64,000 bases of DNA from Salinicola sp. (lineage in GTDB: Bacteria; Pseudomonadota; Gammaproteobacteria; Pseudomonadales; Halomonadaceae): NCBI GenBank assembly GCA_002695065.1, contig NZNW01000006.1, forward strand, positions 1 to 64,000, given 5' to 3'. A model generated the notes under the pieces. That model was not told the DNA's origin. It ran no database searches and was given only the letters and a program-made list of their open reading frames with translations. Positions 1 to 64,000 of this stretch are shown in pieces; within the stretch, counting starts at the first letter, position 1; each line of letters opens with the position of its first letter. A program made the position numbers and the translations under genes.

Positions 1-533
1 AGGCGATCCTTCAACTGATCGGCACTCAGGATCCGCCCACGCGCGCGCATCAGCGCCTCCAGCAGCATCAGCTCGCGACGCACGAGCGCCACCGGTGCGC
101 CATCCAACGTCACGCTGCGAGCAATGGGGTCCATCGCCAGGTGCCCGTGACGGAGGGAGCGGTCGACCTGCCCGGCGCTGCGGCGCAACAGCGCCTGCAG
201 CCTTGCCGTCAACTCATCAAGGTCGAACGGTTTGACCAGATAATCGTCGGCCCCGCCCTGAAGCCCTTCGACACGACTGGCCACGGCGTCTCTCGCCGTC
301 AGCATCAGTACCGGCATGGCAATACCCGCACGACGCCACTGTTGCAGCAGCGTCAAACCATCGCCGCCAGGCAGACGGCGATCAAGCACCGCGGCATCGT
401 AGTCGATTGCGGCCAGCGCCCCGCGTGCACCGTCCAGCGTGGTCACGGTATCGACGACGAAACCGCTCAGCGCCAATCCCGCTTCAATGCCTGCCGCCAC
501 CGGTGCATCGTCCTCCACGAGTAGTACGCGCAT
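1..533 (-). CDS. OmpR/QseB-type response regulator, 3' part missing
   Basis: The first 177 codons of a two-component response regulator run off the left edge of the window. The protein starts MRVLLVEDDAP and carries a receiver domain with the phospho-acceptor region VLDRRLPGGDG near residue 50, the T of MLTARD and the K of LVKPFD. It is followed by the beginning of a winged-helix output domain (DGAPVALVRRELMLLEAL). It would bind promoter DNA when phosphorylated by a cognate sensor kinase, expected further left. It lies 75 bp downstream of, and in the same direction as, the sulfur operon, so it could be cotranscribed or be the start of a separate regulator pair. The target genes cannot be told from the sequence. 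Confidence 0.85.
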   Translation of the reverse strand, partial: MRVLLVEDDAPVAAGIEAGLALSGFVVDTVTTLDGARGALAAIDYDAAVLDRRLPGGDGLTLLQQWRRAGIAMPVLMLTARDAVASRVEGLQGGADDYLVKPFDLDELTARLQALLRRSAGQVDRSLRHGHLAMDPIARSVTLDGAPVALVRRELMLLEALMRARGRILSADQLKDR

Positions 534-608
534 GTTTCTCCCGTTTTCACCCGATTCTTTCCCGCCCCAGTCTGACGAACGGCGATGATGCCAGGATGAG
601 TTTGCTGC

Positions 609-1022
609 TCAGTGAGCGGGAGAAAGCCGGCGCGCCAGCCACCAGCCGATGACCAGCGCCACCAGGAAGGCCGCCAGCGGCCCGCTCAGCCCCGGCAACG
701 AGGCCACCGCCGGGCCCGGGCAGTAGCCGGAGAGCCCCCAACCGAGACCGAAAAGTGCGGCACCGCCCAGCAGCCGGGTATCGAGGTCACGGCGGGTGGG
801 CAGCTGGAACCGGGATTCGAGCAGTGGCATCTGGCGTCGCCAGACGAGGCGATAACCGATGAACGTGGTGACGACGGCACCGCCCAGCACGAAGATCAGG
901 GTCGGATCCCAGGCGCCGGTGACATCGAGAAAGCCGATGACACGCGCCGGATCGGTCATGCCGCTGATCGCCAGCCCGAGACCGAACAGCAATCCCGCTA
1001 AATAACCTGCCAGCATTTTCAT
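609..1022 (-). CDS. YeeE/YedE (DUF6691) membrane protein, second half-type
   Basis: A 137-residue integral membrane protein of the YeeE/YedE sulfur-transport family, with about four hydrophobic segments. The conserved GLGWGLSGYCPGPAVASL stretch (around residues 93-110) carries the family's Cys thought to pass a sulfur group such as thiosulfate or a persulfide sulfane sulfur. It overlaps the preceding YeeE gene by 4 bp (ATGA), so the two short halves are translationally coupled and probably form one transporter. Paired short YeeE proteins of this kind occur in BigR-type sulfide-detoxification operons next to persulfide dioxygenase. The substrate here is inferred from context. Confidence 0.82.
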   Translation of the reverse strand: MKMLAGYLAGLLFGLGLAISGMTDPARVIGFLDVTGAWDPTLIFVLGGAVVTTFIGYRLVWRRQMPLLESRFQLPTRRDLDTRLLGGAALFGLGWGLSGYCPGPAVASLPGLSGPLAAFLVALVIGWWLARRLSPAH

Positions 1023-1495
1023 GGTGCACCTGCCAGCCAGTAACGCGACACGAACACGGTCAGCATGGCAACAAGTACGAAGACGAGCGTTGCGGCCATC
1101 GACCGGGGCGACAGACGCGCCAATCCGCAGACCCCATGCCCGCTGGTGCAGCCGCTACCCAGGCCAGTGCCCAACCCGACCAGCAGGCCGGCGATCAACA
1201 TCGTCGGCGTGCCTGCAATTGGCGCGCCGATCACCGCACTGCCGAGCGCTGCCACGCCGCCGCGAGGCGCTACATTGCCCCAGTCGAGACCCAGCAGCAG
1301 CAGTAACGCCGGGCCGGAGACCAGCCCCAGCAGGAACGCCAGCCGCCAGCCGCGGTCCCCGCCGCGCTCGAACAGCGCACTGGAGAGAATCCCGCTGATG
1401 CCGGCGATCCGGCCCAAGAGCCCCATCAGCAGGGTGGCGGAGAGCCCGATCAGCACGCCGCCAGCGAGCCCGAACCCGGCACTCGATAGGTCCAT
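1019..1495 (-). CDS. YeeE/YedE sulfur-transport family membrane protein
   Basis: A 158-residue multi-pass membrane protein with the family signature GSGCTSGHGVCGLARLS near residues 116-132, containing the two Cys seen in thiosulfate/sulfur importers. I place the start at the ATG of MDLSSAG because an AAAGGAG ribosome binding site lies 8 bp upstream; an ATG two codons earlier would sit too close to it. It lies between sulP and the second YeeE gene and overlaps the latter by 4 bp. It most likely moves a sulfur species in or out of the cell as part of the sulfide response. This is a family inference, not shown by the sequence alone. Confidence 0.83.
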   Translation of the reverse strand: MDLSSAGFGLAGGVLIGLSATLLMGLLGRIAGISGILSSALFERGGDRGWRLAFLLGLVSGPALLLLLGLDWGNVAPRGGVAALGSAVIGAPIAGTPTMLIAGLLVGLGTGLGSGCTSGHGVCGLARLSPRSMAATLVFVLVAMLTVFVSRYWLAGAP

Positions 1496-1541
1496 CCTCA
1501 TATCTCCTTTGATAGCGTTCGCTGCTCTACGATAACCCTCT

Positions 1542-3332
1542 CTATTCCGCCGCCGAATGTGCCGCTGCCGGCGTGGCGAGACAGGGATGACTCAAGGGTG
1601 CGGCACCCCGACCATGCAGGACACACCAGGCGTCGAAGGTGCTCAGGAAGACCCGACCGTTGAGCGTCTCCAGCAGCTCGGTGCGGCTCAGACGGTCCAT
1701 CACCGGTCCCTTCACTTCGGCCAGATGCAGCCCGATGCCGCGCTCGCGCAGGCGTCGGTTGAGCGCCTCGAGACTTTCCAGCGCCGTGGCATCGATGACG
1801 TTGATCGCCTGACAAGCCAGTACCAGATCCCGCGGCGGCGGATCGCGAGAGACCACTGCCGTGACCAGGTCTTCCAGATGGCGCACGTTGGCGAAATAGA
1901 GGCTCTCGTCGACCCGCAGAATGGCCACTCCGGCATCGGTCTCCACCGCGTGGCGGCGCACGTTGCGGAAGTGCTCGGTCCCCGGAATGCGCCCTACCTC
2001 GGCGCTGTGGGGCCGGCTGGTGCCGTAGAGATGCAGCGCCAGCGACATGCCCACGCCGACCAGAATGCCCACGTCCACGCCCAGGATCAGCGTCGCCAGC
2101 GCGGTGGCGGTCATCGCCACGCCCTCGCCGCGGGCGTAGCGCCAGACCCGCGCGAACGCCGCCAGATCGATCAGCGAGACGGTGGCGATGACGATGGTCG
2201 CCGCCAGCGTCGCCATCGGTAGTTCCCGCAGCCAGGGCGACAGAAACAGCATGGCCAGCGCGATACCCACGGCGGTGAACGCGCTGGAAGCCGGCGTGCG
2301 AGCGCCGGCATCGAAATTGACCACGGAGCGGGAGAAGCCGCCGGTGATCGGCATGCCGCCGGTGAAAGCCGCCGCCAGATTGGCCCCGCCGAGCCCGATC
2401 AGTTCCTGGTCCGGATCGACGCGCTGACCGCGGCGCACCGCCAGCGCCTGGGCCACCGAGACCGACTCCACGTATCCGACGATGCTGATCAGCACCGCCG
2501 AACCGATCAGCGATCGCCAAAGCGCCGGCTCCCAGTCGGGCAGGGTTAGCGGTGGCAGACCGGCGGGAATCTCGCCGATGACGGCCACGTCGCGGCCCAG
2601 CCATCCCGCCGCGCCGGCGACCAGCGCCGCCAATACGATGGTGGCGATGGGTGCCAGCTTGACCAGCACGGCAGCCACACGGGCCGGTACGTGACAGCGT
2701 TCCAGCGCGGACTTGCCCCATCGTCGTATCAGCCACAGCAGCAGCAGCGACCCCAGCCCGATGATCACGGTCGGCAGGCTGACACCGTCCAGCGCCGTGG
2801 GTAGCCGGGATAACAGCGCCGGCAGCGTGGAACCGGAGAGATCGATACCCAGCAGCTGTTTGAGCTGGCTCGCCGCGATCAGCACGCCCGAGGCGCTGAC
2901 AAAACCGGTCATCACCGGGTGGCTCAGAAAGTTGACCAGAAAGCCCAGCCGGCACAGCCCCATGATCAGCAGGATGGCCCCGGAGAGCAGTGCCAGTACC
3001 AGAGCCGCGGCGATGTAATTCGGCGATCCAGACTCGGCAACCTGTGAAAGCGCCGATGCCGTCATCAGAGACACCACCGCCATCGGGCCGACGGAGAGCG
3101 TCGCGCTACTCCCCAGCAGGGTGTAGACGACCAGCGGCACCAGGCTCGCGTACAACCCCACCACCGGCGGGAGTCCCGCCAGCATGGCGTAGGCCAGCGC
3201 CTGCGGGATCAGCATCAGCGCCACGATGATGGCCGCCAGCAGATCCTCGCCCAGCAACCCGCCGTTGTAACGCCGCCCCCAGCCAAGGATCGGGAGCCAG
3301 CGTGCCAACCCGGCCCTATGCGGCTGATTCAT
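1542..3332 (-). CDS. SulP-family anion (sulfate) transporter with STAS domain
   Basis: A 596-residue protein with the SulP architecture: roughly 10-14 membrane segments (residues 30-430), including LPPVVGLYASLVPLVVYTLLGS, and a C-terminal cytoplasmic STAS domain (about residues 450-570; VIDATALESLEALN, with the D-A-T/S core). SulP proteins carry sulfate, sulfite or other anions. Its place directly after sulfide:quinone oxidoreductase (16 bp gap) suggests export or exchange of the oxidised sulfur product. It belongs to the same leftward operon as the upstream sqr and persulfide dioxygenase genes. Bicarbonate is another possible substrate in this family. Confidence 0.88.
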   Translation of the reverse strand: MNQPHRAGLARWLPILGWGRRYNGGLLGEDLLAAIIVALMLIPQALAYAMLAGLPPVVGLYASLVPLVVYTLLGSSATLSVGPMAVVSLMTASALSQVAESGSPNYIAAALVLALLSGAILLIMGLCRLGFLVNFLSHPVMTGFVSASGVLIAASQLKQLLGIDLSGSTLPALLSRLPTALDGVSLPTVIIGLGSLLLLWLIRRWGKSALERCHVPARVAAVLVKLAPIATIVLAALVAGAAGWLGRDVAVIGEIPAGLPPLTLPDWEPALWRSLIGSAVLISIVGYVESVSVAQALAVRRGQRVDPDQELIGLGGANLAAAFTGGMPITGGFSRSVVNFDAGARTPASSAFTAVGIALAMLFLSPWLRELPMATLAATIVIATVSLIDLAAFARVWRYARGEGVAMTATALATLILGVDVGILVGVGMSLALHLYGTSRPHSAEVGRIPGTEHFRNVRRHAVETDAGVAILRVDESLYFANVRHLEDLVTAVVSRDPPPRDLVLACQAINVIDATALESLEALNRRLRERGIGLHLAEVKGPVMDRLSRTELLETLNGRVFLSTFDAWCVLHGRGAAPLSHPCLATPAAAHSAAE

Positions 3333-3348
3333 GATCTGCTGTCCTCGA

Positions 3349-4617
3349 TCAAGTGCGCGCCTGCGGCTTGGCCAGCCATTCGTGCCCCTTGAGCATCAGA
3401 TTCCAGTAGATGAAGGGGAGCTGCTGCGCCTTGATGTTCCAGCCGAGCCGAGTCGGCCGTGTGGCCTGATTGATCCAGGACGGGAACGTCGGCTGCAACT
3501 GGCCGCCGTAACCGAACTCCGCCAGCACCACCCGGCCGCGCTCCACCGTCAACGGACAGGCGCCATATCCCGCATAGCCGGAGGACATCGACTTGCCATC
3601 GAGCACAGCCATCAGGTTGTCCGCCACTACCGGTGCCTGCTTGCGCACGGCGGCGGCCGTCTTGGCATTGCCGGTACCGCTGGCGTCGCCGAGACCGAAG
3701 ACATCACTGAAGTGGTTGTGCTGGAGAGTGTCGGCATCGAGATCGAGCCAGCCACCCTCGTTGGCCAGTGACGATTCGCGCACCAGCCGTGGGGCGCGCT
3801 GCGGCGGCACGACGTGAAGCATGTCGAAATCGGTCTCGATCTCTTCGCTGCTATCCTCGCTCGTGACGCGAAAACGCGCCTTCTGGGCCGGGCCGTCCAC
3901 AGCGATGAGGTTCTGTTGGAACTGCTTGTGGATGCCGTAACGCTGAACGTATTCGTCCAGTGCCGGCACGAAGTCCGAGACACCGAACATCACACCGCCG
4001 GCATTGTGGAAATGGACGTCGATATTCTTCAGGACGCCCTGTTTTTCCCACTCATGGCAGGAGAGATACATCGCCTTCTGGGGCGCCCCGGCGCACTTGA
4101 TCGGCATTGGCGGCTGTGTGAACAGCGCCTTGCCGCCGCGCATCGACTGAACCAGCGACCAGGTGTAGGGCGCCAGATCGAAACGGTAGTTCGACGTCAC
4201 GCCATTATTGCCCAGCGTCTCCTCGAGACCATCGATCGCCTGCCAGTCGATCTCGAGACCTGGCGCAACCACCAGTGCCCGGTAGCCAAGCGTCGTCTCG
4301 TTGCCCAGCACGACCTGGCGGGATTCCGGCAGCAGCTGTTCCGCCGCGGCCTGATACCAGGTCACGAAGCTCGGCATCACCGAATGCATCGAACGCCGGG
4401 TCTGCTCTGGGGTGAACACGCCACCGCCGACCAGCGTCCAGCCGGGCTGGTAGAAGTGATCCTGTGCGGGCTCGACGATGGCGATATCGAGATCCGCACG
4501 GCGTTTGTGAAGACTCGCGGCGACCGCGATGCCCCCCGCCCCACCGCCGATGATGACGATGTCATGGTACTTTTCGCTCGCGGCTGTCGACTGATTCGTG
4601 ACTGTCGATTCGTTCAT
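3349..4617 (-). CDS. sqr: Sulfide:quinone oxidoreductase (type II-like)
   Basis: A 422-residue FAD-dependent membrane-associated oxidoreductase that oxidises sulfide to sulfane sulfur or persulfide and passes electrons to quinone. The N-terminal dinucleotide-binding motif IIGGGAGG is at residues 22-29. Further family landmarks are FYQPGWTLVGGG, PPMPIKCAGAPQ with Cys175, and GACPLT with Cys354; these two Cys match the redox pair of mitochondrial-type SQR. The start MNEST is chosen because a GGGAG site lies just upstream; an earlier in-frame start would add 25 residues without one. It is the second gene of the operon, 58 bp after the persulfide dioxygenase, which would remove the persulfide made here. 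Confidence 0.88.
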   Translation of the reverse strand: MNESTVTNQSTAASEKYHDIVIIGGGAGGIAVAASLHKRRADLDIAIVEPAQDHFYQPGWTLVGGGVFTPEQTRRSMHSVMPSFVTWYQAAAEQLLPESRQVVLGNETTLGYRALVVAPGLEIDWQAIDGLEETLGNNGVTSNYRFDLAPYTWSLVQSMRGGKALFTQPPMPIKCAGAPQKAMYLSCHEWEKQGVLKNIDVHFHNAGGVMFGVSDFVPALDEYVQRYGIHKQFQQNLIAVDGPAQKARFRVTSEDSSEEIETDFDMLHVVPPQRAPRLVRESSLANEGGWLDLDADTLQHNHFSDVFGLGDASGTGNAKTAAAVRKQAPVVADNLMAVLDGKSMSSGYAGYGACPLTVERGRVVLAEFGYGGQLQPTFPSWINQATRPTRLGWNIKAQQLPFIYWNLMLKGHEWLAKPQART

Positions 4618-4675
4618 GACTGGCTCCCTTTGGTCGATTCGGCGCAGCACGATAGCGCTTGGCGGCAACGCCTTC

Positions 4676-5590
4676 TCACTCCCACGCGGCACCTTCCAGG
4701 GCGTCGAGCGGCAATTTCAGATAGCGCTTGCCGTTGCTCTCCGGTTCGGGGAGGCGACCGCCGAGAATGTTGACCTGCAGCGCGTGCAGGATCAGCTTCG
4801 GCATCGGCAGTTCGCTATCGCGCTTCTCACGCAGCGCAACAAACTCGGCCTCGCTGCTGTCGCCCAGGCGATGCTTGTTAGTCTCGCGCTGCTCACGCAC
4901 GGTGCTTTCCCACTGCGGCTCGCGGCCGTCGGGCATGTAGTCGTGCCCGGTGAACAGGCGCGTCTCGTCTGGCAGCGCGAGGATCTCCTGGATCGAGTGC
5001 CACAACTGGTGAGCGCTACCGCCGGGGAAGTCGGCACGGGCGGTACCGAAGTCAGGCTGAAACAGGGTGTCGTGAACGAAGGCGGCATCGCCGATGACGT
5101 AGGTGACCGAGGCCAGCGTATGGCCCGGCGAGTGCATCACGTGGCACTCGATCTCGCCCAGCGTGAAGGTATCCCCATCACTGAACAGATGATCCCACTG
5201 GCTGCCGTCGTCCTTCAGGTCCGGCCAGTGGTAGATCTCCTTCCACAATGCCTGCACCTGCGTCACCGGCCGGCCGATGGCGGTGGGCGCGCCGGTCTTG
5301 TCATGCAGATAGCGCGCGGCGGAAAAGTGATCCGCGTGCGGATGGGTATCCAGAATCCATTCGACCGCGAGCCCTTCGCGCTCGATATAGGCCAAGAGCT
5401 CATCGGCCTGAAACGTCGCCGTCGCACCGGACTTCTCATCGTAATCGAGCACCGGATCGATGATCGCGCAATACCGCGTGGCGGGGTCGCTAACGACGTA
5501 CTGGATACTGAAGGTGCGAGGATCGAAAAAGCCGGCGACGTGGGGCCGGCCAGTGTCCTCATTGCCTCGTGATAGAGCGTAGGTATTCAT
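4676..5590 (-). CDS. MBL-fold persulfide dioxygenase (ETHE1/Blh-like)
   Basis: A 304-residue metallo-beta-lactamase-fold enzyme. The metal ligands THPHADHF (near residue 68), GHTLAS, HDTLFQPDFGTARADFPGG and TGHDYM match the ETHE1/Blh group, which oxidises glutathione persulfide to sulfite. The start at MNTYALS has an AAGGAG site upstream; a longer in-frame reading would add 13 residues with no such site. First gene of a leftward operon with sqr, sulP and two YeeE genes: together a sulfide oxidation and detoxification pathway. A perfect 12-bp palindrome 46 bp upstream is a candidate operator. No ArsR/BigR-type repressor gene is in the window. Confidence 0.88.
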   Translation of the reverse strand: MNTYALSRGNEDTGRPHVAGFFDPRTFSIQYVVSDPATRYCAIIDPVLDYDEKSGATATFQADELLAYIEREGLAVEWILDTHPHADHFSAARYLHDKTGAPTAIGRPVTQVQALWKEIYHWPDLKDDGSQWDHLFSDGDTFTLGEIECHVMHSPGHTLASVTYVIGDAAFVHDTLFQPDFGTARADFPGGSAHQLWHSIQEILALPDETRLFTGHDYMPDGREPQWESTVREQRETNKHRLGDSSEAEFVALREKRDSELPMPKLILHALQVNILGGRLPEPESNGKRYLKLPLDALEGAAWE

Positions 5591-5636
5591 GAGGGCTCCT
5601 TGAAAGAACATGCCCTTAGGGTAGCTCATAAATCAT

Positions 5637-5648
5637 TCTAACGTTAGA
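5637..5648. promoter_or_regulatory. Palindrome upstream of sulfide operon
   Basis: TCTAACGTTAGA is a perfect 12-bp inverted repeat in an AT-rich leader, 46 bp before the persulfide dioxygenase start. It is well placed to be the operator of a sulfide-responsive repressor, but the binding protein is unknown and no regulator gene is adjacent. Confidence 0.4.
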
Positions 5649-5786
5649 TCGTTTTCGAATATGACTAATAACTCTGAAGATATTTCCATGTACATAGCGC
5701 ACGAGCACCATTTGCTAGAGACAAATAGATGCAACACCAGACGAAAAATGGATATATGCCTTATTCCTACAGCCGTTCAAACAGAA

Positions 5787-5806
5787 AACCCCTCCGAAGA
5801 GGGGTT
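5787..5806 (-). terminator. Rho-independent terminator after the helicase gene
   Basis: On the minus strand AACCCCTC, loop TTCG, GAGGGGTT is followed by TTC-TG-TTT. An 8-bp stem closed by a UUCG tetraloop lies 17 bp beyond the stop codon of the SNF2-type helicase. It would end the leftward transcript of the ICE small-gene block before the sulfur operon. Confidence 0.8.
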
Positions 5807-5822
5807 GAGGTTAACCTGATCG

Positions 5823-8048
5823 TCACGCGACCAGCTGACGGGCCAGCTCCATTTCCACAGACTCACCATCGCTGTTTAGAGCTTCTAGCCCGGACTCGGG
5901 GATATCCCCGGAGGTGCTCTGTGCCACTGCGATCTTGCTGGCCATCAGTCGCAGACAGGCAATCTGCGACGTCTGGGCGTAGCCGAAGAACAGCACACGC
6001 ACCGCTCGGTGCTGACCAATACGCCAGGATCTTCGCGCCGCCTGCTGCAGCGTGTAGACGTTCCAACCAGTCTGCATGAACGCGATCGTCGGGAAGTCGA
6101 GAAGATCCAGCCCGGTCTTGACCAGCTCCGGGTTGGTGATCAGCACATCGATCCCCTTCTCGACCTGATCCGCGATCCAGTCCTCCCGTCGACTGGTGTC
6201 GACGCTCGAGCGCAGTACGGCCACTTTGAGGCCCTCTTGCTCGAGCACGCGTTTCAGGCGACTCGTGGTATCGCGCTTGCCGGTGTAGGTGGAGTAGACC
6301 AGCACCTTGCGGCCCTGGGCCCTCTCTGATCGGCATAGCTCGACCAGCTCGTCCTCCTTCGGCATCGTCGACGCTTCGTCGAAAATCGACTTGGCAAAGC
6401 TGATCAGCGCCCGCGATCTCGGATGCTTGACCGCTTCCGGTCGAAAACAGCAGTCAGGCCACGCCAGCAGCACATTGAGCACCACGCCCAGCAAGGTGGT
6501 GTCCTTGTGTGCCAGCGCTTCCCGCAGCGCCTGTGTCAGCTCTCCCGAGAGCTTGTCGTAGGCACTGGCCTGAGCAGACGACATCGGCACTTCCACGAAC
6601 TCTTCGTCATACGGCGGCAGTACATCGCCACCGATGTCCTTGAGTTTGAGGAAGACCGTGAAGGGCAACACGTAACGCAGGATGCCCTTGGGGCCAAACC
6701 CAGGTGCCTTCACCGTGCGCACCGAGGTTTTCCGCCCCTTCGCCGTCTTGTGCCCAGCGCCCTCACGCTCCGAGTAGATGTCCTTGAGGACACCGTGCTC
6801 GCGCATGAAGGTCATGGACGCCGCACCCAGTGAGTTGCGCTGGGGACGATAGCCGTCTTCGATCATCACCGGTGTCAGAATCCGGAAGAGCAGATAGAAC
6901 AGGTCGTCGGCGTAGCCACCCATCAACGTGCCGGTCAGCAAAAGCGTCTTGCGTGCCTTTGCTGCCAATACGCCCATGGCCTGGCCCTGGGCCGACCCCG
7001 CGTTCTTGTACTCATGCCCTTCGTCGACGATCAGCAGATCGAAGAATTGGTCGGGGAGATAGCGCTTTATGAACTCGCTCGGCTGGAAACCACCTTCACC
7101 GAAACCGAATTCGATGTTGGCCATCGCCCGTTCCATTCTCGTCGCCTGTCGATCGTTGAACACCAGGTCGCCGTTCTCGTCCATCAGGTTGATGAACTCG
7201 TGCACGTTGTCGGCCAGCATCGACGAGAGAAACCCCTCCCCGAACTGGTCGACCAGCTTCTCGGACGTCACCTTGCCGATGGTGGGAATGCGCTGCAGCG
7301 CCTTGAGCACCGAACGACGGCGGGCATCCCCTTCGGGCTGCCGCTGTCGTATAAGTGTCCAGAGCTGGCCACCGCATCCCGCGCACGCCTGCTGACGCTC
7401 GGTCTGCTGGAACGACTCGAACCGAATCGGCTCATTGTCGTTGTCGAGGATCATGCGGCCGCAGTCCGGACACGCCGCGAAGCGGCCGGACAGGGTGCGC
7501 CTGGGGGTAGCCACCGGTACCCAGTGAAACCCCATCCGCATCCGTACACGACCCAGCACGAAGAACTCCGGCCGGCCATCGTCTGGCTGTCCCAACTGCT
7601 CGCGCAGTTTGAGCAATTTCGCCAGCGTATCCGGTCCGTTGAGTACCCAGACCCGAGCCTCTGGCACCGTCTCGAGGATCTCTCGCCGCCACTTGTAGAC
7701 CAGGTGCGGCGGAGACACGATCAATGATCGACGATAGCCTTCGGTCGACATCACGGCGGCGACGGCGATCGCCATCATCGTCTTGCCGGTCCCCATCTCG
7801 GCGTTGATCACGCCGGCACGCTCGTTCTGGTCCAGTAGCAGTGCGCAGATGGCGTGAACGACATCTGCCTGTGCCGGGAACGGTTGGCGTGCCAGCGCGT
7901 TCATTACCGCCTGTCGCGCGGGATTCCCTCGACCGTCATAGACCGGGGGGTGGGTGTGATTGAGCGTATCCAGAAGCCCAGCGCCGAACTCGTCGATGAA
8001 ATCGTTGAGCGCGATGAGGTTATCCGATGCTGTGCATGTCATGTTCAT
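5823..8048 (-). CDS. SNF2/DEAD-like helicase with zinc ribbon
   Basis: A 741-residue superfamily 2 helicase or translocase. Motif I is NAEMGTGKT (residues 82-90), DEGH is motif II near residue 350, and the C-terminal RecA-like lobe shows VLVYSTYTG, DVLITNPELVKTGLDL and the SNF2-like motif VI ARRSWRIGQ. Two CxxC pairs (CPDCGRM and CAGCGGQ, roughly residues 190-230) form an inserted zinc ribbon. Of two in-frame ATGs the second (MNMTC) has GGAG at proper distance and is used. It is the last gene of the block and follows the methylase-like gene, a pairing common in PFGI-type ICEs. The role is unproven; DNA processing or anti-restriction during transfer is plausible. Confidence 0.8.
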   Translation of the reverse strand: MNMTCTASDNLIALNDFIDEFGAGLLDTLNHTHPPVYDGRGNPARQAVMNALARQPFPAQADVVHAICALLLDQNERAGVINAEMGTGKTMMAIAVAAVMSTEGYRRSLIVSPPHLVYKWRREILETVPEARVWVLNGPDTLAKLLKLREQLGQPDDGRPEFFVLGRVRMRMGFHWVPVATPRRTLSGRFAACPDCGRMILDNDNEPIRFESFQQTERQQACAGCGGQLWTLIRQRQPEGDARRRSVLKALQRIPTIGKVTSEKLVDQFGEGFLSSMLADNVHEFINLMDENGDLVFNDRQATRMERAMANIEFGFGEGGFQPSEFIKRYLPDQFFDLLIVDEGHEYKNAGSAQGQAMGVLAAKARKTLLLTGTLMGGYADDLFYLLFRILTPVMIEDGYRPQRNSLGAASMTFMREHGVLKDIYSEREGAGHKTAKGRKTSVRTVKAPGFGPKGILRYVLPFTVFLKLKDIGGDVLPPYDEEFVEVPMSSAQASAYDKLSGELTQALREALAHKDTTLLGVVLNVLLAWPDCCFRPEAVKHPRSRALISFAKSIFDEASTMPKEDELVELCRSERAQGRKVLVYSTYTGKRDTTSRLKRVLEQEGLKVAVLRSSVDTSRREDWIADQVEKGIDVLITNPELVKTGLDLLDFPTIAFMQTGWNVYTLQQAARRSWRIGQHRAVRVLFFGYAQTSQIACLRLMASKIAVAQSTSGDIPESGLEALNSDGESVEMELARQLVA

Positions 8049-8067
8049 GTCCATCTCCGAAAGAAAA

Positions 8068-8103
8068 CGGGCAGAACACGCCCCACGGGCAATGTTCTGC
8101 CCG
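8068..8103 (-). promoter_or_regulatory. Leader hairpin upstream of helicase gene
   Basis: CGGGCAGAAC pairs with GTTCTGCCCG (10 bp) around an inner stem GCCC-CAC-GGGC. It ends 20 bp before the ATG. One of the shared leader hairpins of the two small-gene blocks. Confidence 0.6.
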
Positions 8104-8113
8104 TGGAGGGTTG

Positions 8114-8132
8114 GCTCGCTCAGTGAGCGAGC
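8114..8132. repeat. Hairpin just after methylase-like gene
   Basis: GCTCGCTCA and TGAGCGAGC form a 9-bp inverted repeat with a one-base centre, immediately downstream of the methylase-like stop codon. There is no T-tract, so a terminator is doubtful. Confidence 0.45.
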
Positions 8133-8140
8133 ATGGTGGT

Positions 8141-9319
8141 TTATGCCGCTTCGGTATCCGAGTCGGCGGATCCAGGTTGTGCCGGCTCGTCTTGCGCCGG
8201 CGTTGAGGTGATCTTGAAAAGCCGCCCCTTGTCGGGAGAGTTTGGCGTCACGTCCCAGGCCATAATGGCTGGGACGAAACGGTCGGTCAGAATTCGACGC
8301 TCACTGATGTTGCCGTCAGCGTCTTCACTAAACTCGACCTTCGCCGTCTTCTCCTTGAAGGTGTCGCCCTTCACGACCAATTGACGCCCCGATCGGGCCG
8401 TCACAACGCCCGATATGCCTCCTGCTGCCAGTGACAGCGCAAGGTGCCAGCTCGAAAGCTGACGCAACGGACGTCGCTGCGTGCCCCCTCCTGTCCAGAA
8501 AGCCAGGTTGAAGCTCGGCCAAAGGCCACCTAAGCGACCTATTTCCTGCTCCAACTGTTCAGGCTCCAGGGAGACCCGGTAGCAGTGTGGCGTGCTGCTC
8601 GTTGCCGGCGGCACGTCATAGGGTTCATCACACCAGGTCAACGGCAACGGCGCGGGCTTGAGTTCTCCCGATCCGATCCGCTGCAACAGCTTCCTGGTCT
8701 GCTTGGCCTGATCGTTGGCCAGTAGTGCATTACGCTTCGTGCGAACGCCGAAGACGACGACCTGCTGGAAGGTGTCGATCGCTGCCTCGAACGCGGTAAC
8801 GCGATCGAAGTGTTGGCTGACCCAGCCCGACAGCTCATCATCGAAGACGTATCGGGGCACGATCATCATCAGGATCCCGCCGTACTGCAGAAGGTGAACA
8901 CAACGCTGGTAGAACAGCTTTTCCAAACGCTGCCTACCTTTGCCCGCATACCCCTTGCTGCCACCGGTCTCGCTGACAAGATCGCCGTAGGGTGGATTGA
9001 AGAACATCATCCCGAACGCGCGTTGAGAGATGACGGTATCCATCAGATCCGACTGGATGCCGACATCGACCAAACCCTGCATGTGGCGAGCTCGCTCAAG
9101 ATCGTATTCGATACCGTAAGCATCGGTTCGATCTCGGCCTAATCGGTGAGTGCTTTCTAGGATCGCGTGGCCTTCGCCGGCACACGGATCCAGGATGCGT
9201 ACCCGCTGATCGTGCGAGGTGTCCAGTGCATTCAGGACACGATCGATCGTGTCCTCGTCGGTCGGGTAATATCCGTTCTTGGCGAAATTGCGCGCCAGGC
9301 GTGGAAACATCAGAGCCAT
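8141..9319 (-). CDS. N6-adenine methyltransferase-like protein (DUF6094 type)
   Basis: A 392-residue protein with the class I methyltransferase SAM-binding motif DPCAGEG (residues 44-50) and the catalytic-type NPPY motif (108-111), the arrangement of N6-adenine DNA methylases. The C-terminal half is family-specific and has no target-recognition domain I can name. Such proteins recur in PFGI/pKLC102-type elements beside a large helicase, as here, and may modify incoming element DNA against host restriction. Activity and target site are not visible from sequence. It follows the upstream gene by only 15 bp, so the two are cotranscribed. Confidence 0.8.
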   Translation of the reverse strand: MALMFPRLARNFAKNGYYPTDEDTIDRVLNALDTSHDQRVRILDPCAGEGHAILESTHRLGRDRTDAYGIEYDLERARHMQGLVDVGIQSDLMDTVISQRAFGMMFFNPPYGDLVSETGGSKGYAGKGRQRLEKLFYQRCVHLLQYGGILMMIVPRYVFDDELSGWVSQHFDRVTAFEAAIDTFQQVVVFGVRTKRNALLANDQAKQTRKLLQRIGSGELKPAPLPLTWCDEPYDVPPATSSTPHCYRVSLEPEQLEQEIGRLGGLWPSFNLAFWTGGGTQRRPLRQLSSWHLALSLAAGGISGVVTARSGRQLVVKGDTFKEKTAKVEFSEDADGNISERRILTDRFVPAIMAWDVTPNSPDKGRLFKITSTPAQDEPAQPGSADSDTEAA

Positions 9320-9334
9320 GGTGGCCTCCTGGAT

Positions 9335-9925
9335 TTATTGCGTGGCGAGATCGCCGGAGTGGATGAGCTGACCGATGGCGTCCTGGACGCTGGTCAGTGA
9401 GAGATCGATCCAGACGCCAGATAAGCTCCCTGACGCCTGATCGAGCATGCGTATCGCACCGTGCTCGAGGAGCAACTGAACAACCATGGGTTGCCAGTGA
9501 TCGAGCAGCGGATACGCGGCGAGATCACGCAGGCGTGTCCAGAGCATCGCGCTCTTGTCCTGGCGTGAGTCACGTTCGTTGAAGATGGCGTAGCACTGAC
9601 GATTCGCCCGATCGGGATCCTGGCAGCGCTGATCGAACAGCCAGAGATTCAACAGGCTGCCGAACCGGGTGCGCTGATAAGTCCTCGTCGTTCGCTTTGC
9701 CAGGCGATCGCGATCGATAAACAAGCGTTCGGGGCGATCGCTCACCACCGTCAACCTGTCTAAACCGCCCTCGCCCATAGGCAACGTCAGCTTGGCCATC
9801 AGTTCGTGAATGGCGGTATCCCGCCCCCATAGAGAGAGGAATACCGCGCGCTCGCCATCGGCGAGATAGCGATCAATGAAAAGCTCCGGCGCTTCATCCA
9901 GCCGCCATAGTTTGGGTGCAGTCAT
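9335..9925 (-). CDS. Conserved ICE hypothetical protein
   Basis: A 196-residue protein starting MTAPKLWRLDEAPELF, with a GGAGG site 6 bp upstream; an ATG four codons earlier overlaps that site and is less likely. It is rich in aromatic and charged residues, has no signal peptide or membrane segment, and has no recognisable catalytic motif. It stands between a leader hairpin and the methylase-like gene, with which it is cotranscribed. I do not recognise the family. Confidence 0.7.
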   Translation of the reverse strand: MTAPKLWRLDEAPELFIDRYLADGERAVFLSLWGRDTAIHELMAKLTLPMGEGGLDRLTVVSDRPERLFIDRDRLAKRTTRTYQRTRFGSLLNLWLFDQRCQDPDRANRQCYAIFNERDSRQDKSAMLWTRLRDLAAYPLLDHWQPMVVQLLLEHGAIRMLDQASGSLSGVWIDLSLTSVQDAIGQLIHSGDLATQ

Positions 9926-9952
9926 GCTCGCCTCCATCGTGAGTTGCCAAAG

Positions 9953-9987
9953 ATGGGGCGAGCAGCCCCCATGGGCTGTCGCCCCAT
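9953..9987 (-). promoter_or_regulatory. Leader hairpin upstream of gene ending at 9335
   Basis: ATGGGGCGA pairs with TCGCCCCAT (9 bp); after one bulged G, CAGCCC pairs with GGGCTG around a CCAT loop. A long nested hairpin 27 bp before the start codon. Confidence 0.6.
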
Positions 9988-10009
9988 GGGGTTGGTTGAA
10001 AGGTCCGAG

Positions 10010-10288
10010 TCAGTTCGACTCGAAGCGCCGCGCGTGCGAGTTGTAGCGCCTGGCTTGGCTACCCGCGCGAATCGGCGTCAATCCCGCTTGATAAATCTCC
10101 GTCAGGTATTGCCCTCGGAAGTCAATGGCGGCCTCGGCAGCCCCCTCCGGTATACCTTCTCCCACAAAGAATGCGACCAGTTCCTGATCGGTCGCGATCT
10201 CATTGTTCGAAAGCAGATCCTCAATAGTTTGAAGCTGTGAATCCGTGAGTTCGACGAACCGTGGATCCATGTGGTGTCGATCGTTCAT
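10010..10288 (-). CDS. Small hypothetical protein
   Basis: A 92-residue acidic protein (MNDRHHMDPRFVELTD) with a basic, Arg-rich tail. The N-terminal 60 residues look helical. An AAGGAG site 6 bp upstream supports the start. It sits between a hairpin leader upstream and another hairpin downstream inside the small-gene block. I do not recognise a family. Confidence 0.65.
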   Translation of the reverse strand: MNDRHHMDPRFVELTDSQLQTIEDLLSNNEIATDQELVAFFVGEGIPEGAAEAAIDFRGQYLTEIYQAGLTPIRAGSQARRYNSHARRFESN

Positions 10289-10324
10289 TCCAATCTCCTT
10301 GGAGAATCAATGACGAGCGATCCC

Positions 10325-10356
10325 TCCCCGGCGGAAAGGAGTCCGCCCGTCGGGGA
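10325..10356 (-). promoter_or_regulatory. Leader hairpin upstream of gene ending at 10010
   Basis: TCCCC pairs with GGGGA outside and GGCGGA with TCCGCC inside, with an asymmetric internal loop of CGTC. It lies between the ArdC stop codon and the next gene. Confidence 0.55.
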
Positions 10357-10363
10357 AGGTGGA

Positions 10364-11518
10364 TTACGCCGCAACGGCTGTGGCGTAATTCCAGGTTTGA
10401 GTTGACGCGTCGAACACGTAGCCAAGCTGTTTCAGACGAACCGTCTGGGCTCGGAACGTGCCGCGATCGACCGTGGGATCCAGCTTGACGCTATCGCCCA
10501 GCGGCCACTGATGGCCGAATAGTTCGATGTCCTGGTCATCGACGGGAGGACGCTTCGGCGGAGCCTCGGCAGTCTTCCGGTCAACGGTGTCAGGCGCATC
10601 GGTCATATCCGGTGCATGCCACTCGGCATAGGCTTGCTTGAGAAACTCAGCCGCGAGCCTTGCCGCACCCGACGCCCGAAAGATGGCTTTCTTATCCTCC
10701 TTCAACACCTGAATCCAATTGGCGATGTAGAAGTTGTCGAAAGCCTCGTTGCGAATGCCAAAGTGACCGCACATGAAGGCGCTCCCCATCTGAGCCACCA
10801 GTTCTTCAAAGGCGTATTCCGGCGTACCGAAACCGTTGAAGTCCGTGATGCCCGGACGGGCCAGGCGCGATCCATGCCCTGTCGCGTGCGTGAGTTCATG
10901 GAGTGCGGTGCTGTAGTAGCCTTCCGCATCGCGAAACCGCTCCTTTGCCGGCAGCAGCACGCGATCTTGAGTAGGCATATACAGCGCCCCTTCACAATCG
11001 CGAGAGTGAACCACCCGGATGCCGCAGCCTTCGATCATCTCGTCCAGAGCATCAATGTTCTGGATGCCATCGACGACATTGGCAGGAGCATTCACGATCT
11101 CGGCGGGAAGGCCATCGCACTGATCGATGTTGAACAGGTTGAAGCCCCGCAGGATGGCAAAATGCTTCTCCCTGGGGTTCCCCTCCTCGTCCAATACGGG
11201 CTCACCGTCATCGTCGACGATTTCCCGCTTCATCGGTTTGTAGAAACAGGCGAGCGTGCTGCGCTCACCCTTACGGACCGTGCCGCCGGCCTCTTTCGCC
11301 TGGCGAAAGGTCAGCCATCGATCCTGAGAGAACTTCTGCTGCTCGGCCATCGTCCACAACAGCGGCACATTGATGCCGCTGTAGGGACGCCCGGAGATGG
11401 CGTTGGACGGCGTGACGAACGTCCTGCCGCCTTCCCAGGGTTTGCCAACCCACGGTATGTTCCCCTGCTCCAGGGACGACACGATTTGGTCCGTGATTGC
11501 TTGGTAGATATCGGCCAT
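10364..11518 (-). CDS. ardC: ArdC-type antirestriction protein with metallopeptidase motif
   Basis: A 384-residue protein. The N-terminal part (about residues 1-130; IPWVGKPWEG, ISGRPYSGIN, VRKGERST) matches the ArdC single-stranded-DNA-binding domain, and HELTH at 207-211 followed by ATGHGSRL is the zinc-metallopeptidase-like part of the family. A C-terminal extension (about 330-384; GHQWPLGDSVKLDP) is extra. ArdC proteins protect incoming single-stranded element DNA from host restriction during conjugation. The start MADIYQ has GAGGAT upstream; an upstream in-frame ATG would add 72 residues that read through the leader hairpins and is rejected. The gene is part of the hairpin-leader block, as expected for an early-entry gene. 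Confidence 0.88.
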   Translation of the reverse strand: MADIYQAITDQIVSSLEQGNIPWVGKPWEGGRTFVTPSNAISGRPYSGINVPLLWTMAEQQKFSQDRWLTFRQAKEAGGTVRKGERSTLACFYKPMKREIVDDDGEPVLDEEGNPREKHFAILRGFNLFNIDQCDGLPAEIVNAPANVVDGIQNIDALDEMIEGCGIRVVHSRDCEGALYMPTQDRVLLPAKERFRDAEGYYSTALHELTHATGHGSRLARPGITDFNGFGTPEYAFEELVAQMGSAFMCGHFGIRNEAFDNFYIANWIQVLKEDKKAIFRASGAARLAAEFLKQAYAEWHAPDMTDAPDTVDRKTAEAPPKRPPVDDQDIELFGHQWPLGDSVKLDPTVDRGTFRAQTVRLKQLGYVFDASTQTWNYATAVAA

Positions 11519-11547
11519 CGTCAGATCCTCATGATGACGACCGAGAC

Positions 11548-11580
11548 CACCCCCACCGGGAGCGAATCCCGGTCGGGGTG
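11548..11580 (-). promoter_or_regulatory. Leader hairpin upstream of ardC
   Basis: CACCCC pairs with GGGGTG and ACCGGGA with TCCCGGT, separated by one C/C mismatch, around a GCGAA loop. It is 29 bp from the ardC start and is followed upstream by a second hairpin at 11584-11603. Confidence 0.6.
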
Positions 11581-11583
11581 AGT

Positions 11584-11603
11584 GATCCCGGTAAGCCGGG
11601 ATC
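11584..11603 (-). promoter_or_regulatory. Second hairpin in ardC leader
   Basis: GATCCCGG, loop TAAG, CCGGGATC: perfect 8-bp stem, lying between the upstream gene's stop codon (11625) and the main ardC leader hairpin. Confidence 0.55.
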
Positions 11604-11624
11604 AGGTTTGTGATGAAGGTGTCC

Positions 11625-12017
11625 TCAAGCGGCCAGGCTTTGCCGGCCAGCCAGTGAGAACACCAATGCGTGCTTGTTCCAACGGCGCTCGATCTCCGCA
11701 TGGATCTCGAGACGCAGTGGCTGTCGCCAATCACCGGTGCTGGGGATGGCCGTTATGTCGAAATCGAACGAACGACTCCCCTCCGGTGCAGCAGCGAGTC
11801 CTTCACGCGCTTGGTCTATGAAAGCATCGAGGCGATCCAGCCAGTGCAAGGTCAACAGGATGTCGTCATGCACTGGCGCGTCGACGAGCATGGCCACCTC
11901 ATTGATGAGGGGCTGCTCCATCATCACCATTACGTCGCGGCGCTGGGGACATAGCCCTCGGCACTGCGCTTTGGTCGTGACGTCGATACGGATGTTGCGG
12001 CTGTAGGGTGCTGTCAT
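11625..12017 (-). CDS. Small hypothetical protein
   Basis: A 130-residue soluble protein starting MTAPYSRNIRIDVTTKAQC, with AAGGAG 7 bp upstream, which decides this start over one seven codons earlier. It has mixed alpha/beta character and no known motif. It lies in the hairpin-leader block upstream of ardC. Related proteins may be widespread in this ICE class, but I cannot name a family. Confidence 0.65.
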   Translation of the reverse strand: MTAPYSRNIRIDVTTKAQCRGLCPQRRDVMVMMEQPLINEVAMLVDAPVHDDILLTLHWLDRLDAFIDQAREGLAAAPEGSRSFDFDITAIPSTGDWRQPLRLEIHAEIERRWNKHALVFSLAGRQSLAA

Positions 12018-12056
12018 GGTGCTTCTCCTTGGGAACAAAAATGGGGAAGCACCTCC

Positions 12057-12085
12057 CCCATTGGGGAAGAAACTTCCCCAATGGG
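12057..12085 (-). promoter_or_regulatory. Leader hairpin upstream of gene ending at 11625
   Basis: CCCATTGGGGAAG pairs perfectly with CTTCCCCAATGGG (13 bp) around an AAA loop on the plus strand. One of the clearest of the shared leader hairpins. Confidence 0.7.
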
Positions 12086-12101
12086 TGGATACCGCTTGGT
12101 G

Positions 12102-12629
12102 TTAGGCAGGCAGGACGGTGGCCTTCCAGGTATTGCGATGCGAATTCACCGTGCGGTGATTTACAACGCGGCCCTGGTCATTACGGACAGGCTGTTTGAC
12201 GACGACCGCTTCTCGACCCAGAAACTCGAGGGCAACGTCATCTCCAACCGCCAGTGGTGTCTGATGCGCAACGCGCTTTAAATCGACACCCCACAAGGTC
12301 TTTTCCGCACCACGGTCGAGCCGTAGCGTAATGAAGTAACTCGGGTTATTCGCCTCATCGAACTCGAAAGGCGCTTCCCCCAGCTTGAGTATCTCGCCTT
12401 GGAAAGCCGAGCCTTTGATCGGAGTCTTGTTCCCGCCCGAAGACGAGTCGGAGGCTTCCGAATCAGAAGCCCCGCCCCATGCCATCTGAACGATCCCCAG
12501 AGCCTTGAGCACGAAAAGAATCGCCAGCGTCAGCCAGGTCCACCGGAGTGCATCGGGCAGAACAGAAGGCAACATCAGCGGTACGAGTACCGATAGCAGC
12601 AAAGCGCGAGAGCCTTTGAATGGATTCAT
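12102..12629 (-). CDS. Membrane-anchored protein with TraI/ICE-type C-terminal domain
   Basis: A 175-residue protein with two N-terminal hydrophobic segments (residues 8-50: LLLSVLVPLML and WTLAILFVLKALGI), a Ser-rich linker, and a C-terminal domain (about 75-175). The pattern FEFDEANNPSYFITLRLDRG then LWGVDL and LEFLGREAVVVKQP resembles the small domain found at the C-terminus of TraI-type relaxases and some ArdC-like proteins. It might bring that domain to the membrane. The start MNPFKGS has GGAG upstream, in contrast to a longer reading. Function not known. Confidence 0.65.
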   Translation of the reverse strand: MNPFKGSRALLLSVLVPLMLPSVLPDALRWTWLTLAILFVLKALGIVQMAWGGASDSEASDSSSGGNKTPIKGSAFQGEILKLGEAPFEFDEANNPSYFITLRLDRGAEKTLWGVDLKRVAHQTPLAVGDDVALEFLGREAVVVKQPVRNDQGRVVNHRTVNSHRNTWKATVLPA

Positions 12630-12666
12630 GATGTATCTCCAGTGGATAGCAAGGAGAAACACCATC

Positions 12667-12695
12667 CCCACAGGGGAAGTGTTTCCCCAAGTGGG
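12667..12695 (-). promoter_or_regulatory. Leader hairpin upstream of gene ending at 12102
   Basis: CCCAC pairs with GTGGG outside and GGGGAA with TTCCCC inside, around GTGT. On the minus strand it is followed by GATGGTGTTTCTCC, a string repeated in the leaders at 43980 and, in part, 44656. Confidence 0.65.
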
Positions 12696-12733
12696 TGTGA
12701 TCGACAGGTGTCGACCAGTCGTAGAGTCAGGCT

Positions 12734-12958
12734 TTAAGCGAAAAACTTGATCGCCGAGAGGAAAGCAACGGCAGCGACCAGCATGCCGCCAAGACGAATC
12801 GTCAGAGCCTGGGACAAACGCTGCTCCAGCTCTTTCAAATCCTGCTTGGTTGCCAGGTCACGCATATCATCCTCCAAGGCATCAACCACCGCTCTTGCCT
12901 TGTCTGCAGAGACGTTGATGTCGCGCAAGGCGTCATACAACGGTATGGCGTGTTTCAT
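12734..12958 (-). CDS. Small coiled-coil membrane protein
   Basis: A 74-residue protein: a charged helical part (residues 15-50; ALEDDMRDLATKQDLKELEQRL) likely to form a coiled coil, then one C-terminal membrane segment (GGMLVAAVAFLSAIKFF). This build resembles CCDC90/DUF1640-type small proteins. The start MKHAIPL has CAGGAG 7 bp upstream; a longer in-frame reading would run through the leader hairpin and the 105-bp repeat. It is the first gene of the small-gene block, directly after the 105-bp repeat element. Confidence 0.65.
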   Translation of the reverse strand: MKHAIPLYDALRDINVSADKARAVVDALEDDMRDLATKQDLKELEQRLSQALTIRLGGMLVAAVAFLSAIKFFA

Positions 12959-12985
12959 GGGAATCTCCTGTTGAAGCGGGAGACT

Positions 12986-13012
12986 CCCTGCCAGGGAAAT
13001 CTCCCTGGTGGG
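12986..13012 (-). promoter_or_regulatory. Leader hairpin upstream of gene ending at 12734
   Basis: CCAGGGA, loop AATC, TCCCTGG, with CCC and GGG further out. It lies between the 105-bp repeat element and the first gene of the block. Confidence 0.55.
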
Positions 13013-13021
13013 TAGTGAGGC

Positions 13022-13126
13022 AGCATCCAACTCTGGCGAGCGCCGCGTTTCAGGATGCGTTGCGGCGTTGGGATTGCCCCGGAGGGCTAAGGGCGCTGCT
13101 ATTACCGTCAGCAGCCAACGTGGTAC
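13022..13126 (-). repeat. 105-bp tandem-pseudoknot element, copy A (STAXI-like)
   Basis: This stretch matches 44714-44818 at 101 of 105 positions by eye. On the plus strand GCATCC pairs with GGATGC while CGCCGC in its loop pairs with GCGGCG just downstream, a classic H-type pseudoknot. A second unit has GTTGG/CCAAC, GCCC/GGGC and GCTGCT/AGCAGC, with TACC in the last loop able to pair with GGTA downstream. Two of the four differences fall in the small GCCC/GGGC loop (CGGA against CAAA), leaving stems intact. It stands upstream of the ardC block. Tandem pseudoknots beside ardC, ssb and topoisomerase genes are the description of the STAXI motif; I infer the match and cannot run a covariance search. 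Strand is a guess from the genes it heads. Confidence 0.65.
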
Positions 13127-13594
13127 AGCACAAGGATAGCCAGATAGCGATAGCGGAATCAATATCCCCTGCCCCATCACCCGGCCTCGTGAGCATGCCC
13201 CCCTCCCTGTTCATCGCATCGAAAGTGAAGCAAGACGTGGAGATTAGAAAATTAGTCTATACGACCTATTACACAATGAGACATTGCACTACATTGGATG
13301 CAGGGAACGAGTATTGAAATGACGACGCGATAGGCATCCGCGTTCGCGGTAGCCGTGGCGGGTTTCGACCCAAAGCGGACGTACTGGGCGAAGTCTGCGT
13401 GCATGTTCATCGATGTTGTGCAGCCGGCACTATGATCGGTGTTATATTAGCCACCCCGTACTTAACCTTCCTGTTTTTCAATAGGTTATGGTGAAAAAGG
13501 CGCGCAGCATAACATTATTGAACGTGCCTGTGCGTTCATTCAATATCAGAGTATTCCATCTAACACCTGTTAACAGGCAAGGCAATTCAGGCCT
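13127..13594. other. Gene-free leader of cargo hotspot
   Basis: A 468-bp stretch without a convincing gene between the structured element and the cargo genes. It holds a GTTATAT-like cassette boundary at 13441-13447, an inverted repeat TGAACG-N8-CGTTCA at 13519-13538, and a perfect palindrome CCTGTTAACAGG at 13566-13577 just before the next start codon. AAGCGGACGT near 13375 recurs inverted near 17131 (ACGTCCGCTT), flanking the cargo. Base composition falls from GC-rich to AT-rich along it. Confidence 0.5.
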
Positions 13595-14317
13595 ATGAGC
13601 AAGACTAAAAAAGAAACTACGACCGAGAGCATTACTCCTGTACAGTACTCAGAGTATTTTCGAGGGAAGGAAGATAAGGCTCTTGAGCGAGCGCAAGATA
13701 TCCGAAAATTCGAAATCGATCTCTACTGGAAGCGGGCTACCTATTTCTGGACCTTTATCGGCGCCACTTTGGCGGGCTTTCTAGCTATACAAGCATCAGG
13801 AGCACAGAATAAGCAGGATCTGTCTGTAATTCTATCCTGCTTGGGTGTGGTGTTTTCCTTTGCGTGGCTCTGTGTTAACCGGGGCAGCAAGTTCTGGCAG
13901 GAGAATTGGGAAAAGCACGTAGATATTTTGGAGAACGAAGTCACTGGGCCACTCTACAAGGTCATTTTGTCTCGGAATTTGGACGATTACACAAAATCAG
14001 AGAAGGTTCGCGATTGGGTAACTGGCCCTAGCGCTTTATCAGTTTCGAAAATAAATCAGCTCATTAGCCTATATGTGTCTATTTTATGGGTACTACTGCT
14101 CTGGTATTCCCTCCCCCCTTTCGACTTTGCAGCTCAGGCCAACTGGTTCTACTGTGGATTAATAGGCCTGTCGGTAGCTACGTGCGTTTCGTTCGTGTTC
14201 AAGCTTGGCAGAACATACAGTGGCGGATATTGGCATAATGCAGAGCTGCGTAAGTCTCGAATAAAACCAGCTAACAATCAAATGCAGCCGACGCCGAAGG
14301 ACGGAGTGGCTGATTAG
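13595..14317 (+). CDS. Four-helix membrane protein in a likely integron cassette
   Basis: A 240-residue protein with a charged N-terminal half-helix (residues 20-48) and about four membrane segments (near 50-72, 78-98, 152-172, 182-205). It has no enzyme motif. The pattern KRATYFWTFIGATLAGF recalls a widespread family of small membrane proteins (possibly RipA-like), but I cannot name it firmly. Its C-terminus NNQMQPTPKDGVAD is a typical read-through of an integron attC site, and such an attC-like site overlaps the stop codon. It is much lower in GC than the ICE backbone and points the other way, so it was acquired separately. A partner role with the following TrlF-like gene is possible but unproven. 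Confidence 0.6.
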   Translation: MSKTKKETTTESITPVQYSEYFRGKEDKALERAQDIRKFEIDLYWKRATYFWTFIGATLAGFLAIQASGAQNKQDLSVILSCLGVVFSFAWLCVNRGSKFWQENWEKHVDILENEVTGPLYKVILSRNLDDYTKSEKVRDWVTGPSALSVSKINQLISLYVSILWVLLLWYSLPPFDFAAQANWFYCGLIGLSVATCVSFVFKLGRTYSGGYWHNAELRKSRIKPANNQMQPTPKDGVAD

Positions 14318-14328
14318 TGGCGTTAGGC
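14271..14328 (+). repeat. attC-like recombination site 1
   Basis: CTAAC at the left pairs with GTTAG at the right, AATCA with TGATT and CAGCC with GGCTG inside; the right core GTTAGGC fits the GTTRRRY consensus. Length 58 bp. It covers the last codons of the membrane protein gene and separates it from the TrlF-like gene. Confidence 0.6.
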
Positions 14329-14371
14329 CGTGCGAACTTTCTCAGATTCATTTTGAGTTTAAGGAGATAAA

Positions 14372-17038
14372 ATGATCGGATCAATTTGGAACAAGTGGGA
14401 TTTACATATTCATTCTCCCTATACTCATCAAGAAAATCAGTTTGGCAACACGACTATTGATAATTATGTGGACAAGTTAATTTCATCAGAGATAAGCTTG
14501 ATTGGCGTTACAAACTATTTCTTTTTTGAAGCTGGTGAGCTGGATGAAATCAGAGAAAAAATAAGAGAAAAGAACGCAAAAATCACAGTTTTAGGAAATC
14601 TTGAATTTCGTATCGATCAGCAAAATAAAGATGGCGAATGGATAAATGTCCATTGTATCTTTTCGGAGGATCTTAGTACTCAGAAAATAAATGACATTCT
14701 GTCGACACTAGCATTATCTAATACTACTTCTGATAGAAAGAGCATATATTGTTCTCGACAATCTATTGCTGATTCTCAATCTAAGCTATCTGAAACAATA
14801 GTGAATTTCGAATCATTGGTTAAACATCTTAACAAAAATTTAAAATTTGGAATAGACTTTCTAATTGCTGCTTGTCCCAATGGTTATGGCGGGTTTAGGC
14901 CTGATATGACAGAGGGACGCTCATACGCCGTTGCTTTAGAAGTAGAAAAAAGATGTCAAATAATACTTGGTAGACCCCAAGATCGAGATTTTTTCTTAAA
15001 TGAAGATAGATATCCGTTTGCGAAACAAAAACCCGTCTTTTATGCTTCCGACTCACATGATATAGAATCGGTTGGCGCAACATACTCATGGGTTAAGGCT
15101 AAACCGACTTTCGAGGGGTTGAGGCAATCGATTATTGAACCAGATCTTAGAGTACAACAAACAGACGACTTTGTGGAAAAGCAGTACATAAAGCCTTGGT
15201 TTAAATCTGTTGAATTGGGCGGAAAGGTGTTTTCGGGAGAGGAGATTGCTTTCTTTAGTCAGACGATTCCACTAAATCCAAACCTAGTCACGATAATTGG
15301 CGGGAGAGGAACTGGGAAGAGCCTTTTTCTAGACGCAATGCATTCAAGATTTAATCATCGAGCTGAGCACTCTAACGCTCGTAAAGTGAGTGGGGAAGGG
15401 CTTTGTGTTGAACTGGACCAAGGGGATGGAACAGTATTAAAGTTTAATTCTTCATCTAATACCTATTCATATTTACATGTATCTCAAGGAGATGTTCAAC
15501 ATTTTAGCCAAATTCCTGATGATCTAAGCGATGAAATAAAGAGAATGCTTGGAATTTATGGGGTTGACTTTGACTCTGTTAGCAGCTCAGAAATTTCAAG
15601 AAATTTGAGCGATTATAGAACATTCGTTGAATACTGGGAAGATATTGATTCTCAAGGGCAGCGTATTAACACACAGCAATATCAGCAAAATGTTATTGAT
15701 AGTAACACCCAGCTAATCGGTACTCTTACCAACCCGCAGAACAAGCTGCTAATTGAACAGTACCAGAGTAATTCCAAAAGCATTAACGAGAAAAATAAAT
15801 ACATTCATGAAGCAAGAGCTTCGTTAGCGCTCATAAATCGTTACGTGAAAGAGATCAATCAGAGTATCACAAATTTAAACTTAAACGTTCTTTCTCTAGA
15901 GAAATCAGTTTTAATTGATGACTTTGCTCTCAAAGATCCAATTGGCAAAAACATTGAGTCCTGTAATGCTGCGATTGAAAAATTAAAAAAGAGTAATGAT
16001 GATATTGCTGGACAGTTTCGGCAGCAAGGTATTAATCAAGATATATCATCGTTGCTTAACAAAGTAACTGAGTATCAAAAGTCTATAGATCAGGCGTCAG
16101 CGAAATTGGAGGAAATAAATCAAAAGACCTCTAATTACCACGAGTACATCAAAAGGCGTGGTGATCTGGCCTTGTTATACAAGCAACATTTGGATATCCA
16201 AAAAGAGAATATAGATTACGCCTTTCAAAAACTTAAAGCTAAACAGCCGAGCTGGAATAGTGAGCAGAATGAGCTTGTTCAAAGTATACTCTCTGATATA
16301 CATATTGATGGCCGCATAATTTTCAATGCTGCTCGTTTTTACCAAGGCATCGAAGAATGCGTGAATAGAGGTAAATTTAGGGGTACAAGTGAGAGATCGA
16401 CTTTTGAAAGATTGCAAGAAACATTTTGCGTCAATTCAGCGGAAGATTTCTTTAATCTCTTGGCTAATGAAAAAATTATCAATTGTGATGGTGAGCCAAT
16501 CAACATAGAGGATTTCTTTTGGAAGTCTGAGTTTTTCAATAAAGGTGGGCGCTTCGAATTATTGAATTACCTCTTTTCACCTGCAAGTATTAAAAATTAT
16601 CTTTATGCTAATGCTGATTTTCAGTACAAAGGTAAAACGGTCAATAAGCTGTCAGCTGGTCAACGAGGTACATTCTACGTCTGCTTGAAATTAGCGACAG
16701 ATCCATTTGGTAGTCCTTTTGTGTTTGATCAGCCAGAAGATGATTTAGATAATGACTTTATAATGTCGCAGCTTGTGCCTCTTTTTAGAAAAATCAAAAA
16801 GTATCGCCAAGTGATTATTGTGACTCATAATGCTAATTTGGTAGTTAATACAGATGCTGAGCAAGTGATTATTGCTGTAAATCAAGGGGAGAATATTCGC
16901 TACATAGCCGGCTCTGTTGAAGATGGAAATGTTAAAACGAATACAGGAATAAGATCTGACATATGCAACATTTTAGAGGGTGGCAGCTATGCTTTTGAGA
17001 AAAGAGAACGCAAATACGGCATACAGGAGTTAGCCTAA
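14372..17038 (+). CDS. TrlF-like PHP-domain/SMC-type ATPase, probable defence protein
   Basis: An 888-residue protein. The N-terminus carries a PHP-type metal site: DLHIHSPYT (10-18) and ASDSHD (225-230). An ABC/SMC-type ATPase is split around a long helical coiled-coil region (about 470-640): Walker A GGRGTGKS (310-317), signature LSAGQRG (about 759-765), Walker B FVFDQPEDD (about 783-791) and H-loop THN (about 818). This build matches the TrlF-type family and other PHP-SMC defence ATPases, which probably sense and cut foreign DNA or RNA. The start has AAGGAG 8 bp upstream. GC content is far below the backbone. It is bracketed by attC-like sites, as a 2.8-kb integron cassette. Confidence 0.8.
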   Translation: MIGSIWNKWDLHIHSPYTHQENQFGNTTIDNYVDKLISSEISLIGVTNYFFFEAGELDEIREKIREKNAKITVLGNLEFRIDQQNKDGEWINVHCIFSEDLSTQKINDILSTLALSNTTSDRKSIYCSRQSIADSQSKLSETIVNFESLVKHLNKNLKFGIDFLIAACPNGYGGFRPDMTEGRSYAVALEVEKRCQIILGRPQDRDFFLNEDRYPFAKQKPVFYASDSHDIESVGATYSWVKAKPTFEGLRQSIIEPDLRVQQTDDFVEKQYIKPWFKSVELGGKVFSGEEIAFFSQTIPLNPNLVTIIGGRGTGKSLFLDAMHSRFNHRAEHSNARKVSGEGLCVELDQGDGTVLKFNSSSNTYSYLHVSQGDVQHFSQIPDDLSDEIKRMLGIYGVDFDSVSSSEISRNLSDYRTFVEYWEDIDSQGQRINTQQYQQNVIDSNTQLIGTLTNPQNKLLIEQYQSNSKSINEKNKYIHEARASLALINRYVKEINQSITNLNLNVLSLEKSVLIDDFALKDPIGKNIESCNAAIEKLKKSNDDIAGQFRQQGINQDISSLLNKVTEYQKSIDQASAKLEEINQKTSNYHEYIKRRGDLALLYKQHLDIQKENIDYAFQKLKAKQPSWNSEQNELVQSILSDIHIDGRIIFNAARFYQGIEECVNRGKFRGTSERSTFERLQETFCVNSAEDFFNLLANEKIINCDGEPINIEDFFWKSEFFNKGGRFELLNYLFSPASIKNYLYANADFQYKGKTVNKLSAGQRGTFYVCLKLATDPFGSPFVFDQPEDDLDNDFIMSQLVPLFRKIKKYRQVIIVTHNANLVVNTDAEQVIIAVNQGENIRYIAGSVEDGNVKTNTGIRSDICNILEGGSYAFEKRERKYGIQELA

Positions 17039-17116
17039 CAATTGCAGGCAAGCTGACGGCGTTTTCGTTACGCTTTCGGCTCCACTACAAAGCTGCGGTT
17101 GATGCGTGCGTTATAT
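17033..17116 (+). repeat. attC-like recombination site 2
   Basis: GCCTAAC (17033-17039, containing the TAA stop of the TrlF-like gene) fits RYYYAAC. GTTATAT at 17110-17116 is the right core, with only GTTA complementary. If the G at 17110 is joined to TTAGGC at 14323, the start of the same cassette, GTTAGGC is restored, an exact complement of GCCTAAC. That is what excision of a real cassette would produce. Confidence 0.6.
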
Positions 17117-17377
17117 CAGCATGGTCTTAACGTCCGCTTCTGGCCGGTAGCAGCCCTTTGGCCCTTTCCCTCGTCCAGCCCTTTGGGGGTTGCCCTGACC
17201 ACCAACTGGGTAAGCCCCTTCCCCTTATTCCCCCTTCCCTTCAAACCCTTTGCCTGAGCCGTTTCCCCTTTCCCTCGTTGCCGCGACCAATGATCGAGCC
17301 CATGACACAGTGATGCTAGACAGGGGATACTCTAGCGGACGGTCTCTTCCAAACCATACGCAGATAGCGTACAGTAC
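17117..17377. other. Pyrimidine-rich intergenic stretch
   Basis: There is no gene here. From about 17150 to 17280 the plus strand is strikingly C/T-rich (runs such as CCCTTTCCC, CCCCTTCCCCTT). The remainder holds the promoter region of the toxin-antitoxin pair with an inverted repeat at 17315-17336. Confidence 0.5.
17315..17336. promoter_or_regulatory. Candidate operator of the toxin-antitoxin pair
   Basis: GCTAGA and TCTAGC form a 6-bp inverted repeat with a 10-bp spacer, 41 bp before the toxin start codon. Antitoxins of this type usually bind such a site to repress their own operon. Confidence 0.45.
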
Positions 17378-17722
17378 ATGAATGCACTCTTCATAGAACT
17401 ACCGCCTTTCCAGCGAGTCATGGCCCACTACTGGGCTGACGAGACCTTCCGTGAGTTCCAGCAGTACCTCCTCAAGCAGCCTCATGCGGGCGAGGTGATT
17501 CAAGGTACGGGAGGACTACGCAAGGTCCGCTTTCAAGACCCCTCTCGCTCAAAAGGTAAACGCGGTGGCGTCCGAGTCATCTACTACTGGTGGGACGGCG
17601 GGAAGCAATTTTGGCTATTCACGATCTATGGTAAGGATGTCCAGGACGATCTTGCACCTGAGCAGAGAAAGGTGTTGAAGCAGTTACTTGAAGTCGAGAT
17701 CGACGCGAGGAAACGAAAATGA
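17378..17722 (+). CDS. higB: RelE/HigB-type toxin
   Basis: A 114-residue protein of the RelE/HigB superfamily (HigB2-like): MAHYWADETFREFQQYL, GTGGLRKVRF, GGVRVIYYWW and LFTIYGKDVQDDL follow the family's strand-helix pattern with conserved Arg and Lys. Such toxins cleave mRNA on the ribosome. The toxin gene comes first and overlaps the antitoxin by 4 bp, the HigBA order. It probably stabilises the cargo or the whole element. No strong ribosome binding site is visible before this ATG. Confidence 0.85.
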   Translation: MNALFIELPPFQRVMAHYWADETFREFQQYLLKQPHAGEVIQGTGGLRKVRFQDPSRSKGKRGGVRVIYYWWDGGKQFWLFTIYGKDVQDDLAPEQRKVLKQLLEVEIDARKRK

Positions 17723-18033
17723 CCAGGAATATCTTCGATGAGGTACTTGAAGGCTTTGAGGCCCTTGCCGATTCGCGGAAAGGAAAGCGGACGCTGAGAT
17801 CGCACTCAGTCAAACCATCCAGCTTGCCGGACATTACCGCCCGAGACCTGGTTCAAACACGCGAAAAGCTGAATATGTCTCAAGGCGTCTTTGCCCATTA
17901 CCTACGTACGAACCAGCGGACGCTGGAGAACTGGGAGCAGGGTCGATCGAAGCCCAATGCACAGGCGCAGACCCTAATTCGGCTGGTACAGCGATACCCG
18001 CAGACGATCGAGCATCTCGCCGAACTAGATTGA
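17719..18033 (+). CDS. higA: HigA-type antitoxin, XRE family
   Basis: A 104-residue DNA-binding antitoxin. The helix-turn-helix spans about residues 48-100 (LVQTREKLNMSQGVFAHYL, then RTLENWEQGRSKPN). Its ATG overlaps the toxin stop, so expression is coupled. It would neutralise the toxin and repress the operon, probably at the inverted repeat at 17315-17336. Confidence 0.86.
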   Translation: MTRNIFDEVLEGFEALADSRKGKRTLRSHSVKPSSLPDITARDLVQTREKLNMSQGVFAHYLRTNQRTLENWEQGRSKPNAQAQTLIRLVQRYPQTIEHLAELD

Positions 18034-18162
18034 CACAATAGAAGCCTATCCAGGTAAAACCTCACGACAAAACAATTTTCCCACGAACACAGCTAAAATT
18101 GCACTGGTCCAGAAAACGGCCTAACCTGATAATCAGATGCGTCTAATGCAAGGAGGTATCCC

Positions 18163-18495
18163 ATGAGCATCAAAAAATGGCTCTGGAACGACAATGCCTC
18201 TGACCTGGTGAACCGCCGGGGCGGTGGCAGGGTAATCGACGAACAGCACCTGGACGCTGCTCGCGAAGCCGTGCGTAAGCACGCCCCCATGGCCAAGCAG
18301 ATCACCCGTGAAGCCTTCAAGGCAGCAGGTATGGCGCTGGGCGCGCTGGCGAGTGCGGCAGCGTCTACGCCATCACGGAAGTCTGACGAGGATTGGTGGG
18401 CCGACGCCACGGTTACTCCCCTATCAGATGGATATCATGCATCTGGCCCCGAAGGGCCTGGCTACTATGAAAATGGTTTCAAGATGGGGGATTAA
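18163..18495 (+). CDS. Small hypothetical protein
   Basis: A 110-residue protein starting MSIKKWLWNDNASDLVN, preceded by a strong AAGGAGG site. It has an Ala-rich helical middle (residues 40-70) that is weakly hydrophobic and a Gly/Tyr-rich acidic tail. No family is recognised. It stands alone on the plus strand between the toxin-antitoxin pair and the convergent TraG gene. Confidence 0.6.
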   Translation: MSIKKWLWNDNASDLVNRRGGGRVIDEQHLDAAREAVRKHAPMAKQITREAFKAAGMALGALASAAASTPSRKSDEDWWADATVTPLSDGYHASGPEGPGYYENGFKMGD

Positions 18496-18507
18496 CTACC
18501 CCATCTT
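18481..18507. terminator. Hairpin between convergent genes
   Basis: AAGATGGGG pairs with CCCCATCTT (9 bp) around a 9-base loop, spanning the stop codon of the rightward gene and lying just before the end of the leftward traG gene. It has no clear T-tract on either side, so it may be a weak two-way terminator. Confidence 0.4.
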
Positions 18508-18521
18508 GACTCAAATCTCGA

Positions 18522-20051
18522 CTAGCCCTTCGTCGCTGCTTTTTTAGCAATATCAGCGCCTTGATCTCCGGCATTCTTGGCGCCAGAAGTCCCATCTTTA
18601 ATGCCAGTCGATACAGCACTACCGATACTCAGTCCGGCCCACGAAAGCACTCCAACCCATATCGCAGGCAGGATCAAAAACGTTGCCCACTCCACGAACA
18701 GCAGCGGCAGTCGGTCGTAGGTGTTCTGTGCCGCCGCGAGGAAACTCATCTTGGTGGCCTCGGAGTTGTAGATCAGATCCACCAGGTTCGAGTTGAGCCA
18801 GCGGGCCAGCTCCCACCAGAACGTCAGGAACCAGAGGGCAAACAGCCCAAACGTCGCTGTCCCAGCCACCTTGAACGAGTAGCCCGAGATCGTCATCACG
18901 AATGGCAGGCAAATCACCACGGCCATGATCAGCAGGTACTGCACCATCGGCAGCGCTCGTTTCACCATATCCATCCCGACCTTGCCGGTAGCCCCTGCGA
19001 CAGCACCACCAATGCCACCCACCGCCGTGGAAAGGACGTCACCAACATCATCCAGCGCCCCACCATCAAGGTTGCCATAGCCCCGGATGGCCGATGACTG
19101 ATTACCGTTGGCCGATCCCGCTCGCTCGCTAATCATGCGGCGGATCACATAGTCTTCCGCATCGCTGCTGGAGAATACGGATCCGAAGCTGTCCCAGAAC
19201 CCCGGCTCGACTTGCTCATGCAGACGGGCATAGAGGCCACTACCTGGTGCTGTCCACCACTCACGACAGCTCGGATAGCCAGGTTGCCCCGGCCCCGTAC
19301 TAGGACGCGCCTGGTCACGGCTAGCGTTGTACGGAAAGCCCTCCACGGGGCGGCCGGCGTAGAACGAGTCGTAATACCCCGGCGTGTCGATGAAATACTC
19401 ACTGCCCAACCAGTCGACATCCATCCCCTCGGTGGCATTGATCGTGCCACCCTCCTGGAACAGCCGGTTGCGCGCTGCGCCATAGCATTGACGCTGGAAT
19501 TCCCCGACCTCGCGCTTGAGCCCCGGATCCGTAATCGATTGCGCATCGACCTCGGACGTTACAGCGATCAGATCCGGGCTACACGGAATGCTGGAAACGG
19601 CAGCATTGGTCATTCCCTTGGAAATGGCATGCACGAAGGCCCACCACAGCGGAATATCGGCGGATTCTCCATCGATCGCGTTCAGCGTGTTGCTCCCCCA
19701 CTCGCCCTGCCCGATGACGGCGACACTACACTGGGAGCCGTCCGCGTTCTGGCGCTCGATGTTGTTGACCGGATTGATCGATAGGTTCATCACCGGCAAA
19801 CAGGTCACGGCGTAGCAGATCACCATGGCGATTAGCCGCGTCTCCAGACGGGCGACCAACAGCACCCCCTTGTTCCCCTCGTCCTCGCCCTCCTGACGCA
19901 CCTTGAACCACTCGGACGCGATCAAGGCAATGAACGGAACGAAGGCGATGCCCGTTTGCATCATCACGGACCACAAGGCGTTGTTGATGACCCAGCCCAT
20001 CAACAGAAACACCATCTCCAGATAGTCGGAGACGTTGAGATCGGCGGTCAT
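18522..20051 (-). CDS. TraG-N-type conjugal transfer membrane protein
   Basis: A 509-residue protein with hydrophobic segments near residues 10-45, 70-90 and several between 370 and 480, and a large Cys-containing periplasmic-type region in between. It matches the TraG N-terminal domain proteins that close the tra cluster of PFGI-type ICEs and belong to mating-pair stabilisation. It overlaps the upstream 125-residue gene by 4 bp. It is the last gene of the leftward transfer cluster, next to the cargo hotspot. Confidence 0.8.
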   Translation of the reverse strand: MTADLNVSDYLEMVFLLMGWVINNALWSVMMQTGIAFVPFIALIASEWFKVRQEGEDEGNKGVLLVARLETRLIAMVICYAVTCLPVMNLSINPVNNIERQNADGSQCSVAVIGQGEWGSNTLNAIDGESADIPLWWAFVHAISKGMTNAAVSSIPCSPDLIAVTSEVDAQSITDPGLKREVGEFQRQCYGAARNRLFQEGGTINATEGMDVDWLGSEYFIDTPGYYDSFYAGRPVEGFPYNASRDQARPSTGPGQPGYPSCREWWTAPGSGLYARLHEQVEPGFWDSFGSVFSSSDAEDYVIRRMISERAGSANGNQSSAIRGYGNLDGGALDDVGDVLSTAVGGIGGAVAGATGKVGMDMVKRALPMVQYLLIMAVVICLPFVMTISGYSFKVAGTATFGLFALWFLTFWWELARWLNSNLVDLIYNSEATKMSFLAAAQNTYDRLPLLFVEWATFLILPAIWVGVLSWAGLSIGSAVSTGIKDGTSGAKNAGDQGADIAKKAATKG

Positions 20052-20425
20052 TGGCCACCTCCCATCCAGTCGAGCAGATTAAAGAGTTCGATGGCCACCA
20101 TGACGCCGATCGCGTATCGCTCCAGTCGCTTCAAGCGCGATCGGGCTTCTACACCGCCATCGGCATCTTCCTTCAGCCGGCGAATCACTCGGGGTCGCCA
20201 GAGCCGTAACCAGCTCAGGATCACCCCGGCATAACAGATCCATCGCCACAGAAATAGCCAGGGTGAGGCTTGGCCCCAAGCGGCTTGGAAGGCAGCCTGA
20301 CTGCCCATCATGCGAACACCCAGGGCGACGATGACGCCGCATACCACGAAGGCTCCGATCAGGGTCAGGCCAAAGACCACGAACGACGGCCACTGACGCG
20401 GATTCAGCAAGCGAGTGAGGGTCAT
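20048..20425 (-). CDS. Small ICE membrane protein
   Basis: A 125-residue protein with two or three membrane segments (residues 14-38, 55-72, 104-120) and a basic stretch RRLKEDADGG in between. Genes on both sides overlap it by 4 bp, so it is made with PFL_4711-type and TraG-type proteins. A small membrane protein at this place is standard in this ICE class; its job is unknown. Confidence 0.7.
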   Translation of the reverse strand: MTLTRLLNPRQWPSFVVFGLTLIGAFVVCGVIVALGVRMMGSQAAFQAAWGQASPWLFLWRWICYAGVILSWLRLWRPRVIRRLKEDADGGVEARSRLKRLERYAIGVMVAIELFNLLDWMGGGQ

Positions 20426-21867
20426 GAACCGTCCCCCTCAGTCGGACGACCTCGCTCATCGAGTGCCGGTGTCGGCAGGGTCGTTTCATCCGGGCTGGAT
20501 CCCACCGCCCGATTCGCGGCACGCTTGAGCGCCGACATGGCGGCGTTGCTTGCCAGGGATTGACGAATCTCCATCTCGCTCTTGAGCAGGGCAATGTCGC
20601 GATTGAAGCCGTCGATCTTGCGATCGAGCGCCGTCATCCCTTCCTCGTTATTCTCGATCCCCGGATCGCTGGTGCCGGCCATCAGCATGCGTCGGCCCCA
20701 CATCGCCTTGGTTAGCGTCCTGGCCAGCGCCATCTCGCTCGCCAGACGCTGGGCGAGCAGGCGGCCCTGGGGATCGGAACGCATTGCCTCGATCACGCCT
20801 CGGGAAACGGCTAATCCATCACCGGCTGAGACCTCATTGAGCTTGGCCTGGGTGATCTCGCCTCCATTGAGCATGTCCACCAGGTTTTCGTGGATCTCCT
20901 GCTGCTCCTCTTCAAGCTCACGAACCAGCCCCGTCCCCGCGACACTCTGGCTTTTCTCGCAGCCGTTACAGGTGCGAAGTTCGGTATCCCCCACGATCGA
21001 TTTGGTCCACTCGGCGGCTTCTTCGGGAGAGCCCCAGATCGTACACATACCGCCCTGGCAATCACCGCCGCCGCCTCCGCCGCCGCCGCCAGAAATACCG
21101 CCGCCCCCAATCCAGTCACCGCTGGACGTGGCGACAGATCCCCAGCCACCACCGCCGCCCGAGACGGCTTCGTCGGATGTCGGGTCGGTACGACCGTAAA
21201 GCAGGTTGTAGCCGGCCTTGGCGGTGTCCTCGACGACGCGAACCGGCTCCTGGCCAGCACCGCCTCGGCGCTGGCCACCGACCCAGGTGCGGCCATTGTT
21301 GCCTGCTTCCTCTTCCACGGTTTCCTGAGCAGACACCGCATCGGTATTGGATGAGGCGACGTCTTTCCAGTTCTCCGCCATGGCGGCTTGCTGCATGCGG
21401 TCGCCCAAGGTAGCGTCAGCCAACTGATTCGCCATGCGCTGACAAGACAACTTGCTCTTGTCGAAGTCCAAGCGTCCCTGCAGGACGCCGTTGGTCAGCA
21501 AGTCGTAAAGCGCCGGGTTGGCGCGCTGAATGATCATCGCGGGAAGGCTCGCCACCGCGCCGGTGGCGTTGGAAACCACATTCCCCATCATGTCCTGAAA
21601 GCCGTTGGTCACGCCGTTAAGCTGGTTGCTCACCGTCGAGCCAATATCAAAGTTGCCGCAGGAGGCATTGACGTTCCAACCCACCCCGATTCCGGTCACG
21701 CTGGGGCTGTGCCCCAGACCTGCCGATGCACCGAAGGGTGCAGCGCACCCGATGTCGTAATAGAGCGCGTCATTGGATTGGGCCACGGCGACTGTCGGCA
21801 CCCCCAGGGCCACGGAGAGAGACAAAGCGCGAACAACACAACGAGACAGTCGAAAAGGTCGTTTCAT
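20422..21867 (-). CDS. ICE transfer protein, PFL_4711 family (TIGR03755-like)
   Basis: A 481-residue exported protein with a signal peptide (residues 1-29, ending VAVAQ). It has several Cys pairs (GCAAPF, ASCGNF, CQGGMC, CNGC) and a Gly-only low-complexity loop around residues 240-270. By order and composition it is the PFL_4711-type protein, likely TraH-like in mating-pair formation. The start MKRPFRL has GGGAGAG upstream; a longer reading would overlap the previous gene more deeply. The Gly run is coded by repeated GGC/GGT codons and is not a DNA repeat of other meaning. Confidence 0.82.
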   Translation of the reverse strand: MKRPFRLSRCVVRALSLSVALGVPTVAVAQSNDALYYDIGCAAPFGASAGLGHSPSVTGIGVGWNVNASCGNFDIGSTVSNQLNGVTNGFQDMMGNVVSNATGAVASLPAMIIQRANPALYDLLTNGVLQGRLDFDKSKLSCQRMANQLADATLGDRMQQAAMAENWKDVASSNTDAVSAQETVEEEAGNNGRTWVGGQRRGGAGQEPVRVVEDTAKAGYNLLYGRTDPTSDEAVSGGGGGWGSVATSSGDWIGGGGISGGGGGGGGGDCQGGMCTIWGSPEEAAEWTKSIVGDTELRTCNGCEKSQSVAGTGLVRELEEEQQEIHENLVDMLNGGEITQAKLNEVSAGDGLAVSRGVIEAMRSDPQGRLLAQRLASEMALARTLTKAMWGRRMLMAGTSDPGIENNEEGMTALDRKIDGFNRDIALLKSEMEIRQSLASNAAMSALKRAANRAVGSSPDETTLPTPALDERGRPTEGDGS

Positions 21868-21869
21868 GG

Positions 21870-22838
21870 TTACTCTCCCGTGAACCACAGCAGTTCCTGT
21901 CCCCGGCGTTGGCAACACCGATAGGGACGCCACAATGCCCACACGTAATCACCGGGCTCGCGAAGGTTATGGTCCTGGCCACCGTCCGGGAACAGCGAGC
22001 AGGACATCGTGAGATTGGGTTCGAGGCGCTGCCACTTGTGAGTATTGTCATCTCCCTCCATCACCGGATCCGGTGCCCAGAAACCGCTTTGTGGGGAGTC
22101 ATGCGGGGTCAGCGGCTGATAGACATGAGGCTGCCCTTCTCGCGTCACGATGTCCGCCGCACGCTGGGCAGTCGTGGCCGCAACCTTGTAGTCGTGGTAC
22201 TGCGACACAAACCCACTACGTGGGTAGATCGGGCTCCACAGATCGCCAGGCGCGCCCATCTCCCTCACGCCTGGCGTCAGCGCCTCGGGGTACGCTGACT
22301 CGGGAATTCCCGATCGCCAGGCGAGCGCATCCAGCGTCGAGATAAAGTAGGGGTTGAACGGAACAGTCGGGCCGCTACACATGTAGCCCAAGTCATATGG
22401 ACTACCCTGGAAGTAGCTGTAGAACCCAGGATTCCCTGGATGCCCCAGCACATCGACATTCTTGAAGTGCGTATTCGAGTGGCGCGTCGCCGCCTCTTCG
22501 GTGGTACGCCCACCACCTAGTGCATCCCCCAGTGGCGGGGAAAGGTAAGCGATCTCCGTCCAGGGGTTATCGCCGGTATTCTCGTAAGACGACACCACCA
22601 TTTCCGGCACATAGTTCTTGACGCGAATCGACGTCACGACCGTGCAGCCCCAGATGCCACAATTCAGCCACGCGCAGATACCGATCACTTCGTACTCGAG
22701 ACAATCGAAGCTCAGGGCGGACGCCGCGATTTCCGGTGTCGTAATCGCCTTGGCCGGCGGCGCAGACAACGCCCCAGCAAAGGTGAGCACCATTACCAAT
22801 CCGAACCCCATCACGAAGCGTTGCCATTGATGGATCAT
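21870..22838 (-). CDS. ICE transfer protein, PFL_4710 family (TraU-like, TIGR03756)
   Basis: A 322-residue exported protein with a signal peptide (ending PPAKA about residue 31) and many Cys (FDCLEYEVIGICAWLNCGIWGC), as in TraU-type periplasmic conjugation proteins that need disulfide formation. A dsbC-like gene in the same cluster fits. It lies 2 bp before the PFL_4711-type gene and overlaps the upstream gene by 4 bp. Confidence 0.82.
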   Translation of the reverse strand: MIHQWQRFVMGFGLVMVLTFAGALSAPPAKAITTPEIAASALSFDCLEYEVIGICAWLNCGIWGCTVVTSIRVKNYVPEMVVSSYENTGDNPWTEIAYLSPPLGDALGGGRTTEEAATRHSNTHFKNVDVLGHPGNPGFYSYFQGSPYDLGYMCSGPTVPFNPYFISTLDALAWRSGIPESAYPEALTPGVREMGAPGDLWSPIYPRSGFVSQYHDYKVAATTAQRAADIVTREGQPHVYQPLTPHDSPQSGFWAPDPVMEGDDNTHKWQRLEPNLTMSCSLFPDGGQDHNLREPGDYVWALWRPYRCCQRRGQELLWFTGE

Positions 22839-23272
22839 TGGCCAGCCTCCTGGCGCTTGGCCTGGTCGATGGTCGAAAGCGCTCTTGCCACATTGGGCTC
22901 GCCATAGACCACGTACTGACCATCCACGACCACGGCAGGTACCTTCTCTATACCCAGCATCCAGGCACGGGTCAGACCGGTATAGGCGGATTGGTAGCGG
23001 GCCTTCATCTCAGGCCAATCCGGTCGGGAAACCCGCTCCCTCATGGCCTGTCTTGCCTGATCGGGATCACCGGGCAGTCCCTGGGAGATTTGCGCATCCA
23101 GTCGGGCAGGCGCATCCAACTCCACGATAGGGGTGTTTTCCGGTGCATTGGTGACGGGCAAACCCGCGATGGTGAATACCTCGACACCGGCGCTCGCAGC
23201 GCCAGCCAGGCTCATGAGGGTGAAAGAACAAAGGGTTCTAACGGCCAGACGCCGTAGGTGTGATCGAGGCAT
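22835..23272 (-). CDS. ICE transfer protein, PFL_4709 family (TIGR03757-like)
   Basis: A 145-residue exported protein with a signal peptide (ending GAASAG near residue 28). The C-terminal part (VPAVVVDGQYVVYGEPNVARAL) is thioredoxin-like in pattern, as in TraW/TrbC-type proteins. The ATG start has GGAG 7 bp upstream; a GTG four codons earlier is less likely. It is the first gene of a four- to five-gene tra unit, with an AAYGTTAA motif 71 bp upstream. Confidence 0.78.
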   Translation of the reverse strand: MPRSHLRRLAVRTLCSFTLMSLAGAASAGVEVFTIAGLPVTNAPENTPIVELDAPARLDAQISQGLPGDPDQARQAMRERVSRPDWPEMKARYQSAYTGLTRAWMLGIEKVPAVVVDGQYVVYGEPNVARALSTIDQAKRQEAGQ

Positions 23273-23343
23273 GGCTGACTCCACGCGCAGCAGATGGATG
23301 CAGCCATCAGGTGTACCGGGGTGAGCGGGAGTCGGCAGTAGAG

Positions 23344-23351
23344 AATGTTAA
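23344..23351 (-). promoter_or_regulatory. AAYGTTAA motif upstream of PFL_4709-type gene
   Basis: AATGTTAA on the plus strand (TTAACATT on the coding strand) lies 71 bp before the start codon. One of seven such motifs in front of ICE transcription units. Confidence 0.5.
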
Positions 23352-23804
23352 ATGGATTGGATAGGGTTTAACGCCATTCCCCGGCAAGGAGCCAAAGCGT
23401 TGACTACTCCGTTCAATGAAGCCGTTCATAGTTTCCTGGCCCGTGCGACGTGTGCCTCCGCCGTCACCGCGTTCGCACTTCGCACTCTGACAACGCCATC
23501 AATTTCGTGTTTTTTGAAGCTGCTTCTGCTCCCACTATTGGCCATTGCTATTTACGCCATGGTTTCCAGTGTTACGGCGTTTGCCAAATCAGTCGTTCCA
23601 GTCCCCTCAACACCAAAACCACTCAAGCCCTTGCTGGAGTCAAAAGGGATGCAGGGCCTTCGGGATAACCTCCCCGCGTTCCTTCGCGAGCTACCCAGCC
23701 ACAAAAAATACGTGATAACCAAGATCGCCATTTACGCGATTGTGGAAATAGGCATGGTCTGGATGTTTGTGATGGCATTGGCCGCAATTGGGTTTGCCCA
23801 CTGA
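23352..23804 (+). CDS. Possible small membrane protein, opposite strand
   Basis: A 150-codon open frame with two hydrophobic segments (about residues 53-78 and 122-148) in a gap of the leftward tra cluster. No ribosome binding site is visible before the first ATG, and a shorter start (MVSSVTAF) is possible. Two convincing membrane helices and the absence of an opposite-strand gene argue it is real; the odd direction argues against. Confidence 0.4.
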   Translation: MDWIGFNAIPRQGAKALTTPFNEAVHSFLARATCASAVTAFALRTLTTPSISCFLKLLLLPLLAIAIYAMVSSVTAFAKSVVPVPSTPKPLKPLLESKGMQGLRDNLPAFLRELPSHKKYVITKIAIYAIVEIGMVWMFVMALAAIGFAH

Positions 23805-23819
23805 GGACCCGACAGCGGC

Positions 23820-24599
23820 CTAAGAACCCGCGCTCTTAATCCCCTGCACCAGCTTGTCGGCGGGCATATACCCCTCGCCCATCTCGCCATTCGGTAGCAC
23901 GATCGAGGGAGTTCCCTTCACCCCAAATTGCTGCCCCAGCGCAAAGCCTCTCGACACAGCCGCCGAGCAGCTCTCCGTCGGCGTGTCTTCCAGCGCTCGC
24001 CCCTGGAAAGCAGCGGTTATGGCGTCCTGGGGGGATGTCGAACACATCACCTGAGCCAGTTGACGTGCGCCTGGGGACTGGCTGCCCTCGCGAGGAAATG
24101 GCACGTAACGCACCTCGACGCCGGCAGCCGTCAACTGATCGATCTCTTGATGCAGCATTTGGCAATAGTGGCAGGTCGTATCGGTGAACACGGTGATCGT
24201 GCCGATCGACGCCCCTTGGGCCGGAAACACCACCGTCTCATTGGCATCCAGTTTGGATAGTTGAGCCAACCGCGCTTCCCGATCACTTTGCTCGGTCAGG
24301 TTGATCAGTCCCTGCGGGGCGTTATCAAAGAGACTGCCGAGCACCATGTAGCGTCCATCGGCATCACTGTAGACCGTATCGCCGTTCTTCAATCGCACCT
24401 CATAGATCGGTCCCTCGAGCGGCACAGAGCGCACCGAATCTGGCGTGAGGGTCTGGCCATTGATCGTGAGCGTCTTAAAGGACTCAGGGACAGCCGATGA
24501 CGATGCAGCGACCGGCGAACTCTCGTCGGCCACAGCCGACCCCATCAAGACCAGTGATAGCCCAACCCCCGCCAAGAGTGACTTAGCTAGACGTTTCAT
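23820..24599 (-). CDS. DsbC-like thiol:disulfide isomerase
   Basis: A 259-residue periplasmic protein: signal peptide (residues 1-24), N-terminal dimerisation domain (about 35-90; VYSDADGRYMVLGSLFD) and thioredoxin domain with the active site CHYC in TDTTCHYCQML (about 146) and the cis-Pro region VKGTPSIVLP. It would correct disulfides in Cys-rich transfer proteins such as the PFL_4710-type. The ATG at MKRLAKSL overlaps the upstream stop by 4 bp. Confidence 0.88.
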   Translation of the reverse strand: MKRLAKSLLAGVGLSLVLMGSAVADESSPVAASSSAVPESFKTLTINGQTLTPDSVRSVPLEGPIYEVRLKNGDTVYSDADGRYMVLGSLFDNAPQGLINLTEQSDREARLAQLSKLDANETVVFPAQGASIGTITVFTDTTCHYCQMLHQEIDQLTAAGVEVRYVPFPREGSQSPGARQLAQVMCSTSPQDAITAAFQGRALEDTPTESCSAAVSRGFALGQQFGVKGTPSIVLPNGEMGEGYMPADKLVQGIKSAGS

Positions 24600-25252
24600 T
24601 GCAGCGCCTCCAGGCATGACAAGGCGGCTTCGCCGCCATAGGTTTCCAGCGTCCAACACTCTCCCAGCGTGATCGCCGGAAGCGTCAACGCTTCCCGTAT
24701 GCTCAGCTGCCAGGCATCGTCTCGAGACCCGCTCTCGACCCTCGCCTGGCGAGTCGGGGAAACGCCCGTCGCCTGTAGCCGAGACACGCGGTTACGGCCA
24801 ATTTCCGGGGACTTCCCCGTCCCGGCGAATTCACTCAATGCCCACCAGTTGGCCACGTCCATGGAATAGGTCATGCCCGGTCCGCCACCAAACGTCAGGT
24901 CGAGTGTGTGCGTCACCTGAAAGCGCCCCGGCATCCGCTTCGTCACCTCCCCTGCCACCGCCCAGCGGAAGGTCACTTCGCCACGGTCGGTATCAGCCGG
25001 CAGCGCAATCAGCGCCCCCAGATGGCACGCCGCAGAGCCGCCCACGAAGTAGAGCCGGTTGGGATAGGGCTGGCGAATCGACCAACCGTCTGCTGGAGAG
25101 ATCGGGTCGTCACGCCAACTCACGGATACACTCAACGAGATGTCCTCGACGTCGATGCGGTCGAATGGATCCACCTGCAGGACCGGCAGCAAGTGGAGCG
25201 TGCGCTCCCGCGCATCAACGCGCACTGCGTCAGGGAGAGAGAGATCCTGCAT
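24596..25252 (-). CDS. ICE hypothetical protein
   Basis: A 218-residue protein without signal peptide or membrane segment, beta-rich and Trp-rich, with no motif I recognise. It overlaps its neighbours on both sides, lying between dsbC and a DUF2726-like gene in the transfer cluster, so it is probably translated with them. Function unknown. Confidence 0.7.
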   Translation of the reverse strand: MQDLSLPDAVRVDARERTLHLLPVLQVDPFDRIDVEDISLSVSVSWRDDPISPADGWSIRQPYPNRLYFVGGSAACHLGALIALPADTDRGEVTFRWAVAGEVTKRMPGRFQVTHTLDLTFGGGPGMTYSMDVANWWALSEFAGTGKSPEIGRNRVSRLQATGVSPTRQARVESGSRDDAWQLSIREALTLPAITLGECWTLETYGGEAALSCLEALQ

Positions 25253-25782
25253 CAGTCCGATCCTTCTGTATTCGAGCTAGCAAGATAGGGCGAAAGCTGC
25301 TGACGAATGTCGTCGACATCGAACCGCCCCTGCGCCGGAAAACGCAGGAGCGGCAGCTTCGCCGATGAAAAGGCTCGATCAATGAAACGATCGCGGCGCT
25401 TCCGATCGCCGCGCCGATGACTGCGGTCATCGAGCTCGATGACCAGGAGAATGCGTCCACCGCCCGGCTCACAGACCACCAGGTCGACGTGCTTTGAGCT
25501 GATCACCCGAAAATGACGCCACCAGCGTTGATCCCTCGCATGACGCTGGCGAAACGCGACGTCCAGGACGTCCGCGATACGGACTTTGCAGGCAAGGTAA
25601 TAATCGGCACCGATCGCACGCGAGACAGCTTGATAGAACGCCCGCTCCATGGGGGTGTTGAGCGTGTCTCGACGCTTGTACGGTAGCTTGATCTTGCCGC
25701 TCATCTGTCGCTTGAGCAGCCACAGGCCGCTGGCGACGAGCAGGGCAATCAACACACTCAGGGTGACTAGTTCAGTGATCAT
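25252..25782 (-). CDS. DUF2726-like nuclease-fold protein, membrane anchored
   Basis: A 176-residue protein with one N-terminal membrane helix (residues 5-24) and a DUF2726-type domain (KRRDTLNTPMERAFYQAV, then HVDLVVCEPGGGRILLVIELDD). The D...E(L)D arrangement resembles the PD-(D/E)XK nuclease fold, but catalysis is not proven. It is found in the tra cluster, overlapping the 257-residue membrane protein gene by 4 bp. Confidence 0.75.
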   Translation of the reverse strand: MITELVTLSVLIALLVASGLWLLKRQMSGKIKLPYKRRDTLNTPMERAFYQAVSRAIGADYYLACKVRIADVLDVAFRQRHARDQRWWRHFRVISSKHVDLVVCEPGGGRILLVIELDDRSHRRGDRKRRDRFIDRAFSSAKLPLLRFPAQGRFDVDDIRQQLSPYLASSNTEGSD

Positions 25783-26552
25783 GCGCTCTCTCCGTTTAGC
25801 TTCGGATCGGAGTAGAGCCTATCGCCTAGAGAAAACGCAAAGGCGGCGAAGAAGGCCAGCAACGGAAAGGCGGGAATGGATAACCACGGTGTTTGCACTG
25901 AGCACAGAGCCAACACGACCAGAGGTACGCTAATCGCCCAGGCTGGCACCAAAAGCCCCTGCAGAACCTGGCTGGCCTGCCAACACTGCTTGACGAGCCC
26001 GACCAGGGTCTGACGAGACGTCAAGACCAGGTAACCCGCTACCCAGGCCCATCGGCAGCAGACCAGCGAGGCCGCCATCATGAATAGCATCGCGGCATGC
26101 GCCTTGTGCCATGGCGCAAGCGTCACCGTGGAGAGCGGAGGTAGACCATCGTTCCCTGCGCCAGGGGGTAATGGCAGGCTGTCGCTATCACTCAGTCGCT
26201 GGGCCGGATCCGCCATCAACAGCAGCCCGAATAGCGCACCACCGATGGCCAGGAGCACCGCGCCCCAGGCACACCACAGCACCAACATCTGCCACAACGC
26301 TCGCAGGTCATTGAGCGTGGCCTGACGGGACGTGCGGACCTCACGGGTCAGCGCCGTCGCCCAGAGTTGCAGGAAAAACGCCACGGGTGGGAAGGCCCAC
26401 CAGAGTATGCTGGGGTGGAACTTGAGTACGGCACTGTAGAGTAGCGTCAGCGCCAAACCGATGGTGATCAAGACCGGTGCATGCAGCAGGATAGCGATCG
26501 CGCCCTTCGCGGTCGCTATCACGCTGACGCCAGGGAGCGGTCGCCCTCTCAT
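25779..26552 (-). CDS. ICE membrane protein of unknown function
   Basis: A 257-residue protein with about six hydrophobic segments (residues 18-45, 46-68, 85-112, 150-172, 195-215, 222-242). No domain recognised. It follows the VirB4/TraC gene with a 4-bp overlap, so it is made with the ATPase and is probably part of the inner-membrane channel or its assembly. Confidence 0.7.
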   Translation of the reverse strand: MRGRPLPGVSVIATAKGAIAILLHAPVLITIGLALTLLYSAVLKFHPSILWWAFPPVAFFLQLWATALTREVRTSRQATLNDLRALWQMLVLWCAWGAVLLAIGGALFGLLLMADPAQRLSDSDSLPLPPGAGNDGLPPLSTVTLAPWHKAHAAMLFMMAASLVCCRWAWVAGYLVLTSRQTLVGLVKQCWQASQVLQGLLVPAWAISVPLVVLALCSVQTPWLSIPAFPLLAFFAAFAFSLGDRLYSDPKLNGESA

Positions 26553-29473
26553 GCCGCATCGAGCCCACGGAGACGGTCGAGCTTCTCAGCGACCTTGATC
26601 GCCGCATCCAACTCACTGCAGTTGAACTCGCGCATGATCTCAGCCCGCTCGGCCTTCTCTTCCGGCTCCGTACCCGCCAGGGACAGGTAGAGACTCGGCG
26701 GCACCACACGAAACAGCGATTGAAGACGCCCCCCCAGTACCACGCCTTCGGTGTACTTCCCCGAGGCTTTGGTGGCCGATTCAACCATCAGCCGCTGATC
26801 CTCGGTCAGCGTCTTGAAGCGGCGCACTTCCTCGATCTCATTCGGCGGCATGTTGAGCAGCAGCCACCACTCCAGCATGTTGAGCATCTTGGCCGACACA
26901 TCCGGGAAGTCCTTGACGTTCTGGGTGGCGAGCCACAGCCAATGGTTGAGCTTGCGCCCCATCTTGGCGACACCGACCAGAAACGGTGCGAGCAATGGAT
27001 TGGCCGTCAGCAAGTGGCACTCGTCGATGACCTGAACGATCGGGCGGCCACTGTACTGATCGCGCTCCGCCATGGTGGTGATCATGTTGGTGATGGACAT
27101 GACCGAGAGCGCCAACTGCGCCTCGTAGCCCGGATTAGCGTAATGCGCCAGGTCGATGATCGTCACATCGCACTCCGGCCACGCGTCGCCCGGCTGGTTG
27201 AACACCTGGCCATCGAAGCCATCGCAGAACATGCCAATCCCCTCCCCCATCATGAACGCACGTTCGCGGCGCTTCTCCGGAATCGTCTCGTCCTGAGCGA
27301 TCTGCCGGAATGCCATACGCACATCCTGGGAGAGGCACTGACGCCCTTCGTCGTGGGCCTTCTCCGCCGCGATCATCACCGCATCGCGGACCATACGATT
27401 GTCGGCACGGCGGTAGTCGGCCTCCTCCTTGGGATCGCCACCGGTGATCATCAGTCGCGCCATCATCTCCATCTCGCCGAGAAGATCGCGCTCCACGTCC
27501 TCGTCCTCGTCTCCGGTGATCGGTCCCATGGCTTCGAGCAGATCATCCGGGGTCTGGGCCGGTTCATCGAACTCACCGTAGTCCTGGCGATCGCGCGCGG
27601 CTCGCTTGGCCAGGACGTCAGGATCCAGCAATCGGTGTGCGTCGGCGAACGGTGGCAAGCGGGTCTGGGAGCCCGGCGCGAGCTTGACCTTGTTGACCGA
27701 GAGTCCCATGCGCTCGAGATAATCGCCCAGCAGGCCGAAGCTGTTGCCCTTCTCGACGATGAACCAACGCGGGCGGCGCATGGCCGTGACCTGGGCGATG
27801 ATCGAGTTGAGCGTGGCGGACTTACCCGCCCCGGTCGGCCCGAACACGAACATGTGTGCATTCTGGGCGCGGTCGAGCTTGTTGAGCGGATCGAAGGTCA
27901 ATGTCTCACCACCCCGGTTGAAGAAGCTGATGCCAGGGTGCCCCGTGCCGCGATCACGGCCATACAGCGGTGCGAGGTTGGCCAGATGCTGAACGAAGTT
28001 GAAACGGGTGTACCAGCGATTCTTGCGATCGATCTCGGGATCGAAATTCATGGGGAGCCAGCGCAGATAGGTATTGAGACCTGCCACCTCGTTCTCCGGC
28101 TCCACCGGTTTCAGGTCTGCGGTACTCAGTTGCGTCGTCAGGTCCATGACCCGCTGACTCAGTTCGGCTTCATCGCGACCACTGACAAAAAATGCCAGGG
28201 CCGACTGATACATCTTGTGGTCCTTACCCAGAAATTTGCGGGCCTGCTGGCAGTCCTCTCGGACGTTCTCGGCCAGCACACTGTCCCCGACCGCTTTCTT
28301 GTGCAGCAGGTCGATATGACTTTCGAGCGGCTCCTGGGGAATGGCGACGATCGTCAGACAGGCTTCGACGCCCAGCGGTAGCACATCGAAGGTGGCGTTG
28401 CGAATGGCGTTTCGCCCGCGAGAGATTTCCGCCGTCAGGTGCCCGACCTTCGGCACCTTGCGGATCTCTTCAACCGGAATCACGCATTGCGGCTGGTCAT
28501 CGAAGAACCACAGCCCCGACTCGGCATCGGCGCGAGGCGAGCTCGCCAGCATGCCCTCGGCAAGGTCATAGGACCACAACGCATCATCGTCGCCGGGATA
28601 GTCGAAGATGTCGTAGAAGCGCTGCGGATCCTTGGGTGAGAACTTGGGGCACGGATTGAAGCGCGGCATCATCCAGCGATGAAAGTCACGACCGTCATAG
28701 CGACGCACGGGTAGCCCAGCACTGGCGAGTTTGGCCTCAAGTTTGCCGTAGACATGGTTGATCAAGTCTTCGGGGGAGAGACGACTACGGCGCTCTCCGA
28801 GTTTGGCCTTGCCGTTGCCCGCCCAGCGATAGAGCACTAGGCGCGTTCGCCGAGTCTGCCCTCGCCACGGCGTCTGGGTAATCACATCATCGACGAACAT
28901 GCCGCCGGGCTTGGAGATCGCCTTGAAATGCGCCTCCATGCTGGCCAGCCAGGCTTGGGTATATTCGGTCTCTCTGAGCTCGGCAGGAATCGATTCGCGA
29001 ATGCGTTCGAGATCCTCGCGGGGATCGGTATCGTCTTTGACGTAGAGCTGGACGACCCATTGGTTTTCGTCGAGCTCCGGCACGCTATCCTGGAGAGCCG
29101 ACTCGATCTGGTCGCGAATGGCTTCTAACGCTTCGGCGGAGCGCCCCTCCGAGGGCGCGGGTGTCACCTCCGCCACGACGCCGAGAGACAAACCATCCTC
29201 CAGCAGAAAACAACCGCTTTCGGGCAGGTACTCCACCCAAGGCAGTCGGCTGGCAAATGACGGCGCACGCTGATAGGACTCGCGGATATCTGCCATGGTA
29301 GGCGCCTTGCCACGAGGCAGCGACAACGGGCGTCCTGTCTCGTCAGTCAGCAACGTGCGCTCGTTGACGGCCTCATGGCGCGGACCATTGTCGTTGGCGG
29401 TTATCTGGCCGGTTCCCCCTACCTTGTCCTTGGACGGAAATAGCCCGTTCATAAAGGAATCGAATGCCGACAT
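26549..29473 (-). CDS. traC: Conjugative transfer ATPase, VirB4/TraC type (TIGR03744-like)
   Basis: A 974-residue ATPase that powers the type IV secretion channel. The N-terminal half is the VirB4-type CagE/TrbE domain; Walker A is GPTGAGKSAT near residues 546-555, and Walker B is QVIDECHLL near 815-825. Large size and an acidic insertion after the Walker A region (GPITGDEDEDVERDL) are typical of the PFL_4706-type ATPases. It begins one base into the lipoprotein stop codon region, so translation is coupled. Confidence 0.9.
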   Translation of the reverse strand: MSAFDSFMNGLFPSKDKVGGTGQITANDNGPRHEAVNERTLLTDETGRPLSLPRGKAPTMADIRESYQRAPSFASRLPWVEYLPESGCFLLEDGLSLGVVAEVTPAPSEGRSAEALEAIRDQIESALQDSVPELDENQWVVQLYVKDDTDPREDLERIRESIPAELRETEYTQAWLASMEAHFKAISKPGGMFVDDVITQTPWRGQTRRTRLVLYRWAGNGKAKLGERRSRLSPEDLINHVYGKLEAKLASAGLPVRRYDGRDFHRWMMPRFNPCPKFSPKDPQRFYDIFDYPGDDDALWSYDLAEGMLASSPRADAESGLWFFDDQPQCVIPVEEIRKVPKVGHLTAEISRGRNAIRNATFDVLPLGVEACLTIVAIPQEPLESHIDLLHKKAVGDSVLAENVREDCQQARKFLGKDHKMYQSALAFFVSGRDEAELSQRVMDLTTQLSTADLKPVEPENEVAGLNTYLRWLPMNFDPEIDRKNRWYTRFNFVQHLANLAPLYGRDRGTGHPGISFFNRGGETLTFDPLNKLDRAQNAHMFVFGPTGAGKSATLNSIIAQVTAMRRPRWFIVEKGNSFGLLGDYLERMGLSVNKVKLAPGSQTRLPPFADAHRLLDPDVLAKRAARDRQDYGEFDEPAQTPDDLLEAMGPITGDEDEDVERDLLGEMEMMARLMITGGDPKEEADYRRADNRMVRDAVMIAAEKAHDEGRQCLSQDVRMAFRQIAQDETIPEKRRERAFMMGEGIGMFCDGFDGQVFNQPGDAWPECDVTIIDLAHYANPGYEAQLALSVMSITNMITTMAERDQYSGRPIVQVIDECHLLTANPLLAPFLVGVAKMGRKLNHWLWLATQNVKDFPDVSAKMLNMLEWWLLLNMPPNEIEEVRRFKTLTEDQRLMVESATKASGKYTEGVVLGGRLQSLFRVVPPSLYLSLAGTEPEEKAERAEIMREFNCSELDAAIKVAEKLDRLRGLDAA

Positions 29474-29937
29474 CAGCGCGTCCTCCCAGCCGGTCGTGCG
29501 CTTTCACCGGGCATCGCGTATTGGGGCTGGCTGTAGAGCGGAAAGAGCGTGGAGTAGCCAGGGATCGGCACTTGCTCATCGCCGGCCAGATGCGGATAGA
29601 CAAACATCACCAGGTCGGGATTGGGCAGCCGCGAGAACTGACTGTGGATCTCGTTGGCCGCGTCACGGGTGTAGTGGGTACGCTCATCGACCATCTGACG
29701 ATCACCGATCGGACGGCGCAGTTGGCCCCGAGCTTCGGCCACGGATTGCTTGCCGGCGCTGCCGATCGCGCTACCGCCGCTCGAGGAGCCCTGTTCCCAC
29801 AACTGCTGCATGGTGACGTCCCCGTGCGGAAGCAGCTCATCCTTGGAGGTTGCGCAGCCCGAGAGCAAGACCAGGCCCAGCGCCATGGCCGCACTGACCT
29901 TAATCGAGCGCATGCTGGGTCGCGATTGACGTGTCAT
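29473..29937 (-). CDS. ICE lipoprotein, TIGR03751-like (VirB7/TraV role)
   Basis: A 154-residue lipoprotein: signal sequence with lipobox LLSGC (Cys near residue 26) and a mature part with GDVTMQQLWEQG and LFPLYSQPQYAMPGE. The ATG at MTRQSRP has GGGAGGAAGG upstream; earlier in-frame starts would add 36 residues that are not signal-like. It probably anchors the outer-membrane part of the channel. It overlaps the TraB-type gene by 38 bp. Confidence 0.82.
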   Translation of the reverse strand: MTRQSRPSMRSIKVSAAMALGLVLLSGCATSKDELLPHGDVTMQQLWEQGSSSGGSAIGSAGKQSVAEARGQLRRPIGDRQMVDERTHYTRDAANEIHSQFSRLPNPDLVMFVYPHLAGDEQVPIPGYSTLFPLYSQPQYAMPGESARPAGRTR

Positions 29938-31372
29938 AGCGCACCTTCCTCCCCTCGGTTTCATAATCGATCGGCAACTGCTTGTTAATATGAATGGCCA
30001 CGGTCTTACCGGGCGGCACATAGACGGCGGCAAAGGCTTCGCCATAGAGCTTGTTGACCCAATCGCTCATGTCGTTAACGCCCTGCGTCAGGATCTGGTC
30101 GACGGCCTGGGAGCCCGATACCGCCTGGGAGATCGTGCCATCGGCACCGATCGAGGTGACCGATCCGGAATCGTCGTCGGAGAGTAGCGAGGCCGCCCCG
30201 GCACCGGCCGCCGTCAGCAGGCTTTGGGTGCCCAGGTATTGCTGAGCGTTGGAACGACGCATGCCACTGATGCAGGGAATGCCGTATTGATCGCTGATCC
30301 AGCCAATGGAGTTTCCACCCCCGAAGGTCTGATCGTTTTGGTTGCTTCGGTTACTGGTGTTCTGATCGACGTCATCCGGGGTCGGCACCGTGCGAACCGT
30401 GCCGTCCTCGAAGACGAAGGTCATCGAACGGATATTTCCGCGCACACACGATAGGGTCCAATCCCCCGTCGCGGTGCCGCTGACCACAGCGGACTGCACC
30501 TCGGGTAGTTCGATCCCGTTGGCCGTCAGGTTGTCCTTGCCGATCACCACCTTGAAGGGATAGGGGTCGTTGACCGTGCCATCGACGGGCACCCGGCCCA
30601 GTAGCGCGGTCATGGCGAGAGAGCCCATCAGGGTAGAGTTTTCAGGGATGGTGTAGACCGGATCCACGGTGGAGGCATCAGGCTTGCCGGTCACGCGCGA
30701 CTCGACCGCATTGGCGGTGCGCGTCGCGGCATCCCCTACCGCCCCGCTCGCGGCCTTGAATGATGTCGGAAACGCCGGCCCCTCCTGTCGCTGGCCATAG
30801 CGGCCTTCCTCCTGACGGCGATCCATCGGTTCGACCCAGGCGAGATTGCTGCCACCGCTATAGGATCCACTCGGACCACCACCGCCTTCCAGACCCAGCC
30901 CAATCGGCAGGTCGTCATCTGCGGTATCGTTGGAAGACTCGGGCAACATCCGGTTAACCCGCTGCTCGATCCGCGACACCAGAGACTTCTCACTGCGCTC
31001 GCGCTCTTCCCGCGCGCGGCGGCGCTCTTCACGGATAGCGGCTTGCACGGCGCTATCCACATTGGTGGCCTTGTCGGCCAACCGAGAGTTCTCTTCAAGA
31101 AGCTGTTGACGCTGCGCCTCATCCCGCTCTTTTTGGGCTTCCCAGGCATTCATCTTGCCCACCAGGGTGGCCACCGTATCGCGGGGAGAGTCACCGCTGA
31201 TGCCCAGGGCATCCAGCTCTTCCTGAGAGAGCTGCCGCGTTGGATCAACAGGCGATTGCGACGAAGCACCGCCACTGTCTCCGCCGCTACAACTCTTGAG
31301 CAGCACCAGACCCACCACACACAGCAGCACGGGAACGCCAACCAGCAGCAGCTTGTTCCCCTTCAAAGTCAT
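29900..31372 (-). CDS. ICE transfer protein, PFL_4705 family (TraB/VirB10-like, TIGR03752)
   Basis: A 490-residue protein: N-terminal membrane anchor (residues 8-26), charged coiled-coil stretch (about 75-145), a Gly/Ser linker, and a C-terminal VirB10-type domain (KVVIGKDNLTANGIELPEV, DNAILS-like region, QYLGTQSLLTAAGAGAA, FAAVYVPPGKTVAIHI). It spans both membranes and links inner to outer channel parts. It overlaps genes on both sides. Confidence 0.85.
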   Translation of the reverse strand: MTLKGNKLLLVGVPVLLCVVGLVLLKSCSGGDSGGASSQSPVDPTRQLSQEELDALGISGDSPRDTVATLVGKMNAWEAQKERDEAQRQQLLEENSRLADKATNVDSAVQAAIREERRRAREERERSEKSLVSRIEQRVNRMLPESSNDTADDDLPIGLGLEGGGGPSGSYSGGSNLAWVEPMDRRQEEGRYGQRQEGPAFPTSFKAASGAVGDAATRTANAVESRVTGKPDASTVDPVYTIPENSTLMGSLAMTALLGRVPVDGTVNDPYPFKVVIGKDNLTANGIELPEVQSAVVSGTATGDWTLSCVRGNIRSMTFVFEDGTVRTVPTPDDVDQNTSNRSNQNDQTFGGGNSIGWISDQYGIPCISGMRRSNAQQYLGTQSLLTAAGAGAASLLSDDDSGSVTSIGADGTISQAVSGSQAVDQILTQGVNDMSDWVNKLYGEAFAAVYVPPGKTVAIHINKQLPIDYETEGRKVRYDTSIATQHALD

Positions 31373-32274
31373 GAGTCACCTCCCAGGCGAACGCCATCCT
31401 CAAACGAGGCAGAGAAGGCACTGCCTCCCTCATGCGACAGAGGCAGCGCCTTGGACAGGCTCCTCCCCCCCGTCCCGATGAAGGCCGTGGTGGTGTCCTC
31501 GAGACTGCCTCGACGCCCGAGTGTCGAATGCATGAAGGCAGCGCTATAGAGCTTGCCCTGCAACCAGCGTGGGTCGAGTTCGAAGGTGCGCGACGGATCG
31601 CGATTGGTGAGGCGCACCGCCGTGACTGTCCAGCCATTGAGTTTCCAGGCCGCCAATGGCGTCGCGCTCACCGGTAGCGACGGCAATAGGGATGGCATGC
31701 TGTCAGGCAGACGCATGGCGACCCGGTTGAGTCCGGGCACCGCCTCAATAGTCCGGGAGGGCGCGTAGAGGGACTGCGCCGCATAGCGAGTCAGAATGAC
31801 CGGGGGCGGTGTTCCCGACGCCGGTGCATCACCTTCATCCGCCTTTGGCTTCTCAACCCCACCAGTTGCGCCAGCTTGCGAGTCGGTAGCCCCCGCGTTT
31901 TGTTCCGGGATGACCACTTGAATCTCTTCATCGCTGGCCCCTGTCGTCTTGGCGGTGAGATCAAACAGCACCACCTCATTGGTCTCGACGTCCTGAATGC
32001 GCACACGCTGCGTATCGAATGCCTTGTCAGCCTTGAGGTAGATGGCCCCGCCGGCGCTCTGCACCCGAAGCACGGAGGGATCGGCGATCTCGGATGGCAA
32101 CCCGACCCGAACATTACGATCCAGCACGATCACGCGTTCCTGGCCGACAGGGAGATCGATGGGCAACGGTCGTCGATCCCAGTGCAATATCTCGACCGCC
32201 TGGGCCTGGGCGGCGACGAGTAGCAGTGACACACACACGCTGCCTCGCCAGATTTTTGTGGCCAATCCAGTCAT
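31369..32274 (-). CDS. ICE transfer protein, PFL_4704 family (TraK/VirB9-like, TIGR03749)
   Basis: A 301-residue periplasmic protein with a signal peptide (ending AQAQA near residue 26) and a secretin-like N-terminal part (VILDRNVRVGLP). Its ATG overlaps the upstream stop by 4 bp, which decides the start over a longer frame. It forms part of the outer-membrane core with the TraB-like and lipoprotein subunits. Confidence 0.83.
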   Translation of the reverse strand: MTGLATKIWRGSVCVSLLLVAAQAQAVEILHWDRRPLPIDLPVGQERVIVLDRNVRVGLPSEIADPSVLRVQSAGGAIYLKADKAFDTQRVRIQDVETNEVVLFDLTAKTTGASDEEIQVVIPEQNAGATDSQAGATGGVEKPKADEGDAPASGTPPPVILTRYAAQSLYAPSRTIEAVPGLNRVAMRLPDSMPSLLPSLPVSATPLAAWKLNGWTVTAVRLTNRDPSRTFELDPRWLQGKLYSAAFMHSTLGRRGSLEDTTTAFIGTGGRSLSKALPLSHEGGSAFSASFEDGVRLGGDS

Positions 32275-32924
32275 GAGTTCCCCTCCTGATCCGGGATTTC
32301 CAGGCGCTCGGTGGGGCGAGCCAGACAGTCGATTTTGAGCCCCCACTTGTTGTGCTGCGGATCATCGTCGGCGCGCACGACACGCAGCGGAAAACGCATA
32401 TAGACATCGCGAATGGACGTGCCTGAATAGGTCTCCTTGACGGCGAGATCGAGATTCACGATCCATTCGTCACGGGAGATGATCTCAACGGATCCCGGCC
32501 CCGTTGGCTCGTTGCTAAACCCTCGCCCTGGGATCTCGAAAATGCTGCGCTCACGCCCTTCGAGTTCATGGCGTTGATTTCGGTAGCGGTAATCCTCGTT
32601 GAGCTCGGCCTTGCACGACGGTGTCAGGAAGGGCTGATAGGCATACAGATTGCGGCGGTAGTCTTTCTGGCCATCGGTCGGCCAGCGATTGATCTGTTGC
32701 CACACGTAGGTGGTGAAGGCGTAAACCGATGATGGCGGCTTTTCCCACCACTTCTGGGTCGAGCCCGTTCTCAGGTCCGGCGGGATGGTGATCGTGAGAT
32801 CCTTGGGTGCTGCCTGCCAGCCATACCACATGGCTCCAGAGGCCACTGCCAGGACCGCGACAATGGCGCGTAGGGTCGAGATATGCGCGTCTCGCGCGGA
32901 CTGCGCGTTGCGATGACGACTCAT
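32271..32924 (-). CDS. ICE transfer protein, PFL_4703 family (TraE/VirB8-like, TIGR03746)
   Basis: A 217-residue protein with one N-terminal membrane helix (about 20-38) and a periplasmic VirB8/TraE-like domain (WVVNLDLAVKE-type strands, YMRFPLRVVRADDD). It overlaps both neighbours by 4 bp. It is an inner-membrane assembly factor of the channel. Confidence 0.83.
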   Translation of the reverse strand: MSRHRNAQSARDAHISTLRAIVAVLAVASGAMWYGWQAAPKDLTITIPPDLRTGSTQKWWEKPPSSVYAFTTYVWQQINRWPTDGQKDYRRNLYAYQPFLTPSCKAELNEDYRYRNQRHELEGRERSIFEIPGRGFSNEPTGPGSVEIISRDEWIVNLDLAVKETYSGTSIRDVYMRFPLRVVRADDDPQHNKWGLKIDCLARPTERLEIPDQEGNS

Positions 32925-33298
32925 CGAAGTCCTCCTTGGGGCCGCCGTTCTCGACCGATGCGATAGACGCTGGAACGGGTAATCAGTCGTTCGCCACCCA
33001 TCGAGATGCCACGGGAAGCTAACTTCCAGGAAATCTGGCGATACAGCAGGGAAGCTGGCCTGCCACGACGCAGGCGGCGCATGATTGTGCCGCCGGCCCC
33101 CAGCGCACAGGCCATCCCCAATACCGCAATGGAGGGAGCCAGGGCGGGCATCCCGAAGACGATGGCAACCGGAATCCCCACCACCAGAAACGAAAGGAAG
33201 CCCGTCCCCGCCATCAACATGACTTCACGCATCGTCATGCCTCGAAAAACCACCGGGGGATCGTTGATCCGCTTCGGGAGAAAATCGATGCTCGCCAT
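32921..33298 (-). CDS. Transfer region membrane protein, TIGR03750-like (TraL/VirB3 role)
   Basis: A 125-residue protein with a typical N-terminal PPVVFRGMTMREVMLM stretch followed by two adjacent membrane helices (about 28-75) and a basic C-terminal tail. It lies 12 bp after the pilin-like gene, the classic position of the VirB3/TraL homologue. Confidence 0.83.
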   Translation of the reverse strand: MASIDFLPKRINDPPVVFRGMTMREVMLMAGTGFLSFLVVGIPVAIVFGMPALAPSIAVLGMACALGAGGTIMRRLRRGRPASLLYRQISWKLASRGISMGGERLITRSSVYRIGRERRPQGGLR

Positions 33299-33310
33299 GG
33301 CCCCGTCCCG

Positions 33311-33694
33311 TTACTGCGAGAGGATCGGGCCAGCCTCGGTTCCCAGCCAGATGACGGCGAGGATGAGGATGACACCGGCGCAGAAGGTGATCCCGAACTT
33401 GCTCCACTCCCCGCGTGCCTGGGCTTCACGGAAGGCGGCAATGGCGGAAATGGCCACGAACAGGAAGGCGACCGTCGCCACGATCAACCCGCCCAGAATG
33501 GCAAAGTCATAGAGATAGCCCTGGGCGGTCGAACGAATCCCCCCGCCCCCCTGCGTCGGCTCTTCCAGTTCAGGGAGACCCTGCGCCCACGCCAGGCTCG
33601 GCAGGGTCGTCGCCACGCTGAATGCTACCACCAGGCGGCGAGCGCCCTGATTGGCCCACTGGACCGGTTTCATGAGTGCTGATCGAAGTTGCAT
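33311..33694 (-). CDS. Pilin-like protein, TIGR03745 family
   Basis: A 127-residue protein with a long signal region (to about residue 37, SLAWA) and two hydrophobic helices (about 65-90 and 100-120), the TraA/VirB2 layout. It would be the main pilus subunit. The ATG at MQLRSAL is supported by spacing; an in-frame ATG five codons earlier is possible. Confidence 0.8.
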   Translation of the reverse strand: MQLRSALMKPVQWANQGARRLVVAFSVATTLPSLAWAQGLPELEEPTQGGGGIRSTAQGYLYDFAILGGLIVATVAFLFVAISAIAAFREAQARGEWSKFGITFCAGVILILAVIWLGTEAGPILSQ

Positions 33695-33786
33695 CTTGAA
33701 TGTCCTCACTGAGGGTGTGTTTGCCCGTTACGACTTGCGATGCCCGAAGGCGTGACCCCAACTTGGGGTTTTCCTGGCCGTTCTCG

Positions 33787-34002
33787 TCAGAGGAACAGCC
33801 ACAGAAACAGCACGAGCAGCAGCAGTGCTCGCCACCAAACAACGCCGAAGATGTCGCCATCGACGCGGCCTCTCGCGAACCCGCGATAGGCCGAAATCAG
33901 AATCCAGGAGACGCACAGCAGGACAGCCACGCAGCCGAGTCCCGCCAACATCCAGTACAGCGGGCCAACCTCCATACCCGACCCGGCTTCGAACGCCTCC
34001 AT
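33787..34002 (-). CDS. Small ICE membrane protein, PFL_4701 family (TIGR03758-like)
   Basis: A 71-residue protein with two membrane helices (about 16-40 and 53-71). Its ATG overlaps the stop of the RAQPRD gene (TGATG), so the two are coupled. Always found at this place in PFGI-type transfer clusters; exact role unknown. Confidence 0.75.
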   Translation of the reverse strand: MEAFEAGSGMEVGPLYWMLAGLGCVAVLLCVSWILISAYRGFARGRVDGDIFGVVWWRALLLLVLFLWLFL

Positions 34003-34361
34003 CAGCGCCCCCGGTCATCGAGATAGTCGCCATCGAGCGGGCGTAACTCGCGCGGCAACAGCCGATCCGGCGCGAGGTAGCCATCGATGCCATGACTAAT
34101 GGCCTCGAGATCGACTCTTAGACGAGGGATGTCGAAATAGACGCGAGTGGTAGCGGGATCCGCATTGGACTGACGCGCATCGATGCGATCGACCACGACC
34201 TTGATCTGCTCGATCTGGGTCTGGATCAGCGCCAGGTCACGCCGTTGGATCTCATCGATGTCATTGGCGAAGACGGGAGACAGCCCGCCCAGAGCCACCA
34301 CAAGCCCAGTGGCGACAGCCAGGCATCGGGAGGAGCGTCGGAATTGCGAGTGCAGCGTCAT
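34002..34361 (-). CDS. RAQPRD-type ICE protein
   Basis: A 119-residue exported protein with a signal peptide (ending SPVFA near residue 32) and the family pattern LALIQTQIEQIKVVVDRI, RVYFDIPRLRVDLEAI and PRELRPLDGDY. It is the first gene of the main channel operon. An AAYGTTAA motif lies 71 bp upstream, and two terminators separate it from the TIGR03747-type gene. Confidence 0.83.
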   Translation of the reverse strand: MTLHSQFRRSSRCLAVATGLVVALGGLSPVFANDIDEIQRRDLALIQTQIEQIKVVVDRIDARQSNADPATTRVYFDIPRLRVDLEAISHGIDGYLAPDRLLPRELRPLDGDYLDDRGR

Positions 34362-34432
34362 GTTGGGATCCCGTCGAAGATGTTGACGACATGGATCCAG
34401 TGTCGAGAGGAAAGTCGATGGGATCAGCAGGA

Positions 34433-34440
34433 AACGTTAA
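34433..34440 (-). promoter_or_regulatory. AAYGTTAA motif upstream of RAQPRD operon
   Basis: On the coding strand TTAACGTTTCCTGCTGAT begins here. The same 18 bp recur with a single change upstream of topB (47534), which makes chance unlikely. 71 bp before the start codon. Confidence 0.6.
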
Positions 34441-34482
34441 GCCGATCGGATAGGTATTTTTCAGGAGAACAGCAAGAAAAAA

Positions 34483-34502
34483 CCCGCTGGCAAGCCAGCG
34501 GG
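34483..34502 (-). terminator. Rho-independent terminator
   Basis: On the minus strand CCCGCTGG-CTTG-CCAGCGGG is followed by TTTTTTCTTGC. A strong 8-bp GC stem with a six-T tail, between the TIGR03747-type gene and the RAQPRD promoter region. Confidence 0.88.
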
Positions 34503-34576
34503 AACGTATGCAGGTAACACTGAGAAAAGGGGCTGCGAATGCCCCCTCCCCACTCACTAGACCAGAATAAAAAAGA

Positions 34577-34592
34577 CCCCGCAAATGCAGGG
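34577..34592 (-). terminator. Rho-independent terminator directly after TIGR03747-type gene
   Basis: On the minus strand CCCTGC-ATTT-GCGGGG is followed by TCTTTTTTATT. It lies 36 bp after the stop codon. With the terminator at 34483-34502 it insulates the next operon. Confidence 0.75.
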
Positions 34593-34627
34593 CCAAACGG
34601 GGAAGTCGACATCGCGCTTTACGGCTG

Positions 34628-35332
34628 TCACAGATACTTTTTGAAGCTCGAGGTTGCCACCGCAATCATCAGCCCGAACAGCAAGGCACAGGGCAGTAGA
34701 AACAGGTTGGGATGAATCGAGAATGGCAAGGACAAGTAGATGAGCCAGCCGGTCAAAAAGATCGGCGTCACAAGCCGCTTGGCATGATGATAGATGAACG
34801 CGGATTCTCGCCCCGCGCCGAATCGCCGAAGATCGCGAGACACCAGGCCGTCCGTAAACCCCACCACCGCCGCGAGAAGAAACAACGGCGAGGTCAGAAT
34901 AAGGATCACGCAGCGCGTCATCGTCATCAGGGTGACGAACATCGCCGCCTGCAGATAGGTTTTGAACGTACCCGCCCAACCCACCTCGTCAGCGCCATAC
35001 TCGACCCAGCCGGCGATGCCGGTCTTGACGAACAACCACTGATAGGTGGTGTCGACGAAGGTCTGCGCGAACTGGACCGGTGACGAGACCAACAGCGAGC
35101 GCGTGAATTGGCTGTCGAGGTAACCCAGCTCGGAGACCATGGTCTCTCGGGCATGCTCGGATCCAGTTTGGCTGAACCAGCCGAAATAGATCCCCACCCA
35201 CTCGATCACGATCGAGGTCAGGATCGAGAGAATCAGGATCCACAACAGGGTGAACGGTAACTTGATCAGGGTGCCGACCAAGCCGGTTCGCTTCTGCTCG
35301 GCCCGCTGCGCCGGAGCTTGTTCTGTTGCCAT
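34628..35332 (-). CDS. ICE membrane protein, TIGR03747-like
   Basis: A 234-residue protein with membrane segments near residues 23-52, 140-175 and 190-228. It matches the membrane protein regularly found after TraD in this ICE class. It lies 3 bp after TraD and ends the leftward unit, with two terminators behind it. Confidence 0.8.
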   Translation of the reverse strand: MATEQAPAQRAEQKRTGLVGTLIKLPFTLLWILILSILTSIVIEWVGIYFGWFSQTGSEHARETMVSELGYLDSQFTRSLLVSSPVQFAQTFVDTTYQWLFVKTGIAGWVEYGADEVGWAGTFKTYLQAAMFVTLMTMTRCVILILTSPLFLLAAVVGFTDGLVSRDLRRFGAGRESAFIYHHAKRLVTPIFLTGWLIYLSLPFSIHPNLFLLPCALLFGLMIAVATSSFKKYL

Positions 35333-35335
35333 GAA

Positions 35336-37477
35336 TCACTCCTCCTGTGCAACGACAGACTCCAACGCGGCCAAAGCCGCCTCGTCAGTCAAGGCGTCGA
35401 GGTCGATCGGCGCGGGCCGCAACGGTTCCCACCACTGTTCGCCGGTGCTGTACTGGTCACGCATGCGAGCAGCGATGTCCGCGACGTCCTTGGGTAGATC
35501 CTCGGTCTTGTCGTACTTCGGGAGCGGCATGCGTAGCTTCCACAACTGCCCACCCTCGAGTAGCGCGAATGCCTGTCCCTTGGGCAAGTTGATCACATCG
35601 TTGGGTACGATCATCTCGACGGACTCGGTGCCGATACGATCGCCCGCCGAGCTGGAAAAATCCTGGTCACTGTTCACATCGGCATTGTCGCTAGCCATGG
35701 AGACCATCAACCGCGTGCTGACGTTGACCTTGGAGAGTTGATCGGTCAGCAGGCGCGCGGTTTTCTCCTCCCGGACCCGGAGCATGATGACGTTGTTGAA
35801 GTTACCCACCACCTGGCCGGCCTTGGCGGCATTCCCGATCCGCGCCTCGATATCGGAGAGCGTCTGGGTATAGGCCGTGACCTGAATACCGGCACCACCG
35901 CCCTTATTGATCAGCGGAATGAACTCATCACCCATGAGCTCATTGAACTCATCGCAATGCAGGTTGATCGAGGCTTTCTTGCCTCCGGTTCCCGGCAAGC
36001 CATCTTCGGTCCCGAACTTGTAGATATGGCCAGCCACCGACACGATGTCGGCGAACATGGAGTTACCCACCGCTTGCGCCACTTCGAAATCCGATAGGGC
36101 ATCGAGCCCCACGTAGACGATGCCCTTCTTGCGAATGATCTGCTGCCAATCGATGATCGGGCGCTCGTCCTCGATATCGGTGTAATCGGGGCTCAAAAGC
36201 TCGGCGATCTTGCCGCTGGTCAGCTTCTCCAGCAGAGGCAACAGCGAGGCGACGATCTTGTCGAAATAGGTCTTGTCGTAGCGCACCGCCGACAAGAGCC
36301 CATCCAGCACCGGATCAGTCAGCGTCTCGATCACCTCGGGGAGCTGCAGGTACTGCACGATCGCCACCACCCGCTTGTGACGCCCCACCATGTTGCGCGG
36401 CATGTTGCGATCGTTGAGCTTGCCCTCGATCTCGGTGATCGTCTGATTGGCCCCAGCGATCTGCGCTTCGAGGGTGGTCTGGACGTACTGCATCAACAGC
36501 GCATCGATGTTCACCACATCGGACAGAATCTGGTTATAGGTCGGGCGCTCGCCAAGGGCGTGGCGCGCGCGCGCCACGATATTGACGAAGCGCCAGGCGA
36601 ACTGCCGAAAAGCCGCACTATTGCCTTCACCCGATAACTGCCCTGTCACGCGGGTCGAGACCTCGGATAGCCGAGAGAAGCGCCCCACCGCATTATAGCG
36701 ACACGAAATATCCGGCCAGCCCAGATGGAAGATATAGAACTCATCACCCCGCCCCGCCTTCTGCGCTTCGGTGTACATGCGCATCATCAGGTCGGCATCG
36801 CCCTTGGGGTCAAAGCAGATGGTGATGTCGCCCCGGCGAATGTCCTGGGTAATCAGGATCTCGGCCAGGCGGGTTTTGCCCACGCGCGTGGTCCCTTCGA
36901 CCAGGGTATGCCCTACCCGCTCTCCCAGCGGCAACCAGACATCGCGTTCCTTCCACTCCACCGCGTGAAGAATAGGGCTGCCACCCACCGGCGGCAGTGG
37001 CCGCACCGGATTCAGGGGCGTATCCGCTCTCATTACTCGGGCAATGGCTTCACCGAGAGGGTTTCGCTGCAGACGGTGTTCCCAACGTCGTGCAGCATCA
37101 TAGGCAGGGCTGGGTTTGACGTAGGACTCGGCGGCGGGCTGTCGCGCTTCATGCACGCGCTGCGTATGTCGCGCCTGCCACTGAAATCCCTTGCCCAGCC
37201 ACAGATGGCGCTTGCTGACGGGCACCTGGCGGCTTGAGAGCGCGAAGCGTGGCAGCCGACGCATATTGCGGCGGTAGCGCAGCACGGTCCATGCCTGGCG
37301 TAAGCGCCAAAGGCCAAACGCCAGAAAGCCGGCGGCGGTAATGAGACCCACGCTAGGTGCCAATGCCAACGACCAGGGAGCCCACAGCGACAAGGCGGCA
37401 CAGCCAAGACAGACCCAAAAGGTATAGAGCTCGACGGCAGGTCGCAGCAGGGATTCCAGGGGGTGGTTATGGCTCAT
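35336..37477 (-). CDS. traD: Coupling protein TraD (TIGR03743-like, SXT/TOL type)
   Basis: A 713-residue VirD4/TraD-type ATPase that brings the DNA-relaxase complex to the channel. Two N-terminal membrane helices (about 12-55), Walker A GTTRVGKTR near residue 197, Walker B INLHCDEFNELMG near 500. The ATG at MSHNHPL has GGGAGGGG upstream; a longer in-frame reading of 30 residues lies within the previous gene. It overlaps that gene by 11 bp. Confidence 0.9.
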   Translation of the reverse strand: MSHNHPLESLLRPAVELYTFWVCLGCAALSLWAPWSLALAPSVGLITAAGFLAFGLWRLRQAWTVLRYRRNMRRLPRFALSSRQVPVSKRHLWLGKGFQWQARHTQRVHEARQPAAESYVKPSPAYDAARRWEHRLQRNPLGEAIARVMRADTPLNPVRPLPPVGGSPILHAVEWKERDVWLPLGERVGHTLVEGTTRVGKTRLAEILITQDIRRGDITICFDPKGDADLMMRMYTEAQKAGRGDEFYIFHLGWPDISCRYNAVGRFSRLSEVSTRVTGQLSGEGNSAAFRQFAWRFVNIVARARHALGERPTYNQILSDVVNIDALLMQYVQTTLEAQIAGANQTITEIEGKLNDRNMPRNMVGRHKRVVAIVQYLQLPEVIETLTDPVLDGLLSAVRYDKTYFDKIVASLLPLLEKLTSGKIAELLSPDYTDIEDERPIIDWQQIIRKKGIVYVGLDALSDFEVAQAVGNSMFADIVSVAGHIYKFGTEDGLPGTGGKKASINLHCDEFNELMGDEFIPLINKGGGAGIQVTAYTQTLSDIEARIGNAAKAGQVVGNFNNVIMLRVREEKTARLLTDQLSKVNVSTRLMVSMASDNADVNSDQDFSSSAGDRIGTESVEMIVPNDVINLPKGQAFALLEGGQLWKLRMPLPKYDKTEDLPKDVADIAARMRDQYSTGEQWWEPLRPAPIDLDALTDEAALAALESVVAQEE

Positions 37478-37937
37478 CCGTATTCCCCTCCCACCAGGTC
37501 TCCATCGGAATGACCTCACCGTGATCCAGAGAGACCTCATGCTGGTCGAAAAACGCCTGGTAGCCATTGAGATGGGCTTGGCAAAAGATTTCTAACTGCG
37601 CCAAGGGCAATCGGGGCGAGTAGACATGGCCTGGTCCGGCTTCCAGATTCAGGATCTGGGCATCGCCCCCTTCATACTCACGCAGGTCCCCTCCCGTCAT
37701 ATCCATGGCCATTCCGATATGATCGAGTCCCTTGGCAAACTCGCCGACCATCACCTTGATGGGCACATCATCAGCGGGCAGAGCCTGGGCGGGCAGATGC
37801 GTCACGCCCCCTTTGACGTAAGCCGGCGCCATCAGCTCATAAAGCCTACCGTCTCGATGGAAGATCACTCCAGGCATGAGTGCGAGCGCATCGATATCCT
37901 GCCATCGCTCGTGAACAAAACAGCTTACGACCGACAT
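37467..37937 (-). CDS. ICE hypothetical protein
   Basis: A 156-residue soluble acidic protein (MSVVSCFVHERWQDIDALAL) without signal peptide or membrane segment. It overlaps the TraD start by 11 bp and is likely coexpressed. I do not recognise a family. Confidence 0.68.
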   Translation of the reverse strand: MSVVSCFVHERWQDIDALALMPGVIFHRDGRLYELMAPAYVKGGVTHLPAQALPADDVPIKVMVGEFAKGLDHIGMAMDMTGGDLREYEGGDAQILNLEAGPGHVYSPRLPLAQLEIFCQAHLNGYQAFFDQHEVSLDHGEVIPMETWWEGNTDEP

Positions 37938-37959
37938 CGCGTTGAGCTCCTAGATAAAG

Positions 37960-38535
37960 TTATTGTTCAAGACCGCGAGCACTGATCAGCACCGGGTAAT
38001 GCTGTAACCCCAATCGCCCGGCGAGACCATCACCGGACACAGGGCGCAGCTCCAGACCCTCCGCCTCGGCGCGAAGCGCCTGCAGAGATGGCTCGTCCTG
38101 GACCTGAACGACCAACCCCACCGCGTTCATGTCACGCAGGATGTCTCCACGCTGGGCTAACCAGTCGCGCGAGAGCGCGTCGTCACCGATCAAGAAAATG
38201 GGCGTGAAGCCTCCTGGCAGTTGCAGCTCACGGGGCGTCACGGTGCCCGGCGTCAGCCGCTCGCTCGCCACAGGCAACATGTCCGCTTCGCTGAATGGCT
38301 GGGTACGCCGTTGAGTCACACCGATCTGAGGTGAGTAACTCTCGGATGCCGAGACACCCGCACCACCAATCGGCGCAAAATAGCGACGTGTCGGCTCACC
38401 GCCATGATCGGCCACTACCTCAAGATCCGGGAGACCAGGAGGACGTTGAACCGGCGCTTGGGCGTGTGCCAGAGAGAGCCCCGACATCAACACCAGCGTG
38501 AGCCAGATGCGGCGTTTCATGATCCTGACGGTCAT
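37960..38535 (-). CDS. ICE transfer protein, PFL_4695 family (TIGR03765-like)
   Basis: A 191-residue exported protein with a signal peptide (ending SLAHAQ near residue 26). The C-terminal part (FLIGDDALSRDWLAQR, NAVGLVVQVQDE, LGLQHYPVLIS) is the conserved region of the PFL_4695 group. AGGAG 8 bp before MTVRIMKRR supports this start over the ATG five codons later. It stands between the transglycosylase and TraD genes as usual. Confidence 0.8.
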   Translation of the reverse strand: MTVRIMKRRIWLTLVLMSGLSLAHAQAPVQRPPGLPDLEVVADHGGEPTRRYFAPIGGAGVSASESYSPQIGVTQRRTQPFSEADMLPVASERLTPGTVTPRELQLPGGFTPIFLIGDDALSRDWLAQRGDILRDMNAVGLVVQVQDEPSLQALRAEAEGLELRPVSGDGLAGRLGLQHYPVLISARGLEQ

Positions 38536-38554
38536 GGTTTCACTCCTGTAAAGA

Positions 38555-39358
38555 TCAACGGCTCGCGACTTCGGCCATCCACTGCCGCTGTGTTGGCGTC
38601 ACCCAGGTGACGGCACTGTCATCGGTGGCCAGGGGTTCCGGTGTCACCCAGGTGAGATCGTCGGGGTCCGACGAGCGACGTGCTGCAACGACCTTGGACG
38701 GCGGCGTAAAACCACCAGACTCACGAGCCGAGGATGAGGGCTGAGCCCGTGCAACCAGCACGGCTACCGAGGGCGTTTGCAAGGAAGGTGTGGCACCCAG
38801 TGCCGCGAGCTCACGGCTGACGATGGCGCGATAGCGGGCGGCGGGCTTGCCACCCGCCGGACGGTGATAGCGACCGGCAGCAACGACCCAATCACCGGAG
38901 TCATCGTGGTATTGCCGTAGTAGCCGTGCCGCTTCATCGAGGTTCGCGTAGGGATTCAGCCCCTCACAGGGATCGGCGAAGCGACGCCCTTGGCCGAACA
39001 ACTGGGGCTGCCAGCGAACGTTAAGCTGGGCAATGCCCACATCAATGATCTGTGTCGCCTCGAGCGCATCGCGTAGCGCCTGACACGCGGACTGACGATC
39101 ACCGAAACGCATTGATTTGCCGGCAACGTTCAACGTCCAGGGCCAGGGCCGCACCCCGGCGTCCAAACGCGTTTTGGATTCGGCACTGGCAACGGCATAA
39201 AGGACTTCGGGGGGAATGCCATTATCCTCGGCTGCCACGACATAGGCCGATGGGATATCGACGCGAGGTGCGCAGAGTGCAGGCGTCGACAATGCCAATC
39301 CTACCGCTGTCGCCATCAGACACAGCGCGAGACGCCCCCCCTTCCGTGATCTCATCAT
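38555..39358 (-). CDS. Lytic transglycosylase (SLT type) of the transfer system
   Basis: A 267-residue exported protein with a signal peptide (ending PALCAP about residue 30) and a soluble-lytic-transglycosylase domain. The catalytic Glu is in AVASAESKTR (about residue 60), with DVGIAQLNVRWQPQLF further on. It opens peptidoglycan for the channel, the VirB1 role. It overlaps the PFL_4693-type gene by 4 bp. Confidence 0.87.
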   Translation of the reverse strand: MMRSRKGGRLALCLMATAVGLALSTPALCAPRVDIPSAYVVAAEDNGIPPEVLYAVASAESKTRLDAGVRPWPWTLNVAGKSMRFGDRQSACQALRDALEATQIIDVGIAQLNVRWQPQLFGQGRRFADPCEGLNPYANLDEAARLLRQYHDDSGDWVVAAGRYHRPAGGKPAARYRAIVSRELAALGATPSLQTPSVAVLVARAQPSSSARESGGFTPPSKVVAARRSSDPDDLTWVTPEPLATDDSAVTWVTPTQRQWMAEVASR

Positions 39359-40083
39359 CCCCTCGGCGCGACACGCGGAAGCTCGGACGTGTCAACGTCC
39401 AACGAGCCACCGTGGTTTAAGGTAATGCCGCCTGCCCGAACCTGCTCGGGAGGGATGCCCACCTTGGCTGCCCAAGCGCGGATCCGGCGGTCATCGCCGT
39501 TAGCATCGACCACCCAAATATCCATGGCCGCGCCCCGGCTGATCAGTCGCTTGACCGTGGCCACGCACTGCTCACACCCTTGCGTGGCCACGACGACATT
39601 CAAACGTTGCGACGACACCCCAGCACTGGAACCGAAGACCGACTGCGTTGCATCTTGCCCCCCCTTGGTCGTGAACGGATGCACCGGCCGGTCGTTGGGA
39701 TAGAGACGAGTCCACGCGTCATCGTAAGCACGCTGAAACGCCAGCTCGGCCTCGACACGCTTGCGTTCGGCCTCGACCAACATCTCGGCATATTTCTGAC
39801 GCTCGGCGTCGCTCTGCGCTTCCAGACCCAGCGCGGTCAGCGGATCCAAGTCCGGGGACCAGGTGCCGCGCGGCCCCAGCATGATCGACTGATAGCGCTG
39901 GTACTCTTGCTGATCGAGGCCCCAGGCTTGTGCCGGGCGTTGGGCACTCTGGTCGATCTGTGTCTGATCAATCCGTGTTGCCTGAGTCTCCTGCCCTTGT
40001 TGCGCCCAGACTGGAACCGACACGGCGGCCAGCAAGGCGATGGAGCCAATCCACTCTCTCCGAACCCTTGGAATCATCGACAC
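39355..40083 (-). CDS. ICE transfer protein, PFL_4693 family (TIGR03759-like)
   Basis: A 242-residue exported protein (signal peptide ending PVWAQ near residue 28) with the conserved WGLDQQEYQRYQSIMLGPRG region and a C-terminal thioredoxin-like part with CEQC. A GTG start with GGAGGA 6 bp upstream fits better than the ATG two codons later. It lies between the 261-residue coiled-coil protein and the transglycosylase. Confidence 0.82.
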   Translation of the reverse strand: MSMIPRVRREWIGSIALLAAVSVPVWAQQGQETQATRIDQTQIDQSAQRPAQAWGLDQQEYQRYQSIMLGPRGTWSPDLDPLTALGLEAQSDAERQKYAEMLVEAERKRVEAELAFQRAYDDAWTRLYPNDRPVHPFTTKGGQDATQSVFGSSAGVSSQRLNVVVATQGCEQCVATVKRLISRGAAMDIWVVDANGDDRRIRAWAAKVGIPPEQVRAGGITLNHGGSLDVDTSELPRVAPRG

Positions 40084-40094
40084 GGGAATCCTCC

Positions 40095-40880
40095 TTATGG
40101 AACGGGCATGACGACCGTCTGGCCATTAATGGAAAACGCAGCCGAATGGCCAGAGATCGATGACAAACGCCAGTTCCCAAGGCGCTCCCCGACCCCAAGC
40201 AAACGCAGATCGCGAAGGCTGGCAGCCGGTCCTGATGAAATCGCCAGGTAGTGTCGTCCGCCGCGCAGCTCACTTCCGGCAATGGAGAACGAAGGAGAAG
40301 GCGGTTCGGGACGCCGCTGGCGTGTTGGCGTTGATGCCGATTGGCGGGGCTTGGTCGTCGCTCGCAGTTTGCGTACCGCTTCGATGCCCTTCTCCAACTC
40401 TTGCTGCTTCTCGAGCGCCGCTGCGAAACGGGTATCGACCGACGCCGAGAGCTCATTAACGCGTTGCGACAAGGCTTTCAGCTCATCCGTGAGATCCACT
40501 AGATCCACTGACGGCGTCTTCGCCAACTGATCCGCTTGCTGTGACAACGCATCTCGAACGGTAGAGAGCTCCCCGGAAAGGTCTTGCTGTGACTGTGCCT
40601 GGGCATCCCTCGCCTGTTGCAGCGAGTTGATGGAATCCCGAAGCTGGTCGATCGTTTGTTGCTGCTCCTGCACCACTGATGAGAGTGTCGGCCCGGTGTC
40701 TTGAGCGTTGCCTTTCACCCACAGAAACACCCCGCCCAACACGACCAGTACCAGGACAACCAGGATCAACACGCGCATCAGACCGAAACGCGTCTTGCGC
40801 TCGCCAACAGGTGTGAAACCCTGCGTTTTCGCCGTGTCTTCCATGCCTTCGGGCATATCAGGAATGATCTTGTCTGCCAT
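40095..40880 (-). CDS. Membrane-anchored coiled-coil protein of the pil/tra unit
   Basis: A 261-residue protein: one membrane helix (about 33-55), a long coiled coil (65-165) and a C-terminal 80-residue domain (FSIAGSELRGGRHYLAI, NWRLSSISGHSAAFSINGQ) that resembles TcpQ/PilP-type pilus accessory domains. It is 3 bp downstream of pilL. Probably a pilus or channel assembly part; the exact family is unsure. Confidence 0.7.
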   Translation of the reverse strand: MADKIIPDMPEGMEDTAKTQGFTPVGERKTRFGLMRVLILVVLVLVVLGGVFLWVKGNAQDTGPTLSSVVQEQQQTIDQLRDSINSLQQARDAQAQSQQDLSGELSTVRDALSQQADQLAKTPSVDLVDLTDELKALSQRVNELSASVDTRFAAALEKQQELEKGIEAVRKLRATTKPRQSASTPTRQRRPEPPSPSFSIAGSELRGGRHYLAISSGPAASLRDLRLLGVGERLGNWRLSSISGHSAAFSINGQTVVMPVP

Positions 40881-40883
40881 GGT

Positions 40884-41507
40884 TTACCCCTTGACCAGAC
40901 GCTGGTCGCGAACCTGGTAGCACACCATCCGCGCAATCGGATCGGCCTGCACCTCGAATGCCGGGCCACCTAGTACCTGCAACGCTTCGCGAAGCGGCAT
41001 CGGCCCCAGGTCGAAGTGGGCAGCCGGTAGCGGGCGACTATAGAGCAACTGCTGTGGCTCTCCCTGCGCTCGGCAAAGGCCGAATCCCGTGTGTTGCAAC
41101 GTGTAGCGGATTCCGTCCTCGACAGAGGGATTGAGTGACGCGGGAATCGAGATATCGACGACCTGTTCCAGCAGTTCACGCTGTTGCAACGTCGCCTTGG
41201 CCGACACCAGGGAGTAGCGTCCACCGCGAAGCACCTCGACACGATCGTCACGGTTATATCGGCGATCCCTATAGACATCCGGCTCGACATCATGCGTCGG
41301 CTGATCCATCCCGGTCGTGACAACCTGCGAGGAGGATCCAGGCTGGGCCGGCTTGGTGATGTCGATGGTCACCTTGTCCGCATCGGGGTACTGCGCAGCG
41401 AGGCGCTCGCTTTCGGAAGGTGGCTGCGTTTGCTGCTGGGCACAGCCAGCCATCAACGCAACGAGGAATGCTAAGGGGAACAGCCGGGCTTTATTCGGGA
41501 AAGTCAT
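40884..41507 (-). CDS. PilL-type lipoprotein of PFGI-1 class ICE
   Basis: A 207-residue lipoprotein with lipobox LVALMAGC (Cys near residue 22). Its C-terminal domain (IPASLNPSVEDGIRYTLQHTG, LPAAHFDLGPMPLREALQVLGG, YQVRDQR) is the TcpQ/PilL N-domain pattern of PFGI-1 class elements. No complete pil operon is present, so it probably serves the channel here. It is the first gene of a long leftward unit, with an AAYGTTAA motif 78 bp upstream. Confidence 0.82.
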   Translation of the reverse strand: MTFPNKARLFPLAFLVALMAGCAQQQTQPPSESERLAAQYPDADKVTIDITKPAQPGSSSQVVTTGMDQPTHDVEPDVYRDRRYNRDDRVEVLRGGRYSLVSAKATLQQRELLEQVVDISIPASLNPSVEDGIRYTLQHTGFGLCRAQGEPQQLLYSRPLPAAHFDLGPMPLREALQVLGGPAFEVQADPIARMVCYQVRDQRLVKG

Positions 41508-41585
41508 GGGTGGAGCCTCGCGCGGAAACCGGAATGATCATGATCAGGTTCACCGTGCCGGAGGCGGGGAAACGCTGCGACGGGA

Positions 41586-41593
41586 AATGTTAA
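41586..41593 (-). promoter_or_regulatory. AAYGTTAA motif upstream of pilL
   Basis: AATGTTAA on the plus strand; the coding strand reads TTAACATTTCCCG. 78 bp before the pilL start. Confidence 0.5.
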
Positions 41594-41627
41594 TTGCACC
41601 AGCGGTCCTTTTTGCAGGCACAAAAAA

Positions 41628-41645
41628 AGCGCCCCGGAGGGCGCT
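41628..41645 (-). terminator. Rho-independent terminator
   Basis: On the minus strand AGCGCCC-TCCG-GGGCGCT is followed by TTTTTTTGTGCC. It begins 5 bp after the stop codon of the gene ending at 41650 and closes the second small-gene block before the pilL promoter region. Confidence 0.9.
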
Positions 41646-41649
41646 GGAT

Positions 41650-42444
41650 TCAGTATGGGATCACTTCCGTCATGTCGTTTATCGTCGCAATCATCTGCCG
41701 ATCATGGGGCTTTCGGGCACTCCACCCGCACCCGAGATAACCCGCGCAGAACGTCAATGCCTGCTCGGTCGTCTTGAAGTCCTTCAGGAATGTCGCGAGA
41801 TTGGTGGTTGGTGGCCGCACATACACCGCCATCATGTTCCACTCGTCTCGATACCCCACCTCCAGACTGGCTTGGGCATCGGCAGCGCTAGCCACGATCG
41901 CATCGCCGTTGGGACCGCGCCCCGCGATAACCAGCCCAGGAGGCACGGATCCACAGGCTCTCAAGCCCACGACATCCAGCACCTCACCGTGCCATTGACT
42001 ACCGGCAGCACATTGCCGCGCGATGGCCGCTAACGCCTGAGCGTTGGTTCTGTATGGGCCATGCTCGAAAGCCACGACCGCGTAGGCATTGTCGACCACT
42101 GCCAACGACCAGCCCTCCTCGTCTGATGGAAACGGGGCATAACCGCCATCGATCAACGCGTGGTATATGTTTTGAGGGGTTTCACTGTCCCACTCATCGC
42201 CAGACAGCTCTGCTCGGATCCGCTGCAGCAGTACCTGATCCTCGGTCGGGGCCAAGGGATCATCACCACCGCAGTTCAGTTCCTCACAGAGGTAGTCGAT
42301 GTTGACGACCTGCAGGCTATCGCCCGCGATCTCCAGAATTTCCGACGGTATGTCATCCTCCGGTGCCCGTTGCAGAAATCGCAGGGCGGCGAGAATGACG
42401 TCGATATCCAGGCTCGCCAGGGTGTATTTGAGAGACTTGCACAT
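41650..42444 (-). CDS. ICE hypothetical protein
   Basis: A 264-residue soluble acidic protein. The N-terminus (about 1-70) looks helical; the C-terminal two thirds contain two repeated-looking segments around YAVVAFEHGPYRTNAQALAA and NLATFLKDFKTTEQALTFC, perhaps a duplicated small domain. No known motif. Last gene of the second hairpin-leader block, ended by a terminator. Confidence 0.68.
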   Translation of the reverse strand: MCKSLKYTLASLDIDVILAALRFLQRAPEDDIPSEILEIAGDSLQVVNIDYLCEELNCGGDDPLAPTEDQVLLQRIRAELSGDEWDSETPQNIYHALIDGGYAPFPSDEEGWSLAVVDNAYAVVAFEHGPYRTNAQALAAIARQCAAGSQWHGEVLDVVGLRACGSVPPGLVIAGRGPNGDAIVASAADAQASLEVGYRDEWNMMAVYVRPPTTNLATFLKDFKTTEQALTFCAGYLGCGWSARKPHDRQMIATINDMTEVIPY

Positions 42445-42475
42445 GAGGTAGCTCCTTCATGTCGAATGGTGGAGC

Positions 42476-42505
42476 CACCCCATCGGGAATGGCCCCGATT
42501 GGGTG
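42476..42505 (-). promoter_or_regulatory. Leader hairpin upstream of gene ending at 41650
   Basis: CACCC pairs with GGGTG and ATCGGG with CCCGAT, with a C/T mismatch between. Almost the same sequence (GGAGCCATCCCAC, GGCCCCGA) is repeated at 42796-42823. Confidence 0.65.
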
Positions 42506-42523
42506 AATGATTTCAGATGAGAT

Positions 42524-42766
42524 TCAAATCAGCGTGAGCCGCGTCATCGAACGCGTGGCGAAGGCATCGAGCGCCTTCTCAGGGGAATCCCCTGAGAAGG
42601 GTCTATCCTGCGTATCGAACTCGATCCAGGGACCGTGACCATCTTTACGTTCCACGTCGTACGCTTGGCGCAAGTGACCGATAGGACACGCTGGCCCGGC
42701 AGAAGCGCCTTCATAGACGCTGTGAGATTTACCGTTTGCCGAAATCTGCAGGCAGTAAGGTTTCAT
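42524..42766 (-). CDS. Small hypothetical protein
   Basis: An 80-residue protein (MKPYCLQISANGKSHSVYEG) without known motif. The start is chosen at the ATG after GGAGCC; a longer reading of 10 residues is possible. A 27-bp near-perfect palindrome lies inside the coding sequence. Part of the second hairpin-leader block. Confidence 0.6.
   Translation of the reverse strand: MKPYCLQISANGKSHSVYEGASAGPACPIGHLRQAYDVERKDGHGPWIEFDTQDRPFSGDSPEKALDAFATRSMTRLTLI
42574..42600. repeat. 27-bp palindrome inside a gene
   Basis: CCTTCTCAGGGGA and TCCCCTGAGAAGG are 13-bp arms with a one-base centre, within the coding sequence of the 80-residue protein. Confidence 0.7.
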
Positions 42767-42795
42767 GCGGATGGCTCCAGTGAAGAACGGAGCCA

Positions 42796-42823
42796 TCCCA
42801 CCGGGAAATGGCCCCGAGTGGGA
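42796..42823 (-). promoter_or_regulatory. Leader hairpin upstream of gene ending at 42524
   Basis: TCCCAC pairs with GTGGGA and CGGG with CCCG around AAATGGC. A near-copy of the hairpin at 42476-42505. An AATGTTAA motif follows at 42829-42836. Confidence 0.6.
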
Positions 42824-42828
42824 GGGAT

Positions 42829-42836
42829 AATGTTAA
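42829..42836 (-). promoter_or_regulatory. AAYGTTAA motif next to a leader hairpin
   Basis: AATGTTAA, 62 bp before the start of the 80-residue protein. It shares the core but not the longer flanks of the other motifs, so it may be a weak member or chance. Confidence 0.35.
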
Positions 42837-42841
42837 GTCCG

Positions 42842-43426
42842 CTAGGCGGCGCTATACTTCAACGCGCTCTCGGTCGGATCTCCAACGACGTTGCTCCAGC
42901 GATACCGCCATAGCTTGCCGTCGCCATCCTTGCCAATGAAAAACGTCGCCGTGTGGGCACGCACAAACGTGACCGGCGTCGTTCTTTGACCATTGGCATC
43001 CCAGCCAGCCGCCATCTGAATCACCGTACCCGCAGGCATCTCGCTAGCGAGCGTCTTCTGACGTTTGATTTTCAGACGATGCTGACGGCAAGCCTCGCGC
43101 CATGCCACAGCAAACTCTGACTGCACGTCGGACTGTTTCAAAAGCCGCTCCGGGCAGTCGTAGTAGTAGGGATGCATGGATTCATCCATGTCCTTGTAAC
43201 CCCAGCCTCGATCACCTTCGCGACGGCTGCAGGGAGATGGCCCCGACAACAGATACACCGTGATAAAGCGGTAATTCTGCTCCGGCTTGAAGTACAGCAG
43301 GTAGAGCACGTTGCCCCGAAGGGAGTGGTCTATGATCTCGAATCGTCCCGGCTCGTTATGCTCATCGAAGATGTGGCGAACCAGTTCGTCGCGAGATGTC
43401 GTGGTGTAGGGGACAGTCCAGCCCAT
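42842..43426 (-). CDS. ICE hypothetical protein
   Basis: A 194-residue soluble protein (MGWTVPYTTTSRDELVRHIF) with GGAG 8 bp upstream. A conserved-looking pattern YKDMDESMHPYYYDCPERLL and a basic middle are seen; proteins of this look (DUF6927-like) occur in pKLC102-type elements. No function known. Confidence 0.68.
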   Translation of the reverse strand: MGWTVPYTTTSRDELVRHIFDEHNEPGRFEIIDHSLRGNVLYLLYFKPEQNYRFITVYLLSGPSPCSRREGDRGWGYKDMDESMHPYYYDCPERLLKQSDVQSEFAVAWREACRQHRLKIKRQKTLASEMPAGTVIQMAAGWDANGQRTTPVTFVRAHTATFFIGKDGDGKLWRYRWSNVVGDPTESALKYSAA

Positions 43427-43465
43427 GGGAGTTCTCCTGAGTGTGGTTGCATCAGAAGAGACGTC

Positions 43466-43494
43466 CCCTACAGGGAGCGATCTCCCCTGATGGG
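43466..43494 (-). promoter_or_regulatory. Leader hairpin upstream of gene ending at 42842
   Basis: CAGGGAG pairs with CTCCCCTG with one bulged C, and CCC with GGG further out. It stands 39 bp before the start codon. Confidence 0.5.
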
Positions 43495-43575
43495 TCATGA
43501 AGGGTGTGAAACGACAGAACGCCCCAAGGGGCGTTCTGATCGAGGGAGGGCGAAACCTGGTGGCTTCTTCCCGAT

Positions 43576-43704
43576 TTACTGTGTCTTGAGTTCTTTGCGC
43601 CGATTGTCTTCCCGATGGATAGCGCGGAAGCTACCCGTCAGGATGACAGCCGATGCCACAAGGAATGGCAGCATGACAAGCGCGTAAGACGAGAAATTGC
43701 TCAT
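43576..43704 (-). CDS. 42-residue membrane microprotein
   Basis: A 42-codon gene (MSNFSSYALVMLPFLVASAV then a basic tail ending KELKTQ) with one membrane helix (about 7-24). Its ATG overlaps the TGA stop of the upstream gene (ATGA), and a GGAGG site lies upstream, so it looks genuinely translated and coupled to its membrane-protein neighbour. Confidence 0.6.
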   Translation of the reverse strand: MSNFSSYALVMLPFLVASAVILTGSFRAIHREDNRRKELKTQ

Positions 43705-43943
43705 TGACCATCAGCCTCCTTGGCTGTGTCCGCAATTTGTAGATCCAGTCTAACCTTGCCATAACAGCTCAACAAGGCAATGACCAGCGCCAGTGTTCCT
43801 GCAACAGCACCGCTTAAGGCACTCCCAGCGGGACCAATCACGGCACCCACGACACAAGCAGCCAGCACGGTTGATGCGATCCGTTCAAGCGCCTCTGACA
43901 GAGCTCGCCATAGCTGCAGGCGGAACAAAGGATCTTGATTCAT
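43701..43943 (-). CDS. Small membrane protein
   Basis: An 80-residue protein with two adjacent membrane helices (about 22-62; Gly/Ala-rich AACVVGAVIGPAGSALSGAVAG). The ATG at MNQDPLF is chosen because GGAG lies 8 bp before it. It is coupled to the 42-residue microprotein downstream. Family unknown. Confidence 0.62.
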   Translation of the reverse strand: MNQDPLFRLQLWRALSEALERIASTVLAACVVGAVIGPAGSALSGAVAGTLALVIALLSCYGKVRLDLQIADTAKEADGQ

Positions 43944-43979
43944 CGGCATATCTCCAGAGTACTGCGCGGAGAAACACCG

Positions 43980-44008
43980 CCCGTTTGGGGAGTGAATCCC
44001 CAAGCGGG
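43980..44008 (-). promoter_or_regulatory. Leader hairpin upstream of gene ending at 43701
   Basis: CCCG pairs with CGGG and TTGGGGA with TCCCCAA around GTGAA, with one T/G pair. On the minus strand the loop reads TTCAC, as in the hairpin at 44656-44683. Confidence 0.65.
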
Positions 44009-44029
44009 TGGAATGAAAACCGACACTGA

Positions 44030-44047
44030 CGGGAAGCGAACTTCCCG
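44030..44047 (-). terminator. Hairpin after DUF3577 gene
   Basis: On the minus strand CGGGAAG-TTCG-CTTCCCG, 25 bp after the stop codon, with only a weak T-rich tail (GGTTTTC). Either a weak terminator or an RNA-stabilising hairpin. Confidence 0.45.
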
Positions 44048-44071
44048 ATCAGCGCGGCGAGTAAGGTGAGA

Positions 44072-44605
44072 TCAAGCGGCGACCGTTTCGGCAGCCCCTA
44101 CCGAGCCCATGTCACCGGTCTGCGGCGCAGTGCCGGCATCCGATGACCGAGCCTCATCCTGCTGAGTGTTGGTCTCTATCGAGGCCGTCTCGTCGCGCCG
44201 GGGCGCTTCGTAGACTTTCTCGCCATCGACCTTCACCCAGTTGATGAACAGCAAACGCGCCTTGAGGCTAACGGCAGTTTCACCTGCGCGGTCGCCCTTG
44301 GTACGCGTGAACGTATCGGTATAGAGATCACCGAGTTTGAAACCGATCAGAATCTTGGGCTCAGCAAGCCCCTTCTCCTGACGATCGGCCACGGTGGCGC
44401 TGAACTTCTTGACCAGTTTCTGGGCTTCCTGACCGCTAACGCGGCAGTCGAAGCGACGATAGTCCACATCATCGGCAGGACCGGTGAGTGCCGATATGTC
44501 GCAAGCCCAGAAGGCATCGCCACGTTTCGGGGTCACTTCGCGGATCCGGTTTACGTAACCGACGCCAGTGATGTGCAGGTCGAAGAATTGAGTATCGTTA
44601 GACAT
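44072..44605 (-). CDS. DUF3577 (STY4534-family) ICE replication protein
   Basis: A 177-residue protein (MSNDTQFFDLHITGVGYVNRIREV) with the DUF3577 pattern FWACDISALTGPADDVDYRRFDCRVSG and LIGFKLGDLYTDTF, then a disordered acidic tail. The fold is probably OB-like and single-strand binding, and members are annotated as pathogenicity-island replication proteins. AAAGGAG 7 bp upstream sets the start. It heads the second small-gene block, right after a 105-bp structured element and a leader hairpin. Confidence 0.82.
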   Translation of the reverse strand: MSNDTQFFDLHITGVGYVNRIREVTPKRGDAFWACDISALTGPADDVDYRRFDCRVSGQEAQKLVKKFSATVADRQEKGLAEPKILIGFKLGDLYTDTFTRTKGDRAGETAVSLKARLLFINWVKVDGEKVYEAPRRDETASIETNTQQDEARSSDAGTAPQTGDMGSVGAAETVAA

Positions 44606-44655
44606 GGTGTTGCTCCTTTCGGATTGAGTCGACGGAATCCGGGAGACACACCATC

Positions 44656-44683
44656 CCCATCGGGGAGGTGAATCCCCGGTGGG
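44656..44683 (-). promoter_or_regulatory. Leader hairpin upstream of DUF3577 gene
   Basis: CCCATCGGGGA pairs with TCCCCGGTGGG (one T/G wobble) around GGTGAA. On the minus strand it is followed by GATGGTGTGTCTCC, similar to the string at 12661. Confidence 0.65.
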
Positions 44684-44713
44684 AGGTACGGCGAGTGCCG
44701 TGAATTTGGAGGT

Positions 44714-44818
44714 AGCATCCAACTCTTGCGAGCGCCGCGTCTCAGGATGCGTTGCGGCGTTGGGATTGCCCCAAAGGGCTAAGGGCGCTGCTATTACCGT
44801 CAGCAGCCAACGTGGTAC
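44714..44818 (-). repeat. 105-bp tandem-pseudoknot element, copy B (STAXI-like)
   Basis: Second copy of the element at 13022-13126, with the same pairing: GCATCC/GGATGC enclosing CGCCGC that pairs with GCGGCG, then GTTGG/CCAAC, GCCC/GGGC and GCTGCT/AGCAGC with a loop TACC able to pair with GGTA. It lies upstream of the DUF3577 block and about 600 bp after topB. Strand follows the block it heads and is not certain. Confidence 0.65.
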
Positions 44819-44829
44819 ACCATCAGATT

Positions 44830-44849
44830 ACGCCATCGATCGATGGCGT
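44830..44849. repeat. Perfect 20-bp palindrome
   Basis: ACGCCATCGATCGATGGCGT is identical to its reverse complement. It lies 11 bp from copy B of the 105-bp element. Confidence 0.75.
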
Positions 44850-45140
44850 CAACCCAGGATCATCAATCGCAAGGTGGGGCAAGCGATCAGGATCGCCCGC
44901 CTCGCCTTGGGATTGAGGACCAGAACTGCGCGTAAGGGTGCCACCAAAACCGGTATCGGGCGGCGAGATCAGGTTGCCATTATGCCAGCACGCTAGGCAT
45001 GCCCTCGTAAACATGCATCGCGATGCCACAGCATCCAGTCCCGACTCATGGCGTTGGACCGGTAGGATTGTGCGCGGATCCCCGCACAAAAGGAGCCCAG
45101 GGGTCAGGCGATGGGCCTCGCCGATGAAAAACAAAGTCCA

Positions 45141-45184
45141 ACCGGTCAGCAAGACATCCCTGGAGAGATGCCTTGCTGACCGGT
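45141..45184. repeat. Inverted repeat with 13-bp perfect arms
   Basis: ACCGGTCAGCAAG pairs with CTTGCTGACCGGT; inside, CATC pairs with GATG around CCTGGAGA. No T-tract follows directly, so it is not a clear terminator; it could be a protein-binding or replication structure. Confidence 0.6.
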
Positions 45185-45289
45185 CAAAACGGGAAGAACA
45201 AGAGATGGCCGACAACCGGTCGGCCTGTCTAACAATGAACCTGGAGCCCTATGTACGCCAATACAGTGCAAAGTAACTTGCGGGGGGCA

Positions 45290-45377
45290 CGCGGTCTCAC
45301 CAGGCGTCGCGCTTTGGGATTGGACCACTGAGGATCCAAAGGGACCGGCTGATAACCGTCAGTCGGCAACGGGGTAC
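45290..45377. repeat. Diverged third relative of the 105-bp element
   Basis: The order of shared words is kept: GTCTCA, TTTGGGATTG, CCAAAGGG, AACCGTCAG, GGCAACG and GGGTAC, with stems CTTTGG/CCAAAG and CCGGCTGA/TCAGTCGG. It ends 41 bp before the topB stop codon. Similarity is much weaker than between copies A and B. Confidence 0.4.
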
Positions 45378-45417
45378 GGCTCTGATTATCCAGCAGCATT
45401 GCCTACCTGACAAGATG

Positions 45418-47460
45418 TTATCGACCTCTTCCTGCCGTGGTGGTCTTGGTCTTCTGACGAGAACCTCCTTTCCGCTTACCCTTCTTCCCGATCGGCTTGG
45501 TGCCATCGCAATCCGGGTAGCGGGAACACGACCAGAAGGGGCCAATGCTGCTCTTGCGTTGGCGCATTTTGGCCTGACACTTCGGGCAGGTTTCGCTCGG
45601 CGCTTCCGGGAGATTCAATTGAGGCCGCTGGAGCGCCAGGTCGACGAGTTTCTTCACCATCACCGTCTGGCGTGACATGAAATCATCCAATGTCATCTGC
45701 CCCTCGGCCACCAGGTCCAGCGCTTGCTCCCAAAGCGCTGTCATGCCCGGATTGCTGATCTGCGGCGGCAACGCTGCGATCAGCCCCTGCCCTACGGGGG
45801 TAGAAACGATGGTCCGGCCCTTCTTGCGAATAAACCCCCGCTTGAGCAAGGTCTCGATGATACCGGCACGGGTCGCCTCGGTGCCGATGCCGGCACTCTC
45901 TCGAAGGCGGGCTCGCAACCGTTCATCCGTAACGAACCGAGCGGCATTCTTCATCGCTGAAATCAGCGCCCCCTCGGTAAAAGGCTTGGGTGGCTGAGTC
46001 TGACGATCCTTGACCAGGATATCCCTGACAGAACAGCGCTCCCCCTGACGGAGAGGCGGGAGCGCCTGCGCACCGGCACCCTCCTGCTCATCGTCGTCAC
46101 CGTCCTGCCCTTTGCCCTTCCCTCGGGGGAATAGCGCTTTCCAACCCTCGACCCGCACCTGGCGTCCCGATGCCATGAATGTCTCGCCGGATAGATCAAG
46201 ACGCACATCGGTCTGATCGTATTCATGGGCGGGCAGGAACTGTGCCAGGTAATGCCGCCGGATGTGATCGTAAACCCGAAACTCGTCATCGCTCATGCGA
46301 TCAATCCGGCAAGGTGCCGTGGTAGGAATGATCCCGTGGTGGGCCGTGATCTTGCTGTCGTTCCAGACGTGGCTCTTGAGCGTCTGATCCAGACGTTCGA
46401 TCAACGGAGAGAGCTTCTGATCCGACTGCAGGAGCGCCTTCACGACCACCCCAACTTCGGAGAGCATCGACGTCGGCAGGTAGCGGCAGTCGGTACGTGG
46501 GTAGGTTGTTGCCTTATGGGTCTCGTAGAGTGACTGGGCAATATCGAGCACCTGCTGGGCACCAAAGCCAAAACGCTTCGAGCACGCTTGCTGCAGCGTA
46601 CCCAGGTCCATCACCAACGGCTGCGCCTCGCGCTTGCGTGATGTTTGGACCGACGCCACTATTGCCGGGCCGTTCTGGCAGCGGGCCACCACCGCCCGCG
46701 CCGAATCCTGGTTGATGCAACGCCCTTCCTCGTCGAGCCAGTCCTCGTTCGCCGGCAGCCACTTCGCCCGGAATGCTCCACCTTCCGCCTGTAGGTCCGC
46801 AACCACTTCCCAGAACGGCTTCGGCACGAATTTCGCGATCTCCTGGTCGCGCCTCACGACCAGTGCCAGTGTCGGTGTTTGAACCCGCCCTACTGACAAT
46901 ACGCCCTGGTGTCCTTGCTGCTGAGCCAGTACCGAAAACGCGCGGGTCAGATTCATGCCGACCAGCCAGTCGGCACGGGAACGGCCCAGTCCCGCCTGAT
47001 ACAGCGGATACGTCGACTCTCCTGGACGGATACTGGCCAGCGCCTTTCGAATCGATGCCTCATCCAGCGCGGAGATCCAGAGCCTGGAGACGCGGCCCTG
47101 ATATCGACAAGCGTCGAGGATTTCACGCCCGATGGTTTCACCCTCGCGATCAGCATCGGTCGACACCACCACTTCACTACTCTGCTTGAGCAGCCCCTGG
47201 ATCACCTTGAACTGCTTGCTGGCATCCTTGCGCACCGTGTTCTTCCACTGCGCGGGCTGGATGGGTAGCGAGTCCAGCGACCAGCGCTTGAGTGCCGGGT
47301 CGTAGGCTTCGGGTGGAGCTTGTTCAAGGAGATGGCCGAAAGCCCAGGTGACGACCACGCCATCGCCCTGAAGGCAGCCATTGCCTTTACGGGTCGCACC
47401 CAGCACCGCGCCAATATCGCGAGCCTGAGAGGGTTTTTCGCAGAGGAACAATCGAGACAT
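45418..47460 (-). CDS. topB: DNA topoisomerase III
   Basis: A 680-residue type IA topoisomerase. Toprim domain: FLCEKPSQARDI at the start and STDADREGETIG near residue 105. The catalytic Tyr is in TTYPRTDCRYLP near residue 330. A C-terminal zinc ribbon is seen (CPKCQAK ... CSRYPDCDG, about 640-665), then a Lys/Arg tail. It would unlink replicated or transferred element DNA. An AAYGTTAA motif lies 66 bp upstream. The ATG at MSRLFLC is the family start; a GTG five codons earlier is an alternative. Confidence 0.92.
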   Translation of the reverse strand: MSRLFLCEKPSQARDIGAVLGATRKGNGCLQGDGVVVTWAFGHLLEQAPPEAYDPALKRWSLDSLPIQPAQWKNTVRKDASKQFKVIQGLLKQSSEVVVSTDADREGETIGREILDACRYQGRVSRLWISALDEASIRKALASIRPGESTYPLYQAGLGRSRADWLVGMNLTRAFSVLAQQQGHQGVLSVGRVQTPTLALVVRRDQEIAKFVPKPFWEVVADLQAEGGAFRAKWLPANEDWLDEEGRCINQDSARAVVARCQNGPAIVASVQTSRKREAQPLVMDLGTLQQACSKRFGFGAQQVLDIAQSLYETHKATTYPRTDCRYLPTSMLSEVGVVVKALLQSDQKLSPLIERLDQTLKSHVWNDSKITAHHGIIPTTAPCRIDRMSDDEFRVYDHIRRHYLAQFLPAHEYDQTDVRLDLSGETFMASGRQVRVEGWKALFPRGKGKGQDGDDDEQEGAGAQALPPLRQGERCSVRDILVKDRQTQPPKPFTEGALISAMKNAARFVTDERLRARLRESAGIGTEATRAGIIETLLKRGFIRKKGRTIVSTPVGQGLIAALPPQISNPGMTALWEQALDLVAEGQMTLDDFMSRQTVMVKKLVDLALQRPQLNLPEAPSETCPKCQAKMRQRKSSIGPFWSCSRYPDCDGTKPIGKKGKRKGGSRQKTKTTTAGRGR

Positions 47461-47526
47461 GTCACCGGGCCTCACAGGATGTGTATGTCCCCAGCGTGAC
47501 GGAGAAGACCGATCGAATCAGCAGAA

Positions 47527-47534
47527 AACGTTAA
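47527..47534 (-). promoter_or_regulatory. AAYGTTAA motif upstream of topB
   Basis: The coding strand reads TTAACGTTTTCTGCTGAT, one base different from the site before the RAQPRD operon. 66 bp before the start codon. Confidence 0.6.
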
Positions 47535-47625
47535 TTCTCACCATGGCGACAAAATGACTCTCCCGTAAAGCAGATACCCACCCCAATCCGAAATGACGCC
47601 ACATCATGGGCATGGGCATGGGCAG

Positions 47626-48204
47626 TCAGTTCAATGTCGCATTCAGTCGCTGGGTCAGCGCTGACTCCATGGCATTGCCATCGTAAGGCAAACGGTCATC
47701 AGCCGGTGCCCAACTGTAGTGGATCCTGGACCCCGAACCGTTCTTCTGAATCTGCACCCGCTGCAGGATCGAATATTGCGTGCCACCGAGGGTCTGGGTG
47801 CCGTAATCGCCCAGGTCATAGAACGAGCCTGGCGTTACGGTATGTCGCCATGCGGCATCCCCCATCTGCCATTTGGACATCGTGTTCCCCTGCTCGAAAT
47901 CGCCTTCCGCACGGAATCCAAAGGCGGGCTTGATGCGTGCATAAGCCGTGTCGACATCCAGCGAGCTCTCCACGTCGACCGAGCCTCGCTGTGGCCCTAA
48001 CGCGTTCACATCCACGGATTCGCCCTGAGCATTCGTCGCCACCTGTTGCGGCGTCTCGTTAGGGTCATAGTTGAGTGGCTCACCCGTGATCGGATTGTTG
48101 ATGCAGGTCACGCAGACACCATTGGAGTAGTAGTGATCCTTGGCGGCACAACCAGAGAGTGCCAGCCCAATCACAACAGCCATCCCCGCGATCTTGATTT
48201 CCAT
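47626..48204 (-). CDS. Lipoprotein of unknown function
   Basis: A 192-residue lipoprotein with lipobox LALSGC (Cys near residue 19). The mature part includes YYSNGVCVTCINNPITGEPLNYDP, a string common to a family of small gammaproteobacterial lipoproteins. The ATG at MEIKIAG is chosen because the hydrophobic signal begins there. It lies between topB and a PH-domain protein; no role in transfer is established. Confidence 0.7.
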   Translation of the reverse strand: MEIKIAGMAVVIGLALSGCAAKDHYYSNGVCVTCINNPITGEPLNYDPNETPQQVATNAQGESVDVNALGPQRGSVDVESSLDVDTAYARIKPAFGFRAEGDFEQGNTMSKWQMGDAAWRHTVTPGSFYDLGDYGTQTLGGTQYSILQRVQIQKNGSGSRIHYSWAPADDRLPYDGNAMESALTQRLNATLN

Positions 48205-48223
48205 GTCCGTGTCTCCCGTCCAG

Positions 48224-48811
48224 TTAGAGGGCTTGCGTGCCTTCAAACTCGCGATAGTTGAGGCGGTGTTTTTCTGAGGTATTGAGCTGATGTATCCAGT
48301 CGGCCAATTGATAGGCGTTTGGCTGAGCAGGGATTTTCAAGATGGGATGAGAACGGTCGACGGTATCCAGAACCACCGTCCCCAATCCGAGCAGACGCTC
48401 CGTTAGCGAGCGGTTGGTGGTGATGTCCCGGATCCGCACCAGCTCGATCTGGTCTCGCCGACGACTCAGGATGCCGCGCGTGTACTCGAGACGCTGATTG
48501 GAGAACGCATAGGAGGAGGTTTTTAGGACAAGAAGCTGGAATGCCACAGGAAGCAAGCACACAGCCCAGATCACAATAAGCAAGCCGGCGACCACGCTCT
48601 CGGATGCCATGTCAGCGAGAAACCCATACGCCCCCAGGGCATAGAGGACCAGGAAGGTCAGACACGCCCCCATCACGACCCAGCTGATGAATGGCGCGAT
48701 CAGCACTTTGACCGACGGTTTCACCGTGACGAGCGAGACTTCCTGCGTGGCCGAGTTTCCTGCCACCAGGTTTGCCATATCGGTGTCGGGATCCACTAGG
48801 TTCGGGTCCAC
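48224..48811 (-). CDS. PH-domain (bPH2-type) membrane protein
   Basis: A 195-residue protein with two membrane helices (about 50-70 and 78-100) and a bacterial PH-like domain (about 105-175; YAFSNQRLEYTRGILSRRRDQIELVRIRDI). A GTG start with AAGGAG 6 bp upstream fits. It lies in the ssb-topB interval. Possibly a membrane-stress or envelope protein. Confidence 0.75.
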   Translation of the reverse strand: MDPNLVDPDTDMANLVAGNSATQEVSLVTVKPSVKVLIAPFISWVVMGACLTFLVLYALGAYGFLADMASESVVAGLLIVIWAVCLLPVAFQLLVLKTSSYAFSNQRLEYTRGILSRRRDQIELVRIRDITTNRSLTERLLGLGTVVLDTVDRSHPILKIPAQPNAYQLADWIHQLNTSEKHRLNYREFEGTQAL

Positions 48812-48814
48812 CGT

Positions 48815-49216
48815 TCACTCCTTGCCGACCTCGGCCTCGGGTTGATGAGCCGCCTGGCGCTGCTGTTCCAACACCGCCTGCTTAGCCTCGGACTTCGCCA
48901 ACCTCTTTGCCTGACGCTCGCAGTCATCCTCGATATCGGATAGCCCCTGGCGAGTCATTGGTTCATCGAGCTCCGCGAGTCCCGATCGCAGAGTTCTTGC
49001 GACACATCCGTCACCGATTGATGCTTGGCGAACGTCAGCCCTTGGCAACGGTTGGGAATCGTAGACTCCCTCAGCCCCGAATCCAGACAGTCCCATCATC
49101 ACAACTCCCATAACGGCGTTGCGCCAGGAGCGGAGAACGCACCCGCACACGATGAGAGCAAGGCCGGTCAGGGCAAAGATGACCGCCACGAAATAGCCAA
49201 TTTCCGCACCTGTCAT
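48815..49216 (-). CDS. Small membrane protein
   Basis: A 133-residue protein with two N-terminal membrane helices (about 5-28 and 31-52) and a charged, Ala/Lys-rich coiled-coil C-terminus (QAKRLAKSEAKQAVLEQQRQ). It overlaps the ssb stop by 4 bp. No family known. Confidence 0.65.
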   Translation of the reverse strand: MTGAEIGYFVAVIFALTGLALIVCGCVLRSWRNAVMGVVMMGLSGFGAEGVYDSQPLPRADVRQASIGDGCVARTLRSGLAELDEPMTRQGLSDIEDDCERQAKRLAKSEAKQAVLEQQRQAAHQPEAEVGKE

Positions 49217-49704
49217 TCATCATCCCCTTGACCGCTCCCCGCTGGATTCGTCCACTCGCCCTCCGGCCCAGCCGCCTTGGCATAAGCCCCCTGCTGTGTG
49301 GCTGGCGAAGATGGTTGTCGAGTGGACTGTCCCTGAGCGGGCTCCAGGACGACTTGTGATACTCGGTAAGGCAGGATCCCGACGCGATCGGCCTGGACCT
49401 TGAAGGCCGAGCGATCTTCGCCGGTTTCGCGGTCCTGCCAGGTATCCTGCACCATCCGCCCTGACACCATGACCCGCATGCCTTGCTGGTACAGATTTGC
49501 CCAGGCTTGGGCATCGCGATGCCAGATTTCGACGTTGGCCCAGAAGCCCCCTCGATCGACCATGCCGGAATCGGTCAGGACCAGATTGTCGAAACGGACG
49601 TTGACACGCAGCAAGGCTCTCGGAGCGTCATTGCCGTTACCGGGAAAGGTACGCAATTCTGGTTGGGTGCCGATGTTGCCTTCACCGTAGAAGCGGGTGC
49701 TCAT
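49213..49704 (-). CDS. ssb: Single-stranded DNA-binding protein
   Basis: A 163-residue OB-fold protein. The ssDNA-binding core is about residues 1-115 (VNVRFDN, WANVEIWHRDAQAWANLYQQGMRVMVSGRM). The Gly/Pro/Gln-rich tail ends in GQGDDE and lacks the usual DDIPF-type tip that binds partner enzymes. It probably covers transferred strands of the element. An AAYGTTAA motif lies 64 bp upstream. Confidence 0.85.
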   Translation of the reverse strand: MSTRFYGEGNIGTQPELRTFPGNGNDAPRALLRVNVRFDNLVLTDSGMVDRGGFWANVEIWHRDAQAWANLYQQGMRVMVSGRMVQDTWQDRETGEDRSAFKVQADRVGILPYRVSQVVLEPAQGQSTRQPSSPATQQGAYAKAAGPEGEWTNPAGSGQGDDE

Positions 49705-49768
49705 GACAAAACCTCGATAAGGGGGTGTCATGACACTGTGTCCAAAACCTGCCCATCGATCAGTCAAG

Positions 49769-49776
49769 AATGTTAA
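49769..49776 (-). promoter_or_regulatory. AAYGTTAA motif upstream of ssb
   Basis: The coding strand reads TTAACATTCTTGACTGAT, sharing CTGAT at the same place as the topB and RAQPRD sites. 64 bp before the start codon. Confidence 0.55.
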
Positions 49777-49813
49777 TCAGGATCGGCATGGTTTCTGCAC
49801 TGATTCACTACTA

Positions 49814-50284
49814 TCAGTGTTTGGCGTAAATCGTTTCGACGGCCTCAATCTCCTTGATCAGCCGATTCAAGCGAGTCACTTGCCGGGTTACTGCCGCCGT
49901 CTTGGCATTGAAGACCAGACGTTCGGTCTCGATCTCGATCAGCTTTCGGCGCATACCGCTGGAGATGCCGCCGTACTCCAAAACAGCCTCGAGTAACTTG
50001 CGCCCCATCTGGGTCTGCGCTTTATCTCGCCACTGAATGGGACGGACTCGTCCGCCATGAGTATTGTGCGGTTTCAGCCACAGCCCGACCTGGACCACGG
50101 TTGGGTTGTGCCGATTGGCGATGTCGGCTGACTCTTGCCACAACGCCTGGCATTCATCCAACAGCTCATCCCGAAAACGAAGAACCTCCCCCTTACCCTT
50201 AAAGGGTTTTAAAAGGCCCTTTGCGTACTGGTTCAGTGCAAAATGTCGTGATCGTTCCAGTGCAGGCGTGGCGGTCATGGTCAT
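49814..50284 (-). CDS. DUF3158-like ICE protein
   Basis: A 156-residue mostly helical basic protein (AKGLLKPFKGKGEVLRFRDELL; VGLWLKPHNTHGGRVRPIQWRDK). It fits the DUF3158 pathogenicity-island proteins that lie between ssb and the PFL_4669-type gene. Function unknown. Confidence 0.7.
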   Translation of the reverse strand: MTMTATPALERSRHFALNQYAKGLLKPFKGKGEVLRFRDELLDECQALWQESADIANRHNPTVVQVGLWLKPHNTHGGRVRPIQWRDKAQTQMGRKLLEAVLEYGGISSGMRRKLIEIETERLVFNAKTAAVTRQVTRLNRLIKEIEAVETIYAKH

Positions 50285-50314
50285 GTCCTGTCGGGAGTTA
50301 ATAGGCTGGCTGCG

Positions 50315-50602
50315 TCAGTGCTCAACTTTGAGTATTCGATACCCGAGCCCCAGAAGGCCGAGCGTGATGACAAACGCCGGGAAAGACACCATCCAAAACC
50401 ACCGCTGAAATTGTTCTCTATCCAGCGTCAGGCGGCCATTGGCAATCCGACTGTCCCCAGGATTTGTCAGTCCGGCGGTGTCGTAAAGCCATGCAAAACC
50501 GAAATGCAGGCCCATCAGCAGCCCGAGTGTTCCCACGCAAACCACACCGACAATCATCGGCTTTGAGGCGCTACCAGTCGTTTCCGTGTCCTTGGGGGAC
50601 AT
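50315..50602 (-). CDS. Small membrane protein
   Basis: A 95-residue protein with two membrane helices (about 17-40 and 72-90). AAAGGAGG 8 bp upstream sets the start at MSPKDTE; a longer frame would read through the 37-bp repeats and is rejected. No family recognised. Confidence 0.6.
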   Translation of the reverse strand: MSPKDTETTGSASKPMIVGVVCVGTLGLLMGLHFGFAWLYDTAGLTNPGDSRIANGRLTLDREQFQRWFWMVSFPAFVITLGLLGLGYRILKVEH

Positions 50603-50634
50603 TGGATAGTTCCTCCTTTGTTGCCACTGCCAAC

Positions 50635-50796
50635 ACCTGGCCCATCGTTCTGGCGTGTTGGTGGCACCAACACCTGCCTCATCGTCCTGGAGTGTTTCCA
50701 CTGGAAACACCTGGCCCATCGTTCTGGCGTGTTGGTGGCACCAACACCTGCCTCATCGTCCTGGAGTGTTTCCACTGCCAACACCTGCCTCATCGT
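50635..50796. repeat. 37-bp tandem repeats with alternating hairpins
   Basis: Four units begin at 50635, 50672, 50709 and 50746, with a partial fifth at 50783. Each starts ACCTG and contains CATCGT and CTGG. The units alternate between hairpin GTGTTGGTG-G-CACCAACAC and hairpin GTGTTTCCA-CT-GGAAACAC, so both arms change together. The last full unit joins arms of the two types. The unit length is not a multiple of three and the array lies between two genes. Confidence 0.8.
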
Positions 50797-51557
50797 GAGG
50801 ATTCGTCCGATTGAGGCTGGGCCGGTGTTGCCTCCGCCTCCTCGTCTGAGTCATCCCCAAGCAACCCCATCGGCTCAATTTGCTCACCGTCCCGATGAAT
50901 CGCTGGGGCAAACTCGCTTCGCCGTGTGCCTTCCAAAATGTCCTGGGGCAACTCTCCAAATTTCTCTCGCGCCGCCCGCGCCTTGGCGTTGTTCGCAGCG
51001 AAGTCATCTCTCGTCGCGCCGCTGAAACCAGGAAACTTGACCGGGAAGTTGCACAGGGAGCGCATGGCGTGGCCGCCCTGCACGCGGATCATCTGCTGTC
51101 GTTGGTTGTTGCCGAGGAGCCCAATGTGATGTGCCAGCAAGACATCTCTGACGATCCCGTCGTAATCCATCAGTAGCATCACGGCCTTCCAACCAAACTG
51201 CCCGCCCGTGAAAACTGGGGTCACGTACGGCTGTTGGCTCATGTTACGGCTGACGTCCAATCCCTCCGGGATGGCTTCCAGGATGTTGTCGACGCGCTGT
51301 CGCACCTGATCCAGCGCTTGCTTGGTCTCATCGAGCTTCTGTTCCAGGCGTAGCAGCCAGTCATCGGCATAAGGATCATCCTTGCCAGCGGCAATGTGGA
51401 TCCGCCCACACCACAGCAGGTACTGCTTGAGCCCAATGATCTGGGTCTTGCCGCTTTCGACGCCCCGGCCGTGCCATAGCAACACCGATGGGTAGGTATG
51501 CAGGGTCATCTCGATCTTGCTTCGTAGCTGCCCAACACGGGGCTCGGTGCTGGCCAT
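50790..51557 (-). CDS. ICE protein, PFL_4669 family (TIGR03761-like)
   Basis: A 255-residue protein with the family patterns LHTYPSVLLWHGR, IIGLKQYLLWCGRIH, DDPYADDWLL and FTGGQFGWKAVMLLMDYD. Members are thought to act in element replication or maintenance. It follows the STY4528-type gene. Its last codons run into the 37-bp repeats. An AAYGTTAA motif lies 72 bp upstream. Confidence 0.82.
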   Translation of the reverse strand: MASTEPRVGQLRSKIEMTLHTYPSVLLWHGRGVESGKTQIIGLKQYLLWCGRIHIAAGKDDPYADDWLLRLEQKLDETKQALDQVRQRVDNILEAIPEGLDVSRNMSQQPYVTPVFTGGQFGWKAVMLLMDYDGIVRDVLLAHHIGLLGNNQRQQMIRVQGGHAMRSLCNFPVKFPGFSGATRDDFAANNAKARAAREKFGELPQDILEGTRRSEFAPAIHRDGEQIEPMGLLGDDSDEEAEATPAQPQSDESSR

Positions 51558-51629
51558 GGATCCTTACCTCGGTCAATGCACTGGATGGGGCTCCATCCTT
51601 GACGAACACCGGGTCAACACCATAGGGAA

Positions 51630-51637
51630 AACGTTAA
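51630..51637 (-). promoter_or_regulatory. AAYGTTAA motif upstream of PFL_4669-type gene
   Basis: The coding strand reads TTAACGTTTTCCC. It overlaps the last codons of the STY4528-type gene and lies 72 bp before the next start. Confidence 0.5.
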
Positions 51638-52860
51638 ATGGAATTCGTCGGGTTTCTTCGTATCCCCAGCCGCGTCAGCATGGCTTGGCGCTTCGCTTCG
51701 GTTTCTTCGGACAGGGGCTGCGGTGTTGCCAACGGCACCACACGGTTTGGCATGGGACGCGGCTGGGGCGGTGCCGCGCTACGCCGCTTGTCCGCGACGG
51801 ATTGTCCAAACTGGGTGAGTTGGAAATCCCCGCTCACTGCGCGCTTGGCCAGCGTGTGCAAAAACGCCATGGGAGATTTCACCTTCCCGGCATCGAGACG
51901 ACCGGCGGCCTCGTCGACTACCGCTTGCCGAACATCGTTTGGCAATCCGGTCAGCATGAGCGACACGGCTTCACGTTGATCACCGGACAGTTCGAGCGGC
52001 CATGACCACACCAGCGGCGTCACGGATGCCTCGCGCGCCGTAGTATTACCAACAGAATTTGTATTACACCGTACTGTAGTACCGCGCGATGCGTCGGAAA
52101 CTGCGTCGTAACCCACTGAATTTCGCATGAGTTTCCGCTGGGAACTGGGGATCGCATCACTGGGAAACTCACTGAGTTTCCGTTGGGAACTGGGGGAATC
52201 TGGCTGAGTTTCCATAGGAAACTGGGCTTCGGGGGACAGAGTTTCCATAGGAAACTCTGTATCGACTTGCTGCTTTGCCCGCCGATCGAGCCAGGCCAGC
52301 CGCGTCGGTGTATCCAGCACGCCGCTATCAGCCAGCTCCTGCTTAACGCATTCGGCGACCGCTGCCACGGCCTGATTGCCGTGGTGTGAGCACTGGATGA
52401 CGTAGGCCAGATAATCGGGATCCAACGCCAGGGATTCACCGGCGGCCAGGGGCTCGTCATGCAGTACATAGACATTGCCGATCATCCGACCGTTGTCGGT
52501 GTTCCTGGCCTTCATGCCGAGCGTCATCCAACGAGTCAATCGGAGAATCGCGATGACGCGTGCCACCGTCTTGCGCGATGCTCTGCGGTTGGCACCGGAT
52601 CGCAGTAGTGGCTCAAGCTCGTCGTAGGTGGGAAAGGCGGTGGTGCGATCGGTGTTGGACAGTAGCCGGATGACCTGCCATCCGAGGACGTCGACAGCCC
52701 CCAGCCGACGATCGAGGAGTAGGGCTCGCGGCACGGTCTCATGGGGGTTGCCCATGAATAACAGACCGTCGAGCCCTTCCACGTCAGACGCCGTAGCATC
52801 ACCACGGCGCTGAGTCATTGAGGAGGCGGCGCGTCCAATGAGCGCCTGGTAGTGCTTCAT
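51634..52860 (-). CDS. STY4528-family pathogenicity-island replication protein
   Basis: A 408-residue putative replication initiator. The N-terminal 150 residues look like winged-helix domains (GNPHETVPRALLLDRRLGAVD, RKTVARVIAILRLTRWM). A disordered middle (about 200-265) has FPMET and SSQRKL twice each, encoded by palindromic 22-bp DNA repeats; the C-terminal part ends in a basic tail. It starts where the DUF2857 gene stops. The DNA repeats may be its own binding sites. Confidence 0.8.
   Translation of the reverse strand: MKHYQALIGRAASSMTQRRGDATASDVEGLDGLLFMGNPHETVPRALLLDRRLGAVDVLGWQVIRLLSNTDRTTAFPTYDELEPLLRSGANRRASRKTVARVIAILRLTRWMTLGMKARNTDNGRMIGNVYVLHDEPLAAGESLALDPDYLAYVIQCSHHGNQAVAAVAECVKQELADSGVLDTPTRLAWLDRRAKQQVDTEFPMETLSPEAQFPMETQPDSPSSQRKLSEFPSDAIPSSQRKLMRNSVGYDAVSDASRGTTVRCNTNSVGNTTAREASVTPLVWSWPLELSGDQREAVSLMLTGLPNDVRQAVVDEAAGRLDAGKVKSPMAFLHTLAKRAVSGDFQLTQFGQSVADKRRSAAPPQPRPMPNRVVPLATPQPLSEETEAKRQAMLTRLGIRRNPTNSI
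52128..52259. repeat. Iteron-like palindromic repeats within the replication gene
   Basis: Four copies of GAGTTTCC-N3-5-GGAACT/GGAAACT start near 52128, 52173, 52205 and 52237. The last is a perfect inverted repeat CAGAGTTTCC-ATA-GGAAACTCTG. A half-copy (GGGAAACTCA) is at 52162. Spacing is 45, 32 and 32 bp. They encode the repeated peptides FPMET and SSQRKL. Confidence 0.7.
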
Positions 52861-53474
52861 CAGGCAACTCCTACGCGCATGACACCCTCATGTTCCTCGG
52901 CTGGCACGCTATCCTGTCGGGCCTGCTCGGGCGTGGTCCACTGCTTGATCAAGCTCCAGATCACGGCCAGCGCCAATCCCGTCTCTTCGGCCAGCACGAT
53001 CATGCCGCGCAAGTCATCTACCGCATCGACACTCGCGGGATCGTGGCTGATCGTCTGCCACCGATTCCAGGCATCGTGTTCCACCGCTTCTTCGGGCATG
53101 GGCAAACGCCCTTGGCGACTGGGTACGCCCAGCAGTACCCGCCGAGACGAGCAGTCGTTCGGTGTCATGCCAAAGAAGGTGGAGAGCATCTGGACGCTGG
53201 CCCCCAGCGTGATGCATTGATCGACCTGCACATCCCGATCCTGGTCACGATCGATACGCCGTAGCGCCGCATCGAACGTCTGGTGATCCAGTTCAAACCG
53301 GGCCACGGCAGGAAACTCATGGATCAAGGCTTCGATCTGACTGGCCTGCAACCGGCTGAGACGTTGCAGCTCCTGATCATTGAAGCCCAGTGCTCGAGCA
53401 CGGCGCATGTCGCCTTCCCGAATCAGGATCAGCGCCTGGTTAAACAGCGCATGATTGAATTGTGGTGTCATCAT
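52860..53474 (-). CDS. DUF2857 regulatory/replication protein
   Basis: A 204-residue helical protein (MMTPQFNHALFNQALILIREGD; LGFNDQELQRLSRLQASQIEAL; LSTFFGMTPNDCSSRR) of the DUF2857 family. In ICEclc a DUF2857-type partner, as I recall BisD, helps activate the transfer genes, and its gene likewise follows parB; I infer a similar role here with moderate doubt. The start overlaps the ParB stop. It could control the AAYGTTAA-bearing units. Confidence 0.75.
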   Translation of the reverse strand: MMTPQFNHALFNQALILIREGDMRRARALGFNDQELQRLSRLQASQIEALIHEFPAVARFELDHQTFDAALRRIDRDQDRDVQVDQCITLGASVQMLSTFFGMTPNDCSSRRVLLGVPSRQGRLPMPEEAVEHDAWNRWQTISHDPASVDAVDDLRGMIVLAEETGLALAVIWSLIKQWTTPEQARQDSVPAEEHEGVMRVGVA

Positions 53475-55513
53475 GATGCGTTCTCCCCTGCGTTCTCGGG
53501 CGTCTGCCGCAACACCCGCATCAGTCGAATGAGCCACCAGACCCGAATCAGCAGGCCGTCCGGCAGACACGCTTGCGTGTCTTCACCATGGCTGCCGACC
53601 AGCTCGCCCAACAGTGAGACTTCCGCCGGCATCTGGGGGTCGAAGGTGCCCTGGAGTCCGGCCAGGAGTTGCCAAACCCGTTGAGCGCGAACCGAGGCTT
53701 CCCCGGCCAGGGGATTCACCTCGTAACCCAGCCCCTGGTTGGCATTGAGATGCAAGGCGGCCTCGGTGTTCGTGCCACTGACCTCGATGCCTGCCCATTC
53801 GCCCAGTGCCTTGATCATCTCGCCAATCTGGACACGCAGATCCCGTGGGCTACGCCGCCAGGCCGGTACGCTCCACAAGTCCGTGATCGGTGCCACGGGG
53901 CCACCCGACTGCAGCGGCACGCTCTTGAGGGCAGCGGCTTCGAAATCGATCGCGTCTTCGCCATGCTCTCTCGCCATCATGTGGCGAAGCTGGCGATGTC
54001 CAGGCGATTCGTTGTAGGGATCCAGCGTCAGGTCATCGACTAGTGTCGCCTGCTCTTCCGGCGATCGCTCCGGGTGCGGATTGTGCTCTCGCATCAACCC
54101 ATCGGCATCGAACAGTCCCCCAAAGCCATCATCCTGAGCGCCGCCCCCCTCGGTCTGGCCACCCTGGGGTTGAGGTAGCGCGGCTTGCTCCTCCAACTCG
54201 GCGTTGCGGTCTTCCAGCTCCGCCAGGCGCGCCCGCATCTTCTTGATCTCCAACGACTCATCGACGCCGCCGGCTCGGGGCACCGCCGGGCGGCGGTCGG
54301 GAGCGGGTGTCGTGTCGACTGGTGAGAGGTCAGTCTCGCCATCGTCGAAGCTCGGAAACCCGAAATCGTCGTTGTCATCGCGGCTGTCGTCGGCATCCAG
54401 CGACGGAAGCACCGGCGCGTTCCCGGTAGGCGGGGTCGGTGCCACACCCGGCTTGGGCTTCTCCGGCACGGGGGGATAGAGATGGCGGGCCATGGGGTTG
54501 CGCAGGCGCTCGAGCTCGGCATCGACCGTGGTCCAGATATCGGCCTTGTCGTCCTCGCTGGCCGAGTGCCCATGCTTACGCACCGTGAACCAGTTCTTCC
54601 ACGACATGTCGATCGGATTGAAGTGCAGGCCGGTCTGCTCATGGAGCATGCCCTTCAAGCGGTCCTCGACAAGGTTCCAGGCAAACTCGGTCTGTCCTTC
54701 ATAATCGAGATGCGACATCTCGTCGTGCCATGCCTGGGCAAAGTCACCGTGGAGCACGCTGTCCAGCCACGCCTGTCCCTCACCGGGGTCGTCCCGATGA
54801 CGCTGCCAGAAGTCCCGGCAGCGGCCCCAGCACTCTTCGCAGAATTGGCGGTAGGAAATCAGAGTCCGTACTTGTGATTGTCCAAAACCACTCTCCAGTG
54901 TCATGGGAATCGTGGGCAGAAAATGCTCGATGGTATAGAGCATCCGGCTGATATGGCTGTGGTTGATGGTGTAACCCAGCGCCTGCAGGCGTTTCGTCAG
55001 CTCCCGCTGAGACACCGCCTTGCCTTCCGTCTCCTCGATCATTCGCTTGGCCTCGAAGATGCCCCGCGCCCGCTCGATCCAGGAGAGCTGGCCCCGGTTG
55101 TCGTTCTCGGCCAGGTGACCGGCGAGCACGTGGATCTCGCCCTGCCACGGGATGTAGTGACAGTCCTGCCGGAAATACCGTTCGTCCCCCGTCTCCTGGT
55201 AGAGCTCGTTGAGAATCGACAGGCGCGTATTGCCGCCATCGGAGATCATGAACTTGTCGTCACCGGGGCGTTGGGTGACGGTCAGCTTCTGCTTGAGTCC
55301 CACCGCCTGGATCGACGCCTTGATGTCGTCATAGGCGGGATTGCGCTGCGTCCGGGGATTGCGGTCGTAGGGCCGCAACTGGTCCAGGGTCAACGTCATC
55401 GACATCTCGACCGTTGGGGCCGGCAACCGATCCGCCGGCTTGGAATTTAGCGCCGGTCCCGGCTGCTTGAGCTTTGCCGTAATCTCGTCGGGAGTCACTG
55501 TGTGCTTACTCAT
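53471..55513 (-). CDS. parB: ParB-family ICE protein (TIGR03764-like)
   Basis: A 680-residue protein. ParB/sulfiredoxin-like N-domain (about 38-180; LRPYDRNPRTQRNPAYDDI, FMISDGGNTRLSILNEL), then helix-turn-helix (SQRELTKRLQALGYTINHSHISRML). The C-terminal half is acidic and includes a coiled coil (MRARLAELEDRNAELEEQ). Such large ParB proteins occur with ParA in PFGI-type elements and keep the excised circle. GGAG upstream supports the ATG at MSKHT. Confidence 0.85.
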   Translation of the reverse strand: MSKHTVTPDEITAKLKQPGPALNSKPADRLPAPTVEMSMTLTLDQLRPYDRNPRTQRNPAYDDIKASIQAVGLKQKLTVTQRPGDDKFMISDGGNTRLSILNELYQETGDERYFRQDCHYIPWQGEIHVLAGHLAENDNRGQLSWIERARGIFEAKRMIEETEGKAVSQRELTKRLQALGYTINHSHISRMLYTIEHFLPTIPMTLESGFGQSQVRTLISYRQFCEECWGRCRDFWQRHRDDPGEGQAWLDSVLHGDFAQAWHDEMSHLDYEGQTEFAWNLVEDRLKGMLHEQTGLHFNPIDMSWKNWFTVRKHGHSASEDDKADIWTTVDAELERLRNPMARHLYPPVPEKPKPGVAPTPPTGNAPVLPSLDADDSRDDNDDFGFPSFDDGETDLSPVDTTPAPDRRPAVPRAGGVDESLEIKKMRARLAELEDRNAELEEQAALPQPQGGQTEGGGAQDDGFGGLFDADGLMREHNPHPERSPEEQATLVDDLTLDPYNESPGHRQLRHMMAREHGEDAIDFEAAALKSVPLQSGGPVAPITDLWSVPAWRRSPRDLRVQIGEMIKALGEWAGIEVSGTNTEAALHLNANQGLGYEVNPLAGEASVRAQRVWQLLAGLQGTFDPQMPAEVSLLGELVGSHGEDTQACLPDGLLIRVWWLIRLMRVLRQTPENAGENAS

Positions 55514-55515
55514 GA

Positions 55516-56019
55516 TCAAAGCTCCGGCTGCCGTGACGGGAACACATCACGGGTAAACAGGTGGTCCAACTGCCGACTCAGCCGATCGATGCCCTGCATC
55601 AAACGGAAAAGATTCAAGTCCTGTCGGGTCTCGGGCGGGTGACGCTGGGCTAACGCCGTCAGGCTGCGACGCAGATCGGACAGGTTGTCACTCACGATCA
55701 CCAGCAGCTCGAAATCGCTGAGCGAGTGATACTGCCACTGCGTCCAGCGCAGGCTGTGATGCGGCTGCATCTCCAACTGGCTGGCCTTGTCGCAGGCCAT
55801 ATGGAACACCAGCCAGGTATCGGCGAGCCGTGAACGAATCGAGTCATCATCACGTCCCGAACACACCTCGGGGTGGTTGGTGAACCATTCGTCGAGCACA
55901 CGCGACCAGTCTGCGAAGGGGTCCATCGCGCCCAGCACCAAACACTCACGGGGATCCAAGTAGCGCTCGACACCCATCACCGTCGCCTCTCGATAAGGGA
56001 AGTTGAGAATCCTAGCCAT
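55516..56019 (-). CDS. ICE hypothetical protein
   Basis: A 167-residue helical, soluble protein (MARILNFPYREATVMGVERYLDP). It lies between DUF2786 and ParB genes, 2 bp before ParB and overlapping the DUF2786 stop. No domain named. Likely cotranscribed with the partition module. Confidence 0.68.
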   Translation of the reverse strand: MARILNFPYREATVMGVERYLDPRECLVLGAMDPFADWSRVLDEWFTNHPEVCSGRDDDSIRSRLADTWLVFHMACDKASQLEMQPHHSLRWTQWQYHSLSDFELLVIVSDNLSDLRRSLTALAQRHPPETRQDLNLFRLMQGIDRLSRQLDHLFTRDVFPSRQPEL

Positions 56020-56701
56020 GGGACAAGGCCCTCCGTTCGTCCTGGGCAACGCTCGAGTGCAGTCGCGCCCGACGACCGGCCTCGAAGCCGCGCGACATGG
56101 CTTTGTGGTCTGCCGCTTGCTGCCCTCGATCGATGGCGTTCATTTCTTTGAGCGTGGTGTAGTAGCGCTGCTTGTAGTGATCGATCGCAGTAACGGTGTC
56201 GGTTGCTATCTCGACCGGCACGATGTGCTCGTAGGCGCCCAGCACCCAGGCCGAAGCGAAGGCATCGGAACGTCGAATCTTGGTGATCCGCTTGGCGCGT
56301 TTGCTCATGCCCGACAGAAAGGCACGCCGATCCGTGACGAGTTGGCGCTGCAGCACCTCGAAGGCGTAAGCCGCGATGCGGGCATGACTTTGCTCGCCCA
56401 GGAAGGCGTAGAAACCTTCCCAACCCGTGAAGGTCGGCCTGGCCTCGTAGACGGCCAACGTGCCGAACGCCGCGTTGACCAGTGCCGCGAGTCGATCGAG
56501 CCACTTGGGCGGCTTGCGCCCCGCTGCCGCCTGCGTGGTGGCGCGCCCGATCGTGGACGCAGCAACATCCAGTTCATTGATGCCGTGGTCCACCATCAGG
56601 CGCTGAGCCTGACGTAGGGCGATACCCGCCTCATGCTCATTGGCCGAGCGGGATAGGGCCAGGCAGCGCTCGATCTTGCGAAGGATGCGGTCGGAAGTCA
56701 T
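56012..56701 (-). CDS. DUF2786 protein
   Basis: A 229-residue protein with the DUF2786 N-terminus (ILRKIERCLALSRSANEHEAGIALRQAQRLMVDHGI) and a DUF7168-like remainder (FTGWEGFYAFLGEQSHARIAAYAFEVLQRQL). Members are common in phages and mobile elements; function unknown. It overlaps both neighbours by a few bases. Confidence 0.8.
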   Translation of the reverse strand: MTSDRILRKIERCLALSRSANEHEAGIALRQAQRLMVDHGINELDVAASTIGRATTQAAAGRKPPKWLDRLAALVNAAFGTLAVYEARPTFTGWEGFYAFLGEQSHARIAAYAFEVLQRQLVTDRRAFLSGMSKRAKRITKIRRSDAFASAWVLGAYEHIVPVEIATDTVTAIDHYKQRYYTTLKEMNAIDRGQQAADHKAMSRGFEAGRRARLHSSVAQDERRALSHG

Positions 56702-57039
56702 TGGCCACCTCCCACCGGATAGCTCTGCGTGACGAGAGGATCTTCAACATCACTGGGTGACCGTCCTGCTAACTGCTGACGAATCCATTCCGGAGTGATA
56801 CCAAGAAATGCCAGGACGTCTCTGACGTCACCGTTGAGAACAATCATCTGATCGACGCTTAACGCACATCGACCGCGCATGCCCGGAAACGCGTGGTGTG
56901 CGCGGTACCAATGCCGCGTGCAGTTGGGCAAGTCGTAGATCGGCTTGCTGGAAGTGCACATGGGTTGCAACAGATCCGCCAACAATCCCCGCACCCGAGG
57001 AGAGAGTGCTTCCAGTGCCGCGTTACGTTGATCACTCAT
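56698..57039 (-). CDS. Small ICE hypothetical protein
   Basis: A 113-residue protein (MSDQRNAALEALSPRVRGLL) with two Cys in PMCTSSK and PNCTRHWYRAHH, perhaps metal binding. GGAGGG before the ATG sets the start. The ATG overlaps the HicA-like stop. Family not recognised. Confidence 0.65.
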   Translation of the reverse strand: MSDQRNAALEALSPRVRGLLADLLQPMCTSSKPIYDLPNCTRHWYRAHHAFPGMRGRCALSVDQMIVLNGDVRDVLAFLGITPEWIRQQLAGRSPSDVEDPLVTQSYPVGGGQ

Positions 57040-57266
57040 GCTTCGCCCTCCTGCTGTTTCTGGATCCGGCGAAGCCTGGCCAGCACGTTCTTTTCGGCTC
57101 TGGCATCGCTGGGTGAGTAGCCGGTAAACACCGGTGGACAGCCCGCTTTCAGGAATCGCAGATGACCGCCTCGGGTCCGCTCGACGTCCCAACCGTGATG
57201 CACCGCGAAACTCACCACACGCTTCATGGACCGGTTCGAGCAGCGAATCGGGAGTGAATCAGCCAT
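57036..57266 (-). CDS. HicA-like protein without HicB partner
   Basis: A 76-residue protein with the HicA/YcfA double-stranded-RNA-binding-like pattern: GWDVERTRGGHLRFLKAG with the catalytic-type His, then GYSPSDARAEKNVLARLRRI. HicA toxins cut mRNA and are normally paired with HicB; no HicB is next to it. It may be a domesticated nucleic-acid-binding protein. GGGGAGG lies upstream. Confidence 0.72.
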   Translation of the reverse strand: MADSLPIRCSNRSMKRVVSFAVHHGWDVERTRGGHLRFLKAGCPPVFTGYSPSDARAEKNVLARLRRIQKQQEGEA

Positions 57267-57459
57267 GACGCACCTCCCCGAGTCGTCGAGCGCTAGCGGT
57301 GATCTCCTGACGAAACAGATCCAATTGCCCCTCGATCGCTCGCAGCAGGCGGTCTCGTTCCTGCCGGATCTGGCGGCACTCTTGCGTCAGAGACACCAGC
57401 TCGGCTTTCTTCCTGACCAGTTGGAGATCCAACGATTGAATGTCGGTTGCCAGTGTCAT
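57259..57459 (-). CDS. Small coiled-coil protein
   Basis: A 66-residue helical protein (QLVRKKAELVSLTQECRQIRQERDRLL) likely to form a coiled coil. The ATG overlaps the HD-hydrolase stop (ATGA), with GGAGG upstream, and its 3' end overlaps the HicA-like gene. Real by arrangement; function unknown. Confidence 0.65.
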   Translation of the reverse strand: MTLATDIQSLDLQLVRKKAELVSLTQECRQIRQERDRLLRAIEGQLDLFRQEITASARRLGEVRHG

Positions 57460-58010
57460 GACGCCATCCTCCTTGCCGCCATGTCGGCCTGGCGACGCAA
57501 GGAGAGTTCCTCGAAACGCGCCATCCACTGCTGGTAGGCGTGATCCATCGACCAGGGCTGGATGTGGACGGGCAGCGGCACCACCCCCGCCAGGCAATCC
57601 CATGCCTCCCCTTCGCAAAGCAGGTCGCGCCGTTCGGTGGCCAGCAAGATCAAGTCGATGTTCTTGATGCACGGGTCCATGCTGCCGGGCAGGCCAAAGC
57701 GCGCCGCGATGGCTGCCCAGAAGCGCTCCTCGACATCCTTGAAGGCCGGGATCATGGCTTTCAGGGGAGAGACCATATCGCCGACATAGGCTTCGGTCGC
57801 ATCGTGCATCAGTGCGGTGAGCTGGTGCTCTGCCGGCACGAACTGACTGGCGAGCACGCAGTGCTGCGCCACGCTGTAGTGCTGACGGGTATGACCACCG
57901 AAGCGACAGATACGACTCAGGGACCGCCCGATGTCGGAAGGATCGATCATGTGTGGCGTGGGACTCGCCATGTGGACCGAAAGACCGGAATGCGTGGTGA
58001 TGAAACTCAT
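57456..58010 (-). CDS. HD-domain phosphohydrolase (YfbR-like)
   Basis: A 184-residue HD-superfamily enzyme. Metal ligands: RQHYSVAQHC (first His), LMHDATEAYVGD (HD near residue 68) and a later Asp in IKNIDL. YfbR-type members dephosphorylate deoxynucleotides. It follows dnaB with a 4-bp overlap, so it may supply nucleosides or control dNTPs during element replication; this is inference. Confidence 0.78.
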   Translation of the reverse strand: MSFITTHSGLSVHMASPTPHMIDPSDIGRSLSRICRFGGHTRQHYSVAQHCVLASQFVPAEHQLTALMHDATEAYVGDMVSPLKAMIPAFKDVEERFWAAIAARFGLPGSMDPCIKNIDLILLATERRDLLCEGEAWDCLAGVVPLPVHIQPWSMDHAYQQWMARFEELSLRRQADMAARRMAS

Positions 58011-59413
58011 GCCCCACCCTCCTGTGTCTGCTTCCACGCCAGGGATTCGAAGCGTGTACTTTCTCCAAGAAAGGCCAAGTGGACAGTGCCCAGCGGACCA
58101 TTGCGCTGCTTGCCGACGATGAGCTCGGCCAAACCCTGGTTATCGGGGTTCTGGGCGTTGTAGACCTCATCGCGGTAGACGAAGGCGATGACATCGGCAT
58201 CCTGCTCGATGGCGCCGGAGTCACGCAGATCGGCCATGACGGGACGCTTGTTGGGGCGCGTCTCCAGACCGCGATTAAGCTGTGAGAGCGCGACGACCGG
58301 GCAATCGAGATCCTTGGCCGTCGCCTTGAGGATGCGCGACACCTTGGAAATTTCGTTGGTGCGGTTTTCGCTACCGGGTTCTTCCAGCAGCTGGAGGTAG
58401 TCGACGAGGATCAGTAACGGCTTGCCGTGACGCCGCATCAGGCGGCGAGCGCGGGATTTGAGTGAGGTCGCGGTCAAGCCTGACTGGTCGTCGATCACCA
58501 GGCGGTTCTCGAACGACAGCATCTTGTTGGTGGCCAGCGTCAGCTTGTCCCACTCATGGTCTTCCAGCTTGCCGGTGCGCAGACCGCGCAGGTTCAGCCG
58601 CCCCTGGCTGGCCAACATTCTGAGCATCAACTGGTCTTCGGGCATTTCCAGTGAGAACACGAAGGCCGGCGCGGTCGCCCTGTCGCTTCGCCCTTCTGTC
58701 AGCACCAAGGCGTTCTCGACCAGATTGAGCCCGAAGGTGGTCTTGCCCATGGAGGGACGACCAGCGATGACGATCAGGTCGCTGTTCTGCAGGCCGCCGG
58801 TCAGTGCATCCAGATCCTTGAAGCCGGTCGGGGTGCCGGTAATGCCATCCTTGGCATTGAAGGCGCGATCGATGGTGTCGACTGCCCCCGAAATCGCCGC
58901 GCGAAGATCGAAGGCTTTCTGTTGGCGATCTTCGGCCAACTCGAATAGGTGACGTTCGCTGTCCTCGATCAAGCGCTTGCTAGGCAGCTTGCCCTCGGTC
59001 GCTGACTGGTTGAGGGTGCTGCCCATCTTGGCGAGCTGCCGGCGCAGTTGATGCTCACGCACGATGCCGGCATAGGCGACGATGTTGGTCGCTGACGGCG
59101 TGTTGCGAGCCAACTCGGCCAGGAAGGCCAGGCCACCCACGCTCTCAAGCTGGCCGTCCTGTTCCAGGTGTTCGGAAAGCGTCACCACATCGATCGGCTG
59201 ATTGTCCTGGGCAAGCGCGTGCATCGCGGCAAAAACACGGCGATGCGCGATGCCGTAGAACGCTTCGACGGACAGGATTTCGACGATCTCATCGAAGCGA
59301 TCGTTGTCGAGCATCAGCGAGCCCAGCACGGACTGCTCGGCTTCAATGTTGTGAGGCGGAACCAGCCCCATCCATTCGGTGGAATTCGCGGGAGTGAACG
59401 TCTCAGTGGACAT
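58007..59413 (-). CDS. dnaB: Replicative DNA helicase DnaB
   Basis: A 468-residue DnaB-type helicase. N-terminal domain (PPHNIEAEQSVLGSLMLDN), linker, and RecA-like ATPase: Walker A GRPSMGKTT near residue 218, Walker B ILVDYLQLL near 345, and motif H4 SQLNRGLETRPNKRP with DLRDSGAIEQDAD. Full length and an intact motif set suggest it is active. As an element-borne copy it would let the excised ICE replicate. It overlaps parA by 11 bp. Confidence 0.92.
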   Translation of the reverse strand: MSTETFTPANSTEWMGLVPPHNIEAEQSVLGSLMLDNDRFDEIVEILSVEAFYGIAHRRVFAAMHALAQDNQPIDVVTLSEHLEQDGQLESVGGLAFLAELARNTPSATNIVAYAGIVREHQLRRQLAKMGSTLNQSATEGKLPSKRLIEDSERHLFELAEDRQQKAFDLRAAISGAVDTIDRAFNAKDGITGTPTGFKDLDALTGGLQNSDLIVIAGRPSMGKTTFGLNLVENALVLTEGRSDRATAPAFVFSLEMPEDQLMLRMLASQGRLNLRGLRTGKLEDHEWDKLTLATNKMLSFENRLVIDDQSGLTATSLKSRARRLMRRHGKPLLILVDYLQLLEEPGSENRTNEISKVSRILKATAKDLDCPVVALSQLNRGLETRPNKRPVMADLRDSGAIEQDADVIAFVYRDEVYNAQNPDNQGLAELIVGKQRNGPLGTVHLAFLGESTRFESLAWKQTQEGGA

Positions 59414-60275
59414 GACCCACCCCCGTGTTTTTGCTGGATGACGCGCCGACCGCTTGGATCGCCTCCGCCCACTCGGGGTAGAGCTCGGCGGCGACGGCCT
59501 TGATCTGGTCTCCACAAGCGGGCGATTTACGGCGATAGGGTTTGGTGGACTCTATGCGGTGGACTGGCAGGCTTCTCAGGGCAGCGGTGCGATACGCCGA
59601 CAGGTTAACCAGTGACGCATTGAGAACTCGGATCCCGGCATCATTACCTTCGGCGAACATGCTGCGGATACTGCCCGCGATCTCTCGGGCATCGCGAAGC
59701 TGGTCCGACATTTTATTGAGCAGGACCGCGAGGGGTGGGACGTCAAATCGGGTGTACTGCGACAGTTCCTGCAGCTCTTTCATCAACCCCTGCGTGCCAC
59801 GCACGAACTCACGAGCCGTCAGTAACTCAGGAACAATGGGAGAGACAATCTGGTGGGCGGCCATGACGGCCATCTCGAGGACGACAGAGCGTGCGCCCTG
59901 TGTGTCGATGAGGATGGTGTCATAGCGTTCGGCGAACCGTTCCAGTAGCCCGATCAGGCGAAAGCGACCATTGGGGGCGTTGAGCAATAACTGCTGCAAC
60001 TGACTCTGGTGGTCGTTCGACATGATGATGTCGAGGTTGGCAATGGCGGTATGGGAGATGATCTGATCGAGATCCACCAGGTCGGTGGCGAGCAGTTCGT
60101 AGGCCCCGCCGGACGCGGTATCGGTGATGTCGTAGTAGGTAGAGAGGGTCGGCTGGGAGTCCAGGTCGATGAGGAGTACCCGGAAGCCCGCATCGGCCAA
60201 AAGGCCGCCAAGATTGGCTGTGACGGTGGTTTTACCGACGCCACCTTTGGAACAAACTGTTGCAAGAACACGCAT
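59403..60275 (-). CDS. parA: ParA/Soj partition ATPase
   Basis: A 290-residue ParA-type ATPase with deviant Walker A CSKGGVGKTTVTANL at residues 8-22, switch region VLLIDLDSQPTLS, and DTILIDTQGA. As in other PFGI-type elements it is the first backbone gene next to the tRNA attachment site and works with ParB. The ATG at MRVLATV is standard; a longer frame has no support. Confidence 0.9.
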   Translation of the reverse strand: MRVLATVCSKGGVGKTTVTANLGGLLADAGFRVLLIDLDSQPTLSTYYDITDTASGGAYELLATDLVDLDQIISHTAIANLDIIMSNDHQSQLQQLLLNAPNGRFRLIGLLERFAERYDTILIDTQGARSVVLEMAVMAAHQIVSPIVPELLTAREFVRGTQGLMKELQELSQYTRFDVPPLAVLLNKMSDQLRDAREIAGSIRSMFAEGNDAGIRVLNASLVNLSAYRTAALRSLPVHRIESTKPYRRKSPACGDQIKAVAAELYPEWAEAIQAVGASSSKNTGVGHVH

Positions 60276-60347
60276 TGACTCGCACCTCGTCCAAACCATG
60301 AATGGAGCGAGTGCAGGGCATGCAGAGGCGTTGTATTGCGGAGGAGT

Positions 60348-60375
60348 TGGCTCCCTGAGCAGGACTCGAACCTGC
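60348..60375 (-). other. Probable ICE attachment site (tRNA 3' end)
   Basis: ICE backbone starts immediately beyond the tRNA CCA, with parA pointing away. PFGI-type ICEs insert at tRNA 3' ends. The matching repeat was not found elsewhere in the window, so the other end must lie left of position 1, and the repeat length cannot be measured. Confidence 0.45.
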
Positions 60376-60423
60376 GACCCAGCGATTAACAGTCGCTTGC
60401 TCTACCAACTGAGCTATCAGGGA
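60348..60423 (-). tRNA. tRNA-Asn (GTT), variant copy next to ICE
   Basis: 76 nt with encoded CCA. Acceptor TCCCTGA/TCAGGGA, anticodon GTT (plus-strand AAC at 60388-60390). It differs from the two neighbouring copies in acceptor, anticodon stem and T stem, each time with the pairing base changed too. Its 3' end faces the ICE and is the likely attachment site. Confidence 0.93.
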
Positions 60424-60457
60424 TCGATGTGAGCACTTTTCGACGCGATGATAGCGA

Positions 60458-60533
60458 TGGCTCCCCGAACAGGACTCGAACCTGTGACCCAATGATTAAC
60501 AGTCATTTGCTCTACCAACTGAGCTATCGGGGA
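60458..60533 (-). tRNA. tRNA-Asn (GTT)
   Basis: 76 nt with CCA; acceptor TCCCCGA/TCGGGGA, anticodon GTT. Identical in sequence to the next copy. Confidence 0.95.
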
Positions 60534-60560
60534 TCGTCGTTCACCGCTGGCTGATGATGT

Positions 60561-60636
60561 TGGCTCCCCGAACAGGACTCGAACCTGTGACCCAATGATT
60601 AACAGTCATTTGCTCTACCAACTGAGCTATCGGGGA
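60561..60636 (-). tRNA. tRNA-Asn (GTT)
   Basis: 76 nt with CCA, identical to the copy at 60458-60533. Confidence 0.95.
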
Positions 60637-60854
60637 CCATCTTCAGCACGCGGCGTAGTATACGCGTTGAGTCTTTTGCGTCAAGGCCGGGGTACAGGAT
60701 TTCTCGAATTGCCGGAAAGGAATAATCGAACACAATCAATACGCTGCGCATCCCCTCTCCCCTCCTCGACAGGCCTGATGACCGTGCAGAGCGCATCCGG
60801 GCGAACGAAGGGATTTCGCGGAGACGGTTTCGCGGGAATAGGGAGGATAAGCGT

Positions 60855-60931
60855 TGGTGGCTACGCCCTGATTCGAACAGGGGACCCCATCATTATGAGT
60901 GATGTGCTCTAACCAGCTGAGCTACGTAGCC
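60855..60931 (-). tRNA. tRNA-Met (CAT), elongator type
   Basis: 77 nt with CCA; acceptor GGCTACG/CGTAGCC, anticodon CAT. The paired first base G and the D-loop AGCTGGTTAGAGC fit elongator tRNA-Met. Confidence 0.92.
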
Positions 60932-61071
60932 GACGCTGCTGCCTGGAAACGGCAGACGTTGCCGAGTGACAACGGGGGCGGACTATACCTGCAGGCTCGT
61001 CGAAGGACAAGCCTGCAATGAGAATCGGCGCGATTTTCGGCTCGTTTTCCCACATCCGCCCTGGCGATGGC

Positions 61072-62016
61072 TCAGACGCCCAGCGCTTCCTTGACCGCCG
61101 GCAGGCCCGGTTCGCCATCGACCGTCTTGACGCCCTCGAGCCAGCCGTCCAGCGTCTCGGGATGCGCCTTGAGCCAGGCGCGGGCCGCGTCCTTCTCGTC
61201 CTCGCCGTCGTCCATGATGCTGCCCATGACCTCGTTCTCCATGTCGAGCGTGAAGCTCAGGTTCTGGAGCAGTTGGCCGACATTGCCGCACTCGTCGATG
61301 TAGCCGGCGCGGGTGTTGGTATAGACGGTGGCGCCGCCGTAATCCGGACCGAAGTAGTCATCCGCGCCGGAGAGATAGCCGATATCGAAGTTGGTGTTCA
61401 TCGGGTGCGGCGCCCAGCCCAGGAACACCATCCACTCCTTGCTCTGGGTACGCGCCCGGACCTCGGCGAGCATGCCGGCCTCGCTGGAGTCGACCAGTTG
61501 CCAGTCGCCCAGGCCGAAGGCGTCGTCATCGATCATCTGCTGGATGATCATGTTGCCGTCGTTGCCCGCTTCGATGCCGAACAGCTTGTGGCCGAACTGG
61601 TCCGCATGTTCGTCCAGGTCGGCAACCGAGGTGACACCGGCGTCGATGACGTATTCCGGTACCGCCAGGGTGTACTTGGCGCCTTCCAGGTTGGCGCGCG
61701 GACGGTCGACCTGCCCTTTCTCGATATAGGGGCCGCTGATCGACTTCATCGACGGCATCCAGTTACCCAGGAACACATCGAAGTCGCCGCCTTTCATGCC
61801 CGCGTAGGCCACCGGCACGGAGACGGTATCCGAACTCGCCTCATAGCCAAGACCTTCGAGCACGACGCTGGCCAACGCGGTCGTCGCCTGGATGTCGGTC
61901 CAGCCCACCTCGGCGAAGCGGACGGTCTGGCAGCTCTCGGGCTCCTGCGCCTGGGCCAAAGGCGCCGCCGCCAGGCCGGCACCGGCCAGGGTCCATAGAA
62001 TCGGCTGATATCTCAT
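61072..62016 (-). CDS. choX: Choline/glycine-betaine ABC transporter substrate-binding protein
   Basis: A 314-residue periplasmic binding protein with a signal peptide (ending LAQAQ near residue 23). Patterns VRFAEVGWTDIQATTALASVVLEGLGY, FLGNWMPSM and FLGWAPHPMN, with aromatic residues for quaternary ammonium binding, match ChoX. It diverges from betI, with a BetI-like palindrome in the common control region, so choline probably induces it. No permease or ATPase gene is adjacent in the window. Confidence 0.88.
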   Translation of the reverse strand: MRYQPILWTLAGAGLAAAPLAQAQEPESCQTVRFAEVGWTDIQATTALASVVLEGLGYEASSDTVSVPVAYAGMKGGDFDVFLGNWMPSMKSISGPYIEKGQVDRPRANLEGAKYTLAVPEYVIDAGVTSVADLDEHADQFGHKLFGIEAGNDGNMIIQQMIDDDAFGLGDWQLVDSSEAGMLAEVRARTQSKEWMVFLGWAPHPMNTNFDIGYLSGADDYFGPDYGGATVYTNTRAGYIDECGNVGQLLQNLSFTLDMENEVMGSIMDDGEDEKDAARAWLKAHPETLDGWLEGVKTVDGEPGLPAVKEALGV

Positions 62017-62118
62017 GGTGCTTGAACTCCCTGAACGTATTGTAGATTTTGGTCAATAACCACTGATTATCGAATGTTAGATTTTCCATTCGATGACACA
62101 ATACACTAGTTTTTGTTG

Positions 62119-62132
62119 ATTGACCGTTCAAT
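62119..62132. promoter_or_regulatory. Candidate BetI operator
   Basis: ATTGACCGTTCAAT is an inverted repeat (ATTGA/TCAAT, 4-bp centre) like known BetI boxes, between the divergent choX and betI genes. AT-rich promoter-like sequence surrounds it. Confidence 0.6.
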
Positions 62133-62271
62133 AAAAAATTTCCATAATGGGCGACGGATGACATCGCCGGTTCGATAGAAGCCGGGTTTCCCGGCGATGA
62201 CTGGAAACCCGAGCCAAAACGGGTTATCCGTAAGGTTGGATTACGTCAGCCCCGATGCAGGAGTAAAGGCC

Positions 62272-62892
62272 TTGCCGAAAGTCGGTATGCAACCCATTCG
62301 CCGCCGCCAACTGATTCAGGCGACGCTGGAGGCGATCGACGAGGCGGGGCTGGCCGATGCCACGATCGCCAGGATCGCCAAGCGCGCGGGCGTCTCCACC
62401 GGCATCATCAGCCACTACTTCGCCGGCAAGGATGGGCTGCTCGAAGCGACCATGCGCCACGTCCTGAGCGATCTGGGCAACGCCGTGCTGGAACGGCGCG
62501 CGGCACTGGGCAACGCCCCGCCGGAGGCGCATCTGCACGCCATCATCGACGGCAACTTCGATCGCAGCCAGACCAGCCGTTCGGTAATGAAGACCTGGCT
62601 GGCCTTCTGGGCCAGCAGCATGCATCACCCCCCGCTGCAGCGGTTGCAGCGGGTCAACGACCGCCGGCTCTACTCCAACCTGAGCTGCCAGTTCCGGCGC
62701 GTGCTGCCGAAACGGGAAGCCCGAAACGCCGCGCGCGGGCTGGCCGCCCTGATCGACGGCTTGTGGCTGCGTGGCGCCCTGGCCCAGGAGGGCCTCGACG
62801 TGGACCGCGCCCGCCAGCTGGCCTACGACTATGTCCGGGTACAGCTCGAGACCGCCCGTCACAGTCGAACCCGCGCCAACGACTACGCTTGA
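62272..62892 (+). CDS. betI: TetR-family repressor BetI
   Basis: A 206-residue TetR-type repressor of choline-betaine genes. The N-terminus [18 protein letters not shown] and [29 protein letters not shown] are typical BetI. The family start falls on a TTG codon with AGGAG 8 bp before it; an in-frame ATG at 62197 would add 25 residues unlike BetI. It precedes betB by 101 bp. Confidence 0.9.
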
Positions 62893-62993
62893 AGGCACAC
62901 GCGCCGAGCCAACGCAATCGATTCAACAACCGGATTCAGGCCGCCGAAACAGCGGCCACGCCATTTCATTCGCCATTCGAAGGAGAGTCATCA

Positions 62994-64000
62994 TGGCACG
63001 ACTCGAGACGCAGACACTCTACATCGACGGCCGCCACACCCCGGCCAGCGGCAACCAGACCTTCGACGCCGTCAATCCGGCCAATGGCGAGGTCATCGCC
63101 AGCGTGCAGCAGGCGACCGCCGCCGATGTCGACAAGGCCATCGAGAGCGCCCGCCGCGCCCAGCGCCAGTGGGCGGCGATGACCGGCATGGAGCGTGCGC
63201 GCATCCTGCACAAGGCAGTCGCCCTGCTGCGCGAACGCAACGACGAACTGGCCGAGCTGGAAACGCTGAACACCGGCAAGCCGATCAGCGAGACGGCCAG
63301 CGTCGACGTGGTGACCGGCGCCGATGCGCTGGAGTACTTCGCCGGCCTGGCGCCGAGCATCGAAGGCACCCAGATTCCGCTGCGCGAGGACTCCTTCGTC
63401 TATACCCGCCGCGAGCCGCTGGGGGTCATCGGCGCCATCGGGGCCTGGAACTACCCCATCCAGATCGCCTGCTGGAAAGCCGCCCCGGCCTTGGCCGCGG
63501 GTAATGCGGTGGTGTTCAAGCCGAGCGAGGTCACCCCGCTGACGGCGCTGAAGCTGGCCGAGATCTTCACCGAGGCCGGCCTGCCGGATGGCGTGTTCAA
63601 CGTGGTCCAGGGCGACGGCAGCGTCGGCGCCATGCTCACCGAGCACCCGGGTCTTGCCAAGATCACCTTCACCGGCGAGGTGGGTACCGGCAAGAAGGTG
63701 ATGTCCGCCGCGGCCGGCTCCACGCTCAAGGACGTCACCATGGAACTGGGCGGCAAGTCGCCGCTGATCGTGTTCGACGACGCCGATCTCGACCGTGCCG
63801 CCGACGGCGCGATGATGGCCAACTTCTACTCCAGCGGCCAGGTCTGCACCAACGGCACACGGGTGTTCGTGCACCGCTCGGTCAAGGACGCCTTCGAGGC
63901 CAAGATCGTCGAGCGGGTCAACCGCATCAAGGCCGGCGATCCGCTGGATCCGGAGACCAATTTCGGCCCGCTGGTCAGCTTCGAGCATCTCGAGAAGGTG
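62994..64000 (+). CDS. betB: Betaine aldehyde dehydrogenase, 3' part missing
   Basis: The first 335 codons of an NAD-dependent aldehyde dehydrogenase that turns betaine aldehyde into glycine betaine. Visible: NAD-binding [19 protein letters not shown], the catalytic Glu in MELGGKSPL and the catalytic Cys in [16 protein letters not shown] lies upstream of ATGGCACG. The gene runs off the right edge. Confidence 0.92.

Follow-up and report, generated by a model that had tools for sequence, protein, structure and literature searches.

Candidate two-state leaders that mask the Shine-Dalgarno sequence before early genes of an ICE class

Gene blocks, leaders and head elements

The window, i.e. the whole 64-kb stretch of DNA that was analysed, contains two blocks of minus-strand genes. 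All 12 hairpins listed in the original prediction are present where it placed them, and they fit the CCC..GGG..CCC..GGG plan that it proposed. Read in the RNA sense, this hairpin (hairpin A, 23-36 nt) precedes 12 of the 13 block genes; the methyltransferase gene 9319-8141, with a spacer of about 15 nt and no hairpin, is the sole block gene lacking a leader. The hairpin observation is confirmed and is larger than first stated. A further segment (leg C, the anti-Shine-Dalgarno segment) lies 3' of hairpin A and pairs with the Shine-Dalgarno sequence (SD) and the spacer up to the start codon. Leg C can instead pair with hairpin A, at its 5' arm and loop, and then leaves the SD free. Hairpin A is composed of legs A and B, hairpin C of leg C and leg D (SD and spacer), and hairpin B of legs A and C; thus, leg A would serve as an anti-anti-SD and leg C as an anti-SD. 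The leaders, with their scores in the covariance model R1 described below, are as follows.

12956-13012, minus strand: leader of gene 12958-12734 (74 aa), with hairpin A, leg C and SD arm; 29.5 bits
12627-12695, minus strand: leader of gene 12629-12102 (175 aa); 48.4 bits
12015-12085, minus strand: leader of gene 12017-11625 (130 aa), T-rich stretch after hairpin B; 56.3 bits
11516-11578, minus strand: leader of the antirestriction gene of ArdC type, with ArdcN + MPTase-PolyVal + DUF3275 and a start at about 11518; 24.9 bits over 11577-11530
10286-10355, minus strand: leader of gene 10288-10010, with both hairpins (A and B) and a weakly pairing SD arm; 12.9 bits, E 0.57
9923-9991, minus strand: leader of gene 9925-9335; 18.5 bits
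8046-8110, minus strand: leader of the SNF2-type helicase gene, which runs from a start at about 8048 to 5823; B is strong, C is weak, and a T-rich stretch follows B; 22.4 bits over 8109-8040
44603-44683, minus strand: leader of the DUF3577 (STY4534-family ICE replication protein) gene 44605-44072; 56.1 bits, in the training set
43941-44008, minus strand: leader of gene 43943-43701; 38.2 bits
43424-43494, minus strand: leader of gene 43426-42842; 38.6 bits
42764-42822, minus strand: leader of gene 42766-42524; 21.1 bits
42442-42503, minus strand: leader of gene 42444-41650; 24.1 bits

Hairpin C is thus weak before genes 10288 and 8048. The original prediction held that the hairpins carry no T-tract: this is correct for hairpin A and fails for the alternative hairpin B, which tends to have T-rich sequence after it. 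Curated Rfam models gave no match at the leaders at the gathering score. A sub-threshold match to BjrC68 (19.7 bits) overlaps the 8048 leader on the opposite strand. Identity of DUF3577 with InrR was considered and dropped on the gene order of ICEclc, as given in excerpts of PMC2892462.

Energies of folds and pairings are predictions throughout. For 54 of 61 leaders, the predicted MFE ground state was the A+C fold, two tandem stem-loops of which the second masks the SD and start codon. The predicted cost of opening the SD averages 8.5 kcal/mol over the 61 leaders. When the SD was held open, 57 of the 61 refolded to the single stem-loop B with a free SD; B was also the MFE structure in 57/61 when the leader was cut off before the SD.

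Both blocks begin with a copy of the same element, as the original prediction stated for a length of 105 bp; the copies are somewhat longer, and a divergent third copy had been missed.

13017-13130, minus strand: head element, block 1 copy, 95% identical to the block 2 copy over 114 nt; the aligned set shows covariation in its hairpin CTGACGGT..ATCAG
44709-44822, minus strand: head element, block 2 copy, 95% identical to the block 1 copy over 114 nt
about 45280-45388, minus strand: divergent third head element, in the gap between the topoisomerase and DUF3577 genes
13133-13162, minus strand: sigma70-like promoter (TTGATT-18-TATCCT) immediately 5' of the block 1 head element
44825-44852, minus strand: sigma70-like promoter (TTGACG-16-TAATCT) immediately 5' of the block 2 head element, with a palindrome in the promoter spacer
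45385-45413, minus strand: sigma70-like promoter (TTGTCA-17-GATAAT) 5' of the divergent third copy

In this ICE and its near relatives, the block-head elements lie immediately downstream of sigma70-like promoters. RNAalifold found no pairs in the head-element alignment, and from the MAFFT alignment of the leaders it recovered only part of hairpin A. We attribute these failed and partial results to the alignments, which were not structural; in contrast to RNAalifold, the head-element hairpin that we had named did covary. Four folded head elements were not more stable than their shuffles (z -0.56 to -0.01). The model of the radC RNA (RF01754) gave no match at E<=10 in 44600-45420, nor at E<=5 in the window. 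An oriT identity was also considered for the head elements; according to excerpts of PMC6561031, ICEclc has two oriTs.

Pairing specificity and distribution

When own arms were compared with arms swapped among the 12 window leaders, the predicted energies were -13.9 versus -9.3 for hairpin C (p 2e-5) and -17.1 versus -10.4 for hairpin B (p <=1e-5); the control pairing 3:SD gave p 0.42. Five of the six plasmid/ICE records supplied 22 annotated early leaders, for which the energies were -12.7 versus -8.9 for C and -18.0 versus -10.8 for B. For 27 deduplicated DUF3577 leaders, pairings C, B and A were each matched or exceeded by none of 20,000 permutations, in a test whose leaders, as in the other permutation tests, include related sequences and hence are not independent. 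Controls in the annotated-record and DUF3577 swaps gave p values from 0.06 to 0.83. Leg A:leg C was specific (0/5000 swaps as good) and so was leg C:SD; leg B:leg C was no better than swapped arms (395/5000). In model R1, 15 of 18 pairs showed double-sided change, and the covariation score of 0.218 (0.140 when shuffled) was reached by none of 500 shuffles; the two arms change together, as had been proposed. In other words, both of the predicted alternative pairings were shown to be gene-specific, with covarying arms.

The leaders were searched for with a descriptor that combines the hairpin plan, SD-arm pairing and alternative pairing, and with R1. The descriptor, which was derived from the very leaders it scores, passed 10 of 291 starts with an SD-like motif in the window, all 10 of them block genes. 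R1 is more independent, with 30 training sequences of which one is a window leader. At E<=1 it gave 21 matches in the window: the 12 minus-strand leaders and nine plus-strand matches on the same palindromes, with nothing elsewhere in the window. Neither search found a leader at a tra gene of the window, in agreement with the original prediction. Over the rest of the genome, R1 gave no match at the search depth used. The plan-based descriptor and the covariance model took over from a first three-way score, for which the Mann-Whitney p over six records was only 0.003 because many leaders scored 0. A simple duplex energy between the SD and upstream sequence did not separate the leaders from GC-rich background, and a lenient fold test, passed by 53/314 starts, was not discriminating.

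R1 matched 11 of 143 genomes and 10 of 11 further genomes with DUF3577; therefore, 19 of the 20 DUF3577-bearing genomes overall have a match. In annotated plasmid/ICE records, the descriptor passed 18 of 40 early genes versus 2 of 88 others, where "early" is a label that we assigned by gene position. The other 22 early-labelled genes failed, 18 of them having no plan hairpin altogether. All five early-labelled genes of the Shewanella plasmid were among the failures, and R1 gave two weak matches there. A set of 117 leaders was assembled after removal of L013:19581, a dubious case inside coding sequence, and L018:9483, on the opposite strand. A viral-contig search with the ArdC-type protein gave no match. 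The leader design was shown to recur in related mobile elements, whose hosts range from Haemophilus to Halomonadaceae and Burkholderia.

A two-state reading and its alternatives

Computation established the anatomy of the leaders, the covariation of both pairings, the phylogenetic spread, the concentration at early genes and the position of the head elements downstream of sigma70-like promoters. The reading that we prefer, with a probability of roughly two-thirds, is that translation start at every early gene of this ICE class is governed by a two-state RNA switch particular to that gene. In the OFF state, hairpins A and C would form and leg C would cover the SD and spacer; in the ON state, the longer hairpin B would replace them and free the SD. 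By analogy with the gonococcal parA switch, whose effect was measured, masking is expected to block translation, and B would be the translated state. The trigger might be co-transcriptional. B is predicted to form before the SD is made and A+C afterwards, so that fresh transcripts would be translatable and old or read-through ones silenced. Alternatively, a trans-acting factor might recognise the common CCC/GGGGA..TCCCC/GGG core. The switches would probably serve to hold antirestriction, helicase, replication and other early genes silent while the element is resident, and to let them be expressed in one coordinated pulse upon activation or entry. Some points count against the switch: the weak hairpin C at 10288 and 8048, the missing hairpin at 9319 and the 22 descriptor failures among 40 genes.

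A bolder version, which we regard as doubtful, is that kinetic RNA switches, one for each gene, form a class spread across mobile elements; new transcripts would expose the SD briefly and then lock shut. Each establishment gene would have its own triplet of mutually complementary segments, and expression would pulse whenever the element is newly transcribed, on activation or on arrival in a recipient, with no need for a metabolite ligand.

The leaders might instead be transcription attenuators, with B and a U-rich tail as an intrinsic terminator or pause, A as antiterminator and the SD pairing secondary. Just after B, the sequence is G-poor and T makes up 45, 69, 59, 40, 47 and 44% at positions 1-6; at least five T in 8 nt occur in 25 of 117 leaders, among them the leaders before window genes 12017, 10288 and 8048. 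Such T-rich ends in a minority of leaders fit an attenuator rather than a free-SD state and count against the switch. However, 92 of the 117 have no such tract, the read-through fold A+C still masks the SD so that both states would be off, and the gene-specific leg C:SD pairing would be left without purpose. Attenuation seems unlikely. Somewhat less probable still is a static mask, in which A and C keep translation low, B never forms and the resemblance of leg A to the SD is a relic of duplication. The predicted A+C ground state and the mean cost of opening the SD given above count in its favour, but in different genes and hosts leg A matches the leg C of its own gene, some of the matched bases of leg A lie in the loop of hairpin A, and no pairing came out stronger than B when arms were swapped; a relic would decay.

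Some ICEs encode CsrA-like proteins, and 80 of 107 distinct hairpins have GGA in leg A. The GGA motifs in hairpin A and the SD could in principle be sites for a translational regulator of the CsrA/RsmA type. This seems improbable: 27 of the 107, including four window leaders, have no GGA in leg A, and in the folds inspected GGA is part of the stem or borders the loop, instead of lying within it. Translational coupling through the upstream stop codon was rejected, the gaps from stop to hairpin A (8-86 nt in ten window leaders) being too variable for a general rule. Least probable are Frpo-like single-stranded-DNA promoters working in the recipient, which the early-gene content recalls through its resemblance to plasmid leading regions where Frpo promoters occur (excerpts of PMC11541004), since the arms track the SD and this pairing partner, a ribosome binding site, is relevant only in RNA; moreover, -35/-10 elements are not enriched on either strand of the 117 leaders (mean 3.0 and 3.3 versus 4.3 in base shuffles), hairpin A has 23-36 nt, and the head elements of this ICE come after sigma70-like promoters.

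The original prediction had offered single-strand promoters or RNA switches. The former half is not supported; the switch half is supported by computation, through the two-state SD-masking fold and its gene-specific, covarying arms. Likewise supported by computation, the hairpins appear to be one half of a two-state SD-masking structure before early/establishment genes of a large ICE class.

At issue is how a conjugative element keeps down many establishment and anti-defence genes while it is resident and still has them ready at once when it transfers. One compact, sequence-flexible RNA design stands before many establishment genes of a large ICE class; it is seen before early genes and not before the transfer genes examined. 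The leaders may provide a concrete post-transcriptional layer in early-gene control. They are also a computable marker for early genes without assigned function, and more than 100 of these three-segment leaders are available as a natural collection.

Comparison with known systems

No report of these leaders in ICEs was found in the limited collection of literature searched; the nearest case was the gonococcal island. In this ICE class, the radC RNA motif (RF01754) likewise occurs 5' of early genes. Its copies are directly 5' of a switch leader (by descriptor or R1) in three of four cases in pY89, in all three in the Stutzerimonas plasmid and in the single case in L019. It corresponds to the head element, not to the switch, and the window head element has no match to RF01754. 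Frpo/ssi single-strand promoters are also structured elements before leading-region genes; they need -35/-10 in the folded single strand, and none was found in the ICE leaders. As in the metastable SD-sequestering hairpins of Helicobacter aapA3, co-transcriptional folding would decide SD access; however, the transient hairpins of aapA3 mask the SD early (excerpts of PMC6733600), whereas the early fold of the ICE leaders is predicted to expose it.

The RNA switches of the gonococcal genetic island are described in the passages of PMC8716806 available for comparison. In traH (Ramsey 2015, as described there), two tandem 5'UTR stem-loops occlude the SD and start codon, and an alternative single stem-loop frees them. 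The ICE leaders share with it the tandem pair over the SD, the freeing alternative fold and the setting in a transfer-related island. According to that description, the traH leader switches if the 5' portion of stem-loop 1 is not available, from which we infer a leg B:leg C pairing; unlike this, the specific alternative in the ICE leaders is leg A:leg C. Furthermore, traH is one gene, whereas an ICE has about a dozen leaders (12 in the window, 13 descriptor matches in L017). In parA, according to the same passages, stem-loop 2 masks the SD and start codon, and breaking both stem-loops raises translation. Disruption of the two-stem-loop switch of the island raised LacZ by a factor of more than 10 in E. 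coli and of about 400 in gonococci (p 0.14 in the legend for the latter). The authors saw no favourable alternative fold for parA in these passages, whereas the window leaders have a conserved one, and a weaker stem-loop 1 abolished parA expression; both observations count against the switch. Set beside the leaders by these descriptions, the traH and parA switches of the gonococcal island are the closest known systems.

Leaders of the two gene blocks

Much of an ICE belonging to the ICEhin1056/pKLC102/clc class lies in the window. From the tRNA genes, the minus-strand order is ParA, DnaB, DUF2857, AcaB, DUF3158, SSB, topoisomerase, block 2, the T4SS genes (TraD/TraG/TraC types) and block 1.

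60.35-60.93 kb: tRNA genes, adjoining the minus-strand genes of the ICE
44605-41650, minus strand: block 2, opening with the DUF3577 gene
12958-5823, minus strand: block 1, including an ArdC-type antirestriction gene (ArdcN, MPTase-PolyVal, DUF3275), a DUF6094 methyltransferase and an SNF2-type helicase

The DUF3577 protein is 87% identical to that of Salinicola peritrichatus, the nearest named relative among those fetched; many relatives are annotated "STY4534 family ICE replication protein". Beside block 1, the plus strand carries genes for an 8xMP membrane protein and an SMC/AAA-like ATPase (13595-17038), possibly defence cargo. Repeats were also observed: a tandem array of four copies at 50619-50803, with 37-bp units and alternating palindromes (TGTTGGTGGCACCAACA and TGTTTCCACTGGAAACA), close to the boundary between ORFs 50315-50719 and 50790-51557, and a TGAGTTTCCNNNGGGAACTGGGG-like unit repeated three times (52128-52227) within ORF 51634-52860.

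Folded in the RNA sense, most leaders are predicted to form two adjacent hairpins. Hairpin A (leg A with leg B), the one noticed in the original prediction, is present in 12 of the 13 block genes; gene 9319 lacks it and has no room for one. The 3' arm of hairpin C is the SD and spacer, reaching the ATG; in the DUF3577 leader, GGTGTGTCTCC pairs with GGAGCAACACC. The likeness of the 5' arm and loop of hairpin A to the SD region gives leg C an alternative partner, leg A (hairpin B). Genes 10288 and 8048 have a strong B and a weak C. Some gaps between stop codon and hairpin A contain further perfect or near-perfect hairpins (43515-43538, 11584-11603, 8114-8132, 44030-44048).

Gene-specific pairing, covariation and predicted folds

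Pairings that matter should favour a gene's own arms over arms exchanged between genes. This was observed in the window for C (-13.9 own versus -9.3 kcal/mol swapped, p 2e-5) and for B (-17.1 versus -10.4 kcal/mol, p <=1e-5), whereas the control pairing of leg B with the SD was no better in own than in swapped combinations (p 0.42). Leg A with leg C was gene-specific (swapped as good in 0/5000), and leg B with leg C was not (395/5000). The first out-of-sample set came from six annotated plasmid/ICE records, in which position was used to label 40 genes as early; a hairpin of the same plan, chosen regardless of B or C, was present in 22 (five records). Own versus swapped values were -12.7 and -8.9 for C and -18.0 and -10.8 for B, each with 0/20,000 permutations. 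The second set was 34 DUF3577 leaders, omitting locus L025 (the window itself), L033, L037, L038 and L041; the hairpin was found in 33, and for the 27 left once duplicates were removed A, B and C each gave 0/20,000. For the first set, the two control pairings had p values of 0.06 and 0.18; for the second, 0.83 and 0.11. Since the sequences are related, all these permutation counts are weaker than formal probabilities.

The original prediction had proposed a covariance model of homologous leaders as its check, and covariation was found. In the model R1, trained on 30 leaders of which the window supplied one, double-changed cells numbered 177 versus 85 shuffled and the score was 0.218 versus 0.140, in an alignment fitted to the structure and containing some opposite-strand matches. 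Sliding the structure gave at most 0.089.

The predicted minimum-energy fold was A+C, which masks the SD, in 54/61 leaders. Holding the SD open was predicted to convert 57/61 to B, the mean cost being 8.5 kcal/mol; when cut off before the SD, 57/61 were predicted to prefer B. B is thus predicted for the nascent leader, and A+C for the finished one.

Distribution and predicted layout of the transcription units

A descriptor drawn from the window (hairpin plan, SD-arm pairing and alternative pairing) matched 10 of its 291 starts, every one a block gene. With R1 at E<=1, the window gave 12/12 leaders, nine plus-strand matches on those palindromes, and nothing else. In the whole genome R1 reported five matches, all inside the two blocks, among the 150 of 793 candidates that were scored; as this regained 5/12 leaders, weak copies may exist elsewhere.

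Across 44 loci and 2033 starts (L001, L002 and L025 omitted as window copies), the descriptor gave 124 matches, spread over 41 loci; all but one (123) were on the same strand as DUF3577. Among annotated genes, 18/40 early ones passed versus 2/88 others, both just upstream of DUF3577. The P. aeruginosa plasmid pY89 had nine matches at 12.7-20.5 kb and none in its pil and tra genes; the three in ICEhin1056 were DUF3577, DUF3560 and radC. The Shewanella plasmid had no descriptor match and two weak R1 matches (E 0.0023 and 0.037). Over 504 kb, R1 gave 138 matches at E<=0.05. One in L044 (10677-10751) precedes a UvrD-type helicase gene, outside the set counted as early. A 58-aa ORF in L042 (13363-13539) is an OXA-573 beta-lactamase according to PLSDB; since this ORF is small and has a switch leader, its listing as a resistance gene looks questionable.

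R1 matched in 11/143 Gammaproteobacteria genomes, nine with DUF3577 and two (G077, G089) where DUF3577 was not found, and in 10 of the remaining 11 DUF3577 genomes, making 19/20. The one missed is G226, whose DUF3577 match is the weakest among the 20; its locus L038 gave 30.4 bits in a smaller search. In L082, without DUF3577, leaders precede a DUF3275 gene (Pfam) and genes resembling, by eye, a methyltransferase and a helicase. L080 and L081, from the other such genome, lie in a GC-rich region with 9 and 5 plus-strand matches, one before a DUF3150 gene.

Ahead of the blocks lie head elements, two of them the 105-bp elements of the original prediction and the third a divergent copy upstream of block 2.

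13017-13130: head element of block 1
44709-44822: head element of block 2
45280-45388: divergent third copy

Relatives occur in L003-L018, mostly Halomonadaceae. The hairpin CTGACGGT..ATCAG covaries (double-changed cells 22 versus 8 shuffled); the stability of four folded elements was not unusual. A sigma70-like promoter (e.g. TTGTCA-17-GATAAT) directly precedes 18/18 copies examined (window and L003-L018), all scoring at least the 99% background level, many copies being closely related. The block 2 promoter has an operator-like palindrome, ACGCC-N10-GGCGT, in its -35/-10 spacer (44830-44849); L003, L004, L006 and L007 keep it, and L008 has it nearly intact.

In pY89, a Stutzerimonas plasmid and L019 the radC RNA (RF01754) occupies the head-element position, and in both plasmids it is repeated at several gene starts. 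L042 and L045 have several per element, mostly just upstream of switch-leader genes.

L042: radC RNAs at 11121-11269, 12491-12638, 13746-13896 and 15917-16054
L045: radC RNAs at 12409-12552, 13769-13914 and 17581-17719

The radC RNA may be a marker of where early transcription units begin; a promoter passing the 95% score precedes 4/8 of those elsewhere. In a Burkholderia plasmid (L044:13456-13624) psRNA2 (RF02349), listed as an sRNA, holds this position before DUF3577 and so may be a leader of the ICE; a promoter passing 95% preceded 0/1. With head elements directly behind sequence-predicted promoters and ahead of switch leaders, a unit of this ICE would begin with a promoter and a head element, followed by switch leaders and genes in alternation.

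A putative translational switch and its precedent

By computation, the leaders have the anatomy of a switch, covary and are concentrated on early genes; an effect on translation and a trigger are what we infer. Most likely they would act as a translational switch of anti-anti-SD, anti-SD and SD segments with OFF as default: leg C would cover the SD, and leg A could take leg C away. A transcription attenuator retains some weight because T-rich bases directly follow hairpin B. Of the original prediction, "single-strand promoters or RNA switches", gene-specific pairing, covariation and the early genes support and extend the second half; the single-strand promoters were not upheld.

For the translational switch, the measured precedent is parA of the gonococcal island, where a two-stem-loop leader covers the SD; with this leader disrupted, reporter output rose more than 10-fold in E. 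coli and some 400-fold in gonococci (PMC8716806). Two things differ there: expression was lost when the first parA stem-loop was weakened, and the traH switch has a single stem-loop as alternative fold, apparently made from legs B and C, whereas in the ICE leaders leg A with leg C is the gene-specific pairing (PMC8716806). For such a switch, the scale seen in the ICE leaders would be unusual.
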